A DNA stretch of 49,057 nt, taken from NCBI GenBank assembly GCA_021786265.1, contig JAJYNP010000091.1, positions 1 through 49,057 on the forward strand, read 5' to 3'. A program made the translations under genes and the position numbers. Every line of letters begins with the position of its first letter. Position 1 is the stretch's first letter. Below are positions 1 to 49,057 of this stretch, piece by piece. This DNA comes from Chloroflexota bacterium (GTDB taxonomy: Bacteria > Chloroflexota > Limnocylindria > Limnocylindrales > CSP1-4). The notes beneath the pieces were generated by a model, which worked only from the letters and a program-made list of their open reading frames with translations, searched no databases and was not told the origin of the DNA.

Positions 1-1026
1 GCTCCGCGACTCCAGGTCGCGCTCCATCTCGTCGAGATCCCGCGTCCAGATCCCGCCCGACAGGTACTTCCAGCCCCCGTCCGCGAGCAGCACCACGATC
101 GTGCCGTGCTCCATCTCGCGGGCGACGCGGGCCGCCGCCACCAGCGCGGCACCCGACGAGACCCCCGCGAAGATCCCCTCGCGCTCGGTCAGCGCCCGCA
201 GCGCCGCGATCGCGTCGCCGTTCGAGACCAGGTACTTCGCGTCGAGGATCGACGGGTCGAAGACCTCCGGCACGAACCCTTCGTCGAGCGACCGGAGCCC
301 CTGCACGTTCTCGCCCGGCATCGGCTCTGCAGCGATGATGCGCGCCTCCGGGTTGTGCTCGTGGAGGCGGCGACCCACGCCGGTCAGCGTGCCACCGGTC
401 CCGAGCCCGGCGATGAACACGTCCACCTCGGGGCAGTCCGCGATGATCTCCTCGGCCGTGCCCTCGTAGTGCGCCAGCGGGTTCGCCGGGTTGCCGTACT
501 GGTACGGCATCACGAACCGCTCGTCGCGCGACACCAGGTACTTGGCGAGCTCGACCGCCCCGTTCGACCCCTTGTCGCCCGGCGAATCGATGATCTCGGC
601 GCCGAACAGCGCGAGCAGCTGGCGCCGCTCGTTGGTGACGTTGTCGGGCATCACGACCGCGATCCGGTAGCCCTTGCGGCGGGCGATCATGGCCAGCGCG
701 ATGCCGGTGTTGCCGCTGGTGGGCTCGATGATGATCGAGTCGGGGCGGAGGGCGCCGCGCCGCTCCAGGTCCTCGATCAGGTACCTCGCCACGCGATCCT
801 TCACGGACCCGGTCGGGTTCATGAACTCGAGCTTGGCGTAGAGGCGAACGTTCTCGTTCGGGCACATCCGCGGGATCTCGACCAGTGGGGTATGCCCGAT
901 CGCGTCGACGATCGACGGGAAGCGCCCGCCGTGGGGTCCGGTGCCCTCGTGCGGATGGGGCCGCAACCGCTCCAGCTCGGCCCACGACGGGATCGCGGTG
1001 GCGTCCGCGACCCGGTGCGACGCCAT
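1..1026 (-). CDS. cysM: Cysteine synthase CysM, CysO-thiocarboxylate dependent type (C-terminus cut by window edge)
   Basis: A PLP enzyme of the cysteine synthase family; 342 codons are visible and the C-terminus lies outside the window. The PLP lysine sits in NPTGSVKDR, the substrate loop is PTSGNTG, and the phosphate-binding loop is GLGTGGT. The segment GLRSLDEGFVPE keeps the arginine that mycobacterial CysM uses to recognise O-phosphoserine; overall the sequence reads closer to that CysM than to sulfide-using CysK. It probably makes cysteine from O-phosphoserine and the thiocarboxylate of the CysO-like protein encoded 4 bases upstream. The start is the ATG at 1026, with an AGGGGG ribosome site inside the end of cysO. 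It is the last visible gene of the sulfur operon. Family is sure; the sulfur donor is inferred from motif and neighbours. Confidence 0.9.
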   Translation of the reverse strand, partial: MASHRVADATAIPSWAELERLRPHPHEGTGPHGGRFPSIVDAIGHTPLVEIPRMCPNENVRLYAKLEFMNPTGSVKDRVARYLIEDLERRGALRPDSIIIEPTSGNTGIALAMIARRKGYRIAVVMPDNVTNERRQLLALFGAEIIDSPGDKGSNGAVELAKYLVSRDERFVMPYQYGNPANPLAHYEGTAEEIIADCPEVDVFIAGLGTGGTLTGVGRRLHEHNPEARIIAAEPMPGENVQGLRSLDEGFVPEVFDPSILDAKYLVSNGDAIAALRALTEREGIFAGVSSGAALVAAARVAREMEHGTIVVLLADGGWKYLSGGIWTRDLDEMERDLESRS

Positions 1027-1030
1027 GGCC

Positions 1031-1306
1031 CTATGCGCCCCCTGCCATCGCCGGCAGGATCACGACCGTGTCGGCCGCGGAGACCGGCGTACCGAGCTCC
1101 TGGAGGTAGCGGATGTCCTGGTCGTTCAGGTAGACGTTGACGAACCGGTTGAGCGTCCCGTCGGCGCCGAGCAGCTGGTCCCCGAGCCCGGGAAAACGCT
1201 CGACCAGCCCGCGGACCACGTCGCCCACGGTCGATCCGTCGACCTCGACCTGCTTGTTGCCCTCCGCCTGCGCCCGCAGGACCGGGGGGATGCGCACCTT
1301 GCTCAT
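1031..1306 (-). CDS. cysO: CysO/MoaD/ThiS-family sulfur carrier protein with C-terminal GGA
   Basis: A 91-residue ubiquitin-fold sulfur carrier beginning MSKVRIPPVL, the right size for MoaD/CysO. Such proteins are adenylated and thiocarboxylated on a C-terminal Gly-Gly by a ThiF-type enzyme; that enzyme is the next gene upstream, and the consumer, CysM, is next downstream. The internal ATG at 1306 is chosen because residues upstream of it are proline/arginine-rich and unlike the family. Oddity: the protein ends GGA, not GG, so one alanine must be removed before activation, or the gene works differently. No JAMM/Mec protease, which does such trimming in other systems, is in the window. CysO rather than MoaD is inferred from context. 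Confidence 0.85.
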   Translation of the reverse strand: MSKVRIPPVLRAQAEGNKQVEVDGSTVGDVVRGLVERFPGLGDQLLGADGTLNRFVNVYLNDQDIRYLQELGTPVSAADTVVILPAMAGGA

Positions 1307-1370
1307 CTGGATTCCGTTCTCCTCGAATGTCGGTTCGCGCGGGACCCGCGCGAACATGCTGCCTCGCGGC

Positions 1371-2579
1371 TCAGTCGGCCTCGCCGAGTGGGCGGGCGGC
1401 CAGTGGCTGCACGGCCAGTGGCTGCGCCACCTGCTCGCCCTGGACGGACGGCACATCGCGACCCGCGCCCGCGCCGTCGCCGCACGCCGGGCAGTGCGGG
1501 TCGCGGCGCAGTTTCAGCTCCTGGAACGACATGTCGAGCGCGTCGTAGATGAGCAGCCGGCTCACCAGCGGCTCACCGATGCCGAGCAGCAGCTTCAGCG
1601 CCTCGGTCGCCTGCAGCAGGCCGAGCGTGCCGGGGACCACGCCCAGCACCCCCGCGACGGAGCAGCCGGGCGCCAGCTCCGGCGGCGGCGCCGTCGGATA
1701 CAGGCAGCGGTAGCAGGGGCCGGCGTACGGCTGGAATACCGTGAGCTGCCCCTCGAATCGGAACACGCTGGCATGCACCACCGGGATGCCCGCGCGGACC
1801 GCCGCGTCGTTCAGCGTGTAGCGCGTCTCGAAGGTGTCGGTGCCGTCCAGGATGACGTCGTAACCCTCGATGATCCGGGCCACGTTGTCCTCGGCGAGCA
1901 TCTCGTCGTACGCGACCACCTCCACGCCGGGGTTGAGGGCGCGGATGGCGGCCGCGGCCGAATCGGTCTTCTTCTGACCGACCCGGTCGGTCGCGTGGAT
2001 CACCTGGCGCTGGAGGTTGCTGAGGTCGACCACGTCGAAGTCGACGATCCCGATCGTCCCGACCCCCGCGGCAGCGAGGTAGAGCATGGCCGACGAGCCG
2101 AGCCCGCCGGCGCCGATGAACAGCACGCGCGAGTCGAGGAGCTTCGCCTGCCCCTCGGCACCCATCTCGGGGATCAGCAGGTGGCGGCTGTAGCGCCGCT
2201 TCTGCTCGAGCGTCAGCACCTTCGGCTGGGTCCACGGCCGGCCCTCGGACTTCCACAGCTGGAAGCCACCGGTCATGGAGATCGGGTCGGTGTACCCCAT
2301 CGCCCGCAGCTCGCGTGCGGCGAGCAGCGAACGAACCCCGCCGGCGCAGTACAGGATCAGCGACGTGTCCCGGTCGGGGACCGCGGCCTCGATCTCCTGC
2401 TCGATGTAGCTCCTGGCGAGATGGAGGGCGCCAGGGATGTGCCCCTGCTCCCACTCGTCCTGCTCGCGGACGTCGACCAGCCTGGCACCGGACTGGAGGA
2501 GCCGGGCGGCCTCGTCGGGCCACACCTCTCGCGTGACCGCTCGGGCCTCGCGCATCAGTTCGTTGAATGTCTTCGGCAT
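1371..2579 (-). CDS. Rhodanese-ThiF/MoeB fusion, sulfur-carrier activating enzyme (MoeZ-like, domains swapped)
   Basis: A 402-residue two-domain protein. An N-terminal rhodanese domain (about 20-115) carries catalytic Cys78 in LYCAGGVRS. A ThiF/MoeB E1-like domain (about 120-360) has the nucleotide loop GAGGLGSS at 156-163 and zinc ligands Cys289/Cys292 and Cys363/Cys366. It should adenylate the C-terminus of the CysO-like carrier and transfer sulfur to it, with the rhodanese cysteine relaying sulfur from SufS. In mycobacterial MoeZ and eukaryotic MOCS3 the rhodanese is C-terminal; here it is N-terminal. The start at 2579 (MPKTF) is preferred over one 13 codons earlier. The last 30 residues are Gln/Ala/Leu-rich and not conserved. 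It sits between sufU and cysO in one operon. Confidence 0.9.
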   Translation of the reverse strand: MPKTFNELMREARAVTREVWPDEAARLLQSGARLVDVREQDEWEQGHIPGALHLARSYIEQEIEAAVPDRDTSLILYCAGGVRSLLAARELRAMGYTDPISMTGGFQLWKSEGRPWTQPKVLTLEQKRRYSRHLLIPEMGAEGQAKLLDSRVLFIGAGGLGSSAMLYLAAAGVGTIGIVDFDVVDLSNLQRQVIHATDRVGQKKTDSAAAAIRALNPGVEVVAYDEMLAEDNVARIIEGYDVILDGTDTFETRYTLNDAAVRAGIPVVHASVFRFEGQLTVFQPYAGPCYRCLYPTAPPPELAPGCSVAGVLGVVPGTLGLLQATEALKLLLGIGEPLVSRLLIYDALDMSFQELKLRRDPHCPACGDGAGAGRDVPSVQGEQVAQPLAVQPLAARPLGEAD

Positions 2580-2705
2580 GAGACGGGACTCCAGGGGACG
2601 GGAACTGGGCCGCCTCACGGGAGGCGGCGCGGGATCGCGCTGTCGCGAATGGGACGCCGGCGACTCAGGCCGGCCGCCGACACCTGCAGCGGCCCGCGGG
2701 GCGCG

Positions 2706-3110
<405 letters not shown>

Positions 3111-3154
3111 CGGGTTTCAGTATCGCCCATCCGTGTACTGCGGTGCGTCCGCAA

Positions 3155-4561
3155 CTATTCTCGACCGAAGAGGGCCTGGACCTTGCGCAACCCCGCCACC
3201 AGCCGGTCGATGTCGTCCGTGGTGCTGTACACGCCGAAGCTGGCCCGCGCGGTGGCCGCCTCACCCAGGCGCTCGTGGAGCGGCTGGGTGCAGTGGTGGC
3301 CGGCGCGGACCGCCACGGCCTCGCGGTCGAGCAGGGTCGCGACGTCATGCGGATGCACGCCCGGCAGGTTGAAGGTGACGACACCGCCCCGCCCATCGGC
3401 CGTGCGCGGCCCGTGCAGGGTGATCCCGGGCACGTCGCGGGCGAGCGCGCCGAGCGCGTAGGCGGCCAGCAGCCGCTCATGCTCCCGCACCCGGTCCATC
3501 CCCAGGGCCACCAGATAGTCAACGGCCGCGCCGAGCCCGATCGCCGCCGCGATGTCCGGCGTGCCGGCCTCGAACTTCCAGGGCACGTCGTTGTAGACCG
3601 TGGAGCGCAGGTGGACCTCGCGGATCATCTCGCCGCCGCCCATGTACGGTGGCATCGCGTCGAGCAGCTCGCGCCGCGCCCAGAGCACGCCGCTGCCGGT
3701 GGGCCCGAGCGCCTTGTGGCCGCTGAACGCGTAGAAGTCGCAGTCGAGCTCCGCCACGTTCACCGGCATGTGGGGGACCGCCTGCGCCCCGTCGACCAGC
3801 ACGAGGGCACCGGCGGCGTGGGCGCGGTCGACCATGTCGCGGACCGGGTTGATGGTCCCGATGCCGTTGGAGACGTGGGTGAACGCGACCAGCTTCGGCC
3901 GGGTGCGGAGCAGCGCGTCGTAGTTGTCCTGGATCAGCCGGCCCTCGTCGTCGATCGGGACGAACTCGAGGTCGGCGTCCTTCTCCTGGACCAGCATCTG
4001 CCACGGCACCAGGTTCGAGTGGTGTTCGAGCTCGGTGAGCACGATCGTGTCGCCGGTCCCGATGTTCCGGCGGCCCCAGGTGGCCGCGACCAGGTTGATC
4101 GCCTCGGTCGCGTTGCGCACGAAGACGATCTCGTGGCGATCGCGCGCCCCGATGAACCGGGCCACACGCTCGCGGGCGCCCTCGTACAGGGCGGTGGCCT
4201 CCTCGCCGAGCGCGTAGATGCCGCGGTGGACGTTCGCGGTGTGGCGCGTGTTGTAGTCGTTGACCGCGTCGACCACGGCGCGCGGCTTCAGGCTGGTCGC
4301 GGCGCTGTCCAGGTAGGCGACCGGCCGGCCTCCGAAGTCGCGCTCGAAGATCGGGAAGTCGCGCCGCAGCGCGACCGGGTCCAGCGGGTCGCGCCGGTTC
4401 GTCTCCGCCGCGTCGGGCGCGTCGGACTCGGCCTCGAGCGCGGTCCCCGTCCCGGTGCGCGGCACGGCCACGTCGCAGTCGGCCACGGGATCCGGGCCGT
4501 CCTGCGGCAGGATGGTCACGGGCGCCGTCCTGCCCGCCGTCCGCTGCTCGCCGATCGCCAT
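3155..4561 (-). CDS. sufS: SufS, group II cysteine desulfurase
   Basis: A PLP-dependent desulfurase of 468 residues that releases sulfur from cysteine as a protein persulfide. The PLP lysine is Lys283 in FSGHKALGPTG, the ring-stacking histidine lies in ELEHHSN, and the catalytic cysteine is Cys424 in RAGHHCTQP, the short-loop arrangement of SufS. The N-terminus is about 55 residues longer than usual and low in complexity. The start at 4561 (MAIGEQ) follows an AAGGAAGG ribosome site; an upstream in-frame ATG would overlap sufC. It lies between sufC and sufU. It would supply persulfide both to Fe-S assembly and, through the rhodanese-ThiF protein, to CysO. Confidence 0.95.
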   Translation of the reverse strand: MAIGEQRTAGRTAPVTILPQDGPDPVADCDVAVPRTGTGTALEAESDAPDAAETNRRDPLDPVALRRDFPIFERDFGGRPVAYLDSAATSLKPRAVVDAVNDYNTRHTANVHRGIYALGEEATALYEGARERVARFIGARDRHEIVFVRNATEAINLVAATWGRRNIGTGDTIVLTELEHHSNLVPWQMLVQEKDADLEFVPIDDEGRLIQDNYDALLRTRPKLVAFTHVSNGIGTINPVRDMVDRAHAAGALVLVDGAQAVPHMPVNVAELDCDFYAFSGHKALGPTGSGVLWARRELLDAMPPYMGGGEMIREVHLRSTVYNDVPWKFEAGTPDIAAAIGLGAAVDYLVALGMDRVREHERLLAAYALGALARDVPGITLHGPRTADGRGGVVTFNLPGVHPHDVATLLDREAVAVRAGHHCTQPLHERLGEAATARASFGVYSTTDDIDRLVAGLRKVQALFGRE

Positions 4562-4583
4562 CGTCCAGGTCCTTCCTTCGCCG

Positions 4584-5495
4584 TCAGTGCGCCGCCGGCT
4601 CCGGCTCGGGGGCCTCGTCGCCGACGTAGTCCTCGTATCCCGCCGCACGGAGCACCGGGCCGTAGCCCTCCTCCTCGAGCTGGAGCGCCAGGTCCCGGCC
4701 CCCGGACTTGAGGATCCGGCCGCGCGCCAGGACGTGGACGTAGTCCGGGGTGATGTAGTTGAGCAACCGCTGGTAATGCGTGATCAGGAGCACGCCCATC
4801 CCGGGGTTGAGCTGCGCGTTGACGCCCTCCGCCACGATCCGCAGCGCATCGATGTCCAGCCCGGAATCGGTCTCGTCGAGGATGGCGAGCTCCGGCTGGA
4901 GAACGGCCATCTGCAGCATCTCGAGCCGCTTCTTCTCGCCGCCCGAGAAGCCCTCGTTCACGTAGCGGCCGGCGAACGCGTCGTCGAGCTTGAGCAGGGA
5001 CATCTTCTCGCGCATGAGCTTGCGGAAGGCGCCCATCGTGATCCCGCCGCGCGCCGGGTCCGAGGGGTCGTACTGCGCCTGCCCATCGAGCCCGCGCATG
5101 CGGGCGTTGAGCGCCGTGCGCAGGAAGCTCGCCACGGACAGCCCGGGGATCGCGGTCGGGTACTGGAAGGCCAGGAAGATGCCGAGGCGCGCCCGCTTGT
5201 CGGGCGAGAGCGCCAGGATGTCGTGGCCGCGCCAGGTCGCCTCGCCCTGCGTGACCTTGTACGCCGGGTGGCCCATGAGAGCGTAGGCCAGCGTGGTCTT
5301 GCCCGACCCGTTCGGGCCCATGATCGCGTGGACCTCGCCGCGGGGGACGGTCAGGTCCACGCCGGCGAGGATCTCCCGGTTCGGGTCGGCGATCGGCACC
5401 ACGTGCAGGTCGCGGATCACCAGTTCGTTGTCGCCCGCGGTGGGGCTCGCATCAGGCACGGTGGCGCCGCTCGCGGTCGGGTTCGTGTCGCTCAC
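4584..5495 (-). CDS. sufC: SufC, Fe-S assembly ABC-type ATPase
   Basis: A 303-residue ABC ATPase. Walker A is GPNGSGKTT at 60-68, the signature FSGGEKKR at 183-190, and Walker B with the downstream sequence LAILDETDSGLD begins near 204; the SufC-specific DETDSGLD is clear. SufC normally works with SufB and SufD to build Fe-S clusters, but neither is encoded beside it; the upstream neighbour is the Rrf2 regulator and the downstream one sufS. It has about 25 extra Thr/Pro/Ala residues at the N-terminus and an acidic tail. No membrane segments, as expected for a cytosolic ATPase. Confidence 0.94.
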   Translation of the reverse strand: MSDTNPTASGATVPDASPTAGDNELVIRDLHVVPIADPNREILAGVDLTVPRGEVHAIMGPNGSGKTTLAYALMGHPAYKVTQGEATWRGHDILALSPDKRARLGIFLAFQYPTAIPGLSVASFLRTALNARMRGLDGQAQYDPSDPARGGITMGAFRKLMREKMSLLKLDDAFAGRYVNEGFSGGEKKRLEMLQMAVLQPELAILDETDSGLDIDALRIVAEGVNAQLNPGMGVLLITHYQRLLNYITPDYVHVLARGRILKSGGRDLALQLEEEGYGPVLRAAGYEDYVGDEAPEPEPAAH

Positions 5496-5568
5496 GGTTG
5501 GGGTTCGACTCCTCGGGACGGTGGCCGGCCCCGCGCTCCGGTTCTTCGCCGCGGCGGGGACCGATGGA

Positions 5569-6039
5569 TCAGACGACGACGTGCGTGGGGTGGACGCCGG
5601 GCGCAGGGACGAGCGGACGCGCGAGGTCGGCGAGGGTCAGGGAGTCCACGGCGTCGGTGATGGCGTCCCGGACCCTGACCCAGAGGGTGTTCACGGTGCA
5701 GAAGGTAGTACGGCCGCACTGACCGGATGTCTCGCGGTCGTGGGCGGCGCAGATCATCGGGACGATGGGTCCCTCCAGGGCGCGGAGCACGTCGCCCATG
5801 CGGATCTCTCCGGGGTCGCGGGCCAGCGTGTACCCACCGCGCGCCCCCCGGTGGCTGATGACCAGGTCGGCCTCGCGCAGGCTCACGACGAGCTGCTCGA
5901 GGTAGGGCCGGGGCAGGTCCTCGTGATCGGCCACGTCGGCCAGGCTCACGGGGCCCTCGCCGTAGTGGCGGGCGAGCTCCACCATCAGCCGCACGCCGTA
6001 CTCGCCCTTCGTGGAGAAGTGCACGGCGCCGGTGCTCAT
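5569..6039 (-). CDS. Rrf2-family transcription regulator, probable Fe-S sensing SufR/IscR type
   Basis: A 156-residue Rrf2 protein. The winged helix-turn-helix covers roughly residues 8-75 (with GARGGYTLARDP, the Rrf2 wing), and Cys97, Cys108 and Cys114 match the three cluster-binding cysteines of IscR-like members. It heads the minus-strand suf/cys operon, so it probably senses Fe-S status and represses its own operon. The start at 6039 (MSTGAVHF) gives a normal family N-terminus. A promoter with an adjoining inverted repeat lies 160-210 bases upstream. The Fe-S role is inferred from cysteines and context. Confidence 0.9.
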   Translation of the reverse strand: MSTGAVHFSTKGEYGVRLMVELARHYGEGPVSLADVADHEDLPRPYLEQLVVSLREADLVISHRGARGGYTLARDPGEIRMGDVLRALEGPIVPMICAAHDRETSGQCGRTTFCTVNTLWVRVRDAITDAVDSLTLADLARPLVPAPGVHPTHVVV

Positions 6040-6198
6040 GAAGCTGGTTCGCACGGTCGAGTCGCTGCCCCCGGGTGTTCGCTCAGGTCGGTGGCGATCT
6101 CCGATCGGTCCGGGTACGGTGGTCGGTCGACTCGCCCGGCCTGGCCCGATCTGCTCGGACCGTACCGACCTGCTCGCCCGGCGTCGCGTCCCGCCAAT

Positions 6199-6217
6199 TC
6201 CGACGGAAATCGTCGGA
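6199..6217. promoter_or_regulatory. Inverted-repeat operator candidate at the suf operon promoter
   Basis: TCCGACG and CGTCGGA are perfect 7-base arms around a 5-base centre. The site starts 4 bases downstream of the -10 hexamer of the minus-strand promoter, thus over the expected transcription start. Position and symmetry suit autorepression by the Rrf2 protein encoded downstream; binding is inferred. Confidence 0.55.
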
Positions 6218-6221
6218 TTTG

Positions 6222-6250
6222 AGTCTAGTGGCTTGCGCACATGGCGTCAA
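6222..6250 (-). promoter_or_regulatory. Sigma70-type promoter of the rrf2-suf-cys operon
   Basis: On the minus strand, TTGACG (6245-6250) is followed after exactly 17 bases by TAGACT (6222-6227), a good -35/-10 pair. The predicted start falls at the inverted-repeat operator. The -35 hexamer is the first six bases of the target duplication of the adjacent mobile element, so the element inserted right against the promoter without destroying it. Confidence 0.7.
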
Positions 6251-6260
6251 CGGAGGTGGG
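6245..6260. repeat. Left copy of the 16-bp target-site duplication
   Basis: CGTCAACGGAGGTGGG lies directly before the left terminal inverted repeat and is repeated exactly at 23991-24006 directly after the right one. A perfect 16-bp duplication abutting inverted repeats is the mark of cut-and-paste or casposase-type integration; published casposon duplications are about 14-15 bp or somewhat longer. Confidence 0.9.
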
Positions 6261-6294
6261 GGGTAGTAGGTAGATCCTCTGGAAGTTGCCGCTC
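6261..6294 (+). repeat. Left terminal inverted repeat of the casposon-like element
   Basis: Begins GGGTAGTAGGTAG (13 bases identical to the right end read inward), then an 8-base variable part, then GAAGTTGCCGCTC (13 bases identical). In total 28 of 34 positions match the right repeat. The two-block layout suggests two recognition segments, one at the cut tip and one subterminal. Confidence 0.9.
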
Positions 6295-6416
6295 GCGAGC
6301 CGAGCCGGGCGCAGGCCCCCTGGTGTCGCGTGCCGGACGAGGCGCGGCAGGCTTCCGTCACAGGTAAAGTGGAGCACAACCACGGTCCACACCTAGGGAA
6401 GTGAGGTATCGCTGCG

Positions 6417-7547
6417 GTGTCGACGCAGCCGTTCATGCGGCCCTCCATCGCAGACGTCGTCACGTCTGCGCCGTGGGCTTCGCTTGAGGTTCACCTCGAT
6501 GGGCTGCGGGATCGAGTGGACGCGAGCCTGGAGCGTGCTCATGGCTTGCGCGAGGCCTACCGAGAGGAACTGCTGTCCCGCAGCCCCGAGCTAGCGGAGC
6601 AGGTCCATCGCCCCAGCCGCAGCGCTCTCGATGCGGCCGAGCGCCTGCTGGCAACAGGAACCGTGGCCGCGGCCGATGGCACCGTCGACGCCGTGCCACT
6701 GCTCACGGGGTCGAAGATCCAAGTCGGCGTGGTGCTCGTCTCCAACCGCGGCGAGGTCGTGGACCTCGTTACACGGATCTTCGAGTACGAGCTCGCGTCG
6801 GGGGCTAGTAGCGCGACTGACTTCTTCGCGCAACTCCGAACGGCGCGGTCGATCTCGAACCTGCTCAGTCGTGCAGTGATGCTCTTCGGAGAACGGCGGC
6901 TGCTTCGCGATCATCCTGCCGACTGGCGAATGATCCATGGCGAGTTGATGCCTCACGAGCTGAGGACGGGAGCCGGAAGGCCCGATGCTAACCTACCGCC
7001 GACATTCGATCTAGTGCGCTCCTACGTGGACTCCGAGACCTTCATCGCGGTTTCCGAGAGCCCCCAGGACCTCGACATCCTGAATGCCGCGGTCCTGCTG
7101 GAGCCTGGGGAATACATAGTCATCCGCTCTATGGTCGAGACGCTGTCAGTCTTCCTCGATGGAGACCCCACGATTGGCACGGTCCGCGCGAACTTCAACG
7201 CGAACGACGAGCGCCGCTTTCGTGAGTTCATCGCCTCAGCCGGACCCGAGGTAGCAGTCGTGTTGGCCAAAGCGGGCAATGCCCCGTTCCTTCTTGAATG
7301 CCACGCCAACCGAGTGGAGGAGGCAGTTGCCCTCTTCATGGCCGATGCGCTCTGGACTCGCGGCCTGCCCTCCGAAGGGTCGCCAATGGCAGCGAGAGCC
7401 TTTCCGTTCCATATCGACCTCGCCGACCAGGTCGCCAGGACCCTGTTCAAAGGCGCCGACTTCAGAGCGTTTGTCGAAGCACGTCTGGCAATGGTCGGGG
7501 CGGACACTGCTCTCTTTGATCTCGACCCAAGGAGGACGCGTTCATGA
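6417..7547 (+). CDS. NurA-like nuclease, partner of HerA
   Basis: A 376-residue protein read from a GTG start preceded by a GAGG ribosome site. It overlaps the HerA ATPase gene by ATGA, the usual NurA-HerA coupling. The segment AADGTVDAVPLL (85-96) matches the NurA acidic motif I at the first strand of the RNase H-like fold, and a conserved-looking PFHIDLADQVARTLF lies near the C-terminus. NurA-HerA machines resect or degrade DNA ends; bacterial versions also occur in phage defence. N-terminal 80 residues are helical. First gene inside the left end of the element. NurA assignment rests on motif plus HerA linkage and is probable, not certain. Confidence 0.7.
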   Translation: MSTQPFMRPSIADVVTSAPWASLEVHLDGLRDRVDASLERAHGLREAYREELLSRSPELAEQVHRPSRSALDAAERLLATGTVAAADGTVDAVPLLTGSKIQVGVVLVSNRGEVVDLVTRIFEYELASGASSATDFFAQLRTARSISNLLSRAVMLFGERRLLRDHPADWRMIHGELMPHELRTGAGRPDANLPPTFDLVRSYVDSETFIAVSESPQDLDILNAAVLLEPGEYIVIRSMVETLSVFLDGDPTIGTVRANFNANDERRFREFIASAGPEVAVVLAKAGNAPFLLECHANRVEEAVALFMADALWTRGLPSEGSPMAARAFPFHIDLADQVARTLFKGADFRAFVEARLAMVGADTALFDLDPRRTRS

Positions 7548-9340
7548 ACGACCCAAATGACGCGGTCTTGGACAACGGGGGGGGCGTCGTCGGGCCCGAG
7601 CAGCCGCCGACGGCGGAGACGCCGCAGGCAAACGCGGCAGATGCGCGATCCGACGGAATAGATGAAGGTCCGGCAGAGGCCGCAATAAGGGCCTCTCTAG
7701 TCTCGCTGGGCTTCGTGGGCTTCGATCAGAACGGTGGGTCAAACGACACGTCAGGGGTGATGGTCTCTCCTGACCGCCGACGTGCCTTCCGGCGCGATGC
7801 CTACGTTGGGATTCGGGACGAGGAACAGGAAACCGAGTTCCTGGGACGGGTAGTAGAGGGACCTTTCCACGCCCCCCACGAGATCAGTACCGAGAGTGCC
7901 ATCTCTCGCACTACCCTGCTCTTCCCGGAGCGCACTCAATTCAGGCCCACCTACTACGTTTACGGGTCCGTCGAGGTCTTGGGCGAGATTCGCGGAGGCG
8001 AGCGGCTTGTACCGACGCCTACGCGCCCCCGCCCGTACTCGGAGGTATCTATCTATCCAGCGGCCCGTCTCCGGACAATGCTCGGACTCGAGGGTGACTT
8101 CCAGATCGGCCACCTCATGGGCTACGAGGCGGTCGACGTCGCTGCGGATCCGGGGAGCAAGAACTTTCTCCCCCGCAACATCGGGGTATTTGGCACCGTC
8201 GGCTCGGGCAAGTCAAACACGACTCAGGTAGTCATGGAGGAGGCCCTCGCAGCGGGCTGGGCGGTCGTTGTTATCGATGTTGAGGGTGAGTATGTCCGCA
8301 TGGAGGAGGCGGCGGCCGACCCTCGCATGATCGCCATCCTCTCGGACAGCTACGGCCTCGCCCCTGACGGGGTTGACGACTTCCGTGTCTACGTCCCGAG
8401 CAGCGGCGCCTCTGACGCTGCAGCCCCGATCAGCTTCAAAGTTCCGATCGCCGGTGTCTCTCCTGAGGTGGTGAGTGACATTCTTGAACTCACGGAACCC
8501 CAGGTGCGGATGTTTACGCAGATCTGCGCGCAGGCCGTCCGGAACGCAGCGGCGCCAGGTGGGGCCGCCGGTCGGACCGGGGTCCTAGCAGGTGGCGTGA
8601 CGACGCCCGGAACCAGACACGCGTACACGCTCCAGACGCTCATCGATGGCCTCCAGGATCCGAACGTTCCCCTCCTGGGACGACCGCCAACTGCCACCGA
8701 ACTTCCCACCGCGGCGACCCTTCGTAGCAAGCTAATCACCCTCGGAATGTCGCGCGTCCTCGATTGGAATGCAACCGCGCGGACTCCTGAGCTACCCGTC
8801 AACGATCTCCTGCTCGGCGGGCGTCTCTCGGTGCTCGACGTGTCCGAGACCGACGATCGAAGCCGAAGCATTGCCATCTCGTACTTGCTACAGGCACTGT
8901 TCGACGCTGTGATCGCCACAGACGAGGGCGCCCCTATGCCGAACGGCGTGTCGCGCCCACGCGTCCTTGTCGTCATCGAAGAGGTCCACACCTTCGTGTC
9001 CCGGGCGTCGGCTCAACGGATGAGGGCGGTCATCGATCAGCTCCAGATCATCAGCCGCCGCGGACGAAAGCGGTGGATGGGCCTCGTGCTGGTGTCCCAG
9101 CAACCCGGTCATGTCCCAGATGAACTCTTCGAATTGGCAAATACGCGGTTCATCCACCAGCTCAAATCCATCGCGAATCTCGCCCCCGTCCGTCAAACGA
9201 CCGGGGGCGTGCACGAAGCCCTGTGGACCACCGTGCCCTCGCTCGGTCCCGGCCAGTGCCTTCTCACCGGGGCGACGTTCCTCAATCCGGTGTTCGTCAA
9301 CGTCCGACCGGCCAAGTCCCGGCGCCTGTTGACATCGTAG
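7544..9340 (+). CDS. herA: HerA-type hexameric DNA translocase ATPase
   Basis: A 598-residue ATPase of the HerA/FtsK superfamily. An N-terminal HAS-barrel region (about 60-160, with FLGRVVEGPF) precedes Walker A GTVGSGKS at 217-224, VVVIDVEGEY near 241-250, and a Walker B-like LVVIEEVHTF around 476-485. The C-terminus LGPGQCLLTGATFLNPVFV is typical of HerA. It would form a ring that pumps DNA to the NurA-like nuclease encoded just before it (ATGA overlap). A DNA methyltransferase follows after 8 bases, so the three probably act together. The first 45 residues are Asp/Gly/Ala-rich and disordered. Third positions carry more A/T than in the polymerase and cas1 genes, hinting at separate origin. 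Confidence 0.88.
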   Translation: MNDPNDAVLDNGGGVVGPEQPPTAETPQANAADARSDGIDEGPAEAAIRASLVSLGFVGFDQNGGSNDTSGVMVSPDRRRAFRRDAYVGIRDEEQETEFLGRVVEGPFHAPHEISTESAISRTTLLFPERTQFRPTYYVYGSVEVLGEIRGGERLVPTPTRPRPYSEVSIYPAARLRTMLGLEGDFQIGHLMGYEAVDVAADPGSKNFLPRNIGVFGTVGSGKSNTTQVVMEEALAAGWAVVVIDVEGEYVRMEEAAADPRMIAILSDSYGLAPDGVDDFRVYVPSSGASDAAAPISFKVPIAGVSPEVVSDILELTEPQVRMFTQICAQAVRNAAAPGGAAGRTGVLAGGVTTPGTRHAYTLQTLIDGLQDPNVPLLGRPPTATELPTAATLRSKLITLGMSRVLDWNATARTPELPVNDLLLGGRLSVLDVSETDDRSRSIAISYLLQALFDAVIATDEGAPMPNGVSRPRVLVVIEEVHTFVSRASAQRMRAVIDQLQIISRRGRKRWMGLVLVSQQPGHVPDELFELANTRFIHQLKSIANLAPVRQTTGGVHEALWTTVPSLGPGQCLLTGATFLNPVFVNVRPAKSRRLLTS

Positions 9341-9348
9341 CGGTCGTT

Positions 9349-10557
9349 ATGGACGCCACCCCTCCCAGCCCTGCTGCTCCCACGACTTGGCCCGACTATG
9401 AGCCAAGACTCGGGTGGTTCCATCGCTATCCGGCTAGGTTTGCTGCGCCCGTCGTGGGCCAGCTTCTGAGCGACCTTGTCGAGAGACTTGGCGGTCGTCC
9501 AGCGCGCCTCCTCGATCCCTACGCGGGCACGGGCGCCACTATGGCCGCCGCTCGTCAAGCTGGGATTCCGTCGGAGGGCGTCGAACTCGGACGGCTGGGT
9601 GTCCTGATCAGCACAGTGCGGCTCGCTCCACCGAGGGATCTCGAGGCTGCACTCGATCAAGCAGAGGGCCTGGCGAGGCTGCAGCCCGCTGTCGACGGAC
9701 GGCATCCCCATAGGGCCGAGCTCGAACGTTGGATGGGTCCCCGCAACGTCGATCAGCTAGTAGCCGTGCTCACGACGATCGAATCGATCCCCGACAGCGC
9801 GACACGGGCCTTCTGCGAACTGACGTTGTCGGCGGCGCTGCGGCCAGCGTCCGTGTGGCTTGCCGGATCTATCAAGCCTCAGGTCGATCCGTCGAGATCG
9901 CCAAGGCCGTTGGCCAACGAATTGGCGCGCTGCGCACGAACAATCGCGCGCGACGTGCGATGTGAGACTCTAGGGGCCTCGGTTCCTGCTAGGGTCGTGC
10001 AGGGTAATGCGGCGAGACTACCGTTCGAAGATGGTGCGTTCGACGCCGTGATTACCAGTCCGCCCTACTTCACGACGTATGACTACATTGACGTCCAGAG
10101 GCTGTCCTATCTGGCCTTCCGTTGGCCCAACCCTAGGGACGACCAGCTGGGGCGATACTCGCGAATCCCATCGGACGGCGTCTGCTTCATACCGCCCAAC
10201 ACACTTGCGGACTGGTATGAACTCTACGGTCGCGAGAAGACGGCGAAGGGTCGCGCGATTCGCGACTACGCGCAGAGGCTCGCACTGCACCTCTCAGAAG
10301 TGCATCGTGTTACGCGCCCCGGCGCGGCCATAGGCGTCGCAATGGCCAACTCCGTTCGCGCTGGCAGGACCTTCGACCTTGTTGCGACCCTTGGCGAGCT
10401 AATGAGCGCCGCTGGCTTCACATCGATTGAAATTCGCAACCGTTCCGCGCGCGGCCGCCGCATCCTACCGCTCGGCCGAAACGTCACTACAGGTCGCTTC
10501 GCGGACGTTCCGACCGGGGGGACCGTCGAGCGCCTGGTGTACGCGACGCGCCTCTAA
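9349..10557 (+). CDS. SAM-dependent DNA methyltransferase with TSPPY motif
   Basis: A 402-residue methyltransferase. The SAM-binding motif LLDPYAGTG lies at about 54-62 and the catalytic TSPPY at 236-240, followed by FTTYDYIDVQRL. This order (SAM motif first, SPPY later) and the Ser-Pro-Pro-Tyr form suggest N4-cytosine or N6-adenine modification; which one cannot be read. The ATG at 9349 lies 8 bases after the HerA stop; upstream in-frame codons would overlap herA extensively. In a NurA-HerA operon it most likely marks self DNA so that the nuclease-translocase attacks unmodified DNA; that role is inferred. Confidence 0.87.
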   Translation: MDATPPSPAAPTTWPDYEPRLGWFHRYPARFAAPVVGQLLSDLVERLGGRPARLLDPYAGTGATMAAARQAGIPSEGVELGRLGVLISTVRLAPPRDLEAALDQAEGLARLQPAVDGRHPHRAELERWMGPRNVDQLVAVLTTIESIPDSATRAFCELTLSAALRPASVWLAGSIKPQVDPSRSPRPLANELARCARTIARDVRCETLGASVPARVVQGNAARLPFEDGAFDAVITSPPYFTTYDYIDVQRLSYLAFRWPNPRDDQLGRYSRIPSDGVCFIPPNTLADWYELYGREKTAKGRAIRDYAQRLALHLSEVHRVTRPGAAIGVAMANSVRAGRTFDLVATLGELMSAAGFTSIEIRNRSARGRRILPLGRNVTTGRFADVPTGGTVERLVYATRL

Positions 10558-10825
10558 TCGCGCCTCGCCGACCACAGCGAGGGATTGTCCCAGCGCTGCC
10601 CAATCAGATCAAAGGGTCGTTTCCGGGCCTCGGAGCCGCAAGAGCAGACTCCCTCGCGGCGTCGTCGGGGCGCTCATCGCACAGCGCGGCCAGAGGCCTC
10701 CACGCACGATCATCGCCCAGCCGGTGGCTGTGCGGCCAACAGCGCAGAGCGCATCAGTAGAGATGGTGCACGGGCGTGACCGGATCGACTGATCGAGACT
10801 CGGGTCCAACCGTGCCACATCCGGC

Positions 10826-11566
10826 TCATCTCTCCAGGCAACATACCTCGAAGTCGAACTGCCTCTCTTTCGCTCGCTTCCAGAGGGCCGCACTCTCCCC
10901 GCTGTAGCCCGGGTTAATCACTCGCCCGATGGGCACCACGGCGACGACCCTTGCGCCGGCTAGCTGCAGCGCCGAGGCGGCACTCTGTACCCGAGCCCCC
11001 GACGTATACGTGTCGTCCAACAGCAGGACGCGCAGGTCTCGGACACTCCCCGTCACCGAATAGGCCTTGTCCGAGGCCCGATTGTGGCTCGCCCTCTCCG
11101 GACCTGGCGTCAAAAGGGGTCGATAGTGTTTGCCGAGGTATCGAAACATGCGAAGTGCCTGCTCTAACGGATGGACGCCAGTCCGTCCTTGGCTGGATGG
11201 CACGATGGTGATGCAGTCCCATTCCTCGCCCGCTTCGGCGCGGATGCACGGCCCGTGCTGGGCAATGAAGCGAGCAGCGAGGGCACTGACTTCTATTCGA
11301 AGGCGCTGCCGCACTGTCTCAGGGTAGAAGGGACTCTTGTAGTTGCGCAGCACATGGTGGAGCTGCCCATCGAGGACGGTCAGCGAGATCGGAACCACCA
11401 ACTCAGCCGGGCAGGAGACCTGTTCAACCGACTCCTTGCAGCTCCAGCACCGCGTCCAGCCAGTCCCCGGGGCACCGTGACACACATCGCACACACCAGG
11501 GCCGATGGGGAGAACGCGCGTGTATGTCGTCAGCAGCGGGTCAGTGATCTCGACGGCGGTCGGCAC
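10826..11566 (-). CDS. ComF-like phosphoribosyltransferase with N-terminal zinc finger
   Basis: A 246-residue protein. Cys26/Cys29 and Cys40/Cys43 form a zinc ribbon, and VLLLDDTYTSGA (180-191) is the PRPP-binding loop of type I phosphoribosyltransferases. ComF proteins with this layout serve DNA uptake and recombination. Here the gene lies 8 bases downstream of dprA on the same strand, so the two are one operon. Outside competence loci this pairing hints at a defence or mobile-element role; the substrate is unknown. There is no helicase (ComFA) nearby. Family call firm, function open. Confidence 0.8.
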   Translation of the reverse strand: MPTAVEITDPLLTTYTRVLPIGPGVCDVCHGAPGTGWTRCWSCKESVEQVSCPAELVVPISLTVLDGQLHHVLRNYKSPFYPETVRQRLRIEVSALAARFIAQHGPCIRAEAGEEWDCITIVPSSQGRTGVHPLEQALRMFRYLGKHYRPLLTPGPERASHNRASDKAYSVTGSVRDLRVLLLDDTYTSGARVQSAASALQLAGARVVAVVPIGRVINPGYSGESAALWKRAKERQFDFEVCCLER

Positions 11567-11574
11567 GGCGTCTC

Positions 11575-12501
11575 TCAGCCGAGCGTGAGCTGCACCGCCG
11601 GCCGCGCCATGGCCACGAGCACGTGGAGGATGTCCTCCACCGAGTCGATCACCATCGTTCCCTTGCGCTCCGCGTACCGCTTCGCCCAGTCCTCATGCAT
11701 GACAAGCGACCTGACCAGAAACAGGCGCTTGCCGTGCTCAAGAGCGAGACGAGCCTGCATGCGCGCTCCGCTCGTCGCGTTGGCCTCAATGACCACCGTG
11801 CCAATGGCCATGCCGCTCATTACGACGTTGCGCAGGGGGAAGGACACCTTCGTCGGAGGTGCCTCGGGCCAGAACTGCGAGACGAGGGCTCCAGAGTGCA
11901 GGACCTGCTGGGCCAGTTCCGCGTGCTCGGCTGGATACATCCTGTCGATCCCGGTCCCCATGACCGCCACGGTCCGGCCGCCCGCAGCGAGTGCGGCACG
12001 ATGCGCAGCTCCGTCGATCCCGCGCGCCAGCCCTGACAGGACCGTGACTCCGTTGCGCGCAAGCTCCGTGGATAGCCGGATGGCCTGGTCCAGTCCGGCA
12101 CCCGATGGATTTCGCGTTCCGACGACCGCGACTGCGCGGTTGTCCTCTGCGCGCAGGTTCCCCCTCACAAAGAGGAACGGCGGGCGATTGTAGACGTGAC
12201 GGAGGTTGGTGGGATACGTGGCGTCGAGGACCGTAACGACGTGGACCCCGCGCGCCTCGTACCGCTCCACGAGTTCTTCGTAGTGGCTGAGGTCGTCCAT
12301 GCTGACCCGACCGGCTAGGGCGTCGGCCGAGGGCACGTCGAACGGCTCGAACTCCGTCCAGGCACGATGCAGAACCCGAAGCGCACTACCGGCGTCTTCG
12401 ATGAGCGCGGCAGTGCGGTACCACTCGCCCTGCGTTGCTGCCACAAGGGCGAGCACGGCGGCCCGTTCGGAGACCGACGCCTCCAGCACGTTTCCGAACA
12501 C
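11575..12501 (-). CDS. dprA: DprA/Smf-family DNA-processing protein
   Basis: A 308-residue DprA-like protein read from a GTG start. The Rossmann-like core has AVVGTRNPSGAGL, the diagnostic VLSGLARGIDGAAHRAAL, and TVAVMGTGIDRMYPAEH. Canonical DprA loads RecA on incoming single strands; many accessory DprA-like proteins instead bind nucleic acids or nucleotides in defence contexts. The C-terminus lacks the winged helix seen in many chromosomal DprA proteins. It is followed at once by the phosphoribosyltransferase gene, and both lie inside the mobile element, so this is probably not the housekeeping copy. Confidence 0.85.
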   Translation of the reverse strand: MFGNVLEASVSERAAVLALVAATQGEWYRTAALIEDAGSALRVLHRAWTEFEPFDVPSADALAGRVSMDDLSHYEELVERYEARGVHVVTVLDATYPTNLRHVYNRPPFLFVRGNLRAEDNRAVAVVGTRNPSGAGLDQAIRLSTELARNGVTVLSGLARGIDGAAHRAALAAGGRTVAVMGTGIDRMYPAEHAELAQQVLHSGALVSQFWPEAPPTKVSFPLRNVVMSGMAIGTVVIEANATSGARMQARLALEHGKRLFLVRSLVMHEDWAKRYAERKGTMVIDSVEDILHVLVAMARPAVQLTLG

Positions 12502-12550
12502 GCGTTCTATTGTAGCCGCTCCTCCTGTCGATGTTAACAGCGAATTCTGC

Positions 12551-15547
12551 CTATGGAAGGAGACGCTTGAGACGGGCGCGTGGGCCTCGGTGGGGCATCT
12601 TCCCTCCGTTCAGCGCATACCGCAGCGCCCGCTCGGACAGGCCCGACGCCTCGGCCAGGTACCGCCACCCGCGCTCGTCGCGCAGCCGCCGCAGCGCCGG
12701 CAGCAGCGCCTGCCACTCGGCGCGCTCGTCGCGGTACTCGACGTAGACCTCGTCGGGGTCGCTGACCAGGCCATTCTGGGCCTCGTCGAGCCGGTTACTC
12801 TCCTTGCCGATGTGCCGGGGCACCCCGGCCGCCTCGACCCGCAGCCGAGGCAGCAGCCCGGCCGTCCCTCGCCGCCCAAGGCCGCCGCGCGGGTCGCCGC
12901 TCTTTGTCTCGGGGTGCAGGCGATAGTCGGCCACGATGTCGCCGTAGGTCTTGAGCCGCACCTTGCCGGGCTCCCCGCCCGGGCGCGTCGTGACCTCGAT
13001 CAGCCGCCCGTCGGCGCGGTTCCGCCACGCCAGCCCGAGCAGCCGCTCCGGCTCACTGGTGAACGGCGCCACCGGGGTGACCGGGCCGCAAAGCCCGTCG
13101 GGAAGCGGCACGAGCGGGTCCGCGTGGCCGATCAGCATGAACCCGAAGGGCTTGACCTGTGCCTCGTAGGGCTTCCCCGCGTTGAGCGCAGCGAAGGGCG
13201 CCAGCACGGTCGGGCTGGAGATGGGCAGCTGGCTCACCGCGGGCAGGTCGAACCACGCCGGCGCGGGATCGAGGGGCAGCCCCTCGGCCTCGGCGATGAT
13301 GCGCCGCCACACGATGTCGGCCCACTCGGGCCACTCCTTGTCCCACGCCGGGTCGGCCGGGATCGGCGAGCGGAAGAGGCCGAGGCCGTGGGTGGAGGCC
13401 TTGCGCACCTCGACCTCGCCGTCGGCGCCCCGGTTGTACAGGACGTAGCGCTTGGAGCTGATGTCGACCGCCCACAGCTCCTCCGGCCGCGTCGGGTCGT
13501 CGGGCGCGAAGTTCTCGGGCTCCAGCTTGATCAGGGACGGCACCGCCTCCCGGTCGTACGGGTTGAGGGCGTTGAGCCCGCCAAGGATCTCGGTGACCTC
13601 GGCCCAGGCGAGGGCCCGCACGGCGGCTCGTCCGTCCGGCAGGCGCTCCGATCCGCCCGGGCACGCCAGCAGGCCGCCACGCTCCGAGGCCACGATGACC
13701 AGCGAGTCGGTGTCGCACGCGACGTAGCTCCCGCCCCGAGCCTCGACGTCGGCCTGGAGCAGCCCGAGCAGCAGGCGCGCCGCCCCGGTGATCGTCGCCG
13801 CCAGCGGCGGGAAGCAGAAGGCACCGGGCTCTTCGGGCGTCGACACCCGTGCCTCGATGGGCCACAGGCCCGACGCGGAGACCCGCTTGCCGCCGGCCAC
13901 CGGGTCGAGCTGGCGGAACTCCGCAAAGATCCCGTAGGCGCCGCCGTTGGCGAGCGTCTTCAGGAACTGGGCGAGCCGCGTGCGCTCCTGGTCGGACAGG
14001 GTGCGATCGCGCTTCACCCGGGCCCGCTCCTCGGTGGCGAAGCGGAAGAGATCGTCGGCGGACGGGTCCACCGCGATCGTCCCCCGCAGCTTCACGGGCG
14101 TGAGTCCCCCCGCCTGTCCCTCGGGCACGACCCGGAAGGCCTCCAGGATGATCGGGCCGGTCGAACCCAGCAGCCGCGCGGCGACGAGGTCGGCGAGCGT
14201 GTACCAGAGATCGACCGGGCAGGCCAGCTCGTTGAGGCCGATGGTCCACGCGGCCGCGGCCCCCGCGGGCGCCGTGACGTCGGAAGCGTCGGCGCCGTAG
14301 CGGGCACGCACGGGCAGCAGGTCGCCGTCGGGCCGGACGCGACAGAACACCCCGGCCAGGCGCCGCCAGAGGGCCGGCTCGTGCAGCCGCTCGCGGGTGC
14401 ACTCGGCCAGCAGCCCGCGGGCCTCGTCGGTGGCGTCGACCAGCGCGAACCGCTCCGCGGTCACCCAGTCCCACAGCGCCAAGAGCGAAAACACCGTCGG
14501 GTACATCGAGGTGAAGTCGACGTAGCGCACGGGCAGCGGGACGCGCCGGACGCGGCACTCGGTCCGGCCGCCGAAGTAGGCCGTGGTCGCCTGCCCCAGG
14601 CGCGCGTCGGAGACGGCGGCCGCCCGCTCGCGCGGCGGCTGCACGCCGATCGCGCGCAGGTAGCCCTTGCTCACCGCGGCCGGGGAGTAGGCCTGCTCGG
14701 GCGCGAGGCCGATGGGGTGGCGCTCCCACTCCGCGAGCAGCGTCTGATACAGCAGCCAGGTCAAGCGCACGTCCTGGCGGTTGTAGTCGATGTACGCGGG
14801 GGTCAGGACGCCGTGCGCCTCCACCTGCGCCTTGCCCTCGGGGAGGCCGAACGCGCGGGCGGCCGCGGTAAGCGAGAGTGAAGCGTCCGTGAAGGCGTAC
14901 GTAAGGGTGTGGAGATCGAGGAAGGTGCCCGGGTAGAGGCGCCCCTCGCTGGTGCGGTGCTCGGGGGCGAGGGTCGCCGGGTACGCGAAGCCGATGAACT
15001 GGCGCTTGGCATCGAGGGCCTTGATCTGGATCTCGGGCCGGTAGCGGTCGGGCCAGCGGTGTCCGTCCGCGTCGACCGACTCCCAGACGTGGAGGCGGAA
15101 CCCCCCGTTGCGCGCCCGATGCCACCCGAAGGCGAGGCGCGAGAGGTCGAAGGGCAGGTTGAAGCCGACGACCCGGGCCCGAGCTTGATAGCCGATGGGC
15201 CAGAGGACCGCACGCACGAACGCAGAACGGCTGAACAGCCGCAGCCGCCCGCCGTGCTCCGCGGCGTGGTTGGCCACGTATGCCTCCAGGATGGCGCGCT
15301 CCTCCGCGGACAGATCGTCGGCCGCGATGAGGCCCTCCTGGCGCAGCTTGCCCGCCGCGGGGTAGACCCGGTAGCTGCCGAAGAGGAGGGCCTGCGCGTG
15401 GTCGGTGCGGGTCTCCGTGTCGAGCACCAGCACGAGGTCGGGCTCCGCGTAGACGCGCGGGGCATGGGTCGGCCGAGTGCGCGGGACGTAGGCTCGGACG
15501 GCGATCTCCGTGCGCAGCGCGGCGAGGCCGTCGCGTCGGCGGCTCAT
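12551..15547 (-). CDS. Family B DNA polymerase of the casposon-like element
   Basis: A 998-residue polymerase with complete active-site motifs. Proofreading exonuclease: Exo I Asp43-x-Glu45 in VLDTETR, Exo II Asn130...Asp134 in GFNLPFDLS, Exo III Tyr255...Asp259 in YNRQD. Polymerase: motif A Asp344 in DFTSMYP, motif B Lys530...Asn534...Tyr538-Gly in KTLANGGAYG, motif C DTDS at 612-615. The C-terminal ~60 residues resemble a helix-turn-helix (YLAEASGLSERALRYAL). It starts with ATGA overlapping the HNH gene. In casposons such polymerases are thought to copy the element. About 180 residues between motifs A and B leave room for a priming insertion, but protein priming cannot be decided by eye. 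Confidence 0.93.
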   Translation of the reverse strand: MSRRRDGLAALRTEIAVRAYVPRTRPTHAPRVYAEPDLVLVLDTETRTDHAQALLFGSYRVYPAAGKLRQEGLIAADDLSAEERAILEAYVANHAAEHGGRLRLFSRSAFVRAVLWPIGYQARARVVGFNLPFDLSRLAFGWHRARNGGFRLHVWESVDADGHRWPDRYRPEIQIKALDAKRQFIGFAYPATLAPEHRTSEGRLYPGTFLDLHTLTYAFTDASLSLTAAARAFGLPEGKAQVEAHGVLTPAYIDYNRQDVRLTWLLYQTLLAEWERHPIGLAPEQAYSPAAVSKGYLRAIGVQPPRERAAAVSDARLGQATTAYFGGRTECRVRRVPLPVRYVDFTSMYPTVFSLLALWDWVTAERFALVDATDEARGLLAECTRERLHEPALWRRLAGVFCRVRPDGDLLPVRARYGADASDVTAPAGAAAAWTIGLNELACPVDLWYTLADLVAARLLGSTGPIILEAFRVVPEGQAGGLTPVKLRGTIAVDPSADDLFRFATEERARVKRDRTLSDQERTRLAQFLKTLANGGAYGIFAEFRQLDPVAGGKRVSASGLWPIEARVSTPEEPGAFCFPPLAATITGAARLLLGLLQADVEARGGSYVACDTDSLVIVASERGGLLACPGGSERLPDGRAAVRALAWAEVTEILGGLNALNPYDREAVPSLIKLEPENFAPDDPTRPEELWAVDISSKRYVLYNRGADGEVEVRKASTHGLGLFRSPIPADPAWDKEWPEWADIVWRRIIAEAEGLPLDPAPAWFDLPAVSQLPISSPTVLAPFAALNAGKPYEAQVKPFGFMLIGHADPLVPLPDGLCGPVTPVAPFTSEPERLLGLAWRNRADGRLIEVTTRPGGEPGKVRLKTYGDIVADYRLHPETKSGDPRGGLGRRGTAGLLPRLRVEAAGVPRHIGKESNRLDEAQNGLVSDPDEVYVEYRDERAEWQALLPALRRLRDERGWRYLAEASGLSERALRYALNGGKMPHRGPRARLKRLLP

Positions 15548-15996
15548 GGGGCCACCGGCACGAGGGGCGCGCCGGCCCAGCGGTCGGGCCCGAGGCGGGC
15601 CGCGGTGTCGGCCGCCAGCTCGACCAGCCACGCGGCGAGGAGCACGAGCAGCGTGGCGAGACCGGCGAGGAAGTGGGCGAGGACGAGCAGCGGGTCGCCG
15701 TCGGCGTCCGGCCACGCGTCGACGCCGAGCTGGGTGCGCAGCTCGGTCACCGTGCGGTGGTCGTTGGGACGCAGCCGCACGACGAGGCCACCGACGTTGG
15801 CCCGCCCCGCCACGTGATCTTCCTCCACCTCGCAGGCGCCGGCCTCGGCCCGGCGGCATCCGTAGCAGAGGACACGGCCGTCCGGAGAGGCCTTGAGGTG
15901 CCGCGTCGTCTGGCAGGTCGCACAGGCCGCATCGGGCGGTAACCGCCGCTTGTGACGGGCCTCCCTGGCGAGGGCGTCGAGGTCGGGATCGTGCAT
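15544..15996 (-). CDS. HNH-type zinc protein with a C-terminal membrane-like segment
   Basis: A 150-residue protein. Two CxxC pairs (CATC near 25-28, CYGC near 44-47) precede EEDHVAGRANVGG and LRPNDHRTVTELR, an HNH-like His...Asn...His series. Casposons commonly encode an HNH nuclease between polymerase and Cas1 genes, and this gene sits there. Unusually, the C-terminal third contains a long hydrophobic stretch (LVLAHFLAGLATLLVLLAAW) that looks like one or two membrane helices. A strong AGGAGG ribosome site precedes the ATG. It overlaps the polymerase start by ATGA and follows the HTH gene by 15 bases: one operon. Nuclease activity is inferred. Confidence 0.72.
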   Translation of the reverse strand: MHDPDLDALAREARHKRRLPPDAACATCQTTRHLKASPDGRVLCYGCRRAEAGACEVEEDHVAGRANVGGLVVRLRPNDHRTVTELRTQLGVDAWPDADGDPLLVLAHFLAGLATLLVLLAAWLVELAADTAARLGPDRWAGAPLVPVAP

Positions 15997-16011
15997 GACG
16001 GGTGCCTCCTG

Positions 16012-16482
16012 CTAGTGCCGGTACAGCTCGTAGGACAGCTCGCCGCCCGCGGCGAGTCGGTCCAGACGGTTGGGGTCGGTGGCAAGCTCGACGGGACGTC
16101 CGCCGATCTGCACCCGCCGCCGGGGGAGCGCGTCAAGCCGCGACTCGTCGCCGCGCTCGACGTAGCGGGCCACCGCGTTGGCGTGCTCGGCGAGGAGGGA
16201 GGCCGTCCGCGAGTCGCGCACCACCACCTCCTCGGGGCCCTGCACGGTGAGGACCGTCATGCGCCGCGGGATGCGATCGAACGGCCGGGGGATCCACCGG
16301 CGGCCCTCCTTGCGGAAGGCCGAGGGGGCATGCCGGCGGACCGTGCGCGGGTCCGTCCGCGCGAGGTCGGAGGCCCGGCGGAGGGAGTAGCCTCGTCGGG
16401 TCAGAGCGAGCGCGTCGAGCGCGCGCTCGTCGGGTGTCGAGTCGGGGGTAAGGGGCTTGCGAGGCCGGCGGCGCGGTGACAT
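16012..16482 (-). CDS. Helix-turn-helix protein at the head of the polymerase operon
   Basis: A 156-residue basic protein. The segment ALTRRGYSLRRASDLARTDPRTVRRHAPSAF (about 24-55) reads as a helix-turn-helix. The rest (RMTVLTVQGPEEVVVRDSRTASLLAEHANAV) predicts strands and a helix without a family I recognise. It is first in the minus-strand operon HTH-HNH-PolB, with a GGGAG ribosome site 7 bases before ATG, and is divergent from the next gene at 16580. It could regulate the element or help bind its ends. The first 12 residues are Arg/Lys/Pro-rich. Confidence 0.65.
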   Translation of the reverse strand: MSPRRRPRKPLTPDSTPDERALDALALTRRGYSLRRASDLARTDPRTVRRHAPSAFRKEGRRWIPRPFDRIPRRMTVLTVQGPEEVVVRDSRTASLLAEHANAVARYVERGDESRLDALPRRRVQIGGRPVELATDPNRLDRLAAGGELSYELYRH

Positions 16483-16579
16483 GTGACTCTCCCTGAGCTT
16501 GATCGGACCACTTGGGGGTAACTCGATCCTGCTCCGGGGCTTCAGCTGACCTTGCCAAACGTGTCACTCTTGGCTCCGC

Positions 16580-17494
16580 ATGAGCCGCTTGTTGTCGACC
16601 GGTGAGGTTGTCGCTCGCCTGCAGACGGCCGGGTTGAGGGCAAGCCCCGAGTCGCTCCGTGCGGACGTCCACCGAGGGCTTGTGGCTCCGCAGATGCCAC
16701 AGTTCTCTGGTCCGGGACGGGGGCACGCGACCCGGTGGAGCCCGATGGCCGTCCGTCGCGCGCTGTACCTCGCCCGCCTGCGCAGACGGGGCGTCAACGG
16801 CCACGTGCTGCCGCTACTCGCCTTCCTCTGGGACGGCTGGGGCTGGGAGCAGATGCTCCCCGCAGTGCAGACTGCGGTCAGCAAGGGAGGGGATATCGAT
16901 CGGCGGGCCTTGCGCCGAGCCGGTCGGGTCAGGAGCCCGGAGGACCTCCTGCTCAACGTTGACGCGGGTGCGCACGAGGGAGTCGACCTCGATTATCAGT
17001 CCGTCGTGCTGCCGGCACGGGGCGCGATCGCAAGTGCCGTCTGGTTCGGGGGAGCGTCCGAGGGCACCTCGGTTGTGCCGTTCGAACTGGCACTGCGCCG
17101 GATGCTCCCGGGTCTCCCACCGCCGGATCCGACGGAGGAGGGTGCCCTGCGACGGCTCGGTGAGACACTTGAGACACGACGTCGAGTGTTCGGGCTGGCG
17201 ACGGCCGACGTCCCGGCTTGGCTCGCTACCCTGGACGCCGCGCACGTTGCCCGCGGCCGCAGGATCCTCCGGGCCCAGCTTCGTGGTTTCCGGCTCGTGG
17301 CTAGACGGGCTGGCCTGGGGCGCGCGTCCAGCCCGCTCAACGCGTTTGGGACGCCCCGTGACCAGCTTGCCGCGGACTTGCGACGATTGACAGGCCGGCC
17401 GACGGCGGCGCACATGCTTAGTGAGCTGATCGCGGCGGCGATGGTTGAGGCCGCGTTGCTGGCGGACGACGAGATCCGCGACCTCGGAGTGTAG
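16580..17494 (+). CDS. MerR-like winged-helix protein of unknown function, upstream of cas1
   Basis: A 304-residue protein. The N-terminal ~75 residues (LLSTGEVVARLQTAGLRASPESLRADV... then RWSPMAVRRALYLARLRRRG) resemble a MerR-type winged helix, here divergent. The remaining 230 residues are helical, arginine-rich and unrecognised. It is divergent from the HTH-HNH-PolB operon with 97 bases between, and precedes cas1 on the same strand by 136 bases with a terminator-like hairpin between. Likely roles are control of the divergent promoters or binding of element ends; neither is shown. No clear ribosome site precedes the ATG, so a leaderless start is possible. Confidence 0.6.
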   Translation: MSRLLSTGEVVARLQTAGLRASPESLRADVHRGLVAPQMPQFSGPGRGHATRWSPMAVRRALYLARLRRRGVNGHVLPLLAFLWDGWGWEQMLPAVQTAVSKGGDIDRRALRRAGRVRSPEDLLLNVDAGAHEGVDLDYQSVVLPARGAIASAVWFGGASEGTSVVPFELALRRMLPGLPPPDPTEEGALRRLGETLETRRRVFGLATADVPAWLATLDAAHVARGRRILRAQLRGFRLVARRAGLGRASSPLNAFGTPRDQLAADLRRLTGRPTAAHMLSELIAAAMVEAALLADDEIRDLGV

Positions 17495-17496
17495 AT

Positions 17497-17520
17497 AGCG
17501 GCGCACGGACGCGCCGCTTT
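17497..17520 (+). terminator. Hairpin after the MerR-like gene
   Basis: AGCGGCGC and GCGCCGCT form an 8-bp perfect stem with a 6-base loop, ending in TTT, directly after the stop codon at 17494. It may end or attenuate transcription before cas1. Confidence 0.5.
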
Positions 17521-17630
17521 CGCGCGCCGTGCACCCGCACGAGCGGTAAGCGCGTGATAATTCGAAGGTAAGGAAAGCCCCCGCGACCGTTGGCGCGGCC
17601 CGGGGGTACGGCACACGGAGGTACGTCCGC

Positions 17631-19241
17631 ATGCAGCCTCAGGCTAGCGATTCCCTGGCCGCCTGGCCAGCGGAGATCGTGGCTCCCCACGGCATCCTCG
17701 TCCTCTCCGGCTACGGGCTCGACGTGCGCGTCTGGCGCGGCCGCCTGCGCGTCGCCGACGGCATCGGCCGCGACCGCCGCGAGGCTCTGGTCCACCGCGC
17801 GACCGGTCGCCTGCGTCGGCTCGTCGTGCTCGGGCACACCGGCGCGATCAGCCTGGAGGCCGTCCGCTGGCTGGTCGACGTCGGCGCGGCCTACCTGCAG
17901 ATCGACGCCGACGGGCGCGTGCTCGCGGCCTTCGGCCCGCGCGGCACCGACCGGCCGAGCCTCCGACGCGCGCAGGCGCTCGCGCTCGACGCGCCGGTCG
18001 GGGTCGACATCGCCCGGCGACTCATCGCCGCCAAGGTCGCCGCGCAGGCGTCGGCGCTCGCGGCCGGCCGCGAGTTGCTTGCCGTCACCGACGAGACGGT
18101 GGCGACCATGCGCGACGCCGCGGCCCGGCTGCACGTCGCGGCGAGCCGCGACGACGTCCGCCTCGCCGAAGCGCAGGCCGCCGCGGCGTACTGGTCCGCG
18201 TGGGCGACTGTGCCGGTGCGCTTCGCCCGGCGCGACGCCGACCGGGTGCCGGCCCACTGGCGCACGGTCGGGAGCCGCTCCTCCCCGCTCACCGGCGGAC
18301 CACGGCTGGCGGCCAACCCCGCCAACGCGCTCCTGAACTACCTCTACGCGCTGCTGGAGGGCGAAGCTTCCGTCGCCGCCCGCATCGTCGGACTCGATCC
18401 CGGGATGGGGGTTCTGCACGCGGACCAGCCCAACCGGGACTCGCTCGCGTGCGACCTGATGGAGCCGATCCGGCCCGTCATCGAGAGTGACGTGCTGCGC
18501 CTGCTCGCGGCACGGCCCTTCGCCGCGGCCGACTTCTACGAGACACGGGAGGGCGCGTGCCGCATCACCCCGCCGCTTGCCCGCCAGCTCGCGGAGGAGT
18601 CCGGCGACCTCGTGCGGGGCGCGGGCCAGGTGGCCGAGGACGTGGCCCGGCTGCTGGAGGCGCGGCCGGCCTGGCAGCGCCCGCTCCCGACGCACCTGAG
18701 TGGCCGGAACCGCAGCGCCGGTCGGGCAACGAGCGCGCCAACCGCGCCTCGCGCCGTTGCCGCAGTCCCTCCAGCGCGCGCGTGCCTGTGGTGCGGCGCG
18801 CCGCTGCGCGGCCAACGGAAGACGTGCCGTGGGGCATGCGAGCGCGCCGTCCAGGCGGAGAACACGGCCCGGTTCGCCGAGGTGGGCGCCCGGGTGCTCC
18901 AGGAGCACCGGCGGTCCGGTGCTTCGGACCAGTGGACCGAGGCGAGCCGGGAGCGGCTCGGCGAGGTGGAGACCGCGCGGATCCGGGAGGCCCGCGCGTG
19001 GCAGCGGGAGGGGCGCTGGCCGACCGACATGGGCGCCTTCAAGCGGGAGATCCTGCCGACACTGGCGGACGTCTCCGCGGGGGCGCTGGCGCGCTCGACG
19101 GGGCTCTCGGTGGGCTACTGCCGGCGGATCAAGAAGGGGTTGGTGGTGCCGCACCCGATGTGGTGGGAGCGGCTGGTGGCGCGCAACGAAACAAGTCGCG
19201 GGGACACCGACGGTGCCCCCGCGACAATTCACGATCGCTGA
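17631..19241 (+). CDS. cas1: Cas1-family integrase (casposase-like) with C-terminal zinc finger and HTH
   Basis: A 536-residue solo Cas1. The catalytic domain holds Glu180 in LAEAQAAAAYW, then NALLNYLYALLEGEA (232-246), GLDPGMGVLHAD with His263, and SLACDLMEPIRP with Asp275/Glu278: all metal ligands are present. The C-terminus adds a Cys4 finger (Cys385, Cys388, Cys399, Cys403) and a helix-turn-helix around 475-505 (ILPTLADVSAGALARSTG, then YCRRIKKG). Archaeal casposases also carry a C-terminal HTH. No cas2, effector or array is near. A GGAGG site precedes the ATG by 10 bases. It is the only integrase-like gene inside the terminal repeats, so it most likely moves the element. CRISPR adaptation is unlikely; a related solo Cas1 type is found in actinobacteria as I recall. 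Confidence 0.95.
   Translation: MQPQASDSLAAWPAEIVAPHGILVLSGYGLDVRVWRGRLRVADGIGRDRREALVHRATGRLRRLVVLGHTGAISLEAVRWLVDVGAAYLQIDADGRVLAAFGPRGTDRPSLRRAQALALDAPVGVDIARRLIAAKVAAQASALAAGRELLAVTDETVATMRDAAARLHVAASRDDVRLAEAQAAAAYWSAWATVPVRFARRDADRVPAHWRTVGSRSSPLTGGPRLAANPANALLNYLYALLEGEASVAARIVGLDPGMGVLHADQPNRDSLACDLMEPIRPVIESDVLRLLAARPFAAADFYETREGACRITPPLARQLAEESGDLVRGAGQVAEDVARLLEARPAWQRPLPTHLSGRNRSAGRATSAPTAPRAVAAVPPARACLWCGAPLRGQRKTCRGACERAVQAENTARFAEVGARVLQEHRRSGASDQWTEASRERLGEVETARIREARAWQREGRWPTDMGAFKREILPTLADVSAGALARSTGLSVGYCRRIKKGLVVPHPMWWERLVARNETSRGDTDGAPATIHDR
19195..19225 (+). terminator. GC-rich hairpin overlapping the end of cas1
   Basis: GTCGCGGGG and CCCCGCGAC are perfect 9-base arms around a 13-base centre that is itself mostly palindromic (CACCG/CGGTG). 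It lies in the last codons of cas1, with AATTC following. It could terminate cas1 or the converging secreted-protein transcript; there is no T-tract. Confidence 0.35.
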
Positions 19242-19250
19242 CTGGTCCTG

Positions 19251-20201
19251 CTACGGACCGACGTAGGTGATCCAGAAGTTGAGCGAGCCCACGTTGTCGC
19301 CGTACCAGCCGAGGTCCTTGGTGTTGGTGTTCGAGTTCCCGTCGAACACGCCCAGGTTGACCGTTCCAGAGAGCGGCATCGCCAGGGTGTAGGCGTGCGT
19401 ATCGGTGTACGCGCCCCAGTTCACGAAGGCGTCGTTCACCTGCACGTCACCGAAGCCCTCGCCGAGCGTGTAGCCGGCGAAGTCGAACCCGTTGTACCAG
19501 GTGCCCTGGTACTGCACGTACTCGGCGTCGACGTCGCCCCAGTTGTCGTTGTGCCAGGTGCCCCACACGTCGATCCGGTAGGTCCCAGCCTGCGGCAGCG
19601 CCACGTCGGTGCCGGTCGACGAGGCCGAGTTGATGGTGCCACTCGTACTCCACTCGAAGGCCCCGGTCGTGATCGGCATCCCGATGCACGAGTGGGCCGC
19701 GTCGTCACCGCCGCCCTGCGCCTTCACGTACTGGCCGTGATTCTTGTAGTCGGTGGTCGGCGTGATCAGGGGCCTGCTCACCTTCATCAGGATGGGCCAG
19801 TCGACGGGCGGGTCTGTCACCGCGATGTTCACGAAGGGATCGTAGAGCGCGTTGGTCAGCGTCCACGTCCTGCCGTCGTATGTGCGGGTCGCGGTGTAGC
19901 TGATGGAGTTGGTACCGAGCGTGCCGGTGATCGTCTCGCCGGTGCCCTCGGTTCCTCCACCAGTCTTCGTCTGCGCCGGAGCCGTGCCCGTGAAGGTGTT
20001 GTCGCACGGATTGAGAGTGACCGTGTAGCTGTGCGTCCAAACGGTGGTCCACTGGTTCTGCGTGTCCGCAGGTTCGGTCACCTGGAACGTCGCTGACTCC
20101 AGCTGGTACCGCGCTACGTCGGCCGACGCGGTGCCGGCGGTGACGACGATCATGGTCGGCGCCAGCAGCATCGCGGCGGCAAATAGGGACGTAAGTCGCA
20201 T
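19251..20201 (-). CDS. Secreted beta-rich protein of unknown function carried by the element
   Basis: A 316-residue protein with a clear signal peptide (MRLTSLFAAAMLLAPTMIVV, cleavage near ASA-DV). The mature part is rich in Thr, Gly, Trp and Tyr and looks like a beta-sandwich, with only a few cysteines; I recognise no family. An alternative GTG start two codons upstream (20207) fits better to the GGAGGG site 9 bases before it. It is convergent with cas1 (9 bases apart). A secreted protein inside a casposon-like element is odd: it may be cargo, such as a surface or exclusion protein. Confidence 0.7.
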   Translation of the reverse strand: MRLTSLFAAAMLLAPTMIVVTAGTASADVARYQLESATFQVTEPADTQNQWTTVWTHSYTVTLNPCDNTFTGTAPAQTKTGGGTEGTGETITGTLGTNSISYTATRTYDGRTWTLTNALYDPFVNIAVTDPPVDWPILMKVSRPLITPTTDYKNHGQYVKAQGGGDDAAHSCIGMPITTGAFEWSTSGTINSASSTGTDVALPQAGTYRIDVWGTWHNDNWGDVDAEYVQYQGTWYNGFDFAGYTLGEGFGDVQVNDAFVNWGAYTDTHAYTLAMPLSGTVNLGVFDGNSNTNTKDLGWYGDNVGSLNFWITYVGP

Positions 20202-20760
20202 ACGCACGATGATGTTCCCTCCCTGCAGCGAGCTGAGAAGCCCCAAAGGGGCGCCCTCGGCTCTGGGGACGCAAAGTCCAGGTGGCAAGCCTGCGATGGG
20301 CAAACTGTCGTGGCCCGCCGACACCCCCACACGCCCGACGGCGTGATGCAGTGACAGGGGGCTCGGTCTCGCCAGTGGCTCGATGCGGTCCAGGCGGCCG
20401 GGCAGGGACCGCAGGTCAACGCCTCCCCCGCGGAAGACTCGACCATACCGTGCGCCTATCCTCACGGGTAGGTCCGGATGGCCCCCTGACGGTGCGTGGA
20501 GACAGCGGTTGTTGTCGATCGCACTATGCGTGAGCGCTGGGCACATGACCGCCGACCTCGGGTTAGAGCCCGCGGACACCACTCTCGGAAGCCACAGCCG
20601 CTTGCACGAGTCGCCGTCGTTGTGTCGCTGGGGCTTCACGGTGGAGACCGCCCACAAGCGCCGGGTAAGCGGGCGGTAAGCGGCCCCCGGTAGCATGCTG
20701 GGCCCCCCCGCTCCGCGTGCTGCGGACGATCCCGGTGCACGTCGCCGGCCAGTTCCAGCG
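20202..20760. other. Long non-coding stretch upstream of the secreted protein gene
   Basis: About 560 bases without a convincing gene. It holds the GGAGGG ribosome site of the secreted protein and a small hairpin GCCCCAAAGGGGC (20240-20252) in its leader. Plus-strand words GACGCAAAG and GGGCAAAC resemble cyclic-di-GMP riboswitch elements, but in the wrong order and with no plus-strand gene downstream. Promoters cannot be fixed by eye. Confidence 0.5.
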
Positions 20761-21075
20761 TCAGCGTCGGGGGTTCGCTCCGGCAGGCGATGACCCGAGC
20801 GGCGGGGCCGAGGGCCGCGCCGTGCGCGAGCGGCGCCGCCGCGCCTGCGCGCTCTTCAGGGCCAGCCGCGCGAAGTAGGCCTTGCGCGCCATCTCGGCGC
20901 GCCGTGCACGCTCCGCGGGATCGAGCACGCTCTCGGGGTCCACCTCTCGCTCGAACCGCGCCTCGAACGCCGCCCGAGCGGCTCGCGTGATCTCATGCGG
21001 GTCGTGACGGGCCAGCATCGTGTACGCGCCGATCCGCCCCAGCAGCGAGCGCACCGGATCCACCTGCCTGCTCAT
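20761..21075 (-). CDS. Small basic helical protein coupled to the uracil-DNA glycosylase
   Basis: A 104-residue protein starting MSRQVDPVRSLLGRIGAYTM, overlapping the uracil-DNA glycosylase gene by ATGA, hence translated with it. Residues 28-85 are charged helix (RAARAAFEARFEREVDP, then AERARRAEMARKAYFARLALKSAQARRRR); the tail is Arg/Ser/Pro-rich. No family recognised. Probably a DNA- or protein-binding accessory of the glycosylase. Confidence 0.65.
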   Translation of the reverse strand: MSRQVDPVRSLLGRIGAYTMLARHDPHEITRAARAAFEARFEREVDPESVLDPAERARRAEMARKAYFARLALKSAQARRRRSRTARPSAPPLGSSPAGANPRR

Positions 21076-21674
21076 GCCGGACTCCTCCGCTCGATCCCCG
21101 CCAGCCGAGCCGCGAGCGCGAGGTCTTGGGCCACCTGGGGTCGGCGTCCAATCCCCCAGCGCCACGCCGACGGGTGCCAGGTCGGCACCACCAGCACACC
21201 GCTCGCGGCGTGGACACGGCCCCGCACGGCGTCGAGCGACGCAACAGGTCCCAGCAGCCGCCGCGTCGGCGTGAGCCCGAACGCCACGATGACCGAGGGG
21301 CGCAGCACCGCGAGCTGCAGATCGAGGTAGGGGGCGCAGGCCTCGATCTCCGCCGCCAGGGGCTCCCGGTTGACCTTGGGCGGCTGCGCCGGCGGGCGGC
21401 ACAGCACGACGTTGGCGACGTAGACGGCAGCCCGGTCGATCCCGACCGAGGCGAGCACGCGATCGAGAGCCCGACCCGCGGTGCCCACGAAGGGACGGCC
21501 GGCGGCGTCCTCCTCACCGCCTGGGGCTTCGCCCAGGAGGACGAGTCGCGCGGTCGAGGGGCCGACCCCGAAGACGACCTGAGTGCGGGACACCGCGAGC
21601 GGGCAGCGCACGCACTCGCGCGCGATCCCACGAACGAAATCGAGCCCACGCCTGCCCGCGTCACTTGTGTCCAC
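21072..21674 (-). CDS. Uracil-DNA glycosylase, family 4 (Fe-S type)
   Basis: A 200-residue glycosylase that removes uracil from DNA. The motif GEAPGGEEDAAGRPFVGTAGR is split here only by notation: GEAPGGEED, then GRPFVG.AGR, both typical of family 4; HPSA near the C-terminus completes the active site. Cysteines in ECVRCPLA, VVLCRPP and EACAPYL are placed to bind the 4Fe-4S cluster. Inside the element it may keep DNA copied by the family B polymerase free of uracil, a pairing known in archaeal and viral replication. It is upstream of, and overlaps, the small basic gene. Confidence 0.92.
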   Translation of the reverse strand: MDTSDAGRRGLDFVRGIARECVRCPLAVSRTQVVFGVGPSTARLVLLGEAPGGEEDAAGRPFVGTAGRALDRVLASVGIDRAAVYVANVVLCRPPAQPPKVNREPLAAEIEACAPYLDLQLAVLRPSVIVAFGLTPTRRLLGPVASLDAVRGRVHAASGVLVVPTWHPSAWRWGIGRRPQVAQDLALAARLAGIERRSPA

Positions 21675-21722
21675 GCGCCTCTCCGTTGCGCGTGAACACT
21701 AATCGCTAGCGATCACTCCTGC

Positions 21723-21929
21723 CTAGCCACCTCGGCGGCGCTTGTACGGATCCTTCTTCCGCAAGCGCTCGTCCGCGAGATAGGCGAGGACGGCGGCTTC
21801 TGTGGTGAACCAGTCGCGCCCGAGCTTGCGCGCCGCGAGCTTGCCGGTCCTTGCGAGGAGCCGGAGGTTCGAGGCGCTCATACCCGAGCGGGCCGCCGCC
21901 TCGCGCAACGACAACAAGTCGTCCGCCAA
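21723..21929 (-). CDS. Small excisionase-like helix-turn-helix protein
   Basis: A 68-residue protein read from a TTG start: LLSLREAAARSGMSASNLRLLARTGKL then AARKLGRDWFTTEAAVLAYL, the standard short MerR/excisionase (HTH_17) fold, with a basic tail. Such proteins act as recombination directionality factors or small regulators. It is 48 bases upstream of the glycosylase gene on the same strand and divergent from the OLD nuclease gene. The TTG start is the only one that keeps the domain whole. Confidence 0.7.
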   Translation of the reverse strand: MADDLLSLREAAARSGMSASNLRLLARTGKLAARKLGRDWFTTEAAVLAYLADERLRKKDPYKRRRGG

Positions 21930-22087
21930 GGCGGCCTCGGAGCGGGGCTATGGCTGAGGGCGAGTGTAGGGCAAGCCGCCCCGCCAAGCGACCGGTGGGG
22001 GTCGGACGCCGTGTCCGCTCCGGGGGCGAGCACGGGACTCGCGCCGCTCTGATCAGTGGAGCGCAATACTTGTCCAGGCAGTCGCGC

Positions 22088-23899
22088 ATGGGAGAGCCAG
22101 TGGACCAACCAAGAGTGACGATCACCTCGGTCCGCTTCCGCGACTACAAGGCGCTCCACGACTTCAGTCTTGCGTTGCGTCGCACCACGATCCTTGTTGG
22201 ACCGAACAACTCCGGCAAGTCGACCGTGATCGGCGCGTTTCGCGTTCTGGCCGCCGGCCTGCAGACCGCCCGGTCTCGCAACCCCGTACGTCTGGAATCC
22301 CCAGACGGCCTCCGGTACGGCTATAAGGTGCCGGAAGAAGGGATCGCCATCTCGCTGGAAAACGTCCACACGGACTACGCGGACATCGACTCCACTGTCA
22401 CGTTCCGTCTCTCAAACGGCAATTCCCTGCAGCTCTACTTCCCGGCTGACGGGGGGTGCTACCTATTCCCGCATACCGACCTGCGCACACCTCACAACAC
22501 CTCTGAGTTCCGGCGTGCGTACCCGATTCAGCTGACGGTGGTGCCAGTCCTGGGACCGCTTGAACACGAGGAAGAGCTTGTCGAGGAAGCAACAGTCAGA
22601 AGGAACCTTGGCACTCATCGAGCCTCGCGCAACTTCCGAAACTACTGGCTGTACGAGCGGGACGATTTCCCCGCCTTCCAGCAACTGGTCGCTCAGACGT
22701 GGCCGGACACCACGATCGGCCCACCGGAAATCACCACCGACACGGCCGCGCCGCGGGTGATCATGTGGTGCCGCGAGGGGCGGATCCCACGTGAACTCTA
22801 CTGGGCAGGTTTTGGCTTCCAGGTTTGGTGCCAGCTTCTTACGCACCTGGTCCGCGCACAGCAATCCAGTCTGGTCGTCATCGACGAACCGGAGATCTAC
22901 CTGCACCCCGACCTTCAGCGACAGCTCGTCGGCCTCCTGCACAACATGGGCCCCGATGTGCTGGCCGCTACACATTCCTCAGAGATCCTCGCCGAGGCGG
23001 AGCCGCCGGATCTTGTGGTCGTGGACAAACGCACCCGGTCAGGTCGGCGGCTGCGAGGTCCTGTCGACGTCACGTCTGCCCTTCGTTCCATTGGATCCAA
23101 TCAGAACGTGGTCCTGACTCAGCTTGCGCGCACGCGACGTGTGCTCTTCGTCGAGGGCCGAGACTTCTACTTGCTCTCGCGCTTCGCACGTCTGCTTGGG
23201 CTCGACAAACTCGCCAACGGCTCGGACTTCGCGCTCGTTCCCCTGGGCGGATTCCCCGAACAAGCTGCCGTGGCGGCGCTCTGCCGGGGAATGCGGCAGG
23301 CACTGAGCCTTCCGGTGGCATTCGCGGGACTGTTCGACAGAGACTACCGACCGGACGATGAAGTGCAGGAAGTCACTCGGCGGCTTCGCCGGCTTCTTCG
23401 AGTCGTGATCATCTTGCGCAGGAAGGAGCTTGAGAACTACCTGCTCGTCCCCTCGGTCCTGGAGCGCGCAATCGCCGGCGCAATCCGAGACAGGGACCGC
23501 GACGCGACGCCCGCGGCCCAGGGGCCTGCCCCTGTTGAGTCGCTGCTGTTGGATGTGACGGACACCTTTCGGTATCAGGTCCACAGTCAACTTGTCGCGA
23601 GGCGGACGGAGTTCCTGCGTCGCTCAGGGACTGATTCGGCCACTGTCACCGAGACTGTAACCAGGGCTTTCGACGCGTCGTGGAGCGATCTAGCGGAAAG
23701 GATCTCCCTGGTACCCGGCAAGGCAGCACTCGCTGCGTTCAACACACGCCTGCAGCGCGACTACGCCGTCTCACTCAGCGTCGCAGCCATTCTTCGCGAG
23801 TTCAAAGCGAGCGACATCCCCTACGATCTCGCGCAGACCCTTCAGCAGCTCGACACGTTCCGCGAGTGCGAGGTGCCCATGTCTGAGGCCTCGGGGTGA
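22088..23899 (+). CDS. OLD-family ATPase-TOPRIM nuclease
   Basis: A 603-residue protein. An SMC/ABC-type ATPase begins with VRFRDYKALHDFSLAL and Walker A GPNNSGKST at 38-46; the Walker B region reads LVVIDEPEIYLHP followed by LAATHSSEIL. The C-terminal TOPRIM domain shows RRVLFVEGRDFYLLSR, GLFDRDYRPDDE and RKELENYL, the metal-binding pattern of OLD nucleases. Class 1 OLD nucleases act alone in phage defence (P2 Old). No UvrD-like GajB gene follows, so it is class 1 rather than Gabija. It is the last gene before the right terminal repeat, thus cargo. The ATG at 22088 gives a family-like start; its ribosome site is weak. Confidence 0.88.
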   Translation: MGEPVDQPRVTITSVRFRDYKALHDFSLALRRTTILVGPNNSGKSTVIGAFRVLAAGLQTARSRNPVRLESPDGLRYGYKVPEEGIAISLENVHTDYADIDSTVTFRLSNGNSLQLYFPADGGCYLFPHTDLRTPHNTSEFRRAYPIQLTVVPVLGPLEHEEELVEEATVRRNLGTHRASRNFRNYWLYERDDFPAFQQLVAQTWPDTTIGPPEITTDTAAPRVIMWCREGRIPRELYWAGFGFQVWCQLLTHLVRAQQSSLVVIDEPEIYLHPDLQRQLVGLLHNMGPDVLAATHSSEILAEAEPPDLVVVDKRTRSGRRLRGPVDVTSALRSIGSNQNVVLTQLARTRRVLFVEGRDFYLLSRFARLLGLDKLANGSDFALVPLGGFPEQAAVAALCRGMRQALSLPVAFAGLFDRDYRPDDEVQEVTRRLRRLLRVVIILRRKELENYLLVPSVLERAIAGAIRDRDRDATPAAQGPAPVESLLLDVTDTFRYQVHSQLVARRTEFLRRSGTDSATVTETVTRAFDASWSDLAERISLVPGKAALAAFNTRLQRDYAVSLSVAAILREFKASDIPYDLAQTLQQLDTFRECEVPMSEASG

Positions 23900-23956
23900 C
23901 TGCAGCCAGCGTCTGGGCAGGAGCCGTCACGGAGAGCGCGGCACGGTCCGGGAGAG

Positions 23957-23990
23957 GAGCGGCAACTTCGAGCCAGCCTACCTACTACCC
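23957..23990 (-). repeat. Right terminal inverted repeat of the casposon-like element
   Basis: On the plus strand it reads GAGCGGCAACTTC, 8 variable bases, then CTACCTACTACCC, the inverse of the left end. Together with the left copy it matches at 28 of 34 positions. A stop codon (TAG, minus strand, 23985-23987) within it ends the neighbouring methyltransferase frame. Confidence 0.9.
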
Positions 23991-24482
23991 CGTCAACGGA
24001 GGTGGGGGGTAGAGAGCGGCGGACAGCTCGCTACTTCCGGTGACCAGCCAGCGCAGCCCGATCCAGCGCATCCGGCTCCGCACCTCGAGGCCGGGGTCGA
24101 CACGGTGCGTCATCACCAGTTCGCTGATCGCGCGTTCCTTGTCGGCGATGAACGCGAGCACCGACTCGCAGAGGGTCACATCGAACCGGTCGGACTCGAA
24201 GGGCAGCGCCAGCACGTCGGCGACCCGGAACTCGATCCTGTCCTGGACCCGCTCCTCTCGCGCCCGCCGTCGCGACCACTCGATCATCCGCTCCGAGATG
24301 TCCACACCGACCACCCGGCAGTCGTACGTCCTGGCGGCGTGGACGGGCCCGACGCCGATCCCGCAGCCGACCTCGAGGATCTCCCGGGCATCCCGGGCGT
24401 GGCAGAGGGAGAGGAGCGTCCTCGTTGCGGGGAGACCGCCCATGTGCTTCGTGATTCCGACGTACGCCTGCATGTCGACCAT
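23985..24482 (-). pseudogene. SAM-dependent methyltransferase remnant, broken at the element insertion site
   Basis: A 165-codon frame beginning MVDMQAYVGITKHMGG. It has a class I methyltransferase core: ILEVGCGIGVGP (SAM motif I), VVGVDISERMIEW, then RFDVTLCESVLAFI. After ISELV the sequence jumps to MTHRVDPGLEVRSRMRWIGL, lacking the usual RPGG turn and later strands, so an internal deletion is likely. The frame then runs into the right terminal repeat, where its stop codon lies. Relatives are about 250 residues or more. It is probably nonfunctional, by earlier decay and by the insertion. Substrate unknown. Confidence 0.6.
23991..24006. repeat. Right copy of the 16-bp target-site duplication
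   Basis: CGTCAACGGAGGTGGG, identical to 6245-6260. The next six bases, GGGTAG, equal the tip of the element's own inverted repeat, so direct identity with the left side runs 22 bases in all; the symmetry of the inverted repeats places the junction after base 16. Confidence 0.9.
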
Positions 24483-24717
24483 CGGCGGCCCGATGCATGG
24501 GCCCAACCGCCGTGCTAATCGCACCGGCCTGATGATGGGCCCCGGGATCCGGACGCGCAGAGGCTTTCGTCGCGAACGATCCCTACCGCTCGCGATCTCC
24601 AGCATCGCCGCGGACCCGGCGACCGATGGCTCTTGCGCCAGCGCTCCCGTCGGTGACACGATCGGCCGAGAGGACGGTCGACGGCGTGGCGTCGGCGACG
24701 GACTGGGGGCGATCCGG

Positions 24718-25056
24718 ATGCAGCCGGATGCAGTGGGCCTGGCGCTTGCGACGAGCGTGCTCGCGGTCGTGATCGCGGCATTCGGGCTCGTGAGCCGGGT
24801 GGTCTCGGGCGCGGTGGCCGGGCTCTCGTACGCGATCGGGCTGGCCGTCGCGCGGGGCATCGCGGAGTGGGCGACGTCCGAGCCCAGTGCGCAGACTGTA
24901 CCGACGGGCGACCCAGACGATGCTCCACCGGGAACGGGCAGGGACCGGCTCGAAGCCGACGACGACGCGCTCGACGCCCCCGCCGTGGTGCTGGCCCGGG
25001 TGGTCGGCGGCAGACCGCGGCTGCGGATCGAGTGCCGTCCTGCAGGGTCGATCTGA
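24718..25056 (+). CDS. Hypothetical small membrane protein
   Basis: A possible 112-residue protein. Residues 5-47 are hydrophobic (VGLALATSVLAVVIAAFGLV, then GAVAGLSYAIGLAVARGI), suggesting two membrane helices, followed by an acidic linker and VVLARVVGGRPRLRIEC. No family recognised. Codon composition is compatible with coding, but no clear ribosome site is seen and the other strand is also open in this GC-rich stretch, so it is tentative. Confidence 0.35.
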   Translation: MQPDAVGLALATSVLAVVIAAFGLVSRVVSGAVAGLSYAIGLAVARGIAEWATSEPSAQTVPTGDPDDAPPGTGRDRLEADDDALDAPAVVLARVVGGRPRLRIECRPAGSI

Positions 25057-25250
25057 CGCTCCATCCGTCTTCATACAGCACGCGGAGCCCGTCGCCCTCA
25101 GTGCCCCATCCGGCGCGCCCGCCGCGCTGGCGGGAGCCGGCGCCAGCCCCACCGGCCATCTCATCGCGGGCCATCCGGCCCTTCCGCGTGCCTGCCCGGC
25201 GGTGCAACGTTCGAGTGACCAGGGGGCATTGACGCCGGCCGCCAGGGGGG

Positions 25251-25763
25251 GTGCCGAGTCGTGACCGACCACTGCACCCGGTGGCGGAGGACTGTGGTGT
25301 GGGCCGCGTTGTGGCTCGCCGCGTGATCCAAGCGCCCATCGAGCGGGTGTTCGGCCTTGCCGCACAGCCTGCGCGCCTGCCCGAGTGGAACCCGTTCTTC
25401 GTGGCAGTCACCCGGATCAGCGGCCCCCTCGACGGACCCCCGGCCGCGTTCGATGCCCTCATGAGCCTTGCCGGCCGGCAGCTTGCCATGCACCACCTGG
25501 TCACGCTGCTCCGCCCGCCGGACGCCATCACGACCAACGGGGTGGCCCTCGAGGGTGGCCGGTTGACCTGGATCCGCCGCTTCGGAACGGCGGGCCCGGG
25601 CGAGACGGTGGTGGAGAGCGAGGTCGACTACGACCTGCCCGAGGGTTTCGCCAGCGCAGTCGTCGGTGACCCGTTCCTGGAACATGCGATCCGGCACGAC
25701 CTCGTCCGCTCCGTCGAGAACCTCGCGGGGCTGGCGGAGGCCACCGCCGGCGTATTGAAGTAG
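25251..25763 (+). CDS. SRPBCC (START/polyketide cyclase-like) family protein
   Basis: A 170-residue protein from a GTG start after an AGGGGGG run. RVVARRVIQAPIERVFGLAAQPARLPEWNPFF is the classic opening of the SRPBCC helix-grip fold, and GDPFLEHAIRHDLVRSVENLAGLAE its closing helix. Members bind hydrophobic ligands; the ligand here is unknown. It lies 115 bases before the hydrogenase small-subunit gene and may share its transcription, but a functional link is not evident. Confidence 0.75.
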   Translation: MPSRDRPLHPVAEDCGVGRVVARRVIQAPIERVFGLAAQPARLPEWNPFFVAVTRISGPLDGPPAAFDALMSLAGRQLAMHHLVTLLRPPDAITTNGVALEGGRLTWIRRFGTAGPGETVVESEVDYDLPEGFASAVVGDPFLEHAIRHDLVRSVENLAGLAEATAGVLK

Positions 25764-25878
25764 AGAGCGTCGAGCCAGAGAGGTACACGTCGTACAGGTT
25801 CGCTGGGGCTGAGGCGGGCGAGGGTCCGCGGCGGGTCGTCGGGTGGCCCTCGTCCTCGTTCCACCGAAGGAGGGGCGC

Positions 25879-27054
25879 ATGGAGCCAGACGCGTTGAGCC
25901 TTCCCAGGTTGCTCGCCGAACGAGGCGTCTCGAGAAGGGCGTTCCTCAAGTTCTGCGGCGGGATGGCGGCGGCACTCGCGCTTCCACCATCGTTCGGGCC
26001 GCGGATCGCGAAGGCGTTGGTCAACGCACCCCGCATCCCGCTGATCTGGATCGAGGGCCAGGACTGCGCCGGCAACACCGAGGGCTTCTTACGCGCGTCC
26101 CACCCCACGGCGGCCGAGGTCATCCTCGACATCCTCTCCGTGAACTACCACGAGACGATCATGGCCCCCGCGGGGACCGCCGCCGAGAAGTCCCGCACGG
26201 ACACCATCGCGGCCTTCCCGAAGGGCTACATCGCGGTCGTGGAGGGCGCCGTCCCGATCGCCCAGAACGGGATCTACTGCACGGTGGGCGGCCGGACCTT
26301 CCAGTCCATCGTGCAGGAAGTCTGCGGCAACGCCCTCGCGACGATCGCGGTCGGGACGTGCGCGTTCGACGGCGGTCTGCCGGCCGCGAGCGGAGGACCC
26401 ACGGGGGCGGCCGGCGTCGCGAAGATGGTGCCCAACGCGACGGTCATCAACCTGCCCGGCTGCCCCATGAACGTGCAGAACCTCACGGCGACCATCGTCC
26501 ACTACCTGACGTTCGGCAGCTTCCCGGCCACCGACAGCATGGGCCGTCCGCTGTTCGCGTACGGCCAGCTGCTGCACGACCAGTGCGAGCGGCGGGCCCA
26601 CTTCGACGCGGGGGAGTACGTGCTGGCCTGGGGCGACCAGGGCCACCGCCTGGGATGGTGCCTCTACAAGATGGGCTGTAAGGGCCCCGAGACCTTTGCG
26701 AACTGCCCCACCGCCCGCTTCAACGACCGCACCAGCTGGCCGGTCAAGGCGGGCCACGGCTGCGTCGGCTGCACCATGCCGGCCTTCTGGGACCAGATGA
26801 GCCCGTTCTACCGGCGATTGACGAACCCACCCGGCTTCGCGGTCGACGTCACGGCCGACCAGGTCGGGCTCGGGCTGGTCGGCGTGGTAACCGCGCTGAC
26901 GATCGCGCACGGCACCGGCAGCTACCTCCGCGCCCGCTCCCGGTCAGGCGGGCAGACGCTCGAACCACCGGAGGAGCCAGCGGAATCATCGCCCGGCGGG
27001 CCGCCGCCAGCGGCCCCGGCGGCGCCGGAGGCCCAGGGCAAGGAGGTGTCCTGA
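25879..27054 (+). CDS. hyaA: [NiFe] hydrogenase small subunit, Tat-exported
   Basis: A 391-residue electron-transfer subunit. The Tat signal SRRAFLKF (18-25) is followed by a hydrophobic segment. Fe-S ligands appear in GTCAFDGG, LPGCPMN, a His/Cys distal set (LLHDQCERR, WCLYKMGC) and AGHGCVGCTMPAFWD. The proximal site reads DCAGNTEG: Cys63 is present, but the position normally Cys is Asn66. Cysteines marking the oxygen-tolerant 4Fe-3S type are missing. The C-terminus has a probable membrane anchor (VGLGLVGVVTALTIAHGTGSY cut short of 20 as VGLGLVGVVTALTIAHG) and a Pro/Ala/Glu tail. GAAGGAGG precedes the ATG at 25879. The large subunit follows after 3 bases. It is an uptake enzyme by context. 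Confidence 0.93.
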   Translation: MEPDALSLPRLLAERGVSRRAFLKFCGGMAAALALPPSFGPRIAKALVNAPRIPLIWIEGQDCAGNTEGFLRASHPTAAEVILDILSVNYHETIMAPAGTAAEKSRTDTIAAFPKGYIAVVEGAVPIAQNGIYCTVGGRTFQSIVQEVCGNALATIAVGTCAFDGGLPAASGGPTGAAGVAKMVPNATVINLPGCPMNVQNLTATIVHYLTFGSFPATDSMGRPLFAYGQLLHDQCERRAHFDAGEYVLAWGDQGHRLGWCLYKMGCKGPETFANCPTARFNDRTSWPVKAGHGCVGCTMPAFWDQMSPFYRRLTNPPGFAVDVTADQVGLGLVGVVTALTIAHGTGSYLRARSRSGGQTLEPPEEPAESSPGGPPPAAPAAPEAQGKEVS

Positions 27055-27057
27055 GAG

Positions 27058-28767
27058 ATGGCTCGCATCGTCGTCGATCCCATCACCCGGATCGAGGGGC
27101 ATCTCCGCATCGAGGTCGAGGTCGCGAACGGCGCCGTCACGGACGCATGGAGCACGGGCACCATGTTCCGGGGCATGGAGCTCATCCTGAAGGGACGCGA
27201 CCCGCGCGACGCCTGGGTCTTCGCGCAGCGCGCCTGCGGAGTGTGCACCACCGTCCATGCCCTGGCGTCGGTGCGGAGCGTTGAGAACGCCCTGGGGATC
27301 ACCATCCCCACCAACGCCCGGATCATCCGCAACCTGATCGCCGGCACGCAGTACGTGCAGGACCACGTCATCCACTTCTACCACCTGCACGCGCTCGACT
27401 GGGTCGATGTCGTCTCCGCCCTGTCGGCCGATCCCGCAAAGACGAGCGACCTCGCGCAGTCCATCAGCCCCTGGCCGCTCTCCAGCACGGTCTATTTCAA
27501 GGGCGTCCAGGACCGGCTCAAGACGTTCGTGTCGAGTGGCCAGCTGGGTCCCTTCGCCAACGGCTACTGGGGTCACCCGGCGTACAAGCTTCCGCCCGAG
27601 GCGAACCTGCTGGCGGTGGCGCACTACCTCGAGGCGCTCGACTGGCAGCGCCAGGTGATCCGCATCCACGCGCTGCTGGGCGGCAAGAACCCGCACCCGC
27701 AGACCTACGTGGTGGGCGGCATGGCCATGGGCGTCGATCCCAACTCGCCGACCGCCCTGACGATGCGACGCCTGTCCGAGGTCTCCGAGCTGGTCGCACA
27801 GGCGAAGACCTTCGTGGACCAGGTCTACATCCCGGACGTGCTCGCCGTCGCCGGGTTCTACAAGGACTGGGCGGGGTACGGGCAGGGGATCGGCAACTAC
27901 ATGTCCTACGGCGAGTTCCCCGAGGGCGATCCCACCGATCCGCGCACGTTCTACCTGCCGCGCGGCCGGATCATGGGCCGGGACCTGACCACGGTGCACG
28001 GCGTCGACCAGGCCAGCGTGGCCGAGAACGTCGCCCATTCCTGGTACACCTACTCGGACGGCGATGGAACCCCCCACCACCCGTGGAAGGGCGAGACCAA
28101 CCCCCGCTACACCGGGCCGCAGCCGCCCTTCGACTCGCTGGAGGGCGTGGACAAGTACACCTGGCTGAAGGCGCCGCGGTACGAGGACCAGCCCATGGAG
28201 GTGGGGCCGCTCGCCCGCATGCTGGTCGCCTACGCGTCCGGGCACCCCGAGGTGAAGAAGGCGGTCGACGGCGTCCTCACGTCGCTGAACGTACCGGCGA
28301 CGGCCCTCTTCAGCACGCTGGGACGCGTCGCCGCACGGGCGGTCGAGACCAGCATCCTGGTCGGCAAGCTCGACGGCTGGCTCACCGCCCTCACCAGCAA
28401 CCTCAAGTCCGGCGACCTGGCGATCGCCGATGTCTCGCTCTGGGACCCCAGCCGCTGGCCCGCGCACGCGGAAGGCTACGGGATGGAGGAGGCGCCACGC
28501 GGTTCGCTCGGCCACTGGGTGGTCATCGACAACCAGGCGATCACCAACTACCAGCTCGTCGTGCCGAGCACCTGGAACGGGTCGCCCCGGGATTCGCAGG
28601 GCCGGCGTGGCGCCTGGGAGGAGGCGCTGGTCGGGACCCCCATTGCCGACCCCACGCGTCCGGTCGAGATCCTGCGCACGGTCCACTCGTTCGATCCGTG
28701 CCTGGCCTGCGCCGTCCACGTGCATGACCCCGCCAGCGGCGCGTCCACGCTGATCGACGTGGTGTAG
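27058..28767 (+). CDS. hyaB: [NiFe] hydrogenase large (catalytic) subunit
   Basis: A 569-residue subunit that splits H2 at a Ni-Fe centre. The L1 motif RACGVCTTVHAL gives Cys60 and Cys63; the L2 motif DPCLACAVH gives Cys548 and Cys551, followed by His554 and a 15-residue C-terminal peptide that a HyaD-type protease would remove. The N-terminus DPITRIEGHLRIEVEV is typical of group 1 enzymes. It is translated right after the small subunit and would be co-exported with it by the Tat signal of that partner. No hyp maturation genes are in the window, so they must lie elsewhere. Confidence 0.95.
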   Translation: MARIVVDPITRIEGHLRIEVEVANGAVTDAWSTGTMFRGMELILKGRDPRDAWVFAQRACGVCTTVHALASVRSVENALGITIPTNARIIRNLIAGTQYVQDHVIHFYHLHALDWVDVVSALSADPAKTSDLAQSISPWPLSSTVYFKGVQDRLKTFVSSGQLGPFANGYWGHPAYKLPPEANLLAVAHYLEALDWQRQVIRIHALLGGKNPHPQTYVVGGMAMGVDPNSPTALTMRRLSEVSELVAQAKTFVDQVYIPDVLAVAGFYKDWAGYGQGIGNYMSYGEFPEGDPTDPRTFYLPRGRIMGRDLTTVHGVDQASVAENVAHSWYTYSDGDGTPHHPWKGETNPRYTGPQPPFDSLEGVDKYTWLKAPRYEDQPMEVGPLARMLVAYASGHPEVKKAVDGVLTSLNVPATALFSTLGRVAARAVETSILVGKLDGWLTALTSNLKSGDLAIADVSLWDPSRWPAHAEGYGMEEAPRGSLGHWVVIDNQAITNYQLVVPSTWNGSPRDSQGRRGAWEEALVGTPIADPTRPVEILRTVHSFDPCLACAVHVHDPASGASTLIDVV

Positions 28768-28778
28768 GAGGGAGCACC

Positions 28779-29576
28779 ATGGAGACTTCGGCCGCCCCCC
28801 GAGCAGCCGGCACCGTCCCGGTGCCCGATCCGCACCCGTTCGACGCCGTCACGCGGGAACACGAGGCGCTCCTGACGGCACACCCGTGGCAGCGCGTGCG
28901 CGTCTATGTCTGGGAGGTCCCGGTACGGATCACGCACTGGGTCACGGTGGCCTGCGTGATCATCCTGAGCTTCACCGGGGGCTACATCGCCGACCCGTTC
29001 CTGATCCCCGAAACGGGGGCCACGATGGGGATCATCCGGTTCATCCACATGCTCACCGCGTACGTCTTCGTGTGCTCCGGCATCGTGCGGACATACTGGC
29101 TCTTCCGCGGCAACCGCTTCGCGCAGTGGCGGGCATTCATTCCCACCAACCGGCAGCATCTGAACGAGTTCCGTCTTCAGACCGGCTGGTACCTGTTCAT
29201 CCGCCGCGAGCTGCCCGGCATCCTGGGACACAACGCGCTGGCCGCCGCCACCTACATGGTCGTCTTCTTCCTGTTCCTGGTGCAGACCCTCACCGGGTTC
29301 GCCCTCGAGGCGCAGCACGGCAATCCGGTCGTCGTGGCTCTGTTCGGTTGGATCGCGAACGGGCTGGGCGTGCAGACCGTCCGCGTGATCCACCACCTCG
29401 CCATGTGGGCGATCCTCGCCTTCATGATCCACCACATCTACTCCGCGCTCCTGGTGGACCACGTCGAGAAGAACGGGCTGATGTCGAGCATCTTCTCGGG
29501 CTTCAAGTTCGCCACGCGACGCGACGTGGCCAGGGCGCGGGACGGTGGCATCGAGCTGGAGGAGATGCTGCGCTGA
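28779..29576 (+). CDS. hyaC: Hydrogenase cytochrome b subunit (HyaC-like)
   Basis: A 265-residue membrane protein with about four to five helices. Haem-ligand histidines sit in VPVRITHWVTVACVIILSF, IRFIHMLTAYVFV and VIHHLAMWAILAFMIHH, the pattern of the Ni/Fe-hydrogenase b-type cytochrome. It passes electrons from the small subunit to the quinone pool. It starts 11 bases after the large-subunit stop with a GGAGGGAG site, so all three form an operon. The N-terminal 50 residues are a soluble Pro/Ala-rich extension. Confidence 0.9.
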   Translation: METSAAPRAAGTVPVPDPHPFDAVTREHEALLTAHPWQRVRVYVWEVPVRITHWVTVACVIILSFTGGYIADPFLIPETGATMGIIRFIHMLTAYVFVCSGIVRTYWLFRGNRFAQWRAFIPTNRQHLNEFRLQTGWYLFIRRELPGILGHNALAAATYMVVFFLFLVQTLTGFALEAQHGNPVVVALFGWIANGLGVQTVRVIHHLAMWAILAFMIHHIYSALLVDHVEKNGLMSSIFSGFKFATRRDVARARDGGIELEEMLR

Positions 29577-29645
29577 CCGACGCAGGCCACCCAAACGGGC
29601 CATTCGGGCCTGTGCGCGGCCCGCAGCTTGAGGGAGATTGCCCTG

Positions 29646-30119
29646 GTGAGACTCTCGATCAGCCGGCGAACCGACCTGGGACTCAAGGCGCTGCGGATCC
29701 TGGCCGCCGAGCCGCGGGTCTGGACGGCGAGCGCACTCGCGGACGCGGTCTCCACGACTCCTGGCTTCATCAGCCAGGCCATGGCGGCGTTCGTGCACGC
29801 CGGGTGGGTGTACTCCGGTTCCGGGCCGTCGGGCGGGTATCTCTACGCGAGGCCTGCCAGGCCTCCGTCCCTGCTCGAGGTGATCGAGGCGATCGAAGGC
29901 CCCACGGTCCCGGACGCGTGCGTGCTCCACGAAGGCAAGCGCTGCGGCCTCATCTCGGGCGAGCCGCTGTGCGAGCTGCACGAAGGCTGGCTGCGGGCCC
30001 GCGAGGTGCTCGTAAACGTGCTCCAGGCGACCCCGGCGCTGGAGACGACACCGGCTGGGCAGTCCGCCCCGCTCGCCGAGGGCGCGCAACCCGCCGGCGC
30101 ACCGAGGTGGGCCGAGTAG
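29646..30119 (+). CDS. Rrf2-family regulator beside the hydrogenase operon
   Basis: A 157-residue Rrf2 protein from a GTG start with AGGGAG 9 bases upstream. LSISRRTDLGLKALRILA and ALADAVSTTPGFISQAMAAFV form the DNA-binding domain; GPSGGYLYARP is the wing. Cys92, Cys100 and Cys109 are arranged as in NsrR/IscR-like cluster sensors, with wider spacing. It follows the cytochrome b gene by 69 bases on the same strand, so it probably controls the hydrogenase in response to redox or NO. The signal is inferred. Confidence 0.85.
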   Translation: MRLSISRRTDLGLKALRILAAEPRVWTASALADAVSTTPGFISQAMAAFVHAGWVYSGSGPSGGYLYARPARPPSLLEVIEAIEGPTVPDACVLHEGKRCGLISGEPLCELHEGWLRAREVLVNVLQATPALETTPAGQSAPLAEGAQPAGAPRWAE

Positions 30120-30326
30120 CTCGGTCCGGGCGGCTTCTGGCTGACCGCCAGACCACGGCCCGATGACCCACGAGCACGAAGAGGTGCACCGGATCGCCGC
30201 GGGCCACCACGTGGGCAACCCGCGGCGATTGGCATGCGGCTCCCGGTGGCCGGCGGTGGCCGCCCGCCGGGAGCGCGATCAGCGGCGCCCCGCGCCCCCG
30301 GCGTCGCGCAACTGCGCCACGGCCCG

Positions 30327-31754
30327 CTAGCCGCCTGCCTCCTGAAGCTGAGAGCCCCACCGGGACGCCCCGTACCACATCGTGGCCAGCAGCGCGACGC
30401 CGACGATCAGGAGACCCACGGTCGACACGTCATAGCCGGGACCGTGCAATGCGGGATTTACGAACACGAAGATCATCCCGCCCACGAACGTGACGGTCGT
30501 GCCCGCGATGGTCGCCCAGCCGATGGCGTCCCGGTGGCGCTCGACCACCAGGCGCTCCACCGCCAGCATCACGAGCACCAATGCCGGCATGAGGAACAGA
30601 CCGATGTCCTGGTGCAGCCAGGTGAAGACGGCGTCCTTCGCGGCCCCGGCCGCCTGTGGGTCACCCGCGCCGAAGTACGTCTCGTCGAGTTCGATGGCAT
30701 ACCCCGCGACCACCACGGTGGCGAAGGAGAGGATCCAGGACCAGGCCGACGCGATCCGCACCGGGTGGCCCGCCACCGCCCTCGCGCGGGCGCTGCCGAA
30801 CACGACGGGCAGTAGCACCAGCAGGCCGCCCAGCATCACGAACACGCCCGTGACGATGTCGTCACCGGCGATCCCGTTGGTGCCGCCGGCAGAGGTGAAG
30901 AGGGTCGGCGGTGCCCAGGTCGTGAAGGCCATCGCCGCGTACATCACGGTCATCACCAGCGCCCCGGCGCCGACCATGGCGAGGCCGACCTGGGCCACGC
31001 GGCGCGCCGGGCCCGAGAGCGAGGCGTAGCCGAACTGCGCCGCGGCGATCGACGCCGTCAGCGCCATGACCCCCACGACCATCTCGTGGGAGTGCGAGCC
31101 GATCAGCGCGCCACTGAAGTCGTCGACCTTCTCGCCGAGCACCCCGGCATACCAGCCGATCACGGACGGGAAGTTGCCGAACTCGAGGATCCAGCCGGCC
31201 AGGTGGCCCATCAGCGCCGCCACGAACATCGAGATCGTGGCCAGGAACGACGCCAGGAAGGGCAGCGTCCGGGCCTTCGCGGAGCCGGCCCGCCACTCGC
31301 CGATCATCCCGAGCAGGAGCACGATCAGGATCTCGTCGAGGGCGAAGAACCCAAGGATCTGCACCCACATCGGCACTTCCGACCCCGGGATCTGGCGATC
31401 CCAGATGCCGCCGATGGCCGCGACCACGGTCGCGAACAGGACGCCGCCCACGATCCACATCCGGGTGTGCATGGAGCGCAGGCCAAGCACGCCGCAGGTC
31501 AGCAGCGCGAGCAGGCCCACCATGCCGATCTGCATGCCGTGCAGGTACAGCACGTGCCAGAAGATCGGGGTGGCCGATGCGCTCGTCTCGGACTGGAACG
31601 GGTTCGAGATCAGGACGCTGCCGAGCGAGAAGACGACGAGCCAGCCGATCACGAAGAACACCAGGTGCCGCTGGGTCAGCCAGGGGAACCGCCCGATCGG
31701 CGCGACATCGTCGTATGCCTCCGTGGGGTTCGAGGCCGTAGGCGAACGGGTCAT
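30327..31754 (-). CDS. Polytopic membrane protein with conserved-looking histidines (haem-copper-oxidase-like?)
   Basis: A 475-residue protein with roughly 12 membrane helices. Histidines occur within or at the ends of helices: [47 protein letters not shown]. That layout recalls haem-binding subunits related to haem-copper oxidases or NO reductases, but I cannot see the full copper-B histidine set, so I do not assign that function. The start at 31754 (MTRSPT) precedes a short soluble N-terminus. It converges on the hydrogenase operon and may belong to the same respiratory chain. Confidence 0.7.
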
Positions 31755-32253
31755 CTGGGAACTCCAGTGCGACTGCCCCAAACGCACGCCCGAACGCAAG
31801 TGCAGCCCGAGCCCCCCGCGTTTGCCCATCCCGAGGCTCGTCCGAAAGGGGCCCACCGGGGCAGGGCCAGGGGAACCGCGCGAACCGGGCTCTGCTTCCC
31901 TGCGAATCGGTTGCGTCCCGCCCGAGAGGGTGGGCCCTGCGGCTCCGCGCCGGCCATGGCATGCGCCGGTCCCAGCCGGGTCGAAACGCCCGCCGCGTGC
32001 CACTTCGGTCGAGCAGTCCGCCACGGGCCCGAAACGAGCCGGAGTGGCGCGACCCACCCTGCCGATCTGGGGCCGTATGGCCGTTGCCAGGAGCCCGTCG
32101 GAGAGCCACGGTGCCCGTGGCGATGGCAAGACGGCCGGGCGCGGCGGCCGCTGGCGGCCCCCGGTCACCCACCGCCGGCCGGGGCTGGCCCGCCCCTCCT
32201 GCTTCGTCGGAGGGCACCGGCGGAAGACCATCGAGGGTGAAGGAGCGGCGCTC
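31755..32253. other. Divergent intergenic region between membrane protein and mdh
   Basis: About 500 bases of GC-rich sequence between two divergent genes. It must hold the promoters of both; the mdh ribosome site GAAGGAG is at its right end. I see no clear RNA element, repeat or protein-coding frame with family features. Confidence 0.5.
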
Positions 32254-33201
32254 ATGGCTTCCAACAAGGTCACCGTCGTCGGCGCGGGCAACGTCGGCGC
32301 CTCCACCGCGCAGCGGATCCTGGAGGCGGGACTCGCAGACGTGGTGCTGGTCGACATCATCGAGGGCCTTCCCCAGGGCAAGGCGCTCGACCTGGCGGAG
32401 GCCGCGCCGATCGTCGGCCATGCCGGGCACATCATCGGCACCAACGACTACGTGGACACGGCCGGCTCGGACGTGATCGTGATCACCTCGGGGCTGGCGC
32501 GCCAACCCGGGATGAGTCGCGACGACCTCCTTGCGCGCAACGCCGCCATCGTCCGCTCGGTGGTGGAGCAGGCGGCGCCCCGGTCGCCGGAGGCCATCCT
32601 GGTGGTGGTGACCAACCCGCTCGACGCCATGTGCCACGTGGCGCTTCGGACGAGCGGGTTCCCCGGCTCGCGCGTGATCGGGATGGCCGGCGTGCTGGAC
32701 AGCGCGCGGTTCCGCACCTTCCTCGCCATGGAGACGGGCGTCTCGGTCACGAGCACCTCCGCGCTCGTGCTGGGCGGCCACGGCGACTCCATGGTGCCGC
32801 TGCCGAGCCGCACCACGGTGGGCGGCGTCCCCATCACCGAGCTGCTCACGGCCGAGCAGATCGACCGGCTCGTGCAGCGGACGCGCGGCGGTGGCGGCGA
32901 GATCGTGGCGCTGCTCAAGAGCGGCAGCGCGTACTACGCCCCGGCCGCGTCCGTGTTCCGCATGGTCGAGGCGATCCTGGACGATCGCCAGGAGATCCTG
33001 CCCTGCGCCGCGTACCTGCAGGGCCAGTACGGCATCGACGGCCTGTTCGTGGGCGTCCCGGTCCGGCTGGGTCGCAACGGCGTGGAGCAGATCATCGAGA
33101 TCGAGCTGACCGCGGACGAACGGGCCGCCCTCGAGGCATCGGCGGCTGCGGTGCGCGAGCTCGTGCAGGCGCTGGACGCGATCCCGGTGCCGGTGGCGTG
33201 A
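32254..33201 (+). CDS. mdh: Malate dehydrogenase, LDH-like type
   Basis: A 315-residue NAD-dependent malate dehydrogenase of the TCA cycle. [10 protein letters not shown] near residue 9 is the dinucleotide loop and Asp34 at the end of strand 2 favours NAD. Arg83 and Arg89 in [10 protein letters not shown] bind oxaloacetate (an Arg at position 83 separates malate from lactate dehydrogenases); Asp149, Arg152 and His176 (GGHGDSMVP) complete the active site. Size and motifs are normal for the short LDH-like group. The ATG follows GAAGGAG by 9 bases. Citrate synthase follows 46 bases downstream. Confidence 0.95.
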
Positions 33202-33247
33202 GCGCGCCGCGCGGTCGGGACGCATGGACGAAGGAAGTGAGAGATCC

Positions 33248-34571
<1,324 letters not shown>

Positions 34572-34582
<11 letters not shown>

Positions 34583-35120
34583 GCACGTGCCCGCCGCCCC
34601 GGCCGAGGCGGGCACGGCCGGGGCGGTCGCGTCAGGCCACCCGGAGGCGATCGTCGAGCGCCGGATCCTGAGCCACGAGCACCGGGAGATCGAGCATCTC
34701 GTCGGGCGGATCGAGACGACGGCGGAGATGGCCGGCAACCTCGCCTCCAGCGACCTCGCGAGCGCGTTGCGCAGCCTGCTCGACGCGATGGAGAAGACGC
34801 TCCTCCGGCACCTCGACTGGGAGGACAACCACTGCTTCCCCGAGATGGACCGCCTGGCGGGGACGCCCTGGACGACGCGGCTGCTGCGGTTCCAGCACCA
34901 GCAGGTGCGCGAGGCACTGGAGCGCCTGGAGGCGGATTGGCTGGCCCTGCGGCGGGAGCCCACGCATCGCCAGCTGGTCGACCTGCGGGGGCGTCTCTAC
35001 GGGCTGCACGCACAGATGAGCTCGCACCTCGAGCAGGAAGAGGCCGTGGTCATGCCGTTCCTCGACGCGGGGGGCGGCCAGGCGGGGGTCGTGCCGGGAG
35101 CGGGGCCCGCCTCCGCGTAG
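34572..35120 (+). CDS. Hemerythrin HHE-domain protein
   Basis: A 182-residue four-helix protein. Likely di-iron ligands are in ILSHEHREIEHLV, LLRHLDWEDNHCFPEMD, LLRFQHQQVREAL and HAQMSSHLEQEEAVVMPFLD, the usual hemerythrin cation-binding pattern. Such proteins bind O2 or NO, or protect Fe-S enzymes. It overlaps the end of citrate synthase by 11 bases, so it is co-transcribed; it may protect the aconitase/TCA side or the hydrogenase, which is inference. The first 25 and last 20 residues are Ala/Gly-rich. Confidence 0.85.
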
Positions 35121-35145
35121 GCGCAACAGCGCACTGCACGCGAAA

Positions 35146-35178
35146 GCAGGAGCCGCCCGGGACTCGGGCGGCTCCTGC
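35146..35178. terminator. Strong intrinsic-type hairpin between converging genes
   Basis: GCAGGAGCCGCCCG and CGGGCGGCTCCTGC are perfect 14-base arms around a 5-base loop. It lies between the converging hemerythrin and secreted-protein genes and could serve both, though a T-tract is lacking on both sides. Confidence 0.7.
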
Positions 35179-35277
35179 GATTCCGGTGCCTGCCTGGGGG
35201 TCGGACCGGACGCCCCTGGGGCAGCGGCCCGACCAGCGACTCAGCGGTCGCCGGTCCTTCCGGCGACGTCGCGGCCG

Positions 35278-36579
35278 CTAGTCCTTCTCGTGGCCGTGGC
35301 CGTTGTTGGGCTTGTTGTCCCGATTGCCCGGATCCTTCTCGCCGTGGCCCTTGACCGGCAGCGTGGCCAGTCGCGTGACGAGGACGTTCGAGCCACTGAT
35401 GGCGGTGACCCAGGCCTGCGTCGCGCCGCTCGTCAGGGCCAGATGCACGTGGCCGTTGCCGTTTCCGCGCGAGTTGGTGTAGACGTTGAACGCACCCGAA
35501 CACGTGCCCGGCGCCTGCTGCACCGTGACGCTGTAGGTCGCGTTGGGAGTCGCGCCCTTCAGGGACACGGTGACGTTGAGCCGGTTGTGGCCGGTGGTGT
35601 TCAGGATGGCGAAGCCAAAGCTCTGCGCGCCGGCCGACGGCGTCGCTGGCAGCGCTGCGCAGCCCGACGTGGTTGCTCCGGCGCCCGCGTAGAAGGCGAC
35701 CTTGCGCGCCCCCTTGCCGTGCTCACGCTCGGTCTGACCCTGGCCGGGGGCGACCTGCGTGAAGGTGACCATGGTGCTTGAGTCCACGGACGCCGAGCCG
35801 GTCGTGGGCGTCACGGTCACGGTGATCGTGGCCGTGCCGGGGGTCGTCGGCGCCTGGAGCGTCAGGGTCTTGCCGCCGACGAGCGAGAAGCTGGCGCACA
35901 GGACGGTGACGGAGGTGCCGTTGACCGGGCTCGTCACGCCGGGCAGGTTGGTCGTGGTGAACGTGCCGCCGGTGGTGGCCACCGTGAAGCTGGCCTGGGT
36001 CGTGCACGTCACGGTGCCGAAGGCGATCCCGATCGTGCTGGTGCCGTCCGCGGGGACGGACGTGGGGCTGACGGTGACGGGCACGACGCTGCCGCCCGTG
36101 GCGCCGCTGGCCGTGAGCGTTGCGATGATCACGGCACCACCGCCCCCGACACTCAGCGTGACGGGAGCGCTGCCGGACGTGTTGGCCGTCAGGACCGTGC
36201 CGCCGGCGAGCGTCAGGGTCCACGCCCCGGTCGCGGTGAACGCGGAGAGCGTCCAGGTCGTTGTCTGACCCACGGTTACGGGGACGGCGAACGTCATGCT
36301 CCCGGTCGACGGGGTGAGGGTGGGCAGCACGGTCCACCCGTAACCCGCCGGCAACGTGACGGCGAACGTGGTGCCGGCCGTCAGCGTGTCAGTCGGCGCC
36401 GTACCGCTCCACACGTAGTTGAGGTTGACGTTCGTCGCGACGCCCGTGGGCACTGTCACGGACGGATTGCCGTTGGTGATCGTCATGGCAAGCGTGGTGG
36501 CCACGAGCGACGTGGCGAGCAGCGAAGCCAGCAGCGTGGCGGCAAGGCCGACGCCGACCTGGCCTCTCCAATGGCTCAT
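35278..36579 (-). CDS. Secreted Ig-like/beta-sandwich repeat protein
   Basis: A 433-residue Thr/Val/Gly-rich protein. The N-terminus (VGVGLAATLLASLLATSLV) is a signal peptide or anchor. The body is low in charge, with several strand-rich segments (VTVPTGVATNVNLNYVWSG, VTVSPTSVPADGTSTIGIAF) typical of bacterial Ig-like (Big) domains. The C-terminal domain has GTCSGAFNVYTNSRGNGNG, then a Lys/Gly/His/Asp-rich tail. Probably a cell-surface protein. The start at 36579 follows a GGAGG site. Confidence 0.75.
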   Translation of the reverse strand: MSHWRGQVGVGLAATLLASLLATSLVATTLAMTITNGNPSVTVPTGVATNVNLNYVWSGTAPTDTLTAGTTFAVTLPAGYGWTVLPTLTPSTGSMTFAVPVTVGQTTTWTLSAFTATGAWTLTLAGGTVLTANTSGSAPVTLSVGGGGAVIIATLTASGATGGSVVPVTVSPTSVPADGTSTIGIAFGTVTCTTQASFTVATTGGTFTTTNLPGVTSPVNGTSVTVLCASFSLVGGKTLTLQAPTTPGTATITVTVTPTTGSASVDSSTMVTFTQVAPGQGQTEREHGKGARKVAFYAGAGATTSGCAALPATPSAGAQSFGFAILNTTGHNRLNVTVSLKGATPNATYSVTVQQAPGTCSGAFNVYTNSRGNGNGHVHLALTSGATQAWVTAISGSNVLVTRLATLPVKGHGEKDPGNRDNKPNNGHGHEKD

Positions 36580-36882
36580 GCGAGACCTCCTTGGCTCCGA
36601 GGTTGGGCCCGGACGGGCCACGACGGCGCCCCGTTCGCAGACACGGGTACCAGTCGGAACGATGGGAGCCCCGATGCGTTACGGCTCCGCGGGGCCTCCC
36701 GTGCCGTCGCGAAGGATAGTCGCTGCGGCTGCAATGCAACAGGGCCCTCGGTGGATGCCGGTGACGGCTGGCACCTGCCATCCGGGGCGGCCGAAGCGGG
36801 TAGTGGGACCGCGGTCGCAGAGCGGGTATCCTGCGGCTGAGCTGCCGTTCCGGGCGGCAACGCCGACGAGGGGACGATCAAC
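36580..36882. other. Divergent promoter region between two secreted-protein genes
   Basis: About 300 bases between the beta-sandwich protein and the peptidase. GGAGG lies just before the minus-strand gene. On the plus strand TATCCT (near 36828) could be a -10 element. Nothing else is recognisable. Confidence 0.4.
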
Positions 36883-37689
36883 ATGCGACGGTCCATCGCG
36901 ACGCTGGCGAGCGGGGTACTGTGCGCGACGATGCTTGCCGCGCCTTCGGTTGCGGCCGCGAGCGCGACCGTCATCCATGCGCCGAGGGTGGTGGACCCCG
37001 GTGGCAAAGGGGGCCACGGCCACGGCGGGGGCGGGGGCGGCGGTTCCGGCTTTGGCTGGGCGTCGTCCAACTGGTCGGGGTATGCCGTCACCGGCTCGAC
37101 GGGCAGCTACGCGAGCGTGACCGGCCAGTGGACAGTCCCGACGGTGCAGCCATCGAGTGGATCCACCTACTCGTCGTCGTGGATCGGGATCGATGGGTTC
37201 AACAACAGCAGCCTGATCCAGACCGGCACCGAGCAGGACTACTACGCCGGGGCAGCGCACTACTACGCCTGGTGGGAGATCCTCCCCGCGGCCGAGACGC
37301 CGATCACCACGATGACGATCACGCCGGGCGACAAGATGAGCGCCACCATCGCCCAGGGATCGAGCGGCACGTGGACGATCACCATCGCGGACAGCACCAC
37401 TGGGGGGACGTTCACCACCGCCCAGGCCTACAGCGGCCCCGGCTCATCCGCCGAGTGGATCGAGGAGGCGCCCACCATCGGCGGCCACATTGCGACGCTC
37501 GCCCACTATGGGCAGACGACCTTCGATCCGGGCACCGTCAACAACGCGAGCCCCAGTCTCGTCACGAGCGACGGTGGCGTGATGATCCAGCACCGGACCC
37601 AGGTCTCCACGCCGTCCCTGCCCGACAGTGACGTCGACGGGTTCAACATCGCATACGGTTCCACGTCGCCGAGCCCGCCCAGCTCCTGA
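36883..37689 (+). CDS. Secreted G1-family (glutamic, eqolisin-like) peptidase
   Basis: A 268-residue protein with a signal peptide (residues 1-26, ending AAA). A Gly-rich linker (40-57) leads to SSNWSGYAVTG, VTGQWTVPTV, SSSWIGIDG and SSAEWIEEAPT. These match peptidase G1 blocks; the catalytic Gln (Gln82 in TGQWTVP) and Glu (Glu191 in AEWIEE) are present. G1 peptidases are best known from fungi as acid proteases, but bacterial ones exist. It is exported and probably degrades protein outside the cell. Convincing by motif. Confidence 0.85.
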   Translation: MRRSIATLASGVLCATMLAAPSVAAASATVIHAPRVVDPGGKGGHGHGGGGGGGSGFGWASSNWSGYAVTGSTGSYASVTGQWTVPTVQPSSGSTYSSSWIGIDGFNNSSLIQTGTEQDYYAGAAHYYAWWEILPAAETPITTMTITPGDKMSATIAQGSSGTWTITIADSTTGGTFTTAQAYSGPGSSAEWIEEAPTIGGHIATLAHYGQTTFDPGTVNNASPSLVTSDGGVMIQHRTQVSTPSLPDSDVDGFNIAYGSTSPSPPSS

Positions 37690-37691
37690 TC

Positions 37692-37719
37692 CGCCTCGCG
37701 AGTCGGGGCTCGCGAGGCG
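37692..37719 (+). terminator. Hairpin after the G1 peptidase gene
   Basis: CGCCTCGCGAG and CTCGCGAGGCG are 11-base perfect arms around TCGGGG, beginning 3 bases after the stop codon. It is a likely terminator despite having no T-tract. Confidence 0.65.
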
Positions 37720-37806
37720 CGGCGTCCAGGCCCCCCCGCGAGGTCCCGCGAATCGTGGATGCCTCGGGCTGGCACTCCCGTGCCCCCGGCGACCCGTGTC
37801 ACGCGC

Positions 37807-37823
37807 GCCATACTTTGTATGGC
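37807..37823. repeat. Palindrome GCCATAC-TTT-GTATGGC, copy 1
   Basis: A perfect 7-base inverted repeat around TTT, AT-rich against its GC-rich surroundings. With one extra base on each side (CGCC...GGCG) the symmetry extends to 8 bases in this copy. An identical 17-mer lies 77 bases further on. It may be a regulator site or a mobile-repeat end. Confidence 0.75.
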
Positions 37824-37883
37824 GGCTCGGCGGAAGCGGCTCAGGGAGTCGAGCGCCCGGAGCCAGCGACCATCGGCAACGGC

Positions 37884-37900
37884 GCCATACTTTGTATGGC
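37884..37900. repeat. Palindrome GCCATAC-TTT-GTATGGC, copy 2
   Basis: Identical to the copy at 37807-37823. Both lie downstream of the G1 peptidase and downstream of tusA (convergent genes), so they are not in an obvious promoter. The half-site GCCATA also occurs in the vapBC operator near 41671. Confidence 0.75.
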
Positions 37901-37993
37901 CAGCCGGACGGTGGTGTCCCGGAGTGAGGCTGGCCCGGCGAGATCGGGGCAGTTCGGGCAATTCGGGCCGGCCGGGCCGGCTCGGGCGAGCCC

Positions 37994-38257
37994 TCACTCG
38001 TGCAGCTTGCGGAACCAGAAGTGGTGCCGGTCGCCCTCCGACCAGGCGCCGATGATGTCCTGCCGGGTCATCTGCGCCCACGCCGGCGCGTCGGCGAGGA
38101 TGCCCGGGTCGGTGGCGACCACCTCGACGATCTGCCCGACGGCGACCGACTTGACCGCCTGCGCGAGCTTGACGATGGGCATCGGGCAGAGGAACCCGGA
38201 GGCGTCCACGACGACGTCGGCGCGCGGGAGGGCTGGGTTGGGACGTTGTTCGGTCAT
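37994..38257 (-). CDS. tusA: TusA-family sulfur carrier
   Basis: An 87-residue protein. VVDASGFLCPMPIVKLAQAV carries the CPxP motif with Cys24, the persulfide-bearing residue of TusA. It relays sulfur for tRNA thiolation, molybdenum cofactor or sulfur oxidation. It is downstream of the DsrE-like gene (34 bases) in the same operon, a pairing common in sulfur trafficking. It would be served by desulfurases such as SufS encoded elsewhere in this window; that link is inference. Confidence 0.9.
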   Translation of the reverse strand: MTEQRPNPALPRADVVVDASGFLCPMPIVKLAQAVKSVAVGQIVEVVATDPGILADAPAWAQMTRQDIIGAWSEGDRHHFWFRKLHE

Positions 38258-38291
38258 GGGGATCGCCTTTCGCGGCTGAGGTGAAACGGGT

Positions 38292-38789
38292 TCAGATGAA
38301 CAGGTTGACGTCGCTGCCGCGCGCGTCCGCCAGGTAGGTGGCGACGCCCGCGTACGAGTCGACGATCGGCAGCAGGTCGGCCTCGGTCAGGCCCATCACC
38401 CCCATCGTGATCGTGCAGGCGATGTACCTGACGCCGAGGGAGTGCGCGAGCTCCACCATCTGGTCGACCGTGGGCATGCGGAACTGGCCCATCAGCCGCC
38501 GCATCAGCACCGGGCCCAGGCCCAGGAAGTTGAAGCGGGTCAGCGGCAGGCGTCCCGCTCCGCCGGGCTTCAACCAGCGGAAGGCGGTGCGCAGCGGATC
38601 GCGCCCGACGCGCGACGCGTTGGGGCGGGTGAGGACGTCGAGCCCCCAGAACGTGAAGAACATGCTGACCGGCAGGCCGCTCGAGGCGGCGCCGACCGCG
38701 ATGTTGAACGCGGCCTGGACGCGGTCGAAGTCGCCGGAGAAGACGACGATGGTGACGCCGTCCTTGACGGCCGGGAGAGATGCAGCCAC
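38292..38789 (-). CDS. DsrE/DsrF-family protein
   Basis: A 165-residue protein from a GTG start with GAGG 8 bases upstream. VTIVVFSGDFDRVQAAFNIAVGAASSGLPVSMFFTFWGL, written here as its features, is the DsrE-like fold opening; a conserved Cys lies in VRYIACTITMGVMGL. The type resembles the DsrE/peroxide-reductase-like (YgaP-associated) group that accompanies TusA and rhodanese proteins. The upstream in-frame extension is Pro/Arg-rich and rejected. Operon with tusA. Confidence 0.8.
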   Translation of the reverse strand: MAASLPAVKDGVTIVVFSGDFDRVQAAFNIAVGAASSGLPVSMFFTFWGLDVLTRPNASRVGRDPLRTAFRWLKPGGAGRLPLTRFNFLGLGPVLMRRLMGQFRMPTVDQMVELAHSLGVRYIACTITMGVMGLTEADLLPIVDSYAGVATYLADARGSDVNLFI

Positions 38790-39188
38790 GGAAGGAACCT
38801 CGGGTGCGTCGGCCTGGGGATCGATCGCCGGCGCGCACCCCGGGGGACGAGGTTCAGGTCGCGCCGGCGCCCGGACAGGCGCACGGGTGCCCGTGCGGAA
38901 CGGGGACGCGGGTTCGGCGCATGGGCGGAGTGTATGGACGCGGGGCGATCGGGTCAATCGCGATCATCGCGGTTGTGAACGGCCAGCGATCATCGCGGTC
39001 CGTGATCATCGCGGTCATCGCGCGTTGGCGGCCGTGTGTACGGCCGTGTCTGCGGCCGTGCGAGCGGCCGTGTCGTGTTTGCGGCCCCGTCGACGCGCCC
39101 GGGCCCCGGATACCCGTGCCGTTCAGCCGGCACGTTCGCGCCACTCGGCGGGTCAACGATCCCGCGACGTACCGGTACACTTCCGGGC
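38790..39188. other. Repeat-rich divergent region upstream of the XRE-TPR regulator
   Basis: About 400 bases between dsrE-like and the regulator gene. GATCATCGCGGT occurs three times (38962, 38988, 39004). Next comes a 12-base periodic series with CGGCCGTG at 39029, 39041, 39053 and 39065. Such arrays could be binding sites for the XRE protein or slippage products. No gene is supported. Confidence 0.55.
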
Positions 39189-40490
39189 GTGACTGGAACT
39201 CGGACCCGACGACGCGTGGTCGTCGACCAATCGGAACTGGCCCAACAGATTGGCTCGCGCCTCCGGACGGCCAGGCTGGCGGCGCGGCTCACCCAGCAGC
39301 AGCTGGCATCTCCCCGCTACACGAAAGCCTATGTCAGCGCCCTCGAGAACGGCCTGTCCAGGCCGTCCATGGCCGCGCTGACCTTCTTCGCCGAGCGCCT
39401 GGGGCTCTCGGCCGAGCGGTTCCTGGGTGACGGCCCGGCCGGGTGGGCCCGCCTCGAGGCCGATCTCGCGCTGGCTTCGCATCACTGGCAGGAGGCCGCC
39501 GACGCGTTCCGGGCGCTGCTCACGGCCACCGACGCGCCGCTGCAGCGCGCCGAGCTCCTGCTCGGGTTGTCCGAGGCCCTGGTGAGGCTGGACCGAGGCG
39601 CCGAAGCCGTGTCCGCGGCCGACGAGGCCGTCCAGGTGTTCGCCTCGCTGGGGCACCCGGTACGTGCCGCCCTCACGCGGTACTGGCTGGCCGAAGGCGA
39701 ATACGCGCAGGGCCACACGGCCGAAGCGATCGCGGTCCTGCAGGCCCTGCTGGACGACGTCCGAGGCGGGGTCAGCGTGGTCCCGGATTTCGAGCTGCGC
39801 CTCGTGATCGCCCTCTCGACCGCCGCCGCCCGTGCCGGCGACCACACCGCGGCGGTGGCCCATCTCGACGAGATACGCGCACTCGCCGAGCGGCTGAACG
39901 ACCACCATCGGGCGGTCTTCTACCACGAGCTCGCCCTCCGCTGCAGGGAGGCGGGGGACTACGACGGTGCGACCAGGGCGGCGATGGCGAGCGTCACGCT
40001 GTACCGGGCGTCGACGACCGACTTCGACCTGGCCGGAGTCGAGAACGACCTGGCCCTGTCCAACCTGTCGCTCGACCGCGCGGACCGGGCGGAGGAGCTG
40101 GCGGCCGACGCGCGAGCCCGGTTCGAGCGCCTGGGCGACGAACGGCGGCTGGCGAACGTGCTCGACACGCAGGCGCGGATCGCGCTGGCGCGGGGCTCCC
40201 AGGCCGACGGGATGCGGCTGGCGCGCGAAGCGCTCGACCTGGCCGAGCGGACCTCGAACGCACCGGCCGAGATCGACGCGCTCGTGACGCTGGCGCGGGC
40301 CGATGCCGCCGAGGGGCAGCGAGCCGCGTCTCTCGCCCTGTACGAGCGGGCAGCCGACCTGGCCCGCCGCGCCGGGTCACCCGCGCGCCTCCGCGAGGTG
40401 CTCGGGGAATGGGCCGAGCGGCTGGCGGACGCCGGGGAGCACGAGCGCGCGTTCGAGCTGATGCGGGAGGCGCTGAAGGGCGGCCAGTAG
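39189..40490 (+). CDS. XRE-family regulator with TPR-like repeats
   Basis: A 433-residue protein from a GTG start. The N-terminal helix-turn-helix (about residues 12-72: LAQQIGSRLRTARLAARLTQQQLASPRYTKAY, seen in parts) is XRE type with the SALENGLSRPS helix. The remaining 350 residues are paired helices rich in Ala/Leu/Arg/Asp, typical of TPR repeats. This layout is found in Rgg/PlcR-like and actinobacterial regulators that bind small ligands or peptides. Repeats in its upstream region may be its operators. Ends in EALKGGQ just before a minisatellite. Confidence 0.85.
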   Translation: MTGTRTRRRVVVDQSELAQQIGSRLRTARLAARLTQQQLASPRYTKAYVSALENGLSRPSMAALTFFAERLGLSAERFLGDGPAGWARLEADLALASHHWQEAADAFRALLTATDAPLQRAELLLGLSEALVRLDRGAEAVSAADEAVQVFASLGHPVRAALTRYWLAEGEYAQGHTAEAIAVLQALLDDVRGGVSVVPDFELRLVIALSTAAARAGDHTAAVAHLDEIRALAERLNDHHRAVFYHELALRCREAGDYDGATRAAMASVTLYRASTTDFDLAGVENDLALSNLSLDRADRAEELAADARARFERLGDERRLANVLDTQARIALARGSQADGMRLAREALDLAERTSNAPAEIDALVTLARADAAEGQRAASLALYERAADLARRAGSPARLREVLGEWAERLADAGEHERAFELMREALKGGQ

Positions 40491-40533
40491 CCGACGGGCG
40501 GCCAGCAGGGGCACGCACCGCCCCGACGCACGG

Positions 40534-40675
40534 GCCTGCCGCCTGCCCGCCTGCCCGCCTGCCGCCTGCCCGCCTGCCGCCTGCCCGCCTGCCGCCTGCC
40601 GCCTGCCGCCTGCCCGCCTGCCGCCTGCCCGCCTGCCGCCTGCCCGCCTGCCGCCTGCCGCCTGCCGCCTGCCGC
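40534..40675. repeat. CTGCCGC/CTGCCCGC minisatellite
   Basis: About 19 units mixing the 7-mer CTGCCGC and the 8-mer CTGCCCGC, tandemly over 142 bases. The mixture of unit lengths means frame is not kept, which argues against coding. It is likely to vary between strains by slippage. Confidence 0.9.
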
Positions 40676-40962
40676 TGAATATCTTCTACAGCGTTGCCGG
40701 CGATGGTTGGCGGGCGATTACGCGTCATGGCCGCAGGCGCCAGGGCCTGCGGCGGCCGGTTCAAGATGGCACGAGCGCCCTGCAGCGCCCGCGCCACGCA
40801 CGCTGCCGCTCGGGGCGGAGTGGTGCGCACCGCTCGCGCAGGAGTGCATGCCCTTCGCGATGGACCTTGTGGTCAGCCAGAGCGCCGCGGCATCGCCCTG
40901 GAGGATATCGGGCCCGACAGGCGCCGAATGGGTCGCGGCTCGGGCAGGTCCGGCCGGGCAGG

Positions 40963-41024
40963 TCCGGCCGGGCAGGGCCTGCCACGGGCGTCGTCCGGCC
41001 GGGCAGGGCCTGCCACGGGCGTCG
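40963..41024. repeat. 31-bp tandem duplication
   Basis: Two exact adjacent 31-base copies (40963-40993 and 40994-41024), starting TCCGGCCGGGCAGGG and containing GGGCAGGGCCTGCC, a local palindrome. A shorter partial copy (GTCCGGCCGGGCAG) precedes them. The second copy ends one base before the vapC stop codon. Confidence 0.85.
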
Positions 41025-41435
41025 TTACTGGGGCGTTGCCGGGAGGACGGTGATCGTTCCCTCGCCCGCGACCACTCCGAGGTCGCGAAGGTCGAACGTC
41101 AACACGCGACCTCCGCTCCGTTCGGTGCAGGCGATGACCGCGGCGTCGACGAACCCGAGCGCGAGGTCCTCGTACCGCTTCATGAGCTGGCGCGTGCGTC
41201 CCATGTCGGCCTCGCCGCAGTCGAGCGTGTACGCGCCAGACTCCAGATCGGCGAGCAGGAGGTCGAGCACCCGGATCCCGAGGCGCTCCTCGACGAGGAA
41301 GGCAACCTCGCCGAGGGTCGCGGCCGGTACCAAGTACGGCCCCGTGTCCCCATTCAACGTCTCCACGGCGGCAGCGTGTGCGGGATCACGCCGGTTGAGC
41401 AGCGCATACAGTCCAGACGTATCGAGCGTGATCAC
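41025..41435 (-). CDS. vapC: VapC-type PIN-domain ribonuclease toxin
   Basis: A 136-residue PIN protein. Acidic metal ligands Asp5 (ITLDTSGL), Glu43 (LGEVAF), Asp97 (GFVDAAVIA) and Asp115 (TFDLRDL) are all present. VapC toxins cleave RNA, often tRNA or rRNA. It overlaps the antitoxin gene by ATGA, the standard vapBC arrangement. Intact by length and active-site residues. Confidence 0.92.
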   Translation of the reverse strand: MITLDTSGLYALLNRRDPAHAAAVETLNGDTGPYLVPAATLGEVAFLVEERLGIRVLDLLLADLESGAYTLDCGEADMGRTRQLMKRYEDLALGFVDAAVIACTERSGGRVLTFDLRDLGVVAGEGTITVLPATPQ

Positions 41436-41656
41436 CGGTTGCGCCAGCGGTCGCGGAGCCAGGCCTCGGTATCTCGGGCTTCGAGCGCCTCGTCCTCGCC
41501 GGCCCCGATCGACGTGGGTCGATTGGCCTGGCCCTCGTCGAGATAGGCGTCGAGCGCCAGGCGGATCACGTCGGCCTGGCGCCGGCCGGTCCGGCGAGCC
41601 GCTTCACGCAAGCGGCGGCGAAGCTCGGGCGTCAGGTAGAGCGTCGTCTTGTCCAC
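41432..41656 (-). CDS. vapB: VapB-type ribbon-helix-helix antitoxin
   Basis: A 74-residue protein from a GTG start. KTTLYLTPELRRRLREAARR then QADVIRLALDAYL is a ribbon-helix-helix fold; the C-terminal part (EDEALEARDTEAWLRDRW) would bind the toxin. It is upstream of vapC with an ATGA overlap. The predicted transcription start coincides with the GTG, so the message may be leaderless. Operator palindrome directly upstream. Confidence 0.88.
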   Translation of the reverse strand: MDKTTLYLTPELRRRLREAARRTGRRQADVIRLALDAYLDEGQANRPTSIGAGEDEALEARDTEAWLRDRWRNR

Positions 41657-41662
41657 GGGCTC

Positions 41663-41692
41663 AGTGTGGTGCCATATATGGCGTATGTCAAA
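41663..41692 (-). promoter_or_regulatory. vapBC promoter with palindromic operator
   Basis: On the minus strand TTGACA is followed after 17 bases by CACACT (weak -10). The perfect 12-base palindrome GCCATATATGGC (41671-41682) lies in the spacer, ideal for autorepression by VapB-VapC. Confidence 0.6.
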
Positions 41693-41876
41693 GGCAGCTG
41701 CGACGCACGCGGCCGGGCACCGCTCGCTCCGTCGAAGTCGCGTAGCTCCCGGGTTGCCGACCAGCCGCGCGCAGACGCGGGGTGCCGCCCTGGGCGGGCA
41801 TTCACGCGCATAGCGTCAGGGCCGCGGAGATCACGTCGGGCACGACGACGCGCGGCCTGGTCGGCGGGGTGAGTCC

Positions 41877-43076
41877 CTACGCCCCACCCAGGTAGCGCAG
41901 CGCCACCGCCGCGTGGAGCGCGGCGCCGACCGCCATGGAGGGCTCGTCGAAGACCACCCGGTTCGAGTGGTTCTGGGGGGCGGTCGCCTCGTCGACGTCC
42001 GCGGGCCGCGCGCCGAGCTGGACCATCGCCCCGGGCACCCGCTGCAGCACGTACGAGAAGTCCTCGGCGCCCATCAGCGGCGCGTCGAGCACGCGCACCG
42101 CGCCGGCGCCGATCACCCCGGCGGCCACCTCCTCCACCAGCCCGGTGAAGGCCGCCGTGTTCATGGTGACGCCGTACCCCGGCTCGATCTCCAGCTCGCC
42201 GGTCGCGCCGTGGGCCGCGCAGATGCCGTGGACCACCCGCCGGACGCCCTCGTGCACCTTCGCGCGGGTCGCCTCCGACACCGACCGGATCGTCCCCTCG
42301 ACGAACGCCGTCTCGGGCGTGATGTTGTCCCGCGTGCCGGCGACCACGTGGCCGATGGTGACCACGGTCGGGTCGAAGACGTCCACCGTCCGGGTCACCA
42401 TCGACTGGAGCGCCAGGATGATCTCGGCGGCGACCGGGATCGGGTCGAGCGAGAGGTGGGGGGTCGACGCATGCCCGCCGCGCCCGCGCACGGTGAGCCG
42501 GATCGTGTCGGCCGCCGCGTAGACCGCCCCCGGGCGCAGGTGGATCGTGCCCGCCGGGTAGCGGGTGCCGATGTGGATCGCGAACGCCGCGGCGACCGGG
42601 CTGGGGACGGCGTCGAGCAGCCCCTCATCGAGCATGAAGCGCGCGCCGTGCCAGCCCTCCTCGCCGGGCTGGAACATCAGCAGGACGTTGCCGGTGAGCT
42701 GGTCGCGACGCTGGAGGAGGAGCCGGGCCGCGCCGAGCAGCATCGCCACGTGGGTGTCGTGCCCGCAGGCGTGCATCGTGTCGCCCGTCTCCGACGCGAA
42801 GTCGAGCCCGGTGTCCTCGTGGAGCGGCAGCCCGTCCATGTCGCCGCGCAGCAGGATCGTGGGGCCGGGCCGGGCGCCCTCGATCACGGCCGTGACCGAG
42901 CTGACCGACGTGCCCAGACGTGGCTTCAGCCCGAGCCGCTCGAGCTCCGCCACCACGACCGACTGGGTGTACGGCAGCTGCAGCCCGACCTCGGGATGCC
43001 GGTGCAGGGTGCGCCGCACGTCGACGATGTCGGGGAGGATGGCCTGGGCATCGGTGAGGAGGGTGGGGGGTGTCAT
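41877..43076 (-). CDS. M20-family metal-dependent amidohydrolase
   Basis: A 399-residue M20D peptidase/amidohydrolase (IAA-amino acid hydrolase, hippurate hydrolase or N-acyl-amino-acid deacylase type). RRTLHRHPEVGLQLPYT opens the catalytic domain; GDMDGLPLHEDTGLDF, HACGHDTH (Cys104, His106) and FQPGEEG (Glu139-Glu140) supply metal ligands and catalytic base; a dimerisation domain (VRGRGGHASTPHLSLDPI) lies mid-protein. Substrate cannot be read. The start at 43076 is the family-typical one; it has no clear ribosome site. Monocistronic. Confidence 0.92.
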   Translation of the reverse strand: MTPPTLLTDAQAILPDIVDVRRTLHRHPEVGLQLPYTQSVVVAELERLGLKPRLGTSVSSVTAVIEGARPGPTILLRGDMDGLPLHEDTGLDFASETGDTMHACGHDTHVAMLLGAARLLLQRRDQLTGNVLLMFQPGEEGWHGARFMLDEGLLDAVPSPVAAAFAIHIGTRYPAGTIHLRPGAVYAAADTIRLTVRGRGGHASTPHLSLDPIPVAAEIILALQSMVTRTVDVFDPTVVTIGHVVAGTRDNITPETAFVEGTIRSVSEATRAKVHEGVRRVVHGICAAHGATGELEIEPGYGVTMNTAAFTGLVEEVAAGVIGAGAVRVLDAPLMGAEDFSYVLQRVPGAMVQLGARPADVDEATAPQNHSNRVVFDEPSMAVGAALHAAVALRYLGGA

Positions 43077-43181
43077 GGGGGGAGTATGCCGCGGTCTGGC
43101 GGTGCAGAGCCGGCTACCTCGGTGCCTCATGTCACCCGTGCAATGTCCAACGTAAGGTATCCGGCCTAAACAAGCGGCACC

Positions 43182-43847
43182 ATGTTGAAGCGCGATCCCA
43201 GGCCCATGCTGCCGCAGGCAGGCTCTGCGCCCATCACGACCCGAATATCGCGTCCCGACCGCGGTCAGGCGATGGTGGAGTTCGCCCTGGTCCTCGTTCC
43301 CCTGATGCTCGTCTTCATGGGCATCCTCCAGTTCGGGCTGGTCTTCAGCTCGCAGCTCGGTCTCATCAACAGCGTGCGCGAGGGCGCGCGCTACGGGGCC
43401 ACCCTCGTGACCGACGGCAGCAACGTTGGCAACGCGACCACCGCCGGGACGCCCGTCTATGACGTCTTCTGCTACACGCTGGGCATGAATGGCAGCGGCG
43501 GCACCTGCTCGGTCGGTGGTGTCACGCAGACGGGAACCCTGGGCCGGGCGATGGCCGGCTACAACAAGGCGAACGTATGCCTGACGTCCGGCGGCGTCTG
43601 TGGCACGGCCTCGAGCTCGGTTACCTACTGCTCCTACGAGAACCCCGATGGCACGTACTCGGTGCGCCTCAACGTGACGGTCGCGTACCGCCATCCCTTG
43701 ATCGTGCCGCTCATCGGGAACATCCTCGATGGTATCGACGGCGGAACGGCGGATAACGCCCTCACGGCCAGTTCTACCGAGCAGTTCCGCGTGGAAGGCC
43801 CTCCCTTGCAGAACCAGCCCAGCGGTATCGGCACGTGTGGATCATGA
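43182..43847 (+). CDS. TadE-like pilus assembly/pseudopilin protein
   Basis: A 221-residue protein. RGQAMVEFALVLVPLMLVFMG is the TadE motif: a short basic stretch, Gln-Ala-Met-Val-Glu-Phe, then the single membrane helix. EGARYGA follows as usual. The outer part carries several cysteines (CYTLG, GTCSVG, VCLTSGGVC, TYCSYE), probably disulfides outside the cell. It overlaps the TadG-like gene by ATGA. No tadA/B/C motor genes are here. Confidence 0.85.
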   Translation: MLKRDPRPMLPQAGSAPITTRISRPDRGQAMVEFALVLVPLMLVFMGILQFGLVFSSQLGLINSVREGARYGATLVTDGSNVGNATTAGTPVYDVFCYTLGMNGSGGTCSVGGVTQTGTLGRAMAGYNKANVCLTSGGVCGTASSSVTYCSYENPDGTYSVRLNVTVAYRHPLIVPLIGNILDGIDGGTADNALTASSTEQFRVEGPPLQNQPSGIGTCGS

Positions 43848-45691
43848 ACCGCGTCCCGCACCGCCTTCGGAGTCGAGCCATGAGCCAGTCAGGGCCATCA
43901 CTGCGTCGCCGCCCGCGACGATCCGGGGAACGCGGGCAGGTACTCGTGCTCTTCGTGCTCTTCCTGGTCGTGCTGCTCGGCGCTGCGGCCCTCACCGTCG
44001 ACTACGGAACGTGGCTGGCCGCCCGCCGGACGTACCAGGCCAACGCCGATGCCGCCGCTCTGGCCGGCGCCCACTACCTCGCCTCTCCTGACGCCGACAA
44101 CTGCATCAGCGAGTTTCCGAGCAATCCGAACGCCCCCGCCTTCTGCGCGCGCACGGACAGCTGGAAGTACCTGAACGACAACCTGGACCTCGGGCTCCAG
44201 CCTTCGGATATCACCAGCTATGCCACCAACAACACCGCTGCGACCGGAGTCGTCGTCGGGGCCTACACCCTATGGGTCGACACGCCGCCGAACAGCGCGG
44301 GCTCGGCGTACACAGGGACACTGGGCGGCAACACTCGCGTGATCTTCGTGCGAGTCCAGGCCAACCAGCAGCCCTACTTTGCCCGGGTCTTCTCTTCCTC
44401 GAGTGTCACGGTCCCCGCCTGGGCGACGGCCGGCGTCTTCCCCAATCGCTTCGCGGTCATCACGCTCCGGCGGCCGACGGATGCGGGGCCGTCCAACGCG
44501 CAGGACATCACGCTGGCCGGCACCAACTCGACGCTGACGGTCATCGACGGGGATCTCGGCGGCAACTGGGGCATGAAGCTGAACTCCAGTACCACGCTGC
44601 AGATGGGAGCCGTCGGCGGCACCGGATACCAGCCGGCTCCGTACCTCATCGACAACGTCTCATGCGGGAATTCGTGCTGGTCGACGAGCCAGATCCAGGG
44701 CCAGACCTACGACGCCAATGGGCTCTCCAGCATGTTCCCTCCGAGCGGCGCGCTGCCGCTCCCCGGGTTCATCCAGGACCCGAATTACCCACCGCCCCCT
44801 GATCTCGCCGCCAATGCGCCGAACGGGCCGACCGCATCGATTCCCACCGGCGACAGCGGGGGCAGCGTCACGATCAACAACGGGACGGTCATCAACGACG
44901 GCAGCGGCAATCCGCTGACCTGCGACCCGAGTTCCCCGCATCTCGGCCCGGGCTGGTACAGCTCGATCACGGTCAAGAACGGCGGCTGCCTGATCCTCGA
45001 TCCGCTGCACCATCACTCGAACCCTGACAACCCAGCATCCGACACAGTGACCCCTGTCGGGCTGGGACAGCTGCCCGGCGTCTTCTACGTGACGGGGGAC
45101 TTCAGCATCGGTCAGGCGCTCGTAGTCGGCGACGGCGTGACCGTCATCATGCGGCCGAGCGGCAGCAACAATCAGCTCAAGCTCGGCTCGCACCAGATCC
45201 TCGATCTCGATCGCGGGTGTGTGACGCAGTCGAACGGGGTCCCGTCGACCTCGGCCAACTACTGCAACGGGCAGGGGGAGGCCCTCGCTGCATGGACGAC
45301 CAAGGGCGCCAGCTCGTACAGCTGGAACAGCACGACGTCGACGTGGGTCTACCAGAGTGCCGAGGCGTCGAACCCCGCGACCTATGGCCGCGGGGTGGCG
45401 CTCTACGTGTTGAAACCGAGCCAGTACCAGACCACCCCGCCGGTTGACGCGAACACGACCGTGATCCAGGCCAACGCGGGCGCGGCATTCGCCTGGGACG
45501 GGGTGACCTACGCGCCCCACGACAACGTGTCCGTCGCGGGCCAGCCGGACCACAACGGCGTCGGCCAGCTGATCTCGTGGACCTTCACGTTCAACGGCGG
45601 GACCAGCGTGACGCAGACCTACAAGGGGCCCGACGAAGGGTACCCCATCCTCCTCGAGCCCTGTGTGAGCGGAAACGGCGGGGCCTGCTAG
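43844..45691 (+). CDS. TadG-like Flp-pilus/surface protein
   Basis: A 615-residue protein. SGERGQVLVLFVLFLVVLLG then AAALTVDYGTWLAARRTYQANADAAALAGAHYLA is the TadG N-terminal membrane helix and the following amphipathic helix. The rest is secreted, Asn/Thr/Ser/Gly-rich and contains strand-like regions but no VWA motif that I can see. Together with the TadE-like gene it forms a minor-pilin pair. Role in adhesion is inferred. The ATG at 43844 is chosen for the ATGA overlap. Confidence 0.8.
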   Translation: MNRVPHRLRSRAMSQSGPSLRRRPRRSGERGQVLVLFVLFLVVLLGAAALTVDYGTWLAARRTYQANADAAALAGAHYLASPDADNCISEFPSNPNAPAFCARTDSWKYLNDNLDLGLQPSDITSYATNNTAATGVVVGAYTLWVDTPPNSAGSAYTGTLGGNTRVIFVRVQANQQPYFARVFSSSSVTVPAWATAGVFPNRFAVITLRRPTDAGPSNAQDITLAGTNSTLTVIDGDLGGNWGMKLNSSTTLQMGAVGGTGYQPAPYLIDNVSCGNSCWSTSQIQGQTYDANGLSSMFPPSGALPLPGFIQDPNYPPPPDLAANAPNGPTASIPTGDSGGSVTINNGTVINDGSGNPLTCDPSSPHLGPGWYSSITVKNGGCLILDPLHHHSNPDNPASDTVTPVGLGQLPGVFYVTGDFSIGQALVVGDGVTVIMRPSGSNNQLKLGSHQILDLDRGCVTQSNGVPSTSANYCNGQGEALAAWTTKGASSYSWNSTTSTWVYQSAEASNPATYGRGVALYVLKPSQYQTTPPVDANTTVIQANAGAAFAWDGVTYAPHDNVSVAGQPDHNGVGQLISWTFTFNGGTSVTQTYKGPDEGYPILLEPCVSGNGGAC

Positions 45692-45998
45692 GGCGATCAC
45701 CTCTCTCCTCGCCATGCTGGCAACTCTGCTGACCTTCGCCTGGCGCAGAGAACGGGTCCGCAGGCCCCTCCCCTGACGAGCAGTTAACGCCCCGACCACG
45801 GGCGGCTAACCTCGGACCGGTACTGTCCATGCACGGGAGGGCAGGCATGGTGACAGGCAGACGGGGTCGACCGGCCGGGCAGTGTCGCCGCCCCAGCATC
45901 GGTCCGGGCTGCTGCGCCTGCGGGCGAGCCTGCCGCCCAGGCGGACGACCGCCCGATCCCACCCGCCCGTCCACTGATCGACAGCAAGGGGGAGCCTG
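45692..45998. other. Intergenic stretch before the secreted phosphoesterase gene
   Basis: About 307 bases. A GGGGGAG ribosome site ends it. No gene, clear terminator or repeat is visible; a plus-strand promoter must lie here but cannot be fixed by eye. Confidence 0.45.
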
Positions 45999-48185
45999 AT
46001 GTCCAGCGTCCTGCAGCGGATCGTCACCGGCCTGGTGGCGGCCTGTCTCGCGATTGGAACCCTCCTGGCCGCAGCCCTGCCGGCCGCCGCAGTCACCCAC
46101 GTCGCCTCGGCCATCTCGACCGGGAACTGCGACCTGCCCTCGCCCACCGGCGCGGTCAAGCACGTCATAGAGATCCAGTTCGACAACGTCCACTTCACGC
46201 GCGACAACCCGAACGTGCCCTCGGACCTCGAGCAGATGCCGCACCTGCTGAACTTCATGGAGCAGAACGGCGTGCTGCTGACCAACCACCACACGCCGCT
46301 GATCGCGCACACGGCGACCGACATCCTGACCACGCTCACCGGCGTCTACGGGAACAGGATGGGCGTGCCGATCGCCAACACGTTCCGGTACTTCAACCCG
46401 AACGGGACCAGCAACCCGGCCGTCTCGTTCGCCTACTGGACCGACCCGATCTACGACTACTCGAACCCGACGCCGACCGACACGACCTTCAACATGCTGA
46501 CGGCCGGCGGGAAGAACGCACCGGCGCCCTGGGTGCCGTTCACGCGGGCCGGCTGCGACGTCGGGATGGTCGCGACGGCCAACACGGTCCTCGAGAACAT
46601 CGCCACCGACATCCCCACGGTCTTCGGCGCGAGCTCGACGCAGGCGGCGGAGGTCAAATCGAACCCGGCGCAGGCGACGGCCGACTTCGTCGGGATCGGC
46701 GTCCACTGCGCGGCCGGCGACGCGCTCTGCTCGACCGCCAACGGCGGCGTCACCGACGCACTGCCTGACGAGCCCGGCGGTTACTCCGGCTACCAGGCGC
46801 TCTTCGGGGCGAAGTACGTCGACCCGCAGGTCTTCTCGGGCGGCACGCCAGTCGACCTGGGCGGGAACACCATCGAGAGCCCGGGCGGCAACGTGGGCTT
46901 CCCCGGCTTCGACGGCATGTCGGCCGCGGTCTCGCTCTCGTACGTGGCGGCGATGCAGGAGCACGGCGTCCCGGTGACATACGCCTACATCTCCGACGCG
47001 CACGACAAGCACCCGAGCGGTCCGGCCTACGGCCCCGGCGAGGCGGGCTACGTGGCCGCCCTCAAGTCGTACGACGACGCCTTCGCGACGTTCTTCTCCC
47101 GGCTCGCGAGCGACGGGATCACGCCGGCCAACACGCTGTTCGTGATCACGTCGGACGAGAACGACCACTTCGTGGGCGGGGCGCCCTCGAACCCTGGCTG
47201 CGACGGCGTCAACATCCCCTGCACGTACAGCCACGTCAACTGCCCGAGCACGACCATCACGAGCTGCCCGCCGAACAACGTGGGCGAGATCAACGCCAAC
47301 CTGGCGGGCCTGCTGGCGTCGGAGCAGGGCATCACGACGCCGTTCGCGGTCCACGCGGACTCGGCGCCGAACGTCTACATCACCGGCCGGCCTTCCCGGA
47401 CGGATCCGGTGGCCAGGGCGTTCGAGCAGGCGACGTCGAAACTGACGCTGACGAACCCGCTGACCGGGGCGACCCAGACGGTCACGAACTACCTGGCCGA
47501 CCCGGTCGAGGAACAGATCCTCCACATGGTGACGGCCGATCCGATGCGCACGCCGACCTTCACGCTGTTCGCCAACCCGGACGACTACCTGTACGCGGGG
47601 GGCACCACCTGCGGGCCGACGTGCGTCCAGCAGGAGTACGGCTACGCCTGGAACCACGGCGACGTCTCGCCGGACATCAACACCACCTGGCTCGGGCTGG
47701 TCGGGCCGGGCGTCCGGCAGACGGGCGTCGACAACGCGGTCTGGTCGGATCACACCGACGTCCGGCCGACGATGCTGGCGCTCACCGGACTGCAGGATGA
47801 CTACGCCCATGACGGCCGGGTGCTCTGGGAGGTCCTCTACGACGGGGCCGTCCCGCAGTCGCTGCGGGCGCACCGCGAGACGATCACCCGGCTGGCCGAG
47901 GCGTACAAGCAGCTCGACGCGGCGGTGGGCGACTTCGGGCTCGCCACGCTCGCGGTCTCGACCCGGGCGCTGGCGAGCGACTCTGCCGGCGACGCGACCT
48001 ACACGCAGCTCGAGAGCTGGCTGGCGACGATCGGCGGGCAGCGCGACGCGCTCGCCGCGCAGATCTCGGGGCTGCTCGAGGGTGCCGAGTTCGGCGGACA
48101 GGCCGTGAACGAGCAGCAGGCGAAGAGCCTGACGGCCCAGGCCTGGGCGCTGATCTCGGAGGCGCAGACAAAGGCCGGATCGTGA
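45999..48185 (+). CDS. Secreted alkaline-phosphatase-superfamily phosphoesterase-like protein
   Basis: A 728-residue exported protein: signal peptide at 1-31 (VTGLVAACLAIGTLLAAALP, ending AAA). Residues in IQFDNVHF, HHTPLIAHTATDILTTLTG, YISDAHDKH, VITSDENDHFVGG, WNHGDVSP and SDHTDVRPTMLALTGL follow the metal-site order of the alkaline phosphatase/sulfatase/phosphodiesterase fold (Asp, Thr nucleophile, Asp/His pairs). The C-terminal 120 residues are helical. The substrate is unknown. The gene lies alone and converges on a frameshifted gene. Confidence 0.75.
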   Translation: MSSVLQRIVTGLVAACLAIGTLLAAALPAAAVTHVASAISTGNCDLPSPTGAVKHVIEIQFDNVHFTRDNPNVPSDLEQMPHLLNFMEQNGVLLTNHHTPLIAHTATDILTTLTGVYGNRMGVPIANTFRYFNPNGTSNPAVSFAYWTDPIYDYSNPTPTDTTFNMLTAGGKNAPAPWVPFTRAGCDVGMVATANTVLENIATDIPTVFGASSTQAAEVKSNPAQATADFVGIGVHCAAGDALCSTANGGVTDALPDEPGGYSGYQALFGAKYVDPQVFSGGTPVDLGGNTIESPGGNVGFPGFDGMSAAVSLSYVAAMQEHGVPVTYAYISDAHDKHPSGPAYGPGEAGYVAALKSYDDAFATFFSRLASDGITPANTLFVITSDENDHFVGGAPSNPGCDGVNIPCTYSHVNCPSTTITSCPPNNVGEINANLAGLLASEQGITTPFAVHADSAPNVYITGRPSRTDPVARAFEQATSKLTLTNPLTGATQTVTNYLADPVEEQILHMVTADPMRTPTFTLFANPDDYLYAGGTTCGPTCVQQEYGYAWNHGDVSPDINTTWLGLVGPGVRQTGVDNAVWSDHTDVRPTMLALTGLQDDYAHDGRVLWEVLYDGAVPQSLRAHRETITRLAEAYKQLDAAVGDFGLATLAVSTRALASDSAGDATYTQLESWLATIGGQRDALAAQISGLLEGAEFGGQAVNEQQAKSLTAQAWALISEAQTKAGS

Positions 48186-48628
48186 CGCTCGGTCGCCCCG
48201 CCGCGTACTGGGCCTCGAACGCGTCGTGCGCTGCCAGAAGGTCCACCTCGTACGCCTCGTAGTGCCGCTGGGTGCCCGTCCCGTCCGGAAGCACGCACGT
48301 CGCGTGCGGCACGGGCTCCTCGCTCCCCGGGAGCGGATGTCAGGTGATAGCCGCGCCATCCGCCCCGGGCCAGGTCGGAATAGTTGTAGTTGTAGCCGAC
48401 CCGAACCCACTCCCGGCCCGATCGGCGGAACCACTCCTCGTAATGGAATCGCGCGTCGTCGACGAGCGCCGGGTTGTCGATCTGCCCGGGCGCGGTGAGG
48501 TCGATGCGCACGGCCCGGACAGGTCGGCGCTCCCCGAAGTCCCGGAGATCGAGCCGCCCCAGCCGGTCGAGACGCGCCACGATGGTAGCCCTGCGCTGGT
48601 TGAAGGCGCGGTCGGAGAGCGGCCTCAC
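48186..48628 (-). pseudogene. Frameshifted hypothetical gene
   Basis: The frame beginning MRPLSDRAFNQRRATIVARL reads well for about 98 residues (VRIDLTAPGQIDNPALVDDA, YNYNYSDLARGGWRGYHL), then degrades. The sensible continuation SEEPVPHATCVLPDGTG and RHYEAYEVDLLAAHDAFEAQ lies in another frame. One extra G in the GGGG run near 48328-48331 explains the shift. Its ATG overlaps the upstream HTH gene (ATGA), so it was a real coupled gene. It may be a pseudogene or a sequencing error. Family unknown. Confidence 0.6.
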
Positions 48629-48909
48629 TCCCCCATCGCCCGGCCCAGTGGCGGGGCGGCCCGGCCGAGTGTCGGCCGTTCGGCCTCCACGTCGGCGTCG
48701 GCGTCCGCTCGCTCGGTCACGCGTGATGGAGCCAGGCTCTCGGGCTCGAGCAGGCCAATGACCGCCCGGGCAGGGATCCGGTAGGTTCGCTCGGAGAGCT
48801 TCACCGCGTACAGGCGGCCCGAGGCGATGTAGTTGAGGATCGTGGACGGATGAACGCCCGCGAACTCGGCGACTTCGCGGGGCGAGTAGAAGGATTTCGT
48901 CAGGTTCAT
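48625..48909 (-). CDS. Small helix-turn-helix (excisionase/HTH_17) protein
   Basis: A 94-residue protein starting MNLTKSFYSPREVAEFAGVH, then PSTILNYIASGRLYAVKLSE and RTYRIPARAVIGLL: the short MerR/excisionase fold. The tail is acidic and Ala-rich. It overlaps the following frameshifted gene by ATGA. Such pairs occur in integrated elements and toxin-like modules; here the frame after it is broken. Confidence 0.75.
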   Translation of the reverse strand: MNLTKSFYSPREVAEFAGVHPSTILNYIASGRLYAVKLSERTYRIPARAVIGLLEPESLAPSRVTERADADADVEAERPTLGRAAPPLGRAMGE

Positions 48910-48988
48910 CGGGGTGCTGGGGCCTCTAACCCGAAGCTCCAGCGGACCGCGAGCACGACTGAGCACGGCCTGCGCTGACGCGTTCTGC

Positions 48989-49057
48989 CTACGTGCCTGC
49001 GGGTGAGAGCCCGAGGAGTTCGAAGGCGCGGGCCTGGAGCGGGGTCGGCGTGGCGGC
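48989..49057 (-). CDS. C-terminal fragment of a gene cut by the window edge
   Basis: Twenty-two codons and a TAG stop on the minus strand: AATPTPLQARAFELLGLSPAG then T. The composition is coding-like and it is placed head-on to the HTH gene, 79 bases upstream of its start. Identity cannot be judged from so little. Confidence 0.35.
   Translation of the reverse strand, partial: AATPTPLQARAFELLGLSPAGT

What the first reader, a model, noticed from the sequence alone, without database searches (positions are those of the whole stretch)
6261..23990. Intact casposon-like element (Cas1 + PolB + HNH + HTH) with terminal repeats and target duplication in a bacterium
The sequence directly shows 34-bp terminal inverted repeats (28/34 matching, two 13-base perfect blocks), a perfect 16-bp flanking duplication, and inside them a solo Cas1 with all catalytic residues, a family B polymerase with all six motifs, an HNH-type protein and HTH proteins. 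That gene set defines casposons, best known from archaea with few bacterial cases. No other recombinase is present. A 17.7-kb casposon-like element with large defence cargo in a high-GC bacterium appears novel to me.
Basis: partly seen in the sequence, partly recalled or inferred. Interest (0 to 1): 0.97.

Follow-up and report, generated by a model that had tools for sequence, protein, structure and literature searches.

The report
Casposon that inserts at gene promoters
This stretch is a 17.7-kb jumping element of the casposon kind (relatives of the DNA-capture step of CRISPR immunity), and it belongs to a bacterial group whose members insert at the upstream edge of ordinary host promoters and can pile up there in rows.

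Summary
Confirmed and extended. The element (window 6260-23991) has 34-35-bp inverted repeats, an exact 14-bp target duplication and a PolB / HNH-like / HTH / Cas1-zinc finger-HTH core shared with relatives. Its Cas1 groups with casposases, apart from other Cas1.

What looks new is the target. A motif-blind search of 53 Cas1 regions found 21 complete elements (control 0 of 53). In 19 of 21 the duplication is edged by TTGAC (17), TTGAG or TTGTC: the -35 box of a sigma70-type promoter. In a motif-chosen set of 20 promoter-side junctions facing 11 genes, 20 of 20 have a -10-like hexamer 17-18 bp on, against 53 of 289 intergenic TTGAC. Targets include valS, rplU, tRNA-Gln and, in the window, an rrf2-type gene. 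Relatives hold these promoters free of an element. Two elements use another register. Seven casposons from the Nitrosomonas family have similar ends and 14-bp duplications but no such target (0 of 7), so the habit belongs to this clade. Elements also stack, usually with the intact copy nearest the promoter. How the promoter is recognised is inferred.

The parts
6222..6250 (-). Target promoter: -35 TTGACG (6250-6245), 17-bp spacer, -10 TAGACT (6227-6222), pointing away from the element to the rrf2-type gene
5569..6039 (-). Rrf2-type regulator downstream of the target promoter (Pfam PF02082 1.5e-37; start codon by eye)
6246..6259 (+). Target duplication, promoter-side copy GTCAACGGAGGTGG
6260..6294 (+). 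Left terminal inverted repeat
6417..7547 (+). Cargo protein without family match, in one unit with HerA
7544..9340 (+). HerA/DUF87-type ATPase (5.5e-18)
9223..10557 (+). DNA methyltransferase (N6_N4_Mtase 2e-6; PADLOC type II MTase 1.2e-14); true start probably later
10826..11566 (-). Phosphoribosyltransferase, weak ShosT match (2.7e-5)
11575..12501 (-). DprA-type protein, ShosA match (7e-67)
12551..15550 (-). Family B DNA polymerase
15547..15996 (-). HNH-like small protein (conserved columns, no Pfam hit)
16012..16482 (-). HTHa, conserved small HTH protein of the core
16580..17494 (+). HTHb, HTH-like by eye, no family match; a gene of similar kind sits here in some relatives
17631..19241 (+). 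Cas1 (casposase) with C-terminal zinc finger (C385-C403) and HTH
19251..20201 (-). Secreted protein, relative next to cas1 in L002 (61%)
20352..20435 (-). c-di-GMP-II-GAG riboswitch upstream of the secreted protein
21072..21674 (-). Family 4 uracil-DNA glycosylase (1.6e-45)
21851..23899 (+). AAA ATPase of the OLD/AriA/GajA kind; true start probably later
23957..23991 (-). Right terminal inverted repeat
23992..24005 (+). Target duplication, distal copy, followed by GGGGTAG (24006-24012)

Best explanation
It is a casposon: a transposon whose Cas1 joins its GGGGTA-type ends to a staggered 14-bp target, leaving exact 14-bp repeats, with its own PolB to copy or fill DNA. Its clade (genomes titled Chloroflexi, Actinomycetes and Acidobacteria) targets sigma70-type promoters: the duplicated 14 bp ends at the fifth base of the -35 hexamer (TTGAC), on the side away from the -10. 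The promoter therefore keeps both boxes and the element sits just upstream of a working gene. As only the promoter-side repeat copy adjoins the -10, a further insertion is expected there, pushing older elements outward. Shown here by sequence: ends, exact repeats, promoter register, repeated use of the same promoters, promoters free of an element in relatives, stacked junctions, Cas1 grouping. Inferred: that this Cas1 catalyses the joining, that promoter features are what is read, and that new elements enter at the promoter side.
For: 21 complete elements in 53 regions, control 0 of 53, found without any target motif; 19 of 21 edged by TTGAC/TTGAG/TTGTC. -10-like hexamer at 17-18 bp in 20 of 20 promoter-side junctions (motif-chosen; 11 target genes) against 148 of 2256 of all TTGAC and 53 of 289 intergenic ones. 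valS, tRNA-Gln, rplU and rrf2-type promoters each used in more than one genome. Free promoters in relatives. Cas1: invariant catalytic residues, 6opm casposase as best fold match, casposase group 99/95 and window clade of 30 rows 100/99. Seven elements of the Nitrosomonas family with like ends but no such target.
Against: Two of 21 elements (G015C4, G015C13) sit 9-10 bp from a -10-like hexamer, in another register. All evidence is from sequence: no integration or transcription was measured, and -10 boxes are motif calls. Many sites are orthologous promoters, so independent target genes are 11, two of them unnamed. The window's own strict empty site (with the distal neighbour) was not found. 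The predicted HTHa has no significant fold match, so no sigma-like reader was identified.
Confidence: 0.82

Rival explanations
1. The casposase reads only a short GTCAA-type motif at the repeat edge and inserts at many such places; insertions just upstream of promoters are the ones that survive, because they leave genes working.
For: TTGAC is the strictest part of the sites; M. mazei casposase relies on a 4-bp CGCA at the repeat edge (PMC6977970, passages).
Against: 53 of 289 intergenic TTGAC have a fitting -10, yet 20 of 20 sites do; known casposases also need a second motif outside the repeat; elements of the Nitrosomonas family survive at sites that are not promoters.
Confidence: 0.25
2. 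RNA polymerase holoenzyme bound at the promoter guides the casposase, rather than the casposase reading DNA alone.
For: Flexible 17/18-bp spacing and varied TAnnnT boxes look like sigma reading; no sigma-like domain was found in the core proteins examined.
Against: No direct evidence; A. boonei and M. mazei casposases find their two-part sites alone in vitro.
Confidence: 0.2
3. A genomic island moved by some other recombinase, whose 22-bp repeats are attachment sites.
For: A shared 20-22-bp core at both ends can look like att sites; a circular intermediate is proposed for M. mazei (PMC10359463, passages).
Against: No recombinase domain in the ORFs scanned; Cas1 is the one gene shared by 23 of the 24 listed elements, down to 5.1 kb (G001C86e2 and G103C27e2 lack it or hold none); exact 14-bp repeats and terminal repeats are what casposases make.
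Confidence: 0.04
4. The Cas1 belongs to a CRISPR-Cas adaptation module.
For: It matches PF01867 and CRISPR Cas1 models.
Against: It groups with casposases, apart from 60 and 17 other Cas1 rows (those rows were labelled CRISPR by me without checking arrays); PolB, HTHa and HNH models find nothing in the 66 other loci given.
Confidence: 0.01

Closest known systems
Bacterial (family 3) casposons, e.g. NitAL212-C1, AceAut-C1, StrAlb-C1, HenMar-C1 (PMC4046053)
   Same: Solo Cas1, PolB, HNH and HTH genes, terminal repeats with duplications; zinc finger and HTH fused to Cas1 as in AceAut-C1. Elements of the Nitrosomonas family found here share GGGGTA-type ends, 14-bp duplications, PolB (down to 3e-256), HTHa and HNH-like genes.
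   Different: The window clade is a separate branch of Cas1 (100/99) and targets promoters; 0 of 7 Nitrosomonas-family elements do. The published family 3 sequences themselves were not in hand.
Methanosarcina mazei and Aciduliprofundum boonei casposons (families 2)
   Same: 14-15-bp duplications; two-part target with a short conserved motif at the repeat edge and another outside it; C-terminal HTH on Cas1; tandem elements (passages).
   Different: Their sites are at tRNA 3' ends; here they are core promoters upstream of the gene.
CRISPR leader-repeat adaptation by Cas1-Cas2
   Same: Cas1-made repeats, insertion beside one outer sequence, ordered stack.
   Different: Inserts are 5-20-kb elements, no Cas2 seen, and the promoter fires away from the stack, not into it.
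Tn7-type site-specific transposons
   Same: Insertion beside a needed gene without breaking it; stacks at one site (comparison made in PMC4046053).
   Different: Unrelated integrase; Tn7 reads the end of glmS, not a promoter.

Membership tests
Casposon | Stand-alone Cas1 with the catalytic residues | tested here: met
   E180, H263, D275, E278 invariant in 25 rows; matched to the E. coli residues by position from recall
Casposon | Cas1 groups with casposases, not CRISPR Cas1 | tested here: met
   With 6opm at 99/95, other Cas1 on the far side of a 99/95 branch; weaker join in the first tree, 97/43
Casposon | Family B DNA polymerase in the element | tested here: met
   Motifs; PF03175 in 12 of 16 relatives
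[quoted passage not shown]
Casposon | Integration catalysed by its Cas1 | not testable with these tools
   Needs purified protein
Casposon family 3 | Bacterial host; HNH and HTH genes as in families 2 and 3 | tested here: met
   Relatives titled Chloroflexi, Actinomycetes, Acidobacteria; HTHa and HNH-like genes, HNH by conserved columns only
Casposon family 3 | Cas1 inside the published family 3 clade | tested here: inconclusive
   Sister to the Nitrosomonas-family group within a bacterial group, 100/97; published reference proteins were not available
CRISPR-Cas adaptation module | Cas1 within a CRISPR Cas1 branch | tested here: not met
CRISPR-Cas adaptation module | cas2 and a CRISPR array next to cas1 | tested here: not met
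   No Cas2 match among the ORFs scanned; no CRISPR-like family among the 20 direct-repeat families shown of at least 60 in 6150-24100

The most novel reading that the evidence does not exclude
In this bacterial clade the two-part casposase target has become the bacterial core promoter itself: the machinery (Cas1 with its zinc finger and HTH, a partner HTH protein, or RNA polymerase as guide) reads -35 and -10, inserts at the upstream edge, leaves the promoter working, and adds new elements next to it. Host promoters then act as leaders of ordered casposon stacks, a living counterpart of the leader-repeat step from which CRISPR arrays are thought to descend.
Probability: 0.5. Interest if true: 0.88.

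Novelty: new variant of a known kind. Interest (0 to 1): 0.78.

Why it matters
The casposon targets named in the papers I could see are tRNA 3' ends, the end of an EF-2 gene, or intergenic places left unexplained (PMC4046053 section 7). A clade that targets core promoters would give a Cas1-based integrase with a portable and predictable site, explain how large elements sit beside needed genes without harm, and offer a system outside CRISPR in which insertion next to an outer sequence, and stacking, can be studied. It makes the question of what a leader originally was directly testable.

Tried and rejected
Sigma-like reader: HTHa was modelled (pLDDT 85) but has no PDB match at E <= 0.001; the Cas1 HTH looks like a Cro/XRE-type fold by its helices only.

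Other carriers: no plasmid match for Cas1 or PolB; one remote viral contig, 25% over part of Cas1.

DinB as target gene: corrected, the promoter faces a tRNA-Gln gene and the DinB-like gene lies on the far side.

Strict empty site for the window: 81 relatives searched, 40 with any match; in G550 and G646 the rrf2-type promoter is free of an element but the other neighbour differs. G721 has the tRNA-Gln promoter without a terminal motif, but its neighbour gene lies about 0.5 kb further off than in G113, so I do not count it as an empty site.

Polarity: nearest long Cas1 is promoter-ward in 17 of 18 junctions listed. Two of these are in G018C67 and two in G001C86, and five (G011C132, L003, L014, L015, G007C230) hold under 4 kb of distal sequence, so this supports but does not show promoter-side addition. 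In G012C23 the distal element also has a full-length PolB and a Cas1 cut by the contig end.

Papers: eight searches listed no paper that I could recognise as joining casposon targets with promoters. I saw passages of PMC4046053, PMC6614799, PMC10359463, PMC6977970, PMC9939771, PMC9966878, PMC7786333 and PMC7465815 and no paper in full; the other listed papers only as listings. Krupovic 2016 (evw006) is not held.
Full report
The element. Window 6260-23991 is bounded by inverted repeats (28 of 34 positions) and by an exact 22-bp direct repeat, of which 14 bp (GTCAACGGAGGTGG) is the target duplication by comparison with relatives. In order it holds: a protein without family match, a HerA-type ATPase and a DNA methyltransferase; a phosphoribosyltransferase and a DprA-type protein (weak ShosT and strong ShosA matches); PolB, an HNH-like protein and HTHa on the minus strand; an HTH-like protein and Cas1 on the plus strand; a secreted protein behind a c-di-GMP riboswitch; a family 4 UDG; an OLD-like ATPase.

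Kind. A profile search of PDB sequences gives an Archaeoglobus Cas1 (4n06, 8.7e-31) and the M. mazei casposase 6opm (1.2e-30) as best; the predicted fold has 6opm first. In a tree of 63 rows the casposases with 6opm form one group (99/95), a bacterial group within it has 100/97, and the window with 29 relatives forms its own clade (100/99); the 17 other Cas1 rows lie on the far side of a 99/95 branch. A first tree with 60 other rows agrees, with a weak join to 6opm (97/43) and long branches flagged. Two rows of one Chloroflexota genome (G473) that I had grouped with the window fall with the Nitrosomonas family instead.

Relatives. The contig scan gave 94 Cas1 relatives, 80 kept; 26 of the first 36 loci also show PolB by tblastn with the window protein, L011 and L012 being alike, 16 HTHa and 9 the HNH-like protein. 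In drawn samples of two phyla, matches at E <= 1e-20 occurred in 20 of 396 and 14 of 301 genomes, some already known to me and many of the weaker ones other Cas1.

Ends found without a target motif. Around Cas1 in 53 regions (a few held twice) I sought inverted repeats with an adjacent direct repeat of 12 or more: 21 gave a complete element, one further weak hit in G182C1 was dropped; with one flank reversed 0 of 53 did. Seventeen duplications have TTGAC (GTCAA) at an edge, one TTGAG (G013C1), one TTGTC (G008C139); G015C4 and G015C13 have neither, and lie 9-10 bp from a TATACT or TACACT. G113C1 and G182C1 are the same site in very similar genomes; G018C67 lies inside a stack. The 24 elements listed run from 5.1 to 19.6 kb.

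The edge is a promoter. For 20 promoter-side junctions, chosen by terminal motif and TTGAC (five, G014C348, G004C24, G006C162, G007C230, L020, without a partner repeat found), a -10-like hexamer (A at 2, T at 6, at least 3 of 6 matches) lies at 17 or 18 bp in 20 of 20. Controls: 148 of 2256 TTGAC in the same regions, 53 of 289 intergenic ones by a rough ORF mask; both controls include the sites themselves. The 20 face 11 genes, two of them unnamed; 0.18 to the power 11 is about 8e-9 (my arithmetic, treating the genes as independent). By eye G013C1, G103C10 and G008C139 fit too. Names: Rrf2 is a Pfam match in the window; tRNA-Gln is called by ARAGORN in L025 and seen in joined flanks; valS, rplU, the GAF, radical-SAM-like and TAT-signal proteins are my reading of translations.

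Same promoters, different elements. Elements sit at valS promoters in four genomes, at tRNA-Gln in five (two of them near-identical), rplU in two and the rrf2-type gene in two. At valS the terminal repeats differ clearly; at the others some are alike. In 28 valS promoters recovered from 30 loci, 16 by eye have a casposon-like end 9-10 bp before the -35.

Promoters without an element. For tRNA-Gln the joined flanks of G113 match G068 over 1-409 without interruption at 68%, and in G236 and G725 the two flanks lie at the spacing expected without an element. Of the valS promoters, L257-L259 among others have no terminal motif. The window's rrf2-type promoter is free of an element in G550 and G646, with another distal neighbour.

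Stacking. Repeats with a terminal motif on both sides: 19 pattern hits, 16 distinct junctions at 15 loci including the window, L014 being weak; 0 to 2 per run in 20 block-shuffles. G001C86 and G103C27 hold two consecutive elements with three repeat copies, G018C67 also three copies. In the window the distal side shows only GGGGTAG, so a lost neighbour is possible, not shown. The nearest long Cas1 is promoter-ward in 17 of 18 listed junctions (limits under Tried and rejected). Tandem casposons separated only by duplications are known from Methanosarcina (PMC9939771, passages), so stacking itself is not new. The promoter fires away from the stack, unlike a CRISPR leader.

Control clade. In 125 genomes of the family of the genome holding L055 (titled Nitrosomonas sp.), 13 have a Cas1 at E <= 1e-30. 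Of 13 regions from 10 of these, seven gave complete elements with GGGGTA-type ends and 14-bp duplications (one weak second hit in G939 dropped; control 0 of 13). PolB and HTHa models hit 11 of 13 regions, the HNH model 7 of 13. By eye 0 of 7 are edged by TTGAC with a -10 at 17-18 bp; G938b and G940 have TTGAC inside the duplication in another register.

Mechanism and known parallels. A. boonei needs TCAAATC 9-15 bp outside the site and CC at the border (PMC6614799, passages); M. mazei needs CGCA at the repeat edge and bases 12-17 outside, and its C-terminal HTH part (PMC6977970, passages). A two-part target is therefore known; here the two parts coincide with -35 and -10. The word promoter does not occur in the main text of PMC6614799, PMC10359463, PMC6977970, PMC4046053 and PMC9939771; in PMC7786333 it concerns cloning, and the passages seen of PMC7465815 concern the casposon's own genes. 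That promoter targeting is unreported rests on those and the eight searches named; subscription papers were not searched.

Noticed in passing
window 19251-20435 (-); L002 11613-12807 (-): A secreted protein beside cas1 lies behind a c-di-GMP-II-GAG riboswitch in the window and, with 61% identity, in L002: cargo of a casposon under c-di-GMP control.
   Followed up: partly
L294-L301, L181, L193 (G014:C348): The 32-bp valS-type promoter occurs at further loci of the same genomes in front of other sequence, again often beside casposon-like ends. I do not know whether this is a regulon or a promoter moved along with elements.
   Followed up: partly
L169/L170 (G015:C4) and L165/L166 (G015:C13): Two elements with alike ends (GGATAGCTATAG) insert 9-10 bp from a -10-like hexamer, a different register from the rest.
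   Followed up: no
window 10826-12501 (-): A ShosT/ShosA-like phosphoribosyltransferase and DprA pair carried as cargo.
   Followed up: no
window 6417-7547 (+): A 376-aa protein with no family match sits in one unit with a HerA-type ATPase and a DNA methyltransferase: possible unnamed defence unit.
   Followed up: no
L329-L347: Genomes of the Nitrosomonas family hold many casposons, two each in G859, G938 and at least two in G928, with two kinds of ends and Cas1 with an N-terminal zinc finger in some.
   Followed up: partly
window 12700 (PolB C-terminus), 19000-19200 (Cas1 C-terminus): PolB relatives carry weak C-terminal HTH matches (HTH_31 2.4e-6 in one, HTH_3 in two of 16), as Cas1 does: the family 2 casposon trait of a shared HTH on both proteins.
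   Followed up: no
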